Virus record (IMG/VR): IMGVR_UViG_3300042906_001319
Coordinates: 1-28,191 of that record
Reading direction: 5' to 3' (one strand)
Source: a virus
Length of the DNA: 28,191 bases
The position numbers were made by a program, and so were the translations under genes. The notes below the pieces were generated by a model, which had not been told where the DNA came from, searched no databases, and saw only the letters and a list, made by a program, of their open reading frames with translations. Of the stretch, positions 1 through 28,191 are shown in pieces (positions within the stretch are counted from its first letter, which is position 1; every line of letters starts with the position of its first letter).

Positions 1-153
1 ATAGTCCTTATCTATTTTCTCATAAGTTTTATTAATCTCATGATGTAAATCCCAATCCAAAATAGATGTTTTTTCAGTTTTATTTGTTAAACTGTATAGT
101 TTATTTATCTTTTTCATGACTTCTCTTAATACTTTTTTAATTAAAATTCTCAT
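1..153 (-). CDS. Leader-bearing phage protein, N-terminal fragment
   Basis: The minus strand is open from an ATG at 153 to the window edge, giving 51 codons with no stop. It begins MRILIKKVLREVMKKINKLY, a basic amphipathic helix like the N-terminal leaders of several other proteins here (for example ILKKVILEQ in the gene at 16487-17116). A TATTTATC box lies 4 nt upstream of the start (158-165 on the plus strand). The rest of the gene is outside the window, so function is unknown. The start is supported by the leader and the box together. Confidence 0.6.
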   Translation of the reverse strand, partial: MRILIKKVLREVMKKINKLYSLTNKTEKTSILDWDLHHEINKTYEKIDKDY

Positions 154-157
154 AATT

Positions 158-165
158 GATAAATA
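158..165 (-). promoter_or_regulatory. TATTTATC box, putative late promoter
   Basis: Read on the minus strand this is TATTTATC, followed by AATT and the ATG at 153. The same box at nearly the same distance precedes the genes at 4868, 9895, 22840 and 12617-13042(-). Promoter function is inferred from this recurrence. The motif is AT-rich and a single copy could arise by chance. Confidence 0.4.
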
Positions 166-167
166 CC

Positions 168-198
168 TTGTTTTTAACAATTATTTTTTATATCTTTG
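168..198 (+). promoter_or_regulatory. Bacteroidota-type promoter for the lipoprotein gene
   Basis: TATCTTTG at 191-198 matches the Bacteroidota -7 consensus TAnnTTTG. CTTG ending at 170, 20 nt upstream, fits the -33 element. The ATG at 204 is only 5 nt after the box, so transcription would begin at or next to the start codon (a leaderless or nearly leaderless mRNA). Confidence 0.6.
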
Positions 199-203
199 TG
201 ATT

Positions 204-467
204 ATGAAAAAATTAATTTTTATAATTTTACCCGTAATAATGACTAGTTGTAATCAAAAAACGACTGATTTTGAGTTAATTACGAAAAAATGTGTTGTTG
301 ATACTATTGTATACAAAGGACAACATTCAACAATTGAACCGGATTTAACATGGGAAATAAGAACTGATTGTGGGGTTAATATAATTACAAAACAAGGTAA
401 CAAATATATTAAAGGAGATACGATAACTTTTTTAACAAAAAAATATAATGAGAAGAGAAATTTTTGA
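204..467 (+). CDS. Small putative lipoprotein
   Basis: 87 aa. The start at 204 is preferred over the upstream ATG at 156 because it gives a clean lipoprotein signal: MKK, a hydrophobic stretch LIFIILPVIMTSC, and a lipobox ending in Cys at about residue 16. The TAnnTTTG box also sits 5 nt before it. After the Cys is a short polar, Cys-containing domain with no family I recognise. The product is likely membrane-anchored in the host envelope, as with superinfection-exclusion lipoproteins, but that role is a guess. The 3' end overlaps the next gene by 20 nt. Confidence 0.65.
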   Translation: MKKLIFIILPVIMTSCNQKTTDFELITKKCVVDTIVYKGQHSTIEPDLTWEIRTDCGVNIITKQGNKYIKGDTITFLTKKYNEKRNF

Positions 468-705
468 GAAAGTTTTATTATCTTTGTATCCTAAAACAAA
501 ATTTAGTGTCAAGGAATATGAGGTTCATGAAAGATTTGATATGGGTAAGGAGGGTGAGTTTATAAAATGTGAACCAAGTATTTTTGTTACTATTGAAACT
601 AATAAAGAAATCGAACCCGAAGATTTGTCATCGGATGAGACTAATAATATAACCGATGAAGTTTGTAAATTTACAGGAAAAGAATTTAACATTTATAAAA
701 TATGA
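448..705 (+). CDS. Hypothetical protein
   Basis: 85 aa, starting MRREIFEKVLLSLYPKTKF and mixed in charge. It has no recognised domain, signal or membrane segment. It starts inside the 3' end of the lipoprotein gene and ends in an ATGA overlap with the next gene (start 702, stop 703-705), so the three genes are very likely one translationally coupled operon from the promoter at 168-198. Function unknown. Confidence 0.6.
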   Translation: MRREIFEKVLLSLYPKTKFSVKEYEVHERFDMGKEGEFIKCEPSIFVTIETNKEIEPEDLSSDETNNITDEVCKFTGKEFNIYKI

Positions 706-947
706 CGGAAGAAATTGAATCACCTTATTGCCCTGTATGTGATGGTTGTGGTGAAGAAGGTTGTTGTTCACCTATGTTTTGTGAACAGAGTCCTGATGGT
801 CATTATTGTAAAACATATCTTAAAGATTTGAGATTTGGTTATCAAATGTATAAACATATAATAGAATTGGTTGGTGAGGATGAGAAGTACAAAGAACAAA
901 TAGATAAAATGTGGGATGAGACTTACGACAAAATTTATCGTAAATAA
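702..947 (+). CDS. Cys-rich small protein (putative zinc-binding)
   Basis: 81 aa. The first third holds closely spaced cysteines in YCPVCDGCGEEGCCSP, followed by MFCEQSPDGHYCKTYL, with CxxC pairs suited to a zinc knuckle. The rest is predicted helical. From memory, similar short Cys-rich proteins occur in large phages, but I cannot name a family. It is coupled to the previous gene by ATGA. Its C-terminal ETYDKIYR recurs in the tiny reading frame at 2669-2734. Zinc binding is inferred from Cys spacing only. Confidence 0.6.
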   Translation: MTEEIESPYCPVCDGCGEEGCCSPMFCEQSPDGHYCKTYLKDLRFGYQMYKHIIELVGEDEKYKEQIDKMWDETYDKIYRK

Positions 948-949
948 AA

Positions 950-980
950 TTTGACTTCACGAAAAAAACCCTTATACTTG
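950..980 (+). promoter_or_regulatory. Strong Bacteroidota-type promoter for the small basic protein
   Basis: TTTG at 950-953 and TATACTTG at 973-980 are separated by exactly 19 nt. This matches TTTG-N19-TAnnTTTG except for one base in the -7 box. The start at 1017 is 36 nt downstream, so this mRNA has a real leader, unlike several other genes here. Confidence 0.65.
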
Positions 981-1016
981 TATCATAATTAATTAATCAC
1001 TTTAAATCAAAACAAA

Positions 1017-1199
1017 ATGGCTAGAAACCAAAACAACGGCAGCTACAAGGCGACTTACGGTAGCAACATTTACAAAAGCGGTAATCGTTATCGTGTTCGT
1101 GTATCAGTAGGAGGAAATCGTAATGATGCTTATGTGACCACATTAAACGAGGCTCGTTCTCTTCGTAGAACTTGGAAGTCTGAGCAGGCAGAAGCCTAA
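1017..1199 (+). CDS. Small basic protein, AP2/integrase-arm-like fold suspected
   Basis: 60 aa, rich in Arg, Lys and Asn. The core YKSGNRYRVRVSVGGNRNDA followed by a helix (LNEARSLRRTWKSE) has the three-strand-plus-helix pattern of AP2 or tyrosine-recombinase arm-binding domains, so DNA binding is plausible. Base use is unlike the neighbours: G+C is clearly higher and Arg is mostly CGT where neighbouring genes favour AGA. With a good promoter upstream and a structured terminator downstream, this suggests a strongly expressed gene. The antisense 60-codon frame across it is a shadow. Confidence 0.7.
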   Translation: MARNQNNGSYKATYGSNIYKSGNRYRVRVSVGGNRNDAYVTTLNEARSLRRTWKSEQAEA

Positions 1200-1206
1200 T
1201 CACAAG

Positions 1207-1246
1207 AACATCTATTAACTCTGATGTAGTAATCAGAAAAGATGTT
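1207..1246 (+). other. Nested hairpin in the 3' region of the small basic protein gene
   Basis: AACATCT (1207-1213) pairs with AGATGTT (1240-1246), enclosing a second stem CTGAT (1221-1225) with ATCAG (1232-1236). It lies just 3' of the stop codon and just before the terminator hairpin, so it is probably part of the mRNA 3' end, for stability or as a processed small RNA. Confidence 0.5.
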
Positions 1247-1248
1247 AA

Positions 1249-1305
1249 GGTGTGGAGGACAGAATTGGTTTAGTCTCCTAAGTTGTTCTCCCACCATTTT
1301 TTTTT
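1249..1305 (+). terminator. Rho-independent terminator after the small basic protein gene
   Basis: GGTG-t-GGAG (1249-1257, one bulged T) pairs with CTCCCACC (1288-1295), followed by nine T residues at 1297-1305. The 30-nt loop may fold internally (GGAGGAC against GTCTCC). Confidence 0.65.
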
Positions 1306-1382
1306 AATTCTTTATAAAAATAGATAAATGGTTAATCAAAATTCACTATTATTAGAATTATCGATTTTAATCTTAACAACTA

Positions 1383-1417
1383 AACCTTTATCATCTTAAT
1401 AGATAAAGGTTTTTTTT
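1383..1417 (+). terminator. Rho-independent terminator
   Basis: A perfect 10-bp stem, AACCTTTATC (1383-1392) and GATAAAGGTT (1402-1411), has a 9-nt loop and runs into eight T residues. It sits directly before the gene at 1425. The stretch from 1306 to 1382 holds no convincing gene, so this is a second terminator or an attenuator in front of the 1425 operon. No TAnnTTTG box is visible between the two terminators. Confidence 0.75.
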
Positions 1418-1424
1418 ATTAAAC

Positions 1425-1952
1425 ATGAAAGGAAAATTACATAATACAAAAGATGGTTGGGTTGTCAAATTTGAATATATAGACGACCAATATAGTTCAT
1501 ACATGGAATTTATTTCAATTAAATTACCGGTTATCTCTGAACAACAAAGCTTATATATGTTTGCGGAGTTAAGTGATGATTGGAAAAATAAATGTGAAGG
1601 TATGGAGGTTGAGTTTGAGTATTTACCGAATAATAAAAATACAAAATTTTTATTATCAGGTTTTGCAAAAATAAAGGTTGATGAATGTGAACCTATTATT
1701 TCAGATGATTTTCAAATAGGTCCTGATGGGGCGTATGAACATTCTGACAGAAATATAAGTTTCCAAAGTATTCTTTGGAAGGTGAGTGAACAATTACAAA
1801 ATGTTCAATATGATAATGGTGATATATCCGATTTGGGAAATGAAATTGGAATTTCTGTTGGTAAAGGGGTTGAGAATATGACTGAAAATGAAATTAGTAT
1901 TTTTATTTCAGGAATTAGACATGGAATTAGTTTAACAAACGGGACACATTAA
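1425..1952 (+). CDS. Hypothetical protein, first gene of the thyA operon
   Basis: 175 aa, starting MKGKLHNTKDGWVVKFEY. The first 90 residues are rich in alternating hydrophobics, suggesting a beta-sheet domain. The C-terminal part (about 115-175) looks helical and ends SIFISGIRHGISLTNGTH. No family recognised and no signal or membrane segment. It follows a terminator and leads a tightly spaced run of plus-strand genes to 4842 that includes thyA, so it is probably expressed early with nucleotide metabolism functions. Function unknown. Confidence 0.65.
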   Translation: MKGKLHNTKDGWVVKFEYIDDQYSSYMEFISIKLPVISEQQSLYMFAELSDDWKNKCEGMEVEFEYLPNNKNTKFLLSGFAKIKVDECEPIISDDFQIGPDGAYEHSDRNISFQSILWKVSEQLQNVQYDNGDISDLGNEIGISVGKGVENMTENEISIFISGIRHGISLTNGTH

Positions 1953-1961
1953 TAATAATAC

Positions 1962-2336
1962 ATGACAGATAATTTAACATTAATAACTAATGAGTTTGAA
2001 AATCTAAAAGGACAATATGTTCTTGTTGATTGTGAATCGTTTCGTCTAATAGGAATTGTTGAGGATGAACATGATTACTATTATTGTTTATATGATGGTA
2101 GAAAACTTAAATTAACAACTTGTTTGATGAGAATAACTCCATTAAAAGGTTACATCATAGAAGACCATTATAATGAAATGATTCGTATTGCGAAATTGAA
2201 TCATTATGACCAACCATCTTTATGGGGTACTAATAAGAACATTTCCGAATTTAATGAAAAACACAAAGAAGAGTTGACTAGTGATTGGGATAAAAACACA
2301 AAATTTATATTAGGACCTTATTGGGAATTAAATTAA
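1962..2336 (+). CDS. Hypothetical protein
   Basis: 124 aa. Residues 15-55 (KGQYVLVDCESFRLIGIVED and on) read like a small SH3-like or KOW-type barrel, and the C-terminal half contains WGTNKNISEF and ends in GPYWELN. It is soluble with no catalytic motif visible. It begins 9 nt after the preceding stop. A decayed copy of its first 27 bases, 24 of them identical, is found at 2731-2757. Confidence 0.6.
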   Translation: MTDNLTLITNEFENLKGQYVLVDCESFRLIGIVEDEHDYYYCLYDGRKLKLTTCLMRITPLKGYIIEDHYNEMIRIAKLNHYDQPSLWGTNKNISEFNEKHKEELTSDWDKNTKFILGPYWELN

Positions 2337-2340
2337 TATT

Positions 2341-2676
2341 ATGAATAACGAAAAAATGAATCAGATTATTGATGAGGTGTATAAAAAATACACCGACAAG
2401 TATATTGGATATGAAGATGTTCCAATAAAAGAACTTTTTATTCATGAAATTAAAACCAATCCAGAGTTCTCTGAAAAATGGGGGTTAAAGATTGAAGAAC
2501 GAGAATTGAGTTTGGAAGAGAGATACCATCTATGGTTTAATAATAATTATGAAACAGGTATGGAAAGATACTTTCACTCAAACAATATTCCAAACTTTGA
2601 TAACCAGTATTATACACCAACACCAACCAAACTAATAACAATAACATATAACGAAACAATAGAAATATATGAATAA
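2341..2676 (+). CDS. Hypothetical helical protein
   Basis: 111 aa, mostly helical and acidic, starting MNNEKMNQIIDEVYKKYTDK and ending in a Thr-rich tail. No known domain. It starts 4 nt after the previous gene and overlaps the tiny frame at 2669 by 8 nt. Its N-terminus resembles that tiny frame (MN-x-E then a helix ending E-x-Y-x-K), suggesting a local duplication. Confidence 0.6.
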   Translation: MNNEKMNQIIDEVYKKYTDKYIGYEDVPIKELFIHEIKTNPEFSEKWGLKIEERELSLEERYHLWFNNNYETGMERYFHSNNIPNFDNQYYTPTPTKLITITYNETIEIYE

Positions 2677-2734
2677 AGAACTAATAGATAATATTTTACA
2701 TGAAACATACGATAAAATATATAGAAATGTATGA
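2669..2734 (+). CDS. Very short reading frame, possible gene remnant
   Basis: 21 aa, MNKELIDNILHETYDKIYRN plus Val. It resembles the first 20 residues of the gene at 2341 and shares ETYDKIYR with the C-terminus of the gene at 702. It keeps ATG-stop overlaps with its neighbours, so it may still be translated. It is more likely the left-over 5' end of a duplicated gene. Confidence 0.3.
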   Translation: MNKELIDNILHETYDKIYRNV

Positions 2735-2757
2735 TAGACAATTTAACATAAATAACT
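2731..2757 (+). pseudogene. Decayed copy of the start of the gene at 1962
   Basis: Aligned with 1962-1988, 24 of 27 bases match. One of the three differences creates a TAA stop after six codons (MIDNLT). The intact gene reads MTDNLTLIT. This looks like a truncated duplicate left in front of the membrane protein gene at 2758. Confidence 0.4.
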
Positions 2758-3048
2758 ATGATAGACTATAATTACATTACTAAGTTCCTTGGCGTTATGG
2801 TTGCTATGACGTTAGCTGATATTTGTTGGACTTATTACTTTATTAAAATTGCCGAAAGAAAATCAATTTCTGCAGGTATATGGGCATGTTTGATTTACAT
2901 ATTCGGTGCATTTACGGTGACTTCTTATATTGAAGATAAAACTCTAATTGTTGCCGCCATAATCGGCTCATTTATTGGAACCGCTGGTACAGTAGAATAT
3001 AAAAAAAGAAAAGATAAGAAGATAATTAATAATATTAATAGTAACTGA
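2758..3048 (+). CDS. Small membrane protein, three predicted helices
   Basis: 96 aa. Hydrophobic segments at about 8-30 (FLGVMVAMTLADICWTYYFI), 40-57 (IWACLIYIFGAFTVTSYI) and 62-82 (TLIVAAIIGSFIGTAGTV) are followed by a Lys-rich tail (YKKRKDKKI). Many phages encode small inner-membrane proteins with this layout, including a W-T-Y-F-I first helix, but I know of no established function. The stop overlaps the next start as TGATG, so it is coupled to the gene at 3048. Confidence 0.65.
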   Translation: MIDYNYITKFLGVMVAMTLADICWTYYFIKIAERKSISAGIWACLIYIFGAFTVTSYIEDKTLIVAAIIGSFIGTAGTVEYKKRKDKKIINNINSN

Positions 3049-3311
3049 TGAAAATGGAAAATAAAGACCTTGTGTACCCCTATAAAGATTGGGACGGAAT
3101 CGTTAATCTTGGAGAAGTTGATGGTGTTAAAATATACTACGATAGATATCATCCTGACCAAACATTGACAGTTGAATTAAATAAAGATAAAACCGAAATG
3201 GTTTATATTATTGGTCCTTATGATGATATTGAAGTATTTGACGGAATTAAAAAGAATATAATTGTATCTGAAAAACCGATTACCTTAGAAAAAATAATTA
3301 CAAATGACTAA
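3048..3311 (+). CDS. Hypothetical protein
   Basis: 87 aa, small, acidic and beta-rich by eye (LGEVDGVKIYYDRY, LTVELNKDKTEMVYIIGPYD). No family recognised. It overlaps the previous stop by 1 nt and the thyA start by 8 nt, so it is translated in one coupled unit with thyA. A role beside thymidylate synthesis is suggested only by position. Confidence 0.6.
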   Translation: MKMENKDLVYPYKDWDGIVNLGEVDGVKIYYDRYHPDQTLTVELNKDKTEMVYIIGPYDDIEVFDGIKKNIIVSEKPITLEKIITND

Positions 3312-4398
3312 CAAACTCGATAAAGATTATTTAGCACTATGTCAAGACATTCTTGATAAGGGTACTAAAAAAGAAACAAGAAATGGTGGTACCATATCTG
3401 TATTCGGTAGACAAATAAGACATTCTATGAAAGATGGCTTTCCACTTCTTACCACCAAAAAAATGGCGTTTAAAACAATGGTAACTGAGTTACTTTGGTT
3501 CCTTCGTGGTGATACAAATATTAAATTCCTTGTTGATAATGGTTGTCATATTTGGGATGGGGACGCTTATAAGAACTATGAAAAATGGTGGAAATCTTAC
3601 TCTCCAGGCGGTGCGCCAATACCACTATCAAAAGAAGAATTCATTAACCGTATAAAAACAGATGATGAGTTTGCTAAGAAATGGGGGGCACTCGGAAAGA
3701 TATATGGACATCAATGGCGCAAGTGGGGTGAAAGAAGGTACGATTCAATCGATAACGAGTACTTTATTGGGACAGACCAAATTGCAAACCTAATTAACAA
3801 GTTAAAAACCAATCCTGATGATAGGAGAATGATTGTCACAGCTTGGAACCCATCAGAAGTTGATAGTTGCGTTTTACCGCCTTGTCATTATGGATTTCAA
3901 GTGTATACAAGAGAGTTGAGTGAACAAGAAAGATGGGAATTATATGTTACTACTAGTAACCGATTAAAAACACCAACAATAAAAGGTTCCACTAATAAAG
4001 AACAAATAGAAGAGTACTACAAAGAATATAACATCCCAACCAGAGCAATCTCTTTAATGTATAATGCCAGAAGTCAAGATGTTCCGTTGGGAACACCATT
4101 TAATATAGCGTCTTATGCTTTACTATTAGATATAATCGCAAAGATGGTTAACATGGCTCCTGATGAATTGATTACTAATATGGGTGATTGTCATATCTAC
4201 TTAAACCAGATTGATGGTATTAAAGAACAATTAACAAGAAAACCATACGAACTACCTAAATTAATTCACATGAAGACAGATGATTTTTATAAATCATTAT
4301 CTGAAAATTTGTCTCTGTTATCTCATTTAGATATTGTAGATTTTCAAATTAAAGATTATAAATCACACCCTAGTATAAAATTCCCCTTATCAAATTAA
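3304..4398 (+). CDS. thyA: Thymidylate synthase (ThyA type), with insertions
   Basis: Converts dUMP to dTMP with methylene-tetrahydrofolate, supplying dTTP for an AT-rich genome. Family signatures are clear: GFPLLTTKKMAFKTMVTELL, then LRGDTNIKFL near the N-terminus, the catalytic Cys at residue 194 in VLPPCHYGFQVY, the Arg pair in NPDDRRMI, the dUMP-binding RSQDVPLGTPFNIASYALL, and GDCHIYLNQ. At 364 aa it is about 100 residues longer than the E. coli enzyme. The excess is mainly two blocks, near residues 98-135 and 205-250, the second just after the active-site strand. Catalytic residues appear intact. It overlaps the preceding gene by 8 nt. Confidence 0.97.
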   Translation: MTNKLDKDYLALCQDILDKGTKKETRNGGTISVFGRQIRHSMKDGFPLLTTKKMAFKTMVTELLWFLRGDTNIKFLVDNGCHIWDGDAYKNYEKWWKSYSPGGAPIPLSKEEFINRIKTDDEFAKKWGALGKIYGHQWRKWGERRYDSIDNEYFIGTDQIANLINKLKTNPDDRRMIVTAWNPSEVDSCVLPPCHYGFQVYTRELSEQERWELYVTTSNRLKTPTIKGSTNKEQIEEYYKEYNIPTRAISLMYNARSQDVPLGTPFNIASYALLLDIIAKMVNMAPDELITNMGDCHIYLNQIDGIKEQLTRKPYELPKLIHMKTDDFYKSLSENLSLLSHLDIVDFQIKDYKSHPSIKFPLSN

Positions 4399-4402
4399 AG
4401 AT

Positions 4403-4546
4403 ATGAAAAAAATGTTAGTTAGATTCCCAAATGAATCTTTTTTTGAGGAAACATATATCGACATGAATAAATTCAAACCAAATAAAGAGTTTAACGATGA
4501 GATATTTGGTTGGTACGGTGATATCTACATAAGCATTAAAAAATGA
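4403..4546 (+). CDS. Small hypothetical protein
   Basis: 47 aa, starting MKKMLVRFPNESFFEETYID and ending in GWYGDIYISIKK. It starts 4 nt after thyA stops and shares an ATGA overlap with the next gene (start 4543, stop 4544-4546). That spacing and the absence of any other frame support it as real. No domain recognised. Confidence 0.55.
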   Translation: MKKMLVRFPNESFFEETYIDMNKFKPNKEFNDEIFGWYGDIYISIKK

Positions 4547-4842
4547 TAGATAGAAAATTTCAATTTTTGGATGCTGAAACATCAGCACGAGAATTAATTA
4601 TTGAGACTTTAGTTAATTTTTTATATGGTTTTATAGCAAACACCGTAACAGTATTTATTATTTTAAAGTATGATGTTGCGATTTTAATAAATTTTCTAAT
4701 ATACTATATGTTTGTGAGTATTGTTATTAATCGAGAAAAATATCAAACAAAAGTCGGTAAATACATGATATTCCCTTCCGCAGCCGCTTTAGGTGCATTT
4801 GTAGGATATAAGTTGGCATTCTTACTTTCTAATTTACAGTAA
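4543..4842 (+). CDS. Small membrane protein, three predicted helices
   Basis: 99 aa. Hydrophobic segments lie at about 20-42 (ETLVNFLYGFIANTVTVFII), 45-61 (VAILINFLIYYMFVSIV) and 76-96 (IFPSAAALGAFVGYKLAFLL). Size and topology would fit a holin, and the layout also recalls small phage membrane proteins of the DUF7220 kind. Neither assignment is firm. It is the last gene of the thyA operon and is coupled to the previous frame by ATGA. Confidence 0.6.
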   Translation: MIDRKFQFLDAETSARELIIETLVNFLYGFIANTVTVFIILKYDVAILINFLIYYMFVSIVINREKYQTKVGKYMIFPSAAALGAFVGYKLAFLLSNLQ

Positions 4843-4856
4843 TTAGTATCCTAAGA

Positions 4857-4864
4857 TATTTATC
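4857..4864 (+). promoter_or_regulatory. TATTTATC box, putative late promoter
   Basis: TATTTATC followed by AAT and the ATG at 4868. The identical arrangement TATTTATC-AAT-start occurs at 22829, and TATTTATG-AAT-ATG at 9884. Confidence 0.45.
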
Positions 4865-4867
4865 AAT

Positions 4868-5257
4868 ATGAAAGTAACCGTTAGATATCAAAAAGATTCT
4901 GTATATGATGAAGACCATAGTTTTTATCATGATTTTATTGAATTTTTACAGGATGAATATCCTTTAACTCAGGATATTAAAATCAATTTTGTAAATAATA
5001 GGGTTGGTAATATGACAACAGGGAATAGAATGGATAAACATGTAATAAATGTTTTGACCAAAAATAGAATGAATCGTGACATTTTAAGAACACTTAGTCA
5101 TGAATGGGTTCACGAACATCAAAGAGTGAATCTAAAAATGAAAAAAGGACCTGATATTGGTGGAAAGAATGAAGATATGGCAAATAGTGTTGCCGGTGTT
5201 TTAATAAAAAAGTTCGAGAAAAAATTCCCGAACTTAGAAGAAAGAATGTATAATTAG
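4868..5257 (+). CDS. Small zinc metallopeptidase (HExxH)
   Basis: 129 aa. HEWVH at residues 78-82, inside TLSHEWVHEHQ, is a classic zincin motif. A possible third ligand is the acidic NEDMANSVAG segment about 20 residues later, as in SprT-like or other minimal zincins. No signal peptide or membrane segment, so it would act in the cytoplasm or virion. A TATTTATC box 3 nt before the start suggests late expression and hence a virion or lysis role. The substrate is unknown. It converges on the transglycosylase gene with a 4-nt overlap of stops. Confidence 0.75.
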   Translation: MKVTVRYQKDSVYDEDHSFYHDFIEFLQDEYPLTQDIKINFVNNRVGNMTTGNRMDKHVINVLTKNRMNRDILRTLSHEWVHEHQRVNLKMKKGPDIGGKNEDMANSVAGVLIKKFEKKFPNLEERMYN

Positions 5258-5802
5258 TAAGATACCCAATTTTTATAATAATCAGTATTTGATATGCAAA
5301 ACTCGGCATATTGATTAATAATTGGTCTTCCTGTGTTATAATAACCACAAACAAGACCCCAATTCTCATATTTATCGTGAAGTTTGGACAATAATTTCAT
5401 ACTTGTAATAACATTAAACTCGACATCGTTTTTTAATTTTGAGGTTGGGATTTTTTTCTTGTAAATTCCATTAGCAGTTGTTGGCATAATTTGCATTGGA
5501 CCAACAGCACCTGCCGATGAAGTTCTGTTATGTTTATAATCCCAATCAAAAGGTCCTTGATATGTTGTTTCTAAATAAGCGATATTGTAAGCAATATATT
5601 TTGGAATATCATACTCATCAGAGTATTTTTCCAAATTATCATACATTTCGATAGAAACTGGTTGTTCAAGCCCTTTTATTTCATTCTCTGATTTTTTTTG
5701 ATTAACTAATGATTTGTAATCGTTACTAAGTTTGTTAGCACAAAATAAAACCAAACAACTAATTAATGACGCTCCGAATAAAACTACATTTCTTATATTC
5801 AT
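5254..5802 (-). CDS. Membrane-anchored lytic transglycosylase (SLT fold)
   Basis: 182 aa. An N-terminal hydrophobic segment (residues 5-22, VVLFGASLISCLVLF) would act as signal or anchor. The SLT domain follows: catalytic Glu78 in AYLETTYQ, then GAVGPMQIMPTTANGIY, and CGYYNTG near the C-terminus matching the family's AYNxG. It would cleave peptidoglycan glycan strands, for lysis or for genome entry. Paired with the GH19 endolysin at 9023-9841 it gives two distinct wall activities. A downstream partner in the same direction is absent. Confidence 0.88.
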   Translation of the reverse strand: MNIRNVVLFGASLISCLVLFCANKLSNDYKSLVNQKKSENEIKGLEQPVSIEMYDNLEKYSDEYDIPKYIAYNIAYLETTYQGPFDWDYKHNRTSSAGAVGPMQIMPTTANGIYKKKIPTSKLKNDVEFNVITSMKLLSKLHDKYENWGLVCGYYNTGRPIINQYAEFCISNTDYYKNWVSY

Positions 5803-5824
5803 AGATTATTTATTAAAGGATTTA

Positions 5825-6163
5825 TTATTTAGATGAGATGTGTTTCTCAACCATACTCTTAGCGTAAATGTTAAATATTGATTTACCAACAGAGTCCGTA
5901 AAAATGGTATAATTTCCTGATTCCCTATCAATTATCATAAGGTTATTATATTCATCTACGGCTAATGTAACATCACTTTTAGATATTTTTACAACCTCTC
6001 GAGTTTCGCCATTTTTAACAATCAACATTTTTCGATAATAGAAACCTATAAAAAAAGAGGTTACGCATGATAAAATAATTACAGAATAAATTGTTAGATG
6101 TTTCAAAATATTCTTAAAACCAGATTTAATTTTTTCTAATCTATTATTCATTTGATTTTCCAT
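5825..6163 (-). CDS. Single-pass membrane protein
   Basis: 112 aa. A basic N-terminus precedes one membrane helix at about 22-43 (LTIYSVIILSCVTSFFIGFY), then a soluble domain of about 65 residues that reads as a small beta domain (DVTLAVDEYNNLMIIDRESG). With the transglycosylase 22 nt downstream it may form a lysis or envelope pair, spanin-like or inhibitory. That is inference from position only. Confidence 0.6.
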   Translation of the reverse strand: MENQMNNRLEKIKSGFKNILKHLTIYSVIILSCVTSFFIGFYYRKMLIVKNGETREVVKISKSDVTLAVDEYNNLMIIDRESGNYTIFTDSVGKSIFNIYAKSMVEKHISSK

Positions 6164-6216
6164 AAAATAAAAATTTAATTGTTAGTAAAAAGTAAAAAAA
6201 ATAAGAATTGTTGGTG

Positions 6217-6642
6217 TTATTCAACACCAACAACTTCTAAATCGAAGATAAGTTTCTTACCCGATAAAGGATGATTTGCATCAATTAATACGGTGTCTTC
6301 CTTAATTTCCATAATTTTGACGATTACAGGGCCGTTAGGACCCATCCCTTGTAAAGTATCGCCAACATTAATATCAGGTGGAATATTAGATTTTGGAACC
6401 TCACTAATCATAAGGATATTGTATTCTCCATATGCTTCAGATGGTTCAATCTCAACTGTTTTCTTTTCACCAATGGTCATTTCGAATAAACCATTTTCAA
6501 AACCTTTGATAAGTCTACCTTCACCAAGTTTAGCTGTTAGAGGTGTACGACCCTCGTTTAAAGAAGAATCGAATACTGTTCCATCTTCTAATCTTCCGGT
6601 GTAATTGACTGTAACGGTGTCACCATTTTGAACTTTTTTCAT
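6217..6642 (-). CDS. FKBP-type peptidyl-prolyl isomerase, SlyD-like
   Basis: 141 aa. Family signatures: VQNGDTVTVNYTGRLEDGTV, then FDSS, the core IKGFENGLFEMTIGEKK, EIEPSEAYGEY, an insert-in-flap segment, and the SlyD-type end DANHPLSGKKLIFDLEVVGV. It lacks the His-rich metal tail of E. coli SlyD. It would catalyse prolyl isomerisation and act as a folding helper, and with the dnaK gene at 13446 makes this a phage with its own chaperones. A host-type promoter is visible upstream (6657-6687). The long plus-strand frame inside is a shadow. Confidence 0.95.
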   Translation of the reverse strand: MKKVQNGDTVTVNYTGRLEDGTVFDSSLNEGRTPLTAKLGEGRLIKGFENGLFEMTIGEKKTVEIEPSEAYGEYNILMISEVPKSNIPPDINVGDTLQGMGPNGPVIVKIMEIKEDTVLIDANHPLSGKKLIFDLEVVGVE

Positions 6643-6656
6643 AATGTTTTTTTTTG

Positions 6657-6687
6657 TAAAGATAAGAAAAAAAAATTAATAATCAAA
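6657..6687 (-). promoter_or_regulatory. Bacteroidota-type promoter for the FKBP gene
   Basis: On the minus strand TTTG (6684-6687) is followed by 19 nt and TATCTTTA (6657-6664), one mismatch from TAnnTTTG. The ATG at 6642 is 14 nt further on. Confidence 0.55.
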
Positions 6688-6689
6688 TA

Positions 6690-6962
6690 TTAAATAATAT
6701 CAACAGACATTGTAAGGGATATTTTACTCTGTTCTATACCTAAATAATTCCAACATTCTTTGATTAAAAACTCAACGCCTTCTGTATTTGTTTCCTCAAA
6801 TAATTGAATATCGGTAAAAAGTAATTTACAGGATACCGATAGGTGTTTTGCATTTGTCGAATATATTATGTCAGTAATTTCAACAATACTACCCTTACCA
6901 TATAATAATTCCAACTCATTTTTGAAGGTGGTGTTTAATAAAACGTATAGACATTTTTTCAT
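6690..6962 (-). CDS. Hypothetical protein
   Basis: 90 aa, starting MKKCLYVLLNTTFKNELELL. Alternating hydrophobics suggest a small alpha/beta fold, and no catalytic motif or signal peptide is obvious. It is divergent from the gene at 6983, with only 20 nt between the two start codons. A weak TATATTTT box precedes its ATG by 3 nt. Function unknown. Confidence 0.6.
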   Translation of the reverse strand: MKKCLYVLLNTTFKNELELLYGKGSIVEITDIIYSTNAKHLSVSCKLLFTDIQLFEETNTEGVEFLIKECWNYLGIEQSKISLTMSVDII

Positions 6963-6971
6963 TTAAAAATA

Positions 6972-6979
6972 TATTTAAG
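6972..6979 (+). promoter_or_regulatory. TATTTA-type box
   Basis: TATTTAAG followed by TAT and the ATG at 6983. This is a variant of the TATTTAT box at the same 3-nt distance as at 4857 and 22829. Confidence 0.3.
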
Positions 6980-6982
6980 TAT

Positions 6983-7291
6983 ATGAAATCATTTACAATT
7001 TCTGAACAGGAAAAAAGAGATATATTAGATAAATATTCCAAAAATACGGACGATAATGTTTTTAATTATTTACGTAGACACTATCCTGTATTAACACATG
7101 AGTTAGATTTTGAACCAAAAATAAAGATGAAATATCTAATTATTGATGATAAAACATATTATTTAAAGGATAATAAATCGTATTTAGCGGAAAAGTTTAA
7201 AAATATGTTAAAAGATGAGTTTTCATACGTATCTATGCCTACTTTAGTAAGGACAATAAAAAAATTTTTAAGTTTGGCTTTGTTAGATTAA
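6983..7291 (+). CDS. Leader-bearing hypothetical protein
   Basis: 102 aa. It starts MKSFTISEQEKRDILDKYSK, the ISE-x-EK-x-x-IL-x-x-[YH] form of the leader that is also seen at 25444 (ITKEEKENILDQH) and at 23808-24449 (ITESQKRTILSES). The body is basic and helical at the C-terminus (TLVRTIKKFLSLALLD). The leader suggests a virion-associated protein. No enzymatic motif seen. Confidence 0.6.
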   Translation: MKSFTISEQEKRDILDKYSKNTDDNVFNYLRRHYPVLTHELDFEPKIKMKYLIIDDKTYYLKDNKSYLAEKFKNMLKDEFSYVSMPTLVRTIKKFLSLALLD

Positions 7292-7310
7292 AAAATAATC
7301 CGTATATTTG
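7279..7310 (+). promoter_or_regulatory. Bacteroidota-type promoter
   Basis: TTTG (7279-7282), 20 nt, then TATATTTG (7303-7310), a full match to both elements. It drives 7327-8852 with a 16-nt leader. Confidence 0.65.
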
Positions 7311-7326
7311 TGTAAAATTAAATATT

Positions 7327-7545
7327 ATGAAAAATAAAACTTTTGTTACTGACTACCACAGGGTTGTTAAAGTTCTTAATTCTTGTAACACTGATGCGCA
7401 AATTAGTGTTGCGGAAAATTACTTTAATCTATTCTTAAAAAAATGGTCAGATAAATTAACAGAACAAAATTATTTGACTATGGTTTATCATTATACTAAA
7501 TTGAAAAACGATAAAATGTTAAACTTTTTTAAATTAAAAAAATAA
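7327..7545 (+). CDS. Small hypothetical protein
   Basis: 72 aa, basic and helical, starting MKNKTFVTDYHRVVKVLNSC and ending in a Lys-rich tail. No domain recognised. It is first in a three-gene unit downstream of a well-formed host-type promoter, with its stop overlapping the next start (TAATG). Function unknown. Confidence 0.55.
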   Translation: MKNKTFVTDYHRVVKVLNSCNTDAQISVAENYFNLFLKKWSDKLTEQNYLTMVYHYTKLKNDKMLNFFKLKK

Positions 7546-8144
7546 TGAAAAATAAACTAACCGAATCTGTTGTAGATTATTTCAAAAACTTCTATTGGGA
7601 GAACACCAAAATATATGAGTCATATTCCTTTTTAAGGAGAGATGTACCAAGATTTTTTAAAAACTTTTGGAAGTTTCGTAAAGCATTATATAATCATTAT
7701 TGGTTTGACCATCACGGCCTTTTAATGTTTGTTGAGACCGCTCTTGAAGATATGTCAAAAAACATTGAGGAAAAAGGTTGTGAAGTGGATTCTTCTAGAT
7801 TAAAAAAAATCGAAAAGATGAGGAGGGTTGTTGAACTTATTAGAAACTACAATCAGGACAGATACATTGAAATGGCGGAAAGTGAATTAGGTGAATTAGT
7901 TCTTCATCCTTGGGAATTTATTCCTGTTGAAGGTAAACCTGAATTATATGAACTAAAAGATAAAGACACACCTGAAGAAAAGAAACATAATAGTAAGGTG
8001 TTTAAACGAGCACATGAAATTGGAGAACAAGAATGGATAGAACTTTTTGAAATCCTTAAAGGACAAGATTATTCTAAATTCCCAAAAGACGAAGACTTCG
8101 ATAAACATTTTGATGGAAGTGGTCTTCGTGGGTGGTGGGATTAA
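7545..8144 (+). CDS. Conserved phage-type hypothetical protein
   Basis: 199 aa, rich in aromatic and charged residues. The core RRDVPRFFKNFWKFRKALYN, followed by HYWFDHHG, and a helical segment RLKKIEKMRRVVELIRNYNQ are features I recall from hypothetical proteins of many large phages, without known function. The C-terminus is acidic and ends GSGLRGWWD. No membrane segment or catalytic motif. It is translationally coupled to the preceding gene and 15 nt before the phosphoesterase. Confidence 0.7.
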   Translation: MKNKLTESVVDYFKNFYWENTKIYESYSFLRRDVPRFFKNFWKFRKALYNHYWFDHHGLLMFVETALEDMSKNIEEKGCEVDSSRLKKIEKMRRVVELIRNYNQDRYIEMAESELGELVLHPWEFIPVEGKPELYELKDKDTPEEKKHNSKVFKRAHEIGEQEWIELFEILKGQDYSKFPKDEDFDKHFDGSGLRGWWD

Positions 8145-8159
8145 AAAAAAATAAAAATT

Positions 8160-8852
8160 ATGAGAATTACATTCATATCAGACACACATTCTAAACATAA
8201 CCAAATCACAAAGGATTTACCTGGCGGTGATTTATTACTACATGCTGGTGATATGTCTTCTAGAGGATATAATCACGAAATAATTAATTTTCTTGAATGG
8301 TTCTCTAAATTGGATAACTATAAGAATAAAGTTTTTATTGCAGGTAATCATGATTGGGGATTCCAAGACAGTCCTGATTGGTGTAAAGAAATGCTCGAAT
8401 TATATGACGATAAATTAAATTATCTTCAAGACGATTTACATGTTATCGGTGAAGACTATGAGACATCAATTAAAGTTTATGGTAGTCCTTGGCAACCTGA
8501 ATTTCATAATTGGGCGTTTAATTTACCAAGAAATGGTTTAGAATTATCCGAAAAATGGAATCAAATACCCGAAAATACCGATATTTTGATAACTCACGGA
8601 CCTGCTTGGGGTTATGTTGACAAAGTAATTGGGGGAACTGAAAATCTTGGTTGTGAATTGTTAGTTCAAAGAATTAAAGAAATAAAACCAAAAATACACC
8701 TTTGCGGTCATATTCATAGTGGTCATGGTTATATATTTGATGGAACAACTCACTTTATTAATGGTTCAGTTTTGAGTGAAAGGTATGAATACTATAACAA
8801 ACCATTAACAGCAGATTGGAATCCTGAAACAAATGAGTTAATATTCCTATAA
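8160..8852 (+). CDS. Calcineurin-like metallophosphoesterase (MPPED-like)
   Basis: 230 aa, with the complete metal-binding set: DTH near residue 8, HAGD, AGNHDW, THGPAWG and CGHIHSGHG. The order and the YGSPWQPEFHNWAFNLPRNG segment match the MPPED1/MPPED2 branch, whose members hydrolyse phosphomonoesters or cyclic nucleotides with two metal ions. The substrate here is unknown. Candidate roles are cyclic-nucleotide signal degradation or nucleic-acid end processing. No signal peptide, so cytoplasmic. It is last in its operon, with a terminator right after. Confidence 0.92.
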   Translation: MRITFISDTHSKHNQITKDLPGGDLLLHAGDMSSRGYNHEIINFLEWFSKLDNYKNKVFIAGNHDWGFQDSPDWCKEMLELYDDKLNYLQDDLHVIGEDYETSIKVYGSPWQPEFHNWAFNLPRNGLELSEKWNQIPENTDILITHGPAWGYVDKVIGGTENLGCELLVQRIKEIKPKIHLCGHIHSGHGYIFDGTTHFINGSVLSERYEYYNKPLTADWNPETNELIFL

Positions 8853-8860
8853 ACTAAAAT

Positions 8861-8886
8861 CCCCCATAAAATTGGGGGTTTTTTTA
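8861..8886 (+). terminator. Rho-independent terminator
   Basis: CCCCCA (8861-8866) pairs with TGGGGG (8873-8878), followed by seven T residues. Flanking A and T runs could make it work in both directions, serving also the small minus-strand gene that ends at 8884. Confidence 0.75.
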
Positions 8887-9003
8887 TTTTCCGTATTTTT
8901 CCTTCATCTTTTCTTGCCATTTTTCGTGTTTCATACCATTGACAAAAAACCATCCGAAATGGAATTCGAACTTATCAGATATTTTTTTAAGTAAATTTTT
9001 CAT
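8884..9003 (-). CDS. Small hypothetical protein (39 aa)
   Basis: Starts MKNLLKKISDKFEFHFGWFF and ends in KEKYGK. It is basic and amphipathic with aromatic residues mid-protein. The reading frame is short, but a perfect TATCTTTG box sits 4 nt before the ATG, exactly as for the genes at 15372 and 19380-19781(-), and a terminator lies at its 3' end. Together these make it a credible gene. Function unknown. Small host-takeover proteins are often of this size. Confidence 0.5.
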   Translation of the reverse strand: MKNLLKKISDKFEFHFGWFFVNGMKHEKWQEKMKEKYGK

Positions 9004-9007
9004 ACAT

Positions 9008-9015
9008 CAAAGATA
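9008..9015 (-). promoter_or_regulatory. TATCTTTG -7 box abutting a start codon
   Basis: On the minus strand TATCTTTG-ATGT-ATG (start at 9003). I found no convincing TTTG 19-20 nt upstream, so the -33 element is weak or missing. Confidence 0.45.
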
Positions 9016-9022
9016 TGAAAAA

Positions 9023-9841
9023 TTATTTTAAAAGTGAATAAAATTCTTTGAAATGTTTTATTCTATCGGTCAACCCTATGACTCCGCCGTTTACTCGTTT
9101 TGTTACTGCGGTAACAGTTGCGTCATCAGCACCTTTGTCACAGATAGACCAAAGTCCGTTATTATTAAAGAAAAATGCTGCAGATGCTAATGGGTATTTA
9201 GTTGCAACTAAATCAGGATTGGTTGTCAAATCTTCTTTTAAAAAATCACCTAGTTTTTTATAATTTTCTTTTCCAGTCAATTGGATAAATCCTCTGCCAC
9301 GAAATTTAAAACCTTCCTTTGTGGTTTCATCACCATTACCCATTCGACCACCATATACTCTTGAAGCAATTTTTTCAGGTTGTTTTGCATAAGATTCTGC
9401 CAAAGTACCAGGAAAATATTTAGGGAATATTTTCTTTAAACCATCAGCAGAGTAGTTTAAATTTTCATTTATCGCTTTGAAATTACCACTCTCATGAGCA
9501 CATTGAGCTAAAAAGTGTGCCAATCTAAGTGGTGTTGTGATGTTAAATTTTGCACAGGTATCGGGGATTTGTGCAATTACTGAGTCAGGGATATGTCCCT
9601 TTAATTTCTCAAGATTTAACGAACCACCTGAAGGAATAATTATATTCTCCTTAATAACTGAAGTGATTCCCATTTTTTCCAAAGTTGAAGAACCAACAAT
9701 ACCATCAGCAGTTAATCCATTTTTTGTTTGCCATTCTTTTACGGATTTTTCAGTACCGGGACCGAAGTTACCATCTGCAGAAATTCCTAATTTTTGTTGG
9801 ATTTGTTTAACAACATCTCCGTTTGAACCTAATTTAATCAT
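9023..9841 (-). CDS. Endolysin: peptidoglycan-binding domain plus GH19 chitinase-like lysozyme
   Basis: 272 aa from the start at 9841 (an ATG at 9853 adds four residues). Residues 1-58 form a PG_binding_1 domain (GDVVKQIQQKLG, DGNFGPGTEKSVKEWQ). Residues 75-272 form the GH19 domain with the catalytic Glu in FLAQCAHESGNF (Glu117) and the FRGRGFIQLTGKENYKKLG signature. It would cut the glycan strands of host peptidoglycan at lysis. There is no signal peptide, so it needs a holin or sits in the virion. The 9841 start places the TATTTATA box 12 nt upstream, as at 24492 and 25444. Confidence 0.94.
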   Translation of the reverse strand: MIKLGSNGDVVKQIQQKLGISADGNFGPGTEKSVKEWQTKNGLTADGIVGSSTLEKMGITSVIKENIIIPSGGSLNLEKLKGHIPDSVIAQIPDTCAKFNITTPLRLAHFLAQCAHESGNFKAINENLNYSADGLKKIFPKYFPGTLAESYAKQPEKIASRVYGGRMGNGDETTKEGFKFRGRGFIQLTGKENYKKLGDFLKEDLTTNPDLVATKYPLASAAFFFNNNGLWSICDKGADDATVTAVTKRVNGGVIGLTDRIKHFKEFYSLLK

Positions 9842-9853
9842 AATGTTTTTCAT

Positions 9854-9861
9854 TATAAATA
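9854..9861 (-). promoter_or_regulatory. TATTTATA box before the endolysin
   Basis: On the minus strand TATTTATA ends directly before the ATG at 9853 and 12 nt before the ATG at 9841. The A-rich 12-nt spacer resembles those at 24480-24491 and 25432-25443. A late-class promoter would suit a lysis gene. Confidence 0.45.
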
Positions 9862-9883
9862 TAAACTTAAATGAATAAAGAAG

Positions 9884-9891
9884 TATTTATG
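9884..9891 (+). promoter_or_regulatory. TATTTATG box before the histidine kinase gene
   Basis: TATTTATG-AAT-ATG, with the start at 9895. The box lies inside the reading frame that begins at 9871 and argues for the downstream start. Confidence 0.4.
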
Positions 9892-9894
9892 AAT

Positions 9895-11496
9895 ATGAAT
9901 AAAGAATCAAAACACTATTTACTTTTTTCAATCATCATTATGTCGGTTTTTTTTATCCTTAAAACCGCAATATTAATTGGAATGTTTGAACCAACTCAAT
10001 TAACTCGTATTGTTGAATACCTTTGTATAGTTTTATTTATACCAATATTTTATTTTTTAATGAAATCACAAACCGCTGAACTAAAAAGTGATTTATTAAA
10101 AACAATAAAAGAGAGTGAGGAGTTTATTGATACTGCAGCAATTGTTTCAGTTGCAGATAAAAACGGTAAAATAACGTATGTTAATAAAAAATTTGAGGAA
10201 GTTTCTGGATGGTCATTAGATGAAGTAATAGGTAAGGACCATATTATCGTTAATTCGGGATTACAACCTGACGGTTATTGGGGTAAGATGTATAAGACGG
10301 TAATGAACGGTGAAATATGGAATGATGTTGTTACCAATAAAACAAAATCAGGTGAATTGTATTATGTTGATACATACATTAAAGCAAAATTTGATAAAAA
10401 TAATAAGTTGGTAGGGTTTTCATCAATTAGACAAGACGTTACCGAATTAAAGAAAAAAGAAGCGGAGATTCGTAATAGAATGAACGCCATAAATAAATCT
10501 AATGCGGTTATTGAGTTCGATTTACAAGGAAACATTATTTTCGCTAATGAATTGTTTTTAAATACTATGGGTTATTCTTTACAAGATAAGATATCTGGAA
10601 AACATCATAGAATTTTTATAGATGAAGAGTATTCAAAAAGCGATGAATATCGTATTTTTTGGGAAAAATTAAATGAGGGCGTATTGTTTTCAGGTGAAAT
10701 TGTTAGAGTCAAAAAAGATGGGTCGTTAGTTTATTTACAGGCAACTTACAATCCTATTATTGGTACTGATGGTAAGATTTATCGTGTTATGAAAATCGCA
10801 ACAGACATCACCAATTCTTATGAACAAAAGAAAGAGATTGAAAAGAAAAATACGTATTTAGAACATGCCGCCAAAATATTAAGACACGATATGCACTCAG
10901 GGATTAATACTTACATGCCAAGAGGACTTAATTCTTTAGAACGTAGATTAAAACCTGAAGATATCGAATCATTAAAGATTGAATCACCTCTTAAAATGAT
11001 TAAAGAAGGTTTAAAACATTCTCAAAAAGTTTATAAAGGAGTGTATGAGTTTACTAATTTAGTTAAGAAAGACGTTGTTTTAAATAAAACAGAATGTAAT
11101 TTAAAAACTATTTTAAACGATTACTTGTCATCAACTGCATATATTAGTCAGGTGATTATCGAAGATTTACCAACTATTGATGTTAACGAAGCTCTATTCT
11201 GCACCGCAGTGGACAATTTAATCAGAAATGGGTTAAAATATAATGACTCAGAAACCAAATTTGTTAAAATATATTCAGATGAAGAATCCATATATATCCA
11301 AGACAATGGTAGAGGAATTACTCAAGAAGACTTTGACCATTTATCAAAACCTTACACAAGAAAAGAAGGTCAAAAAGAATCAGGTAGTGGATTGGGGTTG
11401 AATATTTGTGTTGCAATTTTGGAAGAACATGGGTTTAAAATTACCTGTGAAAAAAATGAAGTCGGAACTAAAATTAAAATAAACATAAAAAAGTAA
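9895..11496 (+). CDS. Membrane-bound PAS-PAS histidine kinase
   Basis: 533 aa from the preferred start (an ATG at 9871 would add eight residues). Two membrane helices (about 7-30 and 40-58) are followed by a first PAS domain (SVADKNGKITYVNKKFEEVS) with its PAC region, a second PAS (VIEFDLQGNIIFANELFLNT), and a dimerisation region with the likely phospho-acceptor His331 in ILRHDMHSG. The ATPase domain has an N box (DNLIRNGLKYN), G1 (QDNGRGI) and G2 (GSGLGLNI). All catalytic boxes are present. The PAS domains may sense a small ligand, redox state or light. The two downstream genes are its probable partners. Complete sensor kinases are rare in phages. Confidence 0.93.
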   Translation: MNKESKHYLLFSIIIMSVFFILKTAILIGMFEPTQLTRIVEYLCIVLFIPIFYFLMKSQTAELKSDLLKTIKESEEFIDTAAIVSVADKNGKITYVNKKFEEVSGWSLDEVIGKDHIIVNSGLQPDGYWGKMYKTVMNGEIWNDVVTNKTKSGELYYVDTYIKAKFDKNNKLVGFSSIRQDVTELKKKEAEIRNRMNAINKSNAVIEFDLQGNIIFANELFLNTMGYSLQDKISGKHHRIFIDEEYSKSDEYRIFWEKLNEGVLFSGEIVRVKKDGSLVYLQATYNPIIGTDGKIYRVMKIATDITNSYEQKKEIEKKNTYLEHAAKILRHDMHSGINTYMPRGLNSLERRLKPEDIESLKIESPLKMIKEGLKHSQKVYKGVYEFTNLVKKDVVLNKTECNLKTILNDYLSSTAYISQVIIEDLPTIDVNEALFCTAVDNLIRNGLKYNDSETKFVKIYSDEESIYIQDNGRGITQEDFDHLSKPYTRKEGQKESGSGLGLNICVAILEEHGFKITCEKNEVGTKIKINIKK

Positions 11497-11508
11497 AAAA
11501 ACAAAAAA

Positions 11509-11943
11509 ATGATTGATTCAATTTTATTAGTGGATGATGAAGATTTATTCCATTTAGTATTCGAAGATGCGTGTTCGTTATTGGATATTAGTCTTTCACT
11601 AAAATCTTTAAACAGTTCGGATGAAGCGGCGAAACTATTTAAACGATGGTTAACTGGGGATAATAGTGATAGACCTGAATGTGTATTCGTTGATTTAAAT
11701 ATTATTGGTTCTTCCTTTGATGGTATTGAGTTAATAAGAAAAATAAATTTTGAATACGGGAACAATGTAGTTATTGGGATTATTTCATCTTCAGATGAAC
11801 CTGAAGAACAAGCAAAAGCTCTACAGGCGGGTGCTCAATTTTGGATTATAAAATCGGATGACATTGAACCAAGGTTAGATGAGTTTAGACAAGATTACGA
11901 AAGTTACAAAAATAGAACCGCACCATTTAAAATATATAAATGA
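11509..11943 (+). CDS. Single-domain response regulator
   Basis: 144 aa, a receiver domain only, starting MIDSILLVDDEDLFHLVFED. The acidic pair Asp9/Asp10, the phospho-acceptor Asp62 (CVFVDLNI), the switch Ser in IGIISSSD and the conserved Lys115 (WIIKSDD) are all there. No DNA-binding or enzymatic output domain, so it must act by protein contact, like CheY or Spo0F. It starts 12 nt after the kinase and ends in an ATGA overlap with the coiled-coil membrane protein, the most likely target or relay partner. Confidence 0.93.
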   Translation: MIDSILLVDDEDLFHLVFEDACSLLDISLSLKSLNSSDEAAKLFKRWLTGDNSDRPECVFVDLNIIGSSFDGIELIRKINFEYGNNVVIGIISSSDEPEEQAKALQAGAQFWIIKSDDIEPRLDEFRQDYESYKNRTAPFKIYK

Positions 11944-12614
11944 TAGTATTTGATAAAAATAGTCAACAACAATTAATTGATTTAAATAAGTCAAAAAATA
12001 TCGCCCTTGAGGGTAATATTGCTAAAGTAATTGACGCTGATGATAATATTGAATTCAAAGAGTATCTTGATTTCTGTATTTCAAAAGATAAAGAAATAAG
12101 AAGAAGAAGATTAGAAATAACAAAACAAGTCCAAATCCAAAATAAAGAACTTTCTGAATTAAACTTAGAGAATCAAAGAATAATGACTGAATTACAAAAC
12201 ACTTTAACGAGTGTTGAGGAATCCAAATCTCAGATTGAATTACAAAACCGAGAACTAACCTCTTGGAAAGAAGACAACCAAAGAATTGGTCAGGAGTTAC
12301 GAGAATCAATGATTAAATCAGAACAAGCACGTATTGAGGCTGAAAATGCAAAACATGTTGCGATGAATGATTTGGATTTGTTACAGAAAAAAAGTCAAAC
12401 AGAATTGATTAGTGTTATCGTTAAAGTTTCTTTAGGTGTTATTATAACTGTTGGGGTGATTACAACAATCATGTATATGATTTCTTTATATATGAACAAA
12501 GACACTCAGATTATTGGGTCAACATGGTCAAACATGCTTGGTATTTTATTAACCAACGCATTTAGTATTATCGGAACTATTATGGGTGTAAAATACGCAT
12601 CAAAAGAAAATTAA
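11940..12614 (+). CDS. Coiled-coil membrane protein, partner of the two-component system
   Basis: 224 aa. Residues about 45-155 form a long charged coiled coil with internal similarity (ELSELNLENQRIMTEL and ELTSWKEDNQRIGQEL, about 40 residues apart). Two membrane helices follow at about 158-182 (VSLGVIITVGVITTIMYMIS) and 198-216 (LGILLTNAFSIIGTIMGV), with a short tail. It has no enzymatic domain. Its start overlaps the stop of the response-regulator gene, so the two are made together. A plausible role is as a membrane effector gated by the regulator. Confidence 0.75.
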   Translation: MIVFDKNSQQQLIDLNKSKNIALEGNIAKVIDADDNIEFKEYLDFCISKDKEIRRRRLEITKQVQIQNKELSELNLENQRIMTELQNTLTSVEESKSQIELQNRELTSWKEDNQRIGQELRESMIKSEQARIEAENAKHVAMNDLDLLQKKSQTELISVIVKVSLGVIITVGVITTIMYMISLYMNKDTQIIGSTWSNMLGILLTNAFSIIGTIMGVKYASKEN

Positions 12615-12616
12615 TT

Positions 12617-13042
12617 CTAACGTTTGATTTTTTTAATTGAGACCGTGTTAACCCCACTACCTTTATTTTTTAAGGTTATCTCTTGTTCATTTGGATAAAG
12701 TATCCTATTTGCCAAAGTTTGTGATATATCAATCAATTCTTTTGGTGATTCTACTGTTAGTAGATAGATTTCATCACCACAACCTGTACAAAAAGAGTAA
12801 GATTTTAATAAATCTTTTTTTGATGTTGAGTAATGTGAGCCCGGTTTTTTTATATCAATATCTTTTTTATTATCGACAGAGATTATTCTATATAAATCAA
12901 TAAGGTCAGGTAGTTCATATAAATAATCAATCAAGTACTCTAATTCATCTTCAGCACTTTCTTCATCAAAACCCATTTCATATAGTTTTGATAACAAATA
13001 TTGTTTATCGATTCGTTGACCAAGAACAGAAATCATTTTCAT
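12617..13042 (-). CDS. Hypothetical protein
   Basis: 141 aa. The N-terminal half is acidic and helical (GFDEESAEDELEYLIDYLYE). The C-terminal half has a CTGCGDEIYLL segment with a CxxC pair and a strand-rich end. No family recognised. It starts 5 nt after a TATTTATC box, and its stop lies 2 nt from the convergent stop at 12614. The plus-strand frames over it are shadows. Confidence 0.55.
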   Translation of the reverse strand: MKMISVLGQRIDKQYLLSKLYEMGFDEESAEDELEYLIDYLYELPDLIDLYRIISVDNKKDIDIKKPGSHYSTSKKDLLKSYSFCTGCGDEIYLLTVESPKELIDISQTLANRILYPNEQEITLKNKGSGVNTVSIKKIKR

Positions 13043-13047
13043 ATTAT

Positions 13048-13055
13048 GATAAATA
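13048..13055 (-). promoter_or_regulatory. TATTTATC box, putative late promoter
   Basis: On the minus strand TATTTATC-ATAAT-ATG (start at 13042). It lies directly after the stop of the upstream gene at 13056, which shows that the downstream gene could have its own promoter. Confidence 0.4.
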
Positions 13056-13247
13056 TCACTTTTTGTTCATTCTTGCAATTTTTGCTCTGTCATTCTTATC
13101 ATTTTTATATAGTATTTCAACCTCATATGGATTAATACGACTTACTTTGATATCATATCTCCAAATATCCAAGGTATTTTCATCTTCGTATATCACCTCC
13201 CACTTTGTTAAGGGTGCAATATTAGTATTTTTTTTCTTATTATCCAT
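13056..13247 (-). CDS. Small hypothetical protein
   Basis: 63 aa, highly charged. It starts MDNKKKNTNIAPLTKWEVIY and continues into a strand-rich, basic segment (IWRYDIKVSRINPYEVEILY) ending in ARMNKK. The size and pattern suggest a single small beta domain. It has a complete host-type promoter immediately upstream, so it is likely a real early gene. Function unknown. Confidence 0.6.
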   Translation of the reverse strand: MDNKKKNTNIAPLTKWEVIYEDENTLDIWRYDIKVSRINPYEVEILYKNDKNDRAKIARMNKK

Positions 13248-13251
13248 TTCA

Positions 13252-13282
13252 CAAAGTTACAAATAAAAAAATAAAAATCAAA
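13252..13282 (-). promoter_or_regulatory. Bacteroidota-type promoter abutting a start codon
   Basis: On the minus strand TTTG (13279-13282), 19 nt, then TAACTTTG (13252-13259), then four bases and the ATG at 13247. Both elements match consensus, and the short gap implies a leaderless mRNA. Confidence 0.65.
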
Positions 13283-13284
13283 AT

Positions 13285-13336
13285 GAAAAAATGTCATATT
13301 AATCTGACATTTTTTCAAATTTAATGACAAAATGTC
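13285..13336. promoter_or_regulatory. Palindromic operator-like element between the divergent gene at 13056-13247(-) and dnaK
   Basis: GAAAAAATGTCA (13285-13296) and TGACATTTTTTC (13305-13316) form a perfect 12-bp inverted repeat with an 8-bp centre. A second small palindrome, GACA-AAA-TGTC, follows at 13326-13336, giving four TGTCA/TGACA-type half sites. It lies between two divergent genes, so a terminator makes little sense, while an operator for dnaK or for the minus-strand promoter does. It does not match the CIRCE element. No clean dnaK promoter is visible; AATATTTG at 13366-13373 is a weak candidate. Confidence 0.45.
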
Positions 13337-13445
13337 TGTATTATTAATTTGGTATGGTTTTTAACAATATTTGTTTCGGACTTGATTCCATAAAATAAAT
13401 TAACTAAATTTAAAAAAAATAAACTAAACAAAAAAAATTAAAAAC

Positions 13446-15305
13446 ATGGGAAAAATAATAGGCGTGGATTTAGGTACCACAAATTCATGTGTTGCAGTTA
13501 TGGAAAGTAGTGGACCTACTGTAATTACAAATAATGAAGGCAAAAGAACAACTCCATCTATCGTAGGATTCATTAAAGATGGTGAAAGAAAAGTAGGTGA
13601 CTCTGCTAAACGACAAGCGGTCACGAATCCAACAAAAACGGTTTATTCCATAAAACGATTTATGGGGTCTAAGTATTCAGAATCAATCAATGAGGTTGGT
13701 AGAGTTCCTTATAAAGTAGTTAAGGGTGATAATGACACACCAAGAGTGGATATTGATGGTAGAACATTTACACCACAGGAGATATCTGCTGCGGTACTAC
13801 AAAAAATGAAACAAACCGCTGAAGATTATTTAGGTGAAACTGTGACTGATGCGGTTATTACAGTTCCTGCGTATTTTAATGATGCTCAAAGACAGGCAAC
13901 AAAAGAAGCAGGTGAAATTGCAGGTCTAAATGTTAGACGAATTATTAATGAACCAACCGCTGCGGCATTAGCGTATGGGTTAGATAAAAAAGATAAAGAT
14001 ATGATTGTTGTTGTGTTCGACTGTGGTGGTGGCACACATGACGTATCTGTATTAGAATTGGGTGATGGTGTATTTGAAGTATTATCAACTGATGGTGATA
14101 CACATCTTGGTGGTGATGACTTCGACCAGGTGATTATTGATTGGTTGGTGAAAGAATTTAAAGATGAAAATGGCGTTGATGTGTCAAAAGATTCAATGGC
14201 GCTACAACGATTAAAAGAATCCTCTGAGAAGGCTAAAATTGAATTGTCATCAACTCCATCAACTGAGATTAATTTACCTTATTTAATGCCGGTGGATGGT
14301 GTACCAAAACATTTGGTTAGAAATTTGACTAAAGCTAAGTTTGAACAATTAATTGAAAAATTGGTTGAAAGAACAATTGAACCTTGTAAATCGGCATTAA
14401 GAAATGCAAAATTAAATCCTGACCAAATTGATGAAATTATTTTGGTTGGAGGTTCAACACGTATTCCCGCAATTCAGGAAGCGGTTAAAAAATATTTCGG
14501 AAAAGAACCTTCAAAAGGTGTAAATCCTGATGAGGTTGTGGCATTAGGTGCCGCGATTCAAGGTGGTGTATTGGGTGGTGATGTAAAAGATGTATTGTTA
14601 CTTGATGTTACTCCTTTATCATTAGGAATTGAAACTATGGGTGGTGTATTTACAAAATTAATTGAATCAAATACCACAATCCCAACTAAAAAATCTCAAG
14701 TTTTCTCTACCGCAGTAGATAACCAACCATCAGTTGAAATTCACGTTCTCCAAGGAGAAAGAAGTATGGCAAAAGACAATAAAACAATTGGTCGATTCCA
14801 TTTAGATGGTATTCCCCCTTCAATGAGAGGTATTCCACAAATTGAAGTTACATTTGATATTGATGCAAATGGTATTATTCAAGTTTCGGCACTTGATAAA
14901 GGGACTAATAAAAAACAAGAAATTAGAATTGAGTCATCTTCAGGACTTTCAAAAGAAGATATTGAAAAAATGAAAAAAGATGCTGAGTTGAATGCAGAAT
15001 CGGATAAGAAATTCAAAGAAGAAGCTGAGTTAATCAATACTGCCGATTCAACAGTATTTCAAATGGAAAAATCATTAAAAGACTTGGACGATAAATTGTC
15101 CGAGGAACAAAAAAGTGAGGTTGTAAATGGTATTGAAGAATTAAAAAAATCAATAAGTGGTAGGGATATTGAATCTATCCGAACAAAACTAGATGAAATT
15201 AACTTGAAGTTCCAAAAAATTAGTCAAGACCTTTATAATCAAACAACGACAGATACGGGTTTTGATGGTTCAGATGTCGAATTTGAGGAAGTTAATAAAA
15301 ATTAA
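13446..15305 (+). CDS. dnaK: Hsp70 chaperone DnaK
   Basis: 619 aa, full length. The ATPase domain starts [20 protein letters not shown] and carries [20 protein letters not shown], the phosphate-2 loop, and [20 protein letters not shown]. The linker [15 protein letters not shown] leads into the substrate-binding domain, and the lid ends in DVEFEEV. It folds proteins in ATP-driven cycles with DnaJ and GrpE, neither of which is in this window, so it presumably borrows host partners. The phosphate-2 loop reads FDCGGGTHD (Cys193, His198), where the usual form is DLGGGTFD. Asp192, Thr197 and Asp199 are kept. The sequence otherwise looks Bacteroidota-like, suggesting acquisition from a host. Confidence 0.97.
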
Positions 15306-15310
15306 TGTTA

Positions 15311-15342
15311 AACCCCCATTTTTTTACAATGGGGGTTTTTTT
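15311..15342 (+). terminator. Rho-independent terminator after dnaK
   Basis: A perfect 10-bp stem, AACCCCCATT (15311-15320) with AATGGGGGTT (15328-15337), a 7-nt loop and a run of seven T residues. Confidence 0.85.
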
Positions 15343-15359
15343 ATTTCATATTTTTTTTG

Positions 15360-15367
15360 TATCTTTG
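15360..15367 (+). promoter_or_regulatory. TATCTTTG -7 box abutting a start codon
   Basis: TATCTTTG-TATC-ATG, with the start at 15372. The upstream region is T-rich and overlaps the dnaK terminator, with no clear TTTG element. Confidence 0.5.
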
Positions 15368-15371
15368 TATC

Positions 15372-15851
15372 ATGGATATGAAACTACCTTATTGTAAAAC
15401 GAACGAAGCAATTAAAGGATATCAAGAATCTGTAATTGCTAAAGGAGAACGAAATGATTGTGTGGTAAGAGCATTTGCATCATCATTTGATATACCATAT
15501 GATGAATCTCATACATATTGTGAGAAAGTGTTGAAAAGAAAACACAGAGATGGTGTTCATAATTTTGTAGTAAAATTGGAAATCTTGGTTAAAAAAAATG
15601 AAGTAATTAACGGTAAAAAATTCAATCTTGTTGGTAAGTTTTATTCGCTATACTACGATGTTAAGATTAAGAATAAAAAAATAAAAAGAGCTTTGACTGT
15701 TGGAAAATTCATCAAAGATAATCCGATTGGAACATTTTTGGTTTCAGTAAGAGGTCATGTTTTTACAATTAAAAATGGTGTGGTTATTGGTAATGTTGAG
15801 GACGCTAAAAAAACAAGAAAAGTTTTACAAAGTATATGGAAAATAGTATGA
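15372..15851 (+). CDS. Cysteine-protease-like phage protein
   Basis: 159 aa from the ATG at 15372, chosen because a -7 box ends 4 nt before it (an ATG at 15357 would lie upstream of that promoter). The pattern RNDCVVRAFASSF (Cys30), then SVRGHVFTIKNGVV (His129) and GNVED (Asn141) is the Cys-His-Asn order of papain-like or C39-like peptidases, and NDCxVRA is typical of small phage members. It could be a peptidase or deubiquitinase-like enzyme, or an inactive relative. The substrate is unknown. Its stop overlaps the next start (ATGA). Confidence 0.65.
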   Translation: MDMKLPYCKTNEAIKGYQESVIAKGERNDCVVRAFASSFDIPYDESHTYCEKVLKRKHRDGVHNFVVKLEILVKKNEVINGKKFNLVGKFYSLYYDVKIKNKKIKRALTVGKFIKDNPIGTFLVSVRGHVFTIKNGVVIGNVEDAKKTRKVLQSIWKIV

Positions 15852-16435
15852 AAATAATTTTTTTAGACCATGATGGTGTTATCTGTCTATCCTCAGAATG
15901 GGGTGGTCGTTTTAATAAACAGAAGAAGTGGGGTGGTCGTAAATTATCTACGACTAACTTAGAGATTCCTATCGAATACCGTTTTGATAATTTCAACAAA
16001 AAGGCAATCAAAGTTTTAAATGAAATTTTAGAAGAAACGGGTGCTGAAATTGTTGTATCATCAGACTGGAAACGTTGGGCTAATGTTCATGAGATGGGAG
16101 AATATTACGAGTCTCAAGGTATTATTAATAAACCTATTGATTTTACACCAAATCTAGGTGAATGTACCAATTACGATAAAGATACATTTCCGTGGTCTCG
16201 TCAATGGGATTTAGAACAAACTAGGTCTATTGAAATCAAACAGTACCTACAAAATCATCCTGAAATTACTCATTGGGTTGCAATTGATGACCTTAATATG
16301 GGTAAAACAGGTAAAGTTAATGGTATGGAATTTGAACACGAATGGGGATTGGATAATTTTGTTCTAACACCAAATGGTAACGAAGGTATTAAACAATCAG
16401 GAATTAAAGAAAAAATCCTCCAATTTCTACTTTAA
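15848..16435 (+). CDS. HAD-superfamily phosphatase (SAK RNA-repair type)
   Basis: 195 aa from the ATG at 15848, which forms an ATGA overlap with the previous stop. HAD motifs: the nucleophile and acid Asp7/Asp9 in IIFLDHDGVICLSS, motif II Ser in EIVVSSDWKRW, and acidic motif IV in WVAIDDLNM. The layout (SSDWKRW, then a long helical cap) fits the HAD family associated with Swiss-army-knife RNA repair proteins. It likely removes phosphate from a nucleotide or a nucleic-acid end. A kinase that could be its partner lies at 19380-19781. T4 combines both activities in one protein. Confidence 0.85.
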   Translation: MKIIFLDHDGVICLSSEWGGRFNKQKKWGGRKLSTTNLEIPIEYRFDNFNKKAIKVLNEILEETGAEIVVSSDWKRWANVHEMGEYYESQGIINKPIDFTPNLGECTNYDKDTFPWSRQWDLEQTRSIEIKQYLQNHPEITHWVAIDDLNMGKTGKVNGMEFEHEWGLDNFVLTPNGNEGIKQSGIKEKILQFLL

Positions 16436-16447
16436 GGAGTTGGAGGA
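16416..16447 (+). terminator. Possible weak terminator hairpin
   Basis: TCCTCCAA (16416-16423) pairs with TTGGAGGA (16440-16447) across a 16-nt loop at the 3' end of the HAD gene. Only a short T-poor stretch follows, so termination is uncertain. Confidence 0.35.
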
Positions 16448-16486
16448 GTTTATTCACTTGTTGTATCAATTACATCGGTTGTACTG

Positions 16487-17116
16487 TTAAATCCCTATTT
16501 CACCCAAAAATTCATCCCAATCATCAGTCTCACTAATATAATTTGTTTTATAAATTGCGGAATCATAATCTAAATCTCTAACATCATTATACCACTTTTG
16601 AGCAAATCTATCAACACCATGTTTCACAACCTCTTTATTGATACCTGATAAATCATACCCATCGGTTAAATCACCAACAATTTGGTCTTTAATAGTGTCA
16701 ACAGTTATATCATCACCTTTACCCCAATTTTTCGGTTTTTTAAGACCAAAAAATTGATTATAAGTTTTAATTTTTAATTTTTGATTTTTAATATAATTCC
16801 TTATATAATCTTTTCTATTAAAATCAACTTCCAAGTTGAAATGTTTTGAAAACCACTTATCAAAGATATCTTCAGTGTCATCAAAATTAAACCCAAAAAT
16901 ATTACGTAAAAACCCACTAACATGGTGACTCAGTGTAGGTCTTTTTAATTTTTTATAATAAGTGAAAACTTCATCACCATTTTTCATAAATGAAATTTTA
17001 TCATCGGACTCAATAGGTTCAACACTACCATATTCTTTTGTCAAAAAACGATTGTAAACCAATTCAAATCTTGATTGTTCTAAAATGACTTTTTTTAATA
17101 TTGACGTGAATTTCAT
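16487..17116 (-). CDS. Leader-bearing hypothetical protein
   Basis: 209 aa from the ATG at 17116. The frame stays open to 17191, but the internal start is preferred because it begins with the leader MKFTSILKKVILEQSRF, which ends in the ILEQ seen also at 18343-18846. The body is basic, rich in Lys, Phe and Asn, with no recognised domain (KPTLSHHVSG is written KRPTLSHHVSGFLRNIFGF in full). The leader suggests packaging into the capsid. There is no TATTTAT box just upstream. The gene follows the orphan leader duplicate on the same strand. Confidence 0.6.
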   Translation of the reverse strand: MKFTSILKKVILEQSRFELVYNRFLTKEYGSVEPIESDDKISFMKNGDEVFTYYKKLKRPTLSHHVSGFLRNIFGFNFDDTEDIFDKWFSKHFNLEVDFNRKDYIRNYIKNQKLKIKTYNQFFGLKKPKNWGKGDDITVDTIKDQIVGDLTDGYDLSGINKEVVKHGVDRFAQKWYNDVRDLDYDSAIYKTNYISETDDWDEFLGEIGI

Positions 17117-17180
17117 CTTTGTTATTTTATTACTATAATTATACAATTGTTTGAAAAAGAAAGGAGTCATATAACTAAAA

Positions 17181-17225
17181 CCACCTTTCATCCCACAAAC
17201 TAAAGATTTGTGGGTTTTTCGGTGG
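17181..17225. other. Nested inverted repeat upstream of the gene at 16487-17116
   Basis: CCCACAAA (17192-17199) pairs with TTTGTGGG (17207-17214), enclosed by CCACC (17181-17185) and GGTGG (17221-17225). Five T residues follow the inner stem on the plus strand. It lies where the duplicated leader cassette ends, so it may be a recombination remnant, a terminator or a structured RNA. Confidence 0.45.
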
Positions 17226-17310
17226 AGTTATATAAAATTTGATTTAGTTCTTCAGATAATCTTTTTTCCATAATTATTTTTTCATTACTTGTTGATTTAG
17301 ATTTTGCCAT
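17200..17310 (-). pseudogene. Orphan leader peptide (duplicate of the N-terminus of 17804-18340)
   Basis: A 36-codon frame whose middle, MEKRLSEELNQILY, is identical at DNA and protein level to the start of the gene at 17804-18340. After that it leaves the match and stops (NSTEKPTNL). It has 13 extra N-terminal codons (MAKSKSTSNEKII) and a TATTTATA box (17328-17335) 17 nt upstream. It may be a truncated gene or a leader cassette that lost its cargo. Confidence 0.5.
17230..17281. repeat. 52-bp direct repeat, copy 1
   Basis: Identical over 52 bases to 18299-18350, starting ATATAAAATTTGATTTAG. It encodes the leader MEKRLSEELNQILY on the minus strand. The flanks differ. Confidence 0.9.
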
Positions 17311-17363
17311 TTTTTAACACTTTTTTCTATAAATATATTTGTACATTTTTTTTTGAAAAAAAT

Positions 17364-17394
17364 TTTGTTAGTTTGGAAAAAAAGAGTATCTTTG
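17364..17394 (+). promoter_or_regulatory. Bacteroidota-type promoter
   Basis: TTTG (17364-17367), 19 nt, TATCTTTG (17387-17394): a full match to both elements. The ATG at 17416 is 21 nt downstream. Confidence 0.7.
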
Positions 17395-17415
17395 TATTAC
17401 TAAATAAACAGAATT

Positions 17416-17802
17416 ATGAAAAGAATACTTATATTGTTAGTTTTGATTGTTTTTTCAAAACTACTATTCGGACAAAATGAATCATTACCTGTTGGTGGGT
17501 ATTTTTATGATGGTAAATCTCTTATTGAAAAAGACTCAGTACTGATATCAAAACTCATCGATGTTTTCCATATCGATATTAAAGAATATGAATTGATATC
17601 TATGGATAAAGCGGCGTCTCTAGGGTTATTAGATACTTGTGATTACACTTCTTACTCTCTCACTTTGGATAAGAGAACAAAAGTATCAACTTATAAAACA
17701 AAGGAAATTCATAGAAAAAATCCTAAAAACAATAAATATTTTACGATTTTTTCATTTGATTCTTTTTATGATGAAAAAGTAATCGGTATATTTGTTTTTT
17801 AA
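17416..17802 (+). CDS. Small secreted protein
   Basis: 128 aa. A signal peptide is clear: MKRILILLVLIVFSKLLFGQ with likely cleavage near residue 19-20. The mature part of about 108 residues has two Cys-free halves around SLGLLDTCDYTSYSL and no family I recognise. It would be exported to the periplasm or surface. It is a lone plus-strand gene with its own host-type promoter among minus-strand virion-type genes, which fits an early envelope-modifying or superinfection protein. Confidence 0.7.
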   Translation: MKRILILLVLIVFSKLLFGQNESLPVGGYFYDGKSLIEKDSVLISKLIDVFHIDIKEYELISMDKAASLGLLDTCDYTSYSLTLDKRTKVSTYKTKEIHRKNPKNNKYFTIFSFDSFYDEKVIGIFVF

Positions 17803-17803
17803 T

Positions 17804-18340
17804 TTATGCACTAAGTGGTAAAGGTTTTCCACCAGGGTAAAGTCTAATAAATAAACCATTTTTACCTTTTTTCACAAATGTGTTTGGAGATATAAGACCG
17901 TCTGTTGATTTTTTAAATGACTTATCATTTTCTAATACAGTAATATCCATTTCAGCAATATCACCAGTAAATACCCTAACATTATTGTCTTTAGGGTCTA
18001 TACCAACAAATTTGAATTTTGCGTTAATTTGTATCGGGGATAGACTTGAACGAACAATATTATTGAAGTTTTCAGAAACAATTCCTTGATTTTTAATAAA
18101 ATCACCGTCAACAATCTCATTTGTTTTTGGGTTTACTTTGAATTCTGATACAACACCATTTAATGGGGTCATTTCACCATCTTTATCATATAAATAAAGT
18201 TTTGAATTCTGAATAGTTAACTTGTTCCCAATTAATGAGAAGTATTTTTGAGGTAAGGCTTGTTCACTTATAACAACACCTTTTTTATAATTTGTCAAAT
18301 ATAAAATTTGATTTAGTTCTTCAGATAATCTTTTTTCCAT
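17804..18340 (-). CDS. Leader-bearing hypothetical protein
   Basis: 178 aa from the ATG at 18340 (an upstream ATG at 18370 overlaps the preceding gene). The leader runs MEKRLSEELNQILYLTNYKK and continues GVVISEQALPQ, with the putative cleavage motif ISEQ at about residue 24-27. The body is strand-rich (LIGNKLTIQNSKLYLYDKDG, FKFVGIDPKDNNVRVFTGDI), like a structural or adaptor domain. The start lies 2 nt after the upstream stop, so it is cotranscribed with 18343-18846. The first 14 codons are duplicated at 17230-17281. Confidence 0.6.
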   Translation of the reverse strand: MEKRLSEELNQILYLTNYKKGVVISEQALPQKYFSLIGNKLTIQNSKLYLYDKDGEMTPLNGVVSEFKVNPKTNEIVDGDFIKNQGIVSENFNNIVRSSLSPIQINAKFKFVGIDPKDNNVRVFTGDIAEMDITVLENDKSFKKSTDGLISPNTFVKKGKNGLFIRLYPGGKPLPLSA

Positions 18341-18350
18341 AATTATTTTT
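18299..18350. repeat. 52-bp direct repeat, copy 2
   Basis: Identical to 17230-17281. This copy spans the start codon and first 14 codons of an intact gene and 10 bases before it. Confidence 0.9.
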
Positions 18351-18846
18351 CTTTTATTAAAATTAAACATCTTTTTAAGTACTCTTTTGCTCTTGGTGAC
18401 GGGTCATTGTGTTTTAATACTTTTTCAATATCCCTAACTAATTCTTCACCATGTTCATTCTCTTTATACAATTCGATTACTTTATCCATAGCCTTTAAAC
18501 AACCACTATTAGTCTCATCAAAGTAATTTTTATTTCTGAATTTGTTTAAATGATTCATTAAACCGTAAGATAAATGTTCACCACCGTCTTTAATATCAGG
18601 ATGTAATCTAATTGTTTTTAACATATCCAATGTGTCAACAATTCCGTTTATACCACCATCTCTTTTAGTTAAATTACTTGTGTAGTTTTGAAATTCTTTA
18701 GAAGGACCAACTATCTCGTCTAAAGAAATTATATTTCCAGCAACACATCTCTGTTTCTCTTCTTTTGGTTCAACATTACTTTGTTCCAAAATGTATTCTC
18801 GTATAGATTGACGAAGTTTTTTCTCGTTTATAATATATTTAGGCAT
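18343..18846 (-). CDS. Leader-bearing hypothetical protein
   Basis: 167 aa. The leader is MPKYIINEKKLRQSIREYIL followed by EQ, an amphipathic helix ending in ILEQ. The body is helical and charged with three Cys (RCVAGNII, SGCLKAM, KRCLILIKEK) and no recognised domain. A TATTTATA box lies 17 nt before the start. It is first in a two-gene unit with 17804-18340. The leader suggests packaging into the head. Confidence 0.6.
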   Translation of the reverse strand: MPKYIINEKKLRQSIREYILEQSNVEPKEEKQRCVAGNIISLDEIVGPSKEFQNYTSNLTKRDGGINGIVDTLDMLKTIRLHPDIKDGGEHLSYGLMNHLNKFRNKNYFDETNSGCLKAMDKVIELYKENEHGEELVRDIEKVLKHNDPSPRAKEYLKRCLILIKEK

Positions 18847-18863
18847 AATAAAATGTTTTTAAT

Positions 18864-18871
18864 TATAAATA
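18864..18871 (-). promoter_or_regulatory. TATTTATA box
   Basis: On the minus strand TATTTATA lies 17 nt before the ATG at 18846. A second TATTTATT on the same strand lies about 20 nt further upstream. Confidence 0.35.
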
Positions 18872-18970
18872 TCCATTTACCAATAAATATTCACTTACAG
18901 GTGTATTTATAATAAAATTACCCTCAATTTAAGAGATGTAAATAAACTTTTTAACAGAAATATATGGACG

Positions 18971-19192
18971 ATGGTGATAGTAAAACAAAAAATAGTAGAT
19001 TTTTTTACAAAAAACTTATCCGTGAAGTTTTTGATGCTTGCAATGTTTTTCAATCCATTTGGATTCGATATCGTGCAATATCAACTTGTATGTTTAACAG
19101 GAAATTTGTGGAAAGCAAACTTAATTTTGTACTTTGTTTCGGTTCTTTTCTTTGGGTTATCTTTTTTATCACAAAAAACTTCTGATAATTAG
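18971..19192 (+). CDS. Small membrane protein
   Basis: 73 aa. The N-terminus is basic (MVIVKQKIVDFFTKNLSVKF), followed by a hydrophobic stretch LMLAMFFNPFGFDIVQYQLV and a second helix NLILYFVSVLFFGLSFL. The NPFG-x-D-x-x-QY motif recalls small membrane proteins of Bacteroidota and their phages. I chose this frame over the overlapping 18964-19185 frame because it gives coherent membrane helices. Promoter unclear: a TATTTATA box at 18904-18911 is 59 nt away. Confidence 0.5.
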   Translation: MVIVKQKIVDFFTKNLSVKFLMLAMFFNPFGFDIVQYQLVCLTGNLWKANLILYFVSVLFFGLSFLSQKTSDN

Positions 19193-19194
19193 AT

Positions 19195-19383
19195 TTACTC
19201 TTCTTTTTGAGATGGTAGTATAATCTGTAACCAAATATCAAAAACAAGAAACAAAATCCACCAAACAGCAACATCAATTAAATTTGAACTGAAACCATTT
19301 CTAGAATCAAATAAGAAAATTATTACTTTAATAGTAACAATAATCCTACCAAGGATTAATAATAATGATAATATTGTTTTCAT
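19195..19383 (-). CDS. Small membrane protein, two predicted helices
   Basis: 62 aa. Helices at about 4-25 (ILSLLLILGRIIVTIKVIIF) and 36-56 (LIDVAVWWILFLVFDIWLQI), with an acidic C-terminus (PSQKEE). Its start overlaps the stop of the kinase gene as ATGA, so it is made with that enzyme. It converges on the gene at 18971. Function unknown. Confidence 0.55.
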   Translation of the reverse strand: MKTILSLLLILGRIIVTIKVIIFLFDSRNGFSSNLIDVAVWWILFLVFDIWLQIILPSQKEE

Positions 19384-19781
19384 AATCGAATTTCAAATCT
19401 GTTTTTCATTTGAGTTAATTTATCTTCAGGAACACCATGTTCGTTAACACCCCCATGTCGGTTTTCAACAATTAGAGAATAAACTTTGTATCCATACTTT
19501 GCGGCTAATTCATAATATGGTAGTATTTCCCATTCTTGAGTAAAAGTGTTTGAAACCACAACCCGAGGGTGTTCATATTTCATCACAAATTCAATTTCTT
19601 CTTGACACCATTTATGTGCATCCTTTATCTGAGACGAATTAAATTTGTAATTACCCTCTCTATCAATGAAATACATATCAGCTTCCTTATGACAATAATC
19701 TTTGTCACCGACTAATGATTTTGCTAATGTACTTTTACCAGAACCTGGTAATCCTCTTAATAAATAAAGTTCTTTGTTCAT
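19380..19781 (-). CDS. P-loop kinase, N4BP2-like (polynucleotide kinase family)
   Basis: 133 aa. Walker A GLPGSGKST at residues 10-18. Also HKEADMYFIDREG, AHKWCQEEIEF, VVVSNTFTQEWEILPYYELA and the C-terminal NRHGGVNEHGVPEDKL all follow the AAA_33 kinase domain of N4BP2-like proteins, related to the 5'-kinase half of polynucleotide kinases. It probably phosphorylates 5'-OH ends of RNA or DNA. No phosphatase domain is fused, but a HAD phosphatase is encoded at 15848-16435. A TATCTTTG box 4 nt before the start implies early, leaderless expression. Confidence 0.88.
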   Translation of the reverse strand: MNKELYLLRGLPGSGKSTLAKSLVGDKDYCHKEADMYFIDREGNYKFNSSQIKDAHKWCQEEIEFVMKYEHPRVVVSNTFTQEWEILPYYELAAKYGYKVYSLIVENRHGGVNEHGVPEDKLTQMKNRFEIRL

Positions 19782-19785
19782 AACA

Positions 19786-19793
19786 CAAAGATA
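19786..19793 (-). promoter_or_regulatory. TATCTTTG -7 box abutting a start codon
   Basis: On the minus strand TATCTTTG-TGTT-ATG (start at 19781). The base run 19-20 nt upstream is TTCG where TTTG is expected, so the -33 element is imperfect. The box lies 4 bp from the divergent TATTTATT box at 19798. Confidence 0.5.
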
Positions 19794-19797
19794 CGAA

Positions 19798-19805
19798 TAT
19801 TTATT
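19798..19805 (+). promoter_or_regulatory. TATTTATT box
   Basis: TATTTATT, 14 nt before the ATG at 19820. Confidence 0.35.
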
Positions 19806-19819
19806 TAAAAAACGAAATT

Positions 19820-20446
19820 ATGAACAAAAAAATAAAAAATATAATAAGAGAAAGTTTATTAGAATTGGTTAATCCCCCAATGAAACTGACTGAAAATGTT
19901 GAAATTTCAGAAGAATTAGAATATCATTTAGATAATAATATAAGTTTATCTGAAAATGTTTTTAGAATATACTCTGACGGATATTTTAAATTAATAAACG
20001 AAGTTAGAGACCTATATAACCGTAATTTAATAAGACTTAATGATGACGATACTTGGATTGTTGAAAGTGATTTAGGAAAAAGAGTTAAATTAAATAATGG
20101 TGATATTGTTTGGTTGGATGCTCCAATTTATGAGAATGATTTAGAAGATGTTTTGACTGAAGCAAAACACCGTGGTAAAAATGTTAAATTAAATAGTCCA
20201 TTCAGAACACCTGGTGGTCCTAAAAAGTTTGCCGTTTATGTGAAAACACCTAAAGGTACTATTAAAAAAGTAACATTTGGTGACCCAAATTTAAAAGTTA
20301 GAAATAGAAATCCAAAAGCTGCAAAATCATTTAGAGCTCGTCATAAATGTGACCAAAAGAAAGATAGAACTACTGCTGGTTATTGGAGTTGTTCTGTTGG
20401 TAGATATGCAAAAAAATTAGGTTTAAAAAGTTCAAGAAGTTGGTAA
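19820..20446 (+). CDS. Leader-bearing basic phage protein (DUF5872-like C-terminus)
   Basis: 208 aa. The leader MNKKIKNIIRESLLELVNPP is followed by several [L]-x-E sites (LTEN, LSEN, LTEA) within the first 120 residues, possible prohead-protease cuts. The C-terminal part is basic and conserved: SPFRTPGGPKKFAVYVKTPK, VTFGDPNLKVRNR, KSFRARHKCDQKKDR, TTAGYWSCSVGRYAKKLG. This matches a domain I recall from many phages (DUF5872 type), probably a head-associated or DNA-contacting protein. The basic end would be released by cleavage at LTEA. A TATTTATT box lies upstream. Confidence 0.75.
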   Translation: MNKKIKNIIRESLLELVNPPMKLTENVEISEELEYHLDNNISLSENVFRIYSDGYFKLINEVRDLYNRNLIRLNDDDTWIVESDLGKRVKLNNGDIVWLDAPIYENDLEDVLTEAKHRGKNVKLNSPFRTPGGPKKFAVYVKTPKGTIKKVTFGDPNLKVRNRNPKAAKSFRARHKCDQKKDRTTAGYWSCSVGRYAKKLGLKSSRSW

Positions 20447-20449
20447 ATT

Positions 20450-20686
20450 ATGGAAGAAAGAGCAATATTAAAATTATTGGGTGAAATGGTTAAACCATAT
20501 CACCCTGAGATAGATTCATTTGATGTTATTTATGATACTCGAAATGGTTTATGTGAAATTATTGTTTATGTTGATGGTACGGAATATGAACAAGAGGAAG
20601 AAATTGAACATGATATCATAACAGGACTTACAAATTTTTTTAATATGGAAAGAGATAAAATTAATATATTCCATCATAATTTATGA
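20450..20686 (+). CDS. Small acidic hypothetical protein
   Basis: 78 aa, starting MEERAILKLLGEMVKPYHPE. The alternating pattern helix-strand-strand-helix (FDVIYDTRNGLCEIIVYVDG) suggests a compact alpha/beta fold. No motif recognised. It starts 3 nt after the previous stop and ends in an ATGA overlap with the next gene, so it belongs to the operon 19820-21249. Confidence 0.55.
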   Translation: MEERAILKLLGEMVKPYHPEIDSFDVIYDTRNGLCEIIVYVDGTEYEQEEEIEHDIITGLTNFFNMERDKINIFHHNL

Positions 20687-21249
20687 AACTAAAACAACGT
20701 TTAGACAAATATTTGAAAGAATATTCTTTACCAAGATTGAAAGAATTTGGATTGACCGATATATCTGTATATGGGTTTAAATCACCTTCAGAAACAATTG
20801 GACAAATTTTTATAGATACAACACCAACAACAAGAAAAATCCCAAATCAAAGAACCAAAGATGAAAGATATCTTGAGTATATGATACAAGATGAGATTGA
20901 AGTTGGATTATCTTTATTTGGTGAAAATTATAGTGATTATTTAATATCTTACAACAAAAGACCTTTGTTTAAATTAGATGAAGAAAAACTACCCTTCAAA
21001 GAAAAAGTTAATGGAAACGCCAGAACGAGAGTTTTTTCTGAAAATACTAAGTCTGATGAATTAAAATGGCATTTCGATAATGAAGATAGAAGTGTAAAAG
21101 TAATCCAAAGTAACAATTGGAAAATTCAAATGGACAATCAGATGCCAAAATCACTAACTGAAGGTAAAGAATATTTTATACCTAAAGGTGTTTACCACCG
21201 AGTAATTAAGGGTAATGGAGATTTAAAAGTTGAAATTACTTTTAGGTAA
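20683..21249 (+). CDS. Phage-type protein with cupin-like C-terminus
   Basis: 188 aa. The N-terminal half is helical and charged. The C-terminal half, from about residue 125, reads LKWHFDNEDRSVKVIQSNNW, then WKIQMDNQMPKSLTEGKEYF and IPKGVYHRVIKGNGDLKVEI. That is a double-stranded beta-helix pattern with the cupin-like IPKGVYHR turn, and only parts of the metal site. I recall this C-terminal block from many phage proteins. It may be a binding or structural domain more than an oxygenase. It is coupled to the preceding gene by ATGA. Confidence 0.65.
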   Translation: MKLKQRLDKYLKEYSLPRLKEFGLTDISVYGFKSPSETIGQIFIDTTPTTRKIPNQRTKDERYLEYMIQDEIEVGLSLFGENYSDYLISYNKRPLFKLDEEKLPFKEKVNGNARTRVFSENTKSDELKWHFDNEDRSVKVIQSNNWKIQMDNQMPKSLTEGKEYFIPKGVYHRVIKGNGDLKVEITFR

Positions 21250-21305
21250 TTGTTCTGAAAATCCACTCATATTTTACACAAAATAAAAATAGTTTCGTAT
21301 ATAAT

Positions 21306-22337
21306 TTACTTATGAAATCTATTAAGTGCGTTTTGACTAATAAAAACATGTTCAGATTCTTTAAATTCTTCTAAAGTTGTTGAATTTGTGTATGACATCG
21401 CTGAACGTAAATAATCTTTTAAATTTTCAGTCCAAGAAGATAATGTATATTCAACTTTATTATACTTTGTAATTCCTTCAGATGTTGTTAATTTACTTTT
21501 TCCCCATTTTTTCTGTACTTCTTTGGTACTCATACCCCTGAATTTCTTGTAAAAGTGCTTTCTCAAAAATGGGAACTCGTTCCACAAATAAATAGATGTG
21601 TTTTCTGAAATTGGAAATAATTTAAACAATTCAGTTTCTGAAGATGATTCTAATGTTTTATTTAATACTCCACCCAACATTACATAATCAGCACCTAACG
21701 CTAATGCTTTAATAATATCGTCATAGTTTCTGAAACCTCCGTCAGCAACTATTTTAGTTTGATATCCATTTTGTTTTTTAATGACAAAACATTCATTAAT
21801 TAGTGATGCCATAGGATAGTGAATACCTGTATTTGCCGATGTTAAGCAACCACTACCTCCGCCAATACCCACTCTTATATAATGAACACCTATTTCTGCG
21901 AATTTTTGATATGTTTTAGGATTTGCAATATTACCAACCATTAATTCATAATTAGTACCTTTAGTTTTGGACAAAAAAGTTTTGGACAAATCATAAAGTT
22001 TCTTCATATGACCATTCGCAATATCTACCAATATTCTTTTAGGTGATTTATCTACTTCAAAATCATCAAAATAAGTGATGTATTCCTCAAATTCATCTAA
22101 CGATATTGAAATGAAAATATTTTTTGAATCTGAATATTCACATCTTGGTAAACAAACATCAAATCCTTGATTTATAAATAATTCATAATTTTCTTCACTA
22201 ACAACAGTATCCATTGGTGATACCATAATAGGTAAAGTTCCTTTGTCGTTCAAAATCGAACAACTTGTTCTACTATAAATAGAACTTAACACTTCCGGAA
22301 CAAGTGTGATGTCTTTGAAATCAAATTTTCTGTTCAT
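21306..22337 (-). CDS. GMP reductase / IMP dehydrogenase family enzyme
   Basis: 343 aa, a TIM barrel without CBS domains. Length fits GMP reductase (about 330-350 aa) better than IMP dehydrogenase (about 490). Landmarks: FDFKDITLVPE, LPIMVSPMDTVV, the active-site loop VGIGGGSGCLTSANTGIHYP with catalytic Cys164, KIVADGGFRNYDDIIKALAL, ADYVMLGG, and the flap FRGMSTKEVQKKWG. It would interconvert GMP and IMP, adjusting purine pools. The loop differs from the common GSxCTTR. It starts 3 nt after the thioesterase gene, so the two form an operon. Confidence 0.9.
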   Translation of the reverse strand: MNRKFDFKDITLVPEVLSSIYSRTSCSILNDKGTLPIMVSPMDTVVSEENYELFINQGFDVCLPRCEYSDSKNIFISISLDEFEEYITYFDDFEVDKSPKRILVDIANGHMKKLYDLSKTFLSKTKGTNYELMVGNIANPKTYQKFAEIGVHYIRVGIGGGSGCLTSANTGIHYPMASLINECFVIKKQNGYQTKIVADGGFRNYDDIIKALALGADYVMLGGVLNKTLESSSETELFKLFPISENTSIYLWNEFPFLRKHFYKKFRGMSTKEVQKKWGKSKLTTSEGITKYNKVEYTLSSWTENLKDYLRSAMSYTNSTTLEEFKESEHVFISQNALNRFHK

Positions 22338-22340
22338 ATC

Positions 22341-22790
22341 TTATTTTTTCCTTTCTTTTTCTAATTCTTCAGGTGTTAATAATCCTTTACCATATATCTT
22401 TACACGTTCGTGGTAACGAACTTTTACTCTATCAGAAATAGGTATTGAATTTCCATCATCATCAATTTTAACAAAAGTTATGTTTGTGTGAGTAACAACA
22501 TCTTGTAATCCTGTGTGTACATTATGTTTTCTAACTTCAATGTATAAAGTTAAAGAAGTTCTTCCAAATTTCAAAACTTTACCATATACTTTTAACAAGT
22601 TTCCCAACTTTACAGGACTTTTGAATATTAACTCTTCAATTTTTATTGTGACCACTTTGGGAGTATCACAAACTTGAGAAGCGTATGCAGCTGCGGTTTC
22701 ATCAATTAGCGCTAACATTGCTCCGCCAAACATGTTGCCGTGAACTCCAAGTTCACTGTTTTTACAAATAAACGTACTTAGTAATTCCAT
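22341..22790 (-). CDS. Acyl-CoA thioesterase (hotdog fold)
   Basis: 149 aa. The hotdog core is clear: LGVHGNMFGGAMLALIDETA (the HGNMFGG-x-x-L-x-x-ID-E signature of YciA/Acot-type enzymes), VVTIKIEELIFKSPVKLGNL, and a strand-rich end TNITFVKIDDDGN. It would hydrolyse acyl-CoA to fatty acid and CoA. An acyl-CoA thioesterase is uncommon in phages. It is first in an operon with the GMP reductase, from a complete host-type promoter 5 nt before the ATG. Confidence 0.88.
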   Translation of the reverse strand: MELLSTFICKNSELGVHGNMFGGAMLALIDETAAAYASQVCDTPKVVTIKIEELIFKSPVKLGNLLKVYGKVLKFGRTSLTLYIEVRKHNVHTGLQDVVTHTNITFVKIDDDGNSIPISDRVKVRYHERVKIYGKGLLTPEELEKERKK

Positions 22791-22795
22791 AAATT

Positions 22796-22827
22796 CAAAT
22801 ATAATAATTTAATTACAAAAAATCAAA
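22796..22827 (-). promoter_or_regulatory. Bacteroidota-type promoter abutting a start codon
   Basis: On the minus strand TTTG (22824-22827), 20 nt, TATATTTG (22796-22803), then 5 nt and the ATG at 22790. Both elements match. Confidence 0.65.
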
Positions 22828-22828
22828 G

Positions 22829-22836
22829 TATTTATC
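22829..22836 (+). promoter_or_regulatory. TATTTATC box deciding a GTG start
   Basis: TATTTATC-AAT-GTG, with the start at 22840. The spacing is the same as TATTTATC-AAT-ATG at 4857, which supports this GTG as the start. The ATG at 22838 is out of frame and meets a stop after two codons. Confidence 0.45.
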
Positions 22837-22839
22837 AAT

Positions 22840-23805
22840 GTGGTGAAAGAAAATTTATTAAAAATTGTAAACAAATACTTTAAAGATAGAGTATTGAAAT
22901 ATAATGGTCCTATAATACATGGGGTAGAAATGAATGCTGACATAGATTTCAAAGTCGAGGTTCTGAAGTCAAAAAAAATGATTAGTGTTGGTGAATGGTA
23001 TGATTATTTGTCGTTGAAAATAACTATTGTAGAGGTAAATAATGATATATCTAGGTTAATTCTGGGTTTAATACCTAATTTAGAAAATTTTGGTGAAAAA
23101 GAACTTTGGTATTTTAAACAACACTTAGGGTCATATCTTTATGATACATTTAAATTTTTTGATACTGATGTTAGGATTACTATAGATGAATTAGTACTTG
23201 ATGTTTCAGATAATAAACAATTAACAGAGTCAAAAATGAGTAGAATTGCAATCAGAACTGTTGTTAAAGACATTATAAAAATAATAAAAGACAATGAAGA
23301 GGGTGAGTTTAATTTACCAATTGATGGTGATGAATATAGTTTTACAAATTCACCTGTTGATTTCAGAGTAGAACTTTACTTAGTTCAAAACAATGATATA
23401 AAAAATTTTAATACTGAAGCGTATTCTGTAAGTAGTGTGGATATAATTGAGATTGGTGTTGAATACAATCCTAATTTAATAGAAAAACAATTATATGATT
23501 TGGTTGGGGAATTGAATGAAATTGTTGCACATGAAATCGAACATATTTTACAATCACATCGTGGTGAATATGAAATTGATGATGATATTGAGGAAATTAA
23601 AGACCCATTAAAATACTACACACAATCTCATGAAATTTCTGCCCAAATTAAAGGGTTTAAACGACTATCGAAACTTAGAAAAAAACCTTTTGAAGAGGTT
23701 GTGCTGAATTGGTTTGATACCCATAGTGATATACATACATTAAATGAAAAAGATAAAAACACGGTAATAAAAACAATTATAAGTACTTATAATAGTAGTA
23801 AATGA
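22840..23805 (+). CDS. Leader-containing zinc metallopeptidase (HExxH)
   Basis: 321 aa with a GTG start. Residues 231-235 HEIEH, in EIVAHEIEHILQSH, form the zinc site. A second conserved block YYTQSHEISAQIKGFKRLSK could give the third ligand (Glu265). The N-terminal 125 residues are a separate strand-rich domain. Between the two lies QLTESKMSRIAIRTVVKDII, which looks like an internal leader with an LTE-S cut site. It begins MVKENLLKIVNKYF, also leader-like. It is probably a virion-associated or processed protease. Substrate unknown. Confidence 0.75.
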   Translation: MVKENLLKIVNKYFKDRVLKYNGPIIHGVEMNADIDFKVEVLKSKKMISVGEWYDYLSLKITIVEVNNDISRLILGLIPNLENFGEKELWYFKQHLGSYLYDTFKFFDTDVRITIDELVLDVSDNKQLTESKMSRIAIRTVVKDIIKIIKDNEEGEFNLPIDGDEYSFTNSPVDFRVELYLVQNNDIKNFNTEAYSVSSVDIIEIGVEYNPNLIEKQLYDLVGELNEIVAHEIEHILQSHRGEYEIDDDIEEIKDPLKYYTQSHEISAQIKGFKRLSKLRKKPFEEVVLNWFDTHSDIHTLNEKDKNTVIKTIISTYNSSK

Positions 23806-23807
23806 AT

Positions 23808-24449
23808 TTAATCAGATACTGTTTTGTTGAATCTTTTTAACAATTTGGTTATTAATTCTTTAACAATAATCCCAGATACCGTTAAAACTGTGAAAGTCCC
23901 TAATCTTTTAACAATCTCTTGAATGTCTTTATTATTCAGTTCTCCGTCCGTTGCGATTTCATATAACATTGGTAAAATAGGAATAATGAATGCGTAACTT
24001 AAAATATTTGTTACTTTATGAAAGGTAATTCCCAAACTTTGGATAAAACCGATAAAAACTCTTTTTAATTCATTACTTTTTGATAGAATCTTTTTGAAAA
24101 TATTATATAATCCTTTTTCTTTAATGGTTTCTAAAATACTCCCAACAGTTTTTTTATTATCAATGAAATGAATTGCTATTATACCTGTTAATACCAAACT
24201 CAATTCAATATCTGACATTTCAGGATATATTCCTTGGACAAAATCATTAATTGGTCTCATAAATCCTCCAATTACTGCACCCCAAGTTAACATAAACTCT
24301 AAGTTCAACCCCGTTTGTTCAGAAGAATCTTTAACAATTTTTTTTATGAAATCATTATTTTTTTTAATTTGTGTTTCAAAATCATTCTTAAATGATTCAC
24401 TCAAAATTGTTCTTTTTTGTGACTCTGTGATAATAATTGATATACTCAT
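23808..24449 (-). CDS. Leader-bearing multi-helix membrane protein
   Basis: 213 aa. It starts MSISIIITESQKRTILSESF, the ITE-x-x-K-x-x-IL form of the leader. Likely membrane helices are LEFMLTWGAVIGGFM, LSLVLTGIIAIHFI, ILSYAFIIPILPMLYEIA and LGTFTVLTVSGIIVKELI. The C-terminus is basic. A leader on a membrane protein suggests it is carried in the virion and inserted during genome entry, or simply that the leader has another role. A TATTTATT box lies 5 nt before the start. Confidence 0.6.
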   Translation of the reverse strand: MSISIIITESQKRTILSESFKNDFETQIKKNNDFIKKIVKDSSEQTGLNLEFMLTWGAVIGGFMRPINDFVQGIYPEMSDIELSLVLTGIIAIHFIDNKKTVGSILETIKEKGLYNIFKKILSKSNELKRVFIGFIQSLGITFHKVTNILSYAFIIPILPMLYEIATDGELNNKDIQEIVKRLGTFTVLTVSGIIVKELITKLLKRFNKTVSD

Positions 24450-24454
24450 ATGAT

Positions 24455-24462
24455 AATAAATA
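24455..24462 (-). promoter_or_regulatory. TATTTATT box (minus)
   Basis: On the minus strand TATTTATT-ATCAT-ATG, with the start at 24449. It is 9 bp from the divergent box at 24472. Confidence 0.35.
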
Positions 24463-24471
24463 CTTCGAATA

Positions 24472-24479
24472 TATTTATT
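24472..24479 (+). promoter_or_regulatory. TATTTATT box (plus)
   Basis: TATTTATT with a 12-nt A-rich spacer to the ATG at 24492. This supports that start over the ATG at 24450. Confidence 0.35.
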
Positions 24480-24491
24480 GTAAAATACAAA

Positions 24492-25103
24492 ATGAATCCT
24501 GAGTTAAAAATTGGTGATAGAGTAGTTTTACTTTATATGGAAAATGAAAGTTCTGTTCTTATGGGTGAAAAAGGAACGGTAATTTATAAATCAAATGTTT
24601 TTGGTGATGACCAATATAATATTGAATGGGATAATGGTTCAAAATTGTCGTTATTAAACTGTTGTGATAAATGGGATACTGTTGAAAATTTTGAAAAAAG
24701 AATATTAAACAAAATTAAGAAAAAAGACATCATTGAAAATGATGAGAGTGATTTTAATAAAAAAATGTTAGCGAATATTGATGTTTTTGTTCATTTTAAA
24801 ATGAAATTCTTTCAAAAATATCTAATTATGGTTAGAAACTCAGGAATTATAAATATGTTTGGTGCATCACCTTATTTATATGTTGGAAGACAAAAAATAG
24901 AAGAAGAAATGTCATATAAAGATTTAGAAGGTGAACAATATGACGAAATGTTAGAAAATGCGGATAAGTCTAGAGACTTAATGATTCAAGGTACTGTAAG
25001 TTTTTTGGAAAAAACCGGAAAAGAAGTTAGTGTTGAAAATGTTAAGAGGTTTTTACCAAGATTTGCAACAAAAATAGTTGAGAACTATATGTTTTTATAC
25101 TAA
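24492..25103 (+). CDS. Hypothetical protein with KOW/SH3-like N-terminus
   Basis: 203 aa from the ATG at 24492 (an ATG at 24450 adds 14 residues but abuts the divergent start and lies upstream of the TATTTATT box). Residues 4-55 (LKIGDRVVLLYMENESSVLM, GEKGTVIYKSN, QYNIEWDNGSKLSLL) look like a small barrel found in KOW or mind-bomb-type domains. The rest is helical and unrecognised. It converges on the next gene with a 9-nt overlap of the 3' ends. Confidence 0.6.
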   Translation: MNPELKIGDRVVLLYMENESSVLMGEKGTVIYKSNVFGDDQYNIEWDNGSKLSLLNCCDKWDTVENFEKRILNKIKKKDIIENDESDFNKKMLANIDVFVHFKMKFFQKYLIMVRNSGIINMFGASPYLYVGRQKIEEEMSYKDLEGEQYDEMLENADKSRDLMIQGTVSFLEKTGKEVSVENVKRFLPRFATKIVENYMFLY

Positions 25104-25385
25104 CATATATTTCCACTCACCATCAACATTTTTTGGGGTAACTTCTCTATCTAAGAAAACTGCATTTTGTTCACCAGCATATAACCCCAAGATATTATAA
25201 TCATAATATTCTTCAGCCTCCTCCTCAGTCATCAAATCTTTTTCACGTAAGATTTGTATTATTTTAGGTTTACTGTACAAAATTCTAGGTCCGTTACCAA
25301 ATTCTTCAACAATACCTATTATTGCATCTTCCAAACCATCAAGTAGGATTGCACCTTCTGCGTATTCGTCTATATTTAATTCCAT
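25095..25385 (-). CDS. Conserved phage-type hypothetical protein
   Basis: 96 aa, acidic. The pattern LDGLEDAIIGIVEEFGNGPR, ILYSKPKIIQILREKDLMTE, EEAEEYYDYNILGLYAGEQN, AVFLD is one I recall from many phages and phage-like elements as an uncharacterised protein. No catalytic motif. It is a lone minus-strand gene within a plus-strand late cluster, possibly early-expressed. No clear TAnnTTTG box is visible upstream. Confidence 0.65.
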   Translation of the reverse strand: MELNIDEYAEGAILLDGLEDAIIGIVEEFGNGPRILYSKPKIIQILREKDLMTEEEAEEYYDYNILGLYAGEQNAVFLDREVTPKNVDGEWKYMLV

Positions 25386-25423
25386 AATAACAATTATAAT
25401 TAAAACATTCTATTGAATCAATA

Positions 25424-25431
25424 TATTTATT
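25424..25431 (+). promoter_or_regulatory. TATTTATT box
   Basis: TATTTATT with a 12-nt A-rich spacer before the ATG at 25444, matching 24472 and the endolysin arrangement. It could drive the cluster 25444-28191. Confidence 0.4.
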
Positions 25432-25443
25432 GAAAAAACAATT

Positions 25444-25896
25444 ATGAACTCATATTTTTTCGGAATCACAAAAGAAGAGAAAGAAAACATTCTCGACCAA
25501 CACAAAAAACCATACGATGGTTATGTTACACAATACATTAAACCTGAAGTTCAACCACTTTACGTTCAAGACTTTGCAAATGATAAAGAAGGTTTGACTG
25601 TAAACAATAAAGGTGAAGTTAAACACCACACCTACATGGGTATCAATGAAGACGTTTTTTCCGGCACTAAGTTCGAACCTGAAGTATCTTTTGATGAGGG
25701 TGAAACCGATGAACAATTGGATATGATTGGGGATGGTGATGATGATTTGGAACATGGTACTTTTGATGATGAAGATATTGACTTTTCAGATATTGATGTT
25801 ATTACATTTGATGAAGTGGAAGAAGAAGTTAAGGAACCTTTAAAAGAACAGGTAAATAAGACTTTGGATATGTTCAGAAGATTTAAAAATTATTAA
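25444..25896 (+). CDS. Leader-bearing acidic protein
   Basis: 150 aa. The leader is MNSYFFGITKEEKENILDQH followed by KKPYDGYVT. The middle (about 84-130) is very acidic (DMIGDGDDDLEHGTFDDEDI and on). The C-terminus turns basic and holds another LKEQ within PLKEQVNKTLDMFRRFKNY. It has no known domain. The leader, the acidic low-complexity region and a late-type box suggest a scaffold-like or packaged protein. Confidence 0.6.
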   Translation: MNSYFFGITKEEKENILDQHKKPYDGYVTQYIKPEVQPLYVQDFANDKEGLTVNNKGEVKHHTYMGINEDVFSGTKFEPEVSFDEGETDEQLDMIGDGDDDLEHGTFDDEDIDFSDIDVITFDEVEEEVKEPLKEQVNKTLDMFRRFKNY

Positions 25897-25897
25897 A

Positions 25898-26212
25898 ATG
25901 GAAGTTAGAGAAATTGTTAATTATTATATAAATGAAACTCTTCATACTTTAGAAGTTACATTTAAAACAAATAATGATAACGATGACGAGTTAAGAGTTG
26001 ACCAAGTAGATTTGAATGAAGCCGAAAACTTTGGTTTTTTATTTACAAAAACAAATGTTGAGGATTTATACGAAGATTTAAACCTTGATGAGGATGTTTT
26101 CGATATTGATGAGGATGAAGATGAAGAAATTGAGGTGGAGGAAGTTATTTCGTTTTTAAATGAATATTACGCAATATATCCTGAAAGACTACCATCAGTA
26201 ACAATATATTAA
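25898..26212 (+). CDS. Acidic hypothetical protein
   Basis: 104 aa, strongly acidic, with DLNLDEDVFDIDEDEDEEIE near residues 64-83. The first 35 residues form a likely beta hairpin (VNYYINETLHTLEVTFKTNN). No leader and no domain recognised. It starts 1 nt after the previous stop and ends 1 nt before the next start, so it is part of one operon. Confidence 0.6.
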   Translation: MEVREIVNYYINETLHTLEVTFKTNNDNDDELRVDQVDLNEAENFGFLFTKTNVEDLYEDLNLDEDVFDIDEDEDEEIEVEEVISFLNEYYAIYPERLPSVTIY

Positions 26213-26213
26213 A

Positions 26214-26465
26214 ATGAGAAATGATTTAGACTATATTATTAATCTAATGTCAAAATTTACCACATCAACTAATGATGGGGAAATTGGTGAACAAGATTCT
26301 GCAGGTGGAACTCCATCAGGTGGAGGAGGTGGTACAAAACCAAAATATCCTTCAGTTACTAAATGGGAAACAGGTTTAACAAGAGGACCGGCAAATCAAA
26401 TTGGTAATACAAAATGGTCAGATAGCGTAAAAGTTAATCGAGGAAAAGCAAATACTTTATTATAA
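26214..26465 (+). CDS. Leader-bearing small Gly-rich protein
   Basis: 83 aa. The N-terminus MRNDLDYIINLMSKFTTSTN leads to IGEQDS, a site of the [I/L]-x-E-Q type at residues 24-27. A Gly-rich linker (AGGTPSGGGGGTKPKY) is followed by WETGLTRGPANQIGNTKWSD, a block I recall from small proteins of related phages. It is probably a processed virion component. It is within the 25444-28191 cluster. Confidence 0.6.
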   Translation: MRNDLDYIINLMSKFTTSTNDGEIGEQDSAGGTPSGGGGGTKPKYPSVTKWETGLTRGPANQIGNTKWSDSVKVNRGKANTLL

Positions 26466-26472
26466 ACTCAAA

Positions 26473-26480
26473 TATTTATA
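26473..26480 (+). promoter_or_regulatory. TATTTATA box
   Basis: TATTTATA, 16 nt before the ATG at 26497, in the only larger gap (31 nt) of this cluster. Confidence 0.35.
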
Positions 26481-26496
26481 TAAAATAAAATAACTT

Positions 26497-27612
26497 ATGA
26501 AAGACAAAAAAATACAAGAAGCTGAAGAACAACTTAAAAGAGTTCTTCTTATGATGAAATACGATTCTTCAAAAACATTAAGTGAGAATAAAGAACAAAT
26601 TTTGGAAGATGATTATGGAACAGCCGCTGCGGTTGGAGTTGGTGGTGGTGCTGCGTTAGGTGCTGGTGCCGTTGCATTGGGTTCTCAAAGTGTACCAGTG
26701 GCGGTTGCGGTTGGTTCTACGTTTGGACCTACAGCGGCGGCAATTGGTTCTACTTTAGGTATTGGTCTAGCAGGTGGTGCAGCTGTTTTGGGTGGTGCAG
26801 TAGGATTGGCGGTATTACCTTTAGCATATTGGATTATTAGAAAAGATACGGGTTCTGCAAATTCGGTTAAAGAACTTTTACAAATGTGTAGTACAAATCC
26901 AAATATAAAAAAATTGGAACGTAAATTATCAGACACTCAAATTAGAGATTTATCCGATAAAATAAATGATGCGATAAATTATTCAACTGGAGGTTTTATA
27001 CCCGCAGGAACTGATGAAGAAAGTTTATATTCTGCTTTTAATTCTGTAAGTGAAGGTACTGCGGCCGATATATGTGCTTTAAATGATAAGTATAAAACAT
27101 CTTACGGTGATTTATATGAAGATTTGGATAGTGATATTGATAGTCCTGATGAGTGGAAAAAAATATATAGACCTTTAAGAAATTGTGTTGAAGATAGTTT
27201 ACTTAAAGTAAAAGAAGAAAATAAATGTCCTGAAGGTCAAATAATAAACCCTAAGACAAATAAATGTGAACCTTTAAAAAAGGGTGGAAATGGTACTTCA
27301 AAGTATAAAGTATGTAATAATTTCCCTTATGGATTATATTGCAAAAGTGAGGTCATTAGAAAAGTACAACAATGTCTTGGAACGAAAGATGACAGTTTAT
27401 TAGGTCCAGCAACTGAAAACGCATTAAAAGCTAATGGTTATTCATTACCATTAACTAAAGAAATGTATGATAAAATTGTTGCAAAATGTAGTGGTACTCA
27501 AACAAGTACTCAACAAACTGAAGTAAATCCATATGATAATTGGGAACCAAATGAACCCGAAACAGGAGACGCTTCAATAAATAAACAAGAAACAGATACA
27601 ACCGAAGGATAA
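26497..27612 (+). CDS. Leader-bearing protein with Gly/Ala hydrophobic region and peptidoglycan-binding-like tail
   Basis: 371 aa. The leader (residues 1-36) runs from MKDKKIQEAEEQLKRVLLMM to KTLSENKEQ, with LSEN as a likely cut. Residues 43-112 are Gly/Ala/Val-rich and hydrophobic, enough for two membrane passes. A helical domain with Cys follows (about 120-240), then a possible Cys-stabilised segment (CPEGQIINPKTNKCEPL). Residues about 268-330 resemble PG_binding_1 (VIRKVQQCLGTKDDSLLGPA, TENALKANG). The Thr/Glu-rich end is disordered. It may be ejected with DNA to reach the membrane and wall. Confidence 0.65.
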   Translation: MKDKKIQEAEEQLKRVLLMMKYDSSKTLSENKEQILEDDYGTAAAVGVGGGAALGAGAVALGSQSVPVAVAVGSTFGPTAAAIGSTLGIGLAGGAAVLGGAVGLAVLPLAYWIIRKDTGSANSVKELLQMCSTNPNIKKLERKLSDTQIRDLSDKINDAINYSTGGFIPAGTDEESLYSAFNSVSEGTAADICALNDKYKTSYGDLYEDLDSDIDSPDEWKKIYRPLRNCVEDSLLKVKEENKCPEGQIINPKTNKCEPLKKGGNGTSKYKVCNNFPYGLYCKSEVIRKVQQCLGTKDDSLLGPATENALKANGYSLPLTKEMYDKIVAKCSGTQTSTQQTEVNPYDNWEPNEPETGDASINKQETDTTEG

Positions 27613-27617
27613 TTACT

Positions 27618-28191
27618 ATGAAAACTATTTTAAAAGAACAAGTTAGTCAAAATAAAATTGATTTAATACAAGGACGAGATGTATATAAATGCCCATTTTT
27701 GATAGGTGCCAAATCAGGTCCTGCTGTTGGTGGTAAACAAGTTATGAGAAGAATTGCCAAAACAAATAGCCCGAAAGGAAATTATATCATTGGTGATTTT
27801 TTATTTATTAAAGATGATTATACATATGACGTTGTTAGGGACAAAAAATTAGTTAAATCAAATCTTAAATGGGCGTGTTCAACATTAAATAAAGATGTAG
27901 TACTACCACAAATTTCTGCAGACCAAATGAAGTCTGTTGATGATTTAATTGCAAAATATCCTGGTACGTACCAAAAAGAGACACCTACTGCAGACCAATT
28001 AAAAACGGGTGAATGGAAAAAAATAAATTTAAAAAATAGATTTCCTGAACAATTTAAATTTGATTACATCATATACGAAAAAGGTGGTTTAAGACAAACA
28101 AATAGTCCACAACAAGAAAAAATAATCGCGACTTATGTGGATAGAGGTTGGAAAGATTTAGGAGGCAAAATAAATCCCGCTGAGATAGATA
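27618..28191 (+). CDS. Leader-bearing protein, partial at the window end
   Basis: 191 codons without a stop. It starts MKTILKEQVSQNKIDLIQGR, with the shortest version of the leader (LKEQ at residues 5-8). The body is basic and strand-rich (KCPFLIGAKSGPAVGGKQVM, YIIGDFLFIKDD). No family recognised. It starts 5 nt after the previous stop, so it continues the late-type cluster. The C-terminus is outside the window. Confidence 0.65.
   Translation, partial: MKTILKEQVSQNKIDLIQGRDVYKCPFLIGAKSGPAVGGKQVMRRIAKTNSPKGNYIIGDFLFIKDDYTYDVVRDKKLVKSNLKWACSTLNKDVVLPQISADQMKSVDDLIAKYPGTYQKETPTADQLKTGEWKKINLKNRFPEQFKFDYIIYEKGGLRQTNSPQQEKIIATYVDRGWKDLGGKINPAEID

Follow-up and report, generated by a model that had tools for sequence, protein, structure and literature searches.

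In phage T4, a handful of unrelated proteins (IPI, IPII, IPIII and Alt) bear a short N-terminal capsid-targeting sequence (CTS), which in IPII and IPIII reads MKTYQEFIAE/A, the slash here and below marking the cleavage position, actual or predicted. Of this cargo, IPI counters defence and Alt reprograms transcription. Ten residues of the CTS are enough for packaging, and the protease gp21 cuts after L/I-X-E; with Asp at CTS position 10, processing is blocked although the protein is still targeted (PMC9026906). In phiKZ-like giant phages, a homologue of T4 gp21 likewise cuts head proteins after x-E and many proteins are ejected (SPN3US gp53/gp54, protease gp245); the available part of the SPN3US study gives the motif as A-x-E, with propeptides that are for the most part long (111-254 residues) and some 80% of the head proteins left uncleaved, and, unlike the case presented here, does not describe a leader family common to many bodies (PMC10052503). 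Our search of openly licensed papers found the T4 and phiKZ-type work and no description of the leaders reported below, and neither did a text search of the available portion of the paper on bS21-encoding Bacteroidetes phages (PMC9723584). As far as that portion goes, the latter phages, for which Bacteroidetes hosts are predicted, resemble the relatives of the phage studied here in their terminase, portal, protease and capsid region and in a reverse-strand bS21-like gene (called by sequence only at G007:66230), and these relatives probably belong to the same group. The nearest isolate found is Flavobacterium phage vB_FspM_immuto, below immuto, which grows on host LMO8 and for which our search found no virion proteome.

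The window, the whole stretch of 28,191 nucleotides analysed here, comes from a T4-like Bacteroidetes phage, of which it is a 28-kb fragment; its DNA matched no phage in our comparison, and searches of its protein bodies against Pfam and PHROGs found little. The first-pass annotation had listed a cohort of N-termini sharing a leader that ends in [IL]-x-E, and all of them occur where it placed them, although the one at 25444 on the plus strand (ITKEEKENILDQ) lacks [IL]xE throughout residues 1-45. On the minus strand, the gene at 16487-17116 (209 aa) begins with MKFTSILKKVILE/QSRF... (17078..17116); position 17116 is a better start than the ATG at 17191, which we rejected because it lies inside an insertion-sequence-like or repeat remnant upstream. 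The leader of gene 18343-18846 (MPKYIINEKKLRQSIREYILE/Q, 18784..18846, minus; N-terminus ...SIREYILE/QSNV) has a second site, INE8, and among 23 orthologues position 19 is [ILV], position 20 is variable and E21 is kept in 20. AlphaFold2 predicts for this product a separate helix at residues 8-22, a low-confidence stretch at 25-30 and a folded body from about residue 33, which matched no PDB or viral model fold at E ≤ 0.001. Gene 17804-18340 carries a leader of the helix-then-site type (MEKRLSEELNQILYLTNYKKGVVISE/Q, 18263..18340, minus; ...VVISE/QALP), also seen at G007:20597 (MSKILTEISQMKYLFGYKRGVVISE/Q). Two sites, MSISIIITE/SQKRTILSE/S, stand at 24396..24449 in the minus-strand gene 23808-24449, and in its 23 orthologues E9, E18 and both P3 [IL] residues are invariant and both P2 residues variable. 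The remaining minus-strand leader, MRILIKKVLRE/V (121..153), belongs to a gene truncated by the window end, whose homologous bodies elsewhere start with MRDLIKKVLRE/A (G001:43311), MKDTIKQLLRE/A (G020:200514) and MELNKIIKKVLRE/T (L040).

On the plus strand, gene 19820-20446 starts with MNKKIKNIIRESLLE/L (...RESLLE/L, 19820..19864), followed by a further site, KLTE25/N; many of its 21 orthologues have leaders of the DNLIKKVLRE/S type, a homologous body lies among the head genes of G020 (42656), and the AlphaFold2 model of the product is poor (mean pLDDT 55). The leader of gene 26214-26465 (...DGEIGE/QD, 26214..26291) follows [LIFM]24-x-E26-Q27 in 18 orthologues, E and Q being kept in 18/18 and P2 being D, G or E. 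Gene 26497-27612 begins with ...KRVLLMMKYDSSKTLSE/N (...KTLSE/N, 26497..26586), and its orthologues in L010, L051, L044 and G007:38027 keep LM[KN]Y-x-x-x-KTL[TS]EN. A short leader, MKTILKE/Q (27618..27638), opens a gene that extends past the window end and encodes 555 aa at G001:14179. The ITEEEK-type leader MKSFTISE/Q (6983..7006, gene 6983-7291) has an orthologue in L027 reading MGRLIITE/Q. The N-terminus of gene 25444-25896 (MNSYFFGITKEEKENILDQ, 25444..25500, plus) resembles the variant class and does not carry the [IL]xE site, nor do the majority of the orthologues listed for it, and it is a doubtful member.

The bodies behind the leaders are unrelated, as first noted: across 85 leadered proteins, mean column identity is 5%. 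A profile built from the leaders of one family, the kind of search that the first-pass annotation had proposed, matched unrelated proteins of the relatives at their N-termini; at ≥ 4 bits it hit 22 N-termini in G012 (1 internal match, 1.7 in shuffled sequences) and 18 in G007 (3 internal, 2.7 shuffled), against 1 N-terminus and 1 internal match in a crAss-like control. Consensus leader peptides of 24 and 31 residues had no tblastn match in 50,697 phage records, the queries being too short, and no clear leaders were found in the first 50 kb of Tenacibaculum phage pT24. The leader family is shared, N-terminal and modular.

The gp21-like protease that had been expected elsewhere in the genome was found among the relatives, where 19 of 34 related records match Peptidase_S77 (His motif E[LF][ND]HP, Ser motif G[IV]SSRG) and 22 of 34 encode a gp23 capsid protein. 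The window and its 61-kb extension hold neither gene, both being fragments without that region. All 12 full-length capsid proteins of the window's group have L-[IL]-[NTS]-E/[AST] as their predicted propeptide site, and that of immuto has IVSE/A; these match FLTE/A of T4 gp23 in type and rough position. The predicted capsid site and the leader sites share the [IL]xE type.

T4-like leaders also occur in a related huge phage, the 642-kb Mahaphage LR756502, in which about 80 of 669 proteins have CTS-like starts (24-27 expected) and 21 of the 669 N-termini fit a strict T4-type pattern (1.6 expected, p = 6e-17). The leaders MIKRYSQFIKE and MKIRKFTEFINE closely resemble T4's MKTYQEFIAE ([YF]-x-x-F-[IL]-x-E), of which the leaders of the window's group share the MK start and the [IL]xE end and lack the aromatic core. 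In Mahaphage-type capsid proteins, an [IL]xE site is not evident at the corresponding place. Orthologous bodies can bear different leaders: one body (YMFFSNLEQM) follows MRNIDNIIRKVIKE, MKNLNTLIKKVLRE, MKKIKLTESELTNIVKRVLEE and MRITESQLNNLVKKIVNE in four phages, PPK2 starts with the T4-type leader MINNFIKFINE/E in Mahaphage versus one of another type, MRKLLTEVEKIKEIMGVSLNE/S, in G007 (46% over 326 aa), and the leaders of a DHH-like phosphoesterase differ as MLRKYGQFINE/E versus MRKIISE/S.

The relatives' protease, the capsid site, the leader profile, the exchange of leaders and the T4-like Mahaphage leaders all favour the capsid-targeting role that the first-pass annotation had assigned to the leaders. 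Several leadered genes also lie next to those for the capsid, scaffold and protease in G002, G010 and immuto; leadered proteins of immuto include immuto26A_3, _176, _177, _179, _191, _194, _195 and _202. This reading is well supported indirectly, and we put the probability that the leaders are capsid-targeting sequences at roughly 0.8, with packaging, cleavage and delivery presumably proceeding as follows. An N-terminal segment, some 7-26 residues long and in many cases an amphipathic helix, would bind the scaffold of the immature head and so carry the attached protein inside; the phage's gp21-like S77 protease would then cut after [IL]-x-E, freeing the mature protein in the head, and this cargo, as a putative virion component, would be ejected with the DNA into the host at infection. 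Alternatively, the leader could stay uncleaved and serve as a conserved peptide for docking or localisation, directed for example to a membrane, the host polymerase or a replication compartment, and many leaders are indeed basic amphipathic helices that would also suit docking. We regard this as unlikely, since it leaves unexplained why different leader types share an [IL]-x-E end with the capsid site, why P2 is free beside a fixed P1 and P3 (three orthologue families conserve P3 and the Glu at P1 and vary at P2), and why types as unlike as KFINE and LTEVEKIKEIMGVSLNE have been swapped on one enzyme.

Leadered genes are clustered, with 24 of 36 lying within 54 kb in G007 (p = 9e-9) and 17 of 24 within 40 kb in G012 (p = 1e-4). 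This clustering, together with the fact that some leadered Mahaphage genes are paralogues, could mean that gene duplication left the shared N-termini behind, without a targeting role, on bodies that have diverged past recognition. Such an origin is most improbable, however, given that leaders stand on old unrelated families (PPK2, DHH, CCA-adding enzyme, WYL-like) and that non-homologous leaders stand on orthologous bodies, leader exchange already having been seen.

A by-product of composition, arising in genomes that combine a high content of AT and of K, I, L and E with an N-terminal helix bias, would fit the behaviour of plain [IL]xE, which runs at about 1.2 times over shuffle throughout these proteomes and is not above chance at residues 2-31 in the window (14/33 proteins versus 11.7 by shuffling, z = 0.8). 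There is an excess of [IL]xE[QNSE] in the window (8/33 versus 3.3 shuffled, z = 2.9; 4/33 and 3/33 in the two 30-residue blocks that follow) and in four larger relatives, which stand 1.8-2.8 times over shuffle at residues 2-31 and are flat further in (G007 68/269, z = 7.6; G012 38/124, z = 8.0; G020 46/277, z = 4.3; G002 23/93, z = 4.3; every z ≤ 1.7 at residues 62-91). Enrichment is slight in the 60 kb of G010 examined (z = 1.4) and weak overall in immuto (z = 1.6). Five S77-bearing phages have 22-35 [IL]xE per 1000 positions at residues 5-14, declining to 12-15 past residue 45, and the single crAss-like control is flat at 9-11. Because same-composition shuffled and internal controls fail to give the N-terminal excess, we hold composition to be a very unlikely cause. 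Against the capsid-targeting reading itself, leadered bodies show no depletion of internal [IL]xE (ratio 1.16 versus 1.20), a conserved-Glu column test over 20 orthologue families was only borderline (5/14 versus 10/82, p = 0.04), and in some class-E starts (MKYLITE/SQ) the one site comes just seven residues in.

Within leaders, hydrophobic residues interchange and codon position 3 varies most in 4 of 4 families tested (0.46/0.28/0.50 and 0.35/0.28/0.46 at positions 1/2/3 in two of them), and therefore selection acts on the leader peptide. These data, and sites as far in as codons 26-30, leave a negligible likelihood that the peptide is a by-product of selection on start-codon nucleotides for the initiation of translation in Bacteroidetes, where Shine-Dalgarno sites are often missing, even though the motif is restricted to the N-terminus.

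Read as capsid targeting, the system looks like that of T4, greatly expanded and diversified. As in T4, short N-terminal segments ending in [LI]-x-E precede unrelated proteins in phages with an S77 protease and gp23. T4 has only a handful of such proteins, whereas about 5-15% of the proteome matches here. Our leader class patterns were drawn from these same N-termini and include false positives, such as a probable sigma factor at G007:191260 and an endolysin at G012:24441; the ILxEN start of RNR beta in W03 and G007 is presumably another false positive, judging from the usual N-terminus of RNR. Also unlike T4, the leaders of the window's group are of several types (IRxxLLE, LTExxLxxIVKRVIxE, ITEEEKxxIL and helix-then-LSE), and the likely cargo includes PPK2, a DHH-like phosphoesterase and a CCA-adding enzyme. 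This suggests that a large set of proteins, metabolic enzymes included, is loaded into heads for delivery to the host. On balance, we lean towards the view that the window's group and Mahaphage, as two deep lineages of large phages of Bacteroidetes, devote about one-tenth of their repertoire to head cargo, using interchangeable leader types descended from or convergent on the T4 CTS and so delivering PPK2, the DHH-like phosphoesterase, the CCA-adding enzyme, a WYL-like protein and many unknowns before phage gene expression. If so, the leader would mark virion cargo, from sequence alone, among hundreds of huge-phage genes of unknown function; such cargo would be proteins that act during the opening minutes of infection, it would be surprising to find enzymes like polyphosphate kinase 2 among them, and the leaders would offer an interchangeable family of tags from large capsids, usable for loading proteins into heads. 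Read by eye, the leaders are charged and amphipathic and do not show the unbroken hydrophobic core, followed by a signal peptidase site or lipobox, of Sec or lipoprotein signal peptides; the ordinary signal peptides encoded in the window, at 204 (MKKLIFIILPVIMTSC) and 17416 (MKRILILLVLIVFSKLLFGQ) on the plus strand, look different from them.

The leader N-termini listed in the first-pass annotation were all present in the window, save that the one at 25444 lacks the [IL]xE ending. Taken alone, the window, a complete IMG/VR record of 28,191 bases, provides modest evidence for a motif excess, with [IL]xE[QNSE] falling within residues 2-31 in 8/33 proteins against 3.3 expected. DNA-level comparison of the window with isolated phages gave no match. 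A 61-kb contig (G001) includes it in near-identical form, and its IMPDH-like gene has 110 relatives among viral contigs, including G007 (294 kb), G020 (306 kb), G012, G002, G010 and the huge phages LR745206 (634 kb), LR756504 (636 kb) and LR756502 (642 kb). The last is a Mahaphage, a group whose predicted hosts are Bacteroidetes (PMC7162821). The motif at residues 2-31 clearly exceeded expectation in relatives (G007, 68/269, z 7.6; G012, 38/124, z 8.0; G020 and G002, z 4.3 each); further in, at residues 62-91, these four showed no clear enrichment. Across five S77-bearing phages, [IL]xE density fell from 22-35 per 1000 at residues 5-14 to 12-15 beyond 45; it was flat along position in a crAss-like control, and the motif signal was weak in the isolated Flavobacterium phage immuto.

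The window and its relatives share modular N-terminal leaders. Their types are A, M-K-x-x-I-[RK]-x-x-[IL]-L-E; B, [LI]TE-x-x-L-x-x-[IL]-[VI]-K-R-V-I-x-E; C, ITEEEKxxIL; D, a helix with LMxY at its end, followed by a spacer and [LI]-[ST]-E-[QN]; and E, MKYLITESQ. A profile trained only on leaders orthologous to that of the 18846 gene (18343-18846, minus strand) was run on whole other-protein sets, avoiding reuse of hand-made patterns. It found the leader in related phages, matching 22 N-termini versus 1 internal and 1.7 shuffled stretches in G012, whose set contains its own ortholog of the training gene, and 18 versus 3 and 2.7 in G007 (crAss: 1, 1 and 0). Looser class patterns, whose list includes some false positives, marked 36/281 proteins in G007, 24/130 in G012, 26/296 in G020 and 11/96 in G002, against 0-3% of internal stretches.

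Ortholog alignments retain the P1 Glu and a hydrophobic P3 and leave P2 free: E9 and E18 are both 23/23 in the 24449 gene, E26 and the following Q both 18/18 in the 26214 gene, and E21 20/23 in the 18846 gene. A stricter conserved-column test over 20 families was borderline (p 0.04). Leader codons vary most at their third positions, indicating that selection acts on the peptide. An AlphaFold2 model of the 18846 protein predicts a leader helix (residues 8-22), a low-confidence stretch (25-30) and a folded body from about residue 33.

The expected gp21-like protease was found beyond the window: Peptidase_S77 matches occur in 19/34 related records and gp23 matches in 22/34, marking these as T4-type heads. 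This protease retains its His and Ser motifs and has an LIE-like N-terminal stretch, also noted in T4 gp21 (PMC9026906). Capsid protein and leaders have a common site type: in the propeptide region, where T4 gp23 reads FLTE|A, L-[IL]-[NTS]-E|[AST] is conserved among the relatives' capsid proteins and immuto reads IVSE|A. In G002, G010 and immuto, leadered genes adjoin those for capsid, scaffold and protease, though most leadered genes lie in separate clusters (24/36 within 54 kb in G007, 17/24 within 40 kb in G012). A short reverse-strand ORF at 66230 in G007, adjoining the protease, resembles bS21 at the sequence level, an arrangement also seen in the bS21-encoding Bacteroidetes phages (PMC9723584).

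Leaders are exchanged among orthologs. In G007 and G002 the body YMFFSNLEQM... follows a type A leader, in G010 and G012 one of type B/E. PPK2, recognised by Pfam at E 6e-77 and 2e-72, carries MINNFIKFINE|E in the Mahaphage (LR756502 140679) versus type D in G007 (G007:25806), at 46% identity over 326 aa, and a DHH-like phosphoesterase bears MLRKYGQFINE|E and MRKIISE|S across the two deep lineages. The G020 CCA-adding enzyme has the leader MKTQIKQILRE|G, its Pfam domain starting at residue 43; the G007 homolog has none. There is also continuity with T4-like leaders: in LR756502, 80/669 proteins have an aromatic residue and then [ILV]xE among their first 22 residues (24-27 expected), and 21 have the strict T4 pattern (1.6 expected, p 6e-17), the same form as in T4 IPII and IPIII, which start MKTYQEFIAE|A.

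Capsid-targeting sequences (CTS) of the T4 kind are the best reading of the leaders, by a strong working analogy with the T4 family, in which a stretch of ten residues is enough to package a protein and gp21 cleaves after L/I-X-E (PMC9026906). The leader would bind the scaffold and be cleaved, and the leadered protein would sit inside the head and be ejected. Against this reading count the weak signals in the window alone and in immuto, and the lack of depletion of internal [IL]xE sites in leadered proteins. The CTS principle is already known, and a review suggests that it may allow T4-like phages to package varied proteins (PMC9026906); in the openly licensed papers searched we found no account of this scale, these leader types or such enzymes as cargo. 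The 85 leadered proteins gave few Pfam matches (15 families, including CCA-adding enzyme, WYL and lysozyme/SLT/NlpC-type wall hydrolases, some of which may be pattern false positives) versus 59 families in 85 G007 controls (including HSP70, IMPDH, dUTPase, DHFR, NusG, helicase and capsid protein), so ordinary replication and metabolic enzymes largely lack a leader.

Several further features were observed. At window 1-153, the leader of a 395-aa gene is fused directly to that gene's C-terminal part, about 975 bp of G001 43311-44498 being absent, through either strain deletion or an assembly difference. An insertion-sequence-like remnant of about 64 bp (17176-17239; hairpin CCCACAAA-TCTTTAG-TTTGTGGG), IS200/IS605-like by appearance only, has a 98% identical copy at G001 47606-47669. 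Beside it, 52 bp at 17230-17281 exactly repeat the beginning of the 18340 leader gene (18299-18350); the ATG at 17191, upstream of the 17116 gene, was rejected as spurious, being created by the remnant. The C-terminal domain of 19820-20446 is phrog_7595, named HVA1 family in Roseobacter phages and common to Flavobacterium, Pelagibacter, Methylophilales and Roseobacter phages. By sequence, 9871-11943 encodes a PAS-type sensor histidine kinase and, after it, a receiver-domain protein, a probable two-component pair on a phage contig, and two HExxH-like ORFs without a clear leader (4868-5257 and 22840-23805; weak DUF matches) likewise appear metalloprotease-like. In LR756502, MK[HY][LI], often as MKHLKxYKIFES, opens 86/669 proteins with a length of 100 aa or more, many of them in one stretch (e.g. 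13051-44127); they form a large cluster of a leadered family in a Mahaphage.

Follow-up and report, generated by a model that had tools for sequence, protein, structure and literature searches.

In phage T4, the promoter/stem-loop element (PeSL) is a mobile regulatory cassette whose stem-loop adjoins shuffled gene modules. T4 also marks proteins for the capsid with targeting sequences of 10-20 residues that are removed by a protease, while the propeptide of gp23 is 65 residues long (PMC5694885). The T4 internal proteins are a diverse, injected counter-defence set in which the targeting sequence alone is conserved (PMC3012670). Transposons of the IS200/IS605 family have subterminal hairpins in their left end (LE) and right end (RE) and are described as carrying genes for transposition and its regulation only; ISDra2 inserts at TTGAT and IS608 at TTAC (PMC8612924).

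The locus described here lies in a window of 28,191 nucleotides, the whole of the stretch analysed, from a T4-like phage (IMG/VR record IMGVR_UViG_3300042906_001319). Within it, a short 5' gene sequence occurs twice, once at the start of an intact gene (copy 2) and once as an orphan (copy 1) beside a hairpin.

The 52-bp repeat and its neighbouring genes

The two copies of the repeat (Table 1) are identical at 52 of 52 bases in an exact-repeat comparison of the window, as the first-pass annotation had claimed. No longer exact repeat is present in the window, and when copy 1 is removed the next longest is 17 bp; in 100 second-order Markov sequences, the longest repeat averaged 16.3 and never exceeded 19. 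Other samples yielded five further contigs of this virus, and both copies recur exactly in each of them, which makes an assembly artefact unlikely as the source of the repeat. The six contigs represent one phage, their shared loci being at least 99.97% identical, and a 61-kb contig of this virus (G002) extends the window. Additional copies of the unit, for which a search had been proposed, are absent from the contigs of the window virus when up to three mismatches are allowed.

What does the repeat contain? It had been called the leader, but this is a misnomer: it comprises 10 bp of upstream sequence and the first 14 codons of a leader gene. The complete leader of homologues has 26-28 residues and ends in VISEQ, and the orphan has the first 14 of these residues. 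Copy 1 does run into an unrelated TAG stop after nine more codons. These last nine codons of the short chimeric open reading frame are LE sequence, and its tail (YNSTEKPTNL) recurs after the LE junction in contigs L099 and L096; the chimeric frame is probably not functional.

Table 1. Positions of the features at the locus within the window
Feature	Position	Strand	Remark
Copy 1 of the 52-bp repeat, 10 bp upstream and 14 codons (MEKRLSEELNQILY)	17230..17281	-	cut by transposon left end
Copy 2 of the 52-bp repeat	18299..18350	-	start of intact gene
Intact 178-aa leader gene	17804..18340	-	opened by copy 2
Complete leader of the 178-aa gene, MEKRLSEELNQILYLTNYKKGVVISEQ	18260-18340	-	
TTTAT, IS target motif	17232..17236	-	native to the leader, also in copy 2
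Solo LE hairpin, IS200/IS605 family	17173..17231	-	nested inverted repeat of the first-pass annotation, 17181-17225
Short chimeric ORF, MAKSKSTSNEKIIMEKRLSEELNQILY-NSTEKPTNL	17200..17310	-	36 aa from in-frame upstream ATG (17310)
5'UTR and leader of the neighbour gene (MKFTSILKKVILEQSRFEL)	17060..17143	-	
209-aa leader gene	16487..17116	-	directly inside LE
167-aa gene	18343..18846	-	upstream of copy 2
128-aa gene	17416..17802	+	between the two copies, opposite strand; sequence reading

The 10 bp that precede the start in copy 2 come from the 3' end (GAAAAATAAT) of the 167-aa gene, which has a similar end in the relative L087. The 128-aa gene reads as having a hydrophobic N-terminus and is associated with a promoter-like sequence, TTTTG-N19-TATCTTTG. 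The leader genes of the window, including the 178-aa gene, have no match in Pfam or PHROGs; the pattern EELN.ILY...NYK was found in the same virus only, and a DNA search of phage records returned one weak match of 72 bases. A further motif, AATATATTTAT(T/A)G, stands shortly 5' of several gene starts in the window (24468-24496, 25420-25448 and, on the minus strand, about 17320-17345) and also lies within shared 5'UTRs of other phages; it is likely to be a late promoter of this phage group.

Leaders shared by unrelated genes

The leader of the 178-aa gene belongs to a type with the pattern GY..G..VI.EQ and aligns through VISEQ with leaders of the relatives G014 and L095. A scan of viral contigs with this pattern recovered at least 120 stretches; the listing covers about 80 of these. 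Among the matches listed, 79 of 80 lie no more than 30 codons from a start, and they comprise 58 distinct N-termini (for example MKKEILSEEINAMKYLLGYKRGVVISEQ) and, by BLAST, 20 families of bodies. The GY..G..VI.EQ part is fixed by the search pattern itself, and independent evidence comes only from where the matches lie in the chain, from the residues around the pattern and from the diversity of bodies. The leader can be described as an N-terminal tag of 26-28 residues, one of several types that are reused, together with the 5'UTR, in front of unrelated bodies.

Do leaders and bodies have separate histories, as had been suggested as a check on related phages? In these phages they do: a comparison of 827 genes from five related records gave 126 in-register pairs, involving 94 genes, with similar 5' DNA and bodies without BLASTP similarity; control windows placed inside genes (549 genes) yielded 3 pairs. 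The shared 5' DNA mostly extends from about -30 to between +20 and +75. At the locus itself, the 5'UTR and leader of the 209-aa neighbour are 97.6% identical in DNA to the 5' end of a gene of L016 and L017 that encodes 439 aa and has a different body. The body of the 209-aa neighbour, in turn, recurs in L012, where a different N-terminus precedes it and the joint is at TCAAGATTTGAAT. In the latter contig, 13 bp of common sequence lead into 1.2 kb (L012:6000-7193) that is 99.7% identical to window positions 15882-17075; the join fuses two genes in frame, and the left part of L012 is about 75% similar to the window where aligned. This stretch would be either a recent recombinant or a chimeric assembly.

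The leaders are probably capsid-targeting propeptides. By analogy with the T4 targeting sequences, such a leader would direct its protein into the prohead and would then be removed by the head maturation protease. The 317-kb relative G014 has a head module of T4 type (Peptidase_S77, major head protein, portal and terminase). Near residue 60 of the major head protein stands ENQASFLINE/ASS. The leaders end in the same kind of motif as this FLINE/ASS, and the first 50 residues of proteins show [ILV]xEQ about 2-3 times more often than other positions do. The record of the window contains no head genes, and fragments of its virus of up to 61 kb give no S77 match. The leaders resemble the targeting sequences of the T4 internal proteins and their processing by gp21 (Peptidase_S77) in that a short N-terminal tag ending in [ILV]xE is common to unrelated, fast-changing proteins, with a T4-type protease present in G014. 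Unlike in T4, there are several tag types per genome and dozens of tagged genes, and the tags are 14-28 residues long.

The hairpin beside copy 1 and the origin of the orphan

The nested inverted repeat noticed beside copy 1 does fold (z = -2.5 as RNA and -3.2 as DNA), and comparison with other contigs identifies it as the left end of an IS200/IS605 transposon. Window positions 17173-17236 match the LE of an element in L089 at 64 of 64 bases. The hairpin, of about 60 bp, is dispersed: the same virus has a second copy (G002:47606-47669, 98.4%), and a scan of viral contigs with the hairpin core found 25 stretches. In L083, L084 and L086 it lies 88-100 bp ahead of TnpB, and the TnpB proteins of the first two have OrfB_IS605, Cas12f1-like_TNB and HTH_OrfB domains; across the hairpin-linked elements, Pfam recognised Y1_Tnp and OrfB_IS605/Cas12f1-like_TNB. 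In L089, L093 and L099 the hairpin caps a 2.2-kb element with a reversed Y1 transposase and a forward TnpB, at whose 3' end stands a conserved RE hairpin (CCCAACCATCTTTAGTGGTTGGG). These three elements contain Y1 transposase, TnpB, LE and RE in the layout of IS200/IS605 transposons (PMC8612924). The exact LE core is absent from 84,980 bacterial and archaeal species genomes, and Rfam gave nothing close to the gathering score for the hairpin.

Directly outside the LE stands TTTAT in all 16 distinct left flanks. Copy 2 provides the uninterrupted counterpart of the joint, reading TTTAT/ATTTGAC (the stroke marks the joint) and then the rest of the gene. The final two bases of the repeat, AT, match both LE and gene, which is a coincidence. 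Direct repeats are absent at most flanks of LE elements, L095 having one of 55 bp. No clean empty site was found for the L093 insertion in G008, where the neighbouring genes are not recognisably adjacent. The phage elements resemble ISDra2 and IS608 in their 136-aa Y1 transposase, in a TnpB with OrfB_IS605 and TNB domains, in subterminal LE and RE hairpins, and in inserting on the 3' side of a short fixed target, which is TTTAT in this case. The copy in the window differs from such elements in that it is a solo LE. No RE was found in the window with up to three mismatches allowed, nor by blastn, and tblastn matched neither tnpA nor tnpB there; the LE is therefore a solo remnant and not a complete element.

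How did the orphan copy arise? Most probably it is what remains of a second 178-aa gene, severed by the LE, and its leader would be a reused tag that directs proteins to the prohead. The LE of an IS200/IS605-family transposon joined the second gene copy directly after the TTTAT inside the leader, as the sequence at the joint shows; the remainder of the transposon (RE, tnpA and tnpB) would later have been lost or replaced, and so would the sequence 3' of the cut in the gene. Because the LE starts right after a TTTAT that is also present in the intact copy, the cargo-side edge of the repeat is a transposon junction in mid-leader and not a boundary of the leader. No related genome was found to have an intact second copy of the 178-aa gene, and we infer the former full length of the stump. 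Downstream of the 167-aa gene, L087, G014 and G008 have neither the 178-aa gene nor either copy of the repeat, and so they cannot polarise the duplication. With no RE beside the LE, insertion followed by loss would look the same as a recombination that brought in an already truncated LE; the latter appears less likely, because the native TTTAT sits at the joint, the chance of this motif at a given minus-strand position being 0.0067. Insertion alone does not explain why the common sequence reaches only 10 bp upstream of the start. In copy 2 these 10 bp belong to the end of the 167-aa gene, and L087 has a similar end, which suggests copy 2 as the source of copy 1. A-rich starts of this kind are common, however, and the opposite direction, through a microhomology joint, is possible.

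The first-pass annotation had instead seen a leader moving as a unit; on such a reading, the 52 bp would have been copied whole to a new site and would not yet have acquired a cargo gene. The confinement of perfect identity to 5' sequence and the frequency with which unrelated genes share leaders (126 pairs against 3) would fit such a cassette, but the unit covers just 14 of the roughly 27 residues of a leader, ending ahead of the most conserved part and exactly at the transposon joint after TTTAT. It also has no further copies in the contigs of this virus, all of which makes the proposal very improbable. As a finished mobile leader, the orphan was rejected because the second half of the leader is missing. 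It is conceivable, though rather unlikely, that a broken or one-ended IS605 insertion was mended by phage recombination or repair that copied about 50 bp of flanking DNA, the repeat being then a repair duplication beside the LE. A parallel exists in L095, where the left copy of the 55-bp direct repeat (98%) ends in TTTAT and LE and the right copy follows a truncated element. The geometry is mismatched, however: the uninterrupted copy of L095 lies on the far side of the element, whereas that of the window is found upstream of the LE copy, at a distance of 1069 bp and beyond an unrelated gene. Duplications beside left ends thus recur in L095 and the window, although their arrangement differs. 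The last proposal, that the hairpin is a transcription terminator or a PeSL of T4 type to which the leader was joined by cassette shuffling, is scarcely credible. On the plus strand, the inner stem followed by TTTTT does look like an intrinsic terminator, and, as with the PeSL, a stem-loop adjoins shuffled gene modules. Yet the hairpin follows a fixed TTTAT, and other contigs show it paired with an RE hairpin, TnpA and TnpB, an association on which this reading was rejected; the stem-loop here is a transposon end, while a PeSL is a cassette outside a transposon.

Leader genes within IS200/IS605 elements

In ordinary relatives of the TnpA described above for which a comparable hairpin was detected, the hairpin usually lies 10-30 bp past the tnpA stop; L121, whose hairpin core is identical, is among them. 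Unlike the IS200/IS605 family as described (PMC8612924), a leader gene separates tnpA from LE in several elements of these phages: L103-L106 (in the contigs of L093, L094, L089 and L099), L155/L156 and L157. Here the gap between tnpA and LE is 317-1493 bp. The same arrangement is found in L096, where the contig ends in tnpA, while L155/L156 (on G002) and L157 have a tnpA remnant only. Six distinct cargo genes occur in the order LE, cargo, tnpA. The elements of L089, L099, L093 and L096 have tnpA (or its 3' part), the 5'UTR and about 22 leader codons in common, after which the bodies are unrelated. Together with the 126 pairs of genes that have similar 5' DNA, these elements support the wider idea that leaders and bodies are shuffled.

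The virus of the window has an element with both ends (G002:47609-49401, within L064), composed of LE, a 476-aa leader gene, short ends of tnpA and tnpB, and RE. As only these short ends remain, the element is non-autonomous. Its shared part ends in the 5'UTR, and the 476-aa cargo, which has a central hydrophobic segment and no Pfam or PHROG match, bears another type of leader. Elsewhere in the same virus, the 5' DNA of the gene at G002:59866-60099 is 84% identical to the transposon-borne leader.

On balance, these observations lean towards IS605 elements as vehicles for virion-targeted cargo in these T4-like phages, with leader and 5'UTR as the joint at which bodies are exchanged and with deletion derivatives that persist. 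The elements would be ordered LE, gene body, leader, 5'UTR, tnpA, tnpB and RE. Bodies would be exchanged at leader and 5'UTR by recombination, and deletion derivatives would retain LE, cargo and RE after the transposition genes have gone. Cargo would then move by transposition and reach the capsid. No published description of IS605 elements carrying tagged genes was found in the open-access papers covered, an incomplete collection.

Several other arrangements were observed. The RE side of G002:47609-49401 abuts the start of another leader gene (MKYIIQESKIFDVLQIFVNS). At approximately L101:448-4868, some 4.4 kb with several phage genes but neither tnpA nor tnpB separate an LE from an RE hairpin; a minimal LE-start/RE hairpin of about 50 bp stands at the right end. 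In the stretch L085:5926-6961, LE is followed by DNA from between tnpA and tnpB, a phage gene of 108 aa and a piece of tnpB, which reads as another IS605 element with an inserted phage gene. A gene adjoining LE at L087:516-1706 has the leader MDKILMKEELNRIKELMGLINEQ and a body with VVGSHGS..FFTACKGAD motifs; its product is possibly a protease-like effector.

The orphan repeat itself is ordinary transposon debris. T4-like phages of this kind have many genes with common short 5' tags and unrelated bodies, some of which are carried by IS605 elements, and leader-carrying IS605 transposons may be one of the routes by which tagged genes pass from phage to phage. Should the tags be signals for capsid targeting, a tag-bearing transposon with exchangeable bodies would be a natural mover of virion-packaged proteins, and such proteins would be predictable from sequence by their tag.
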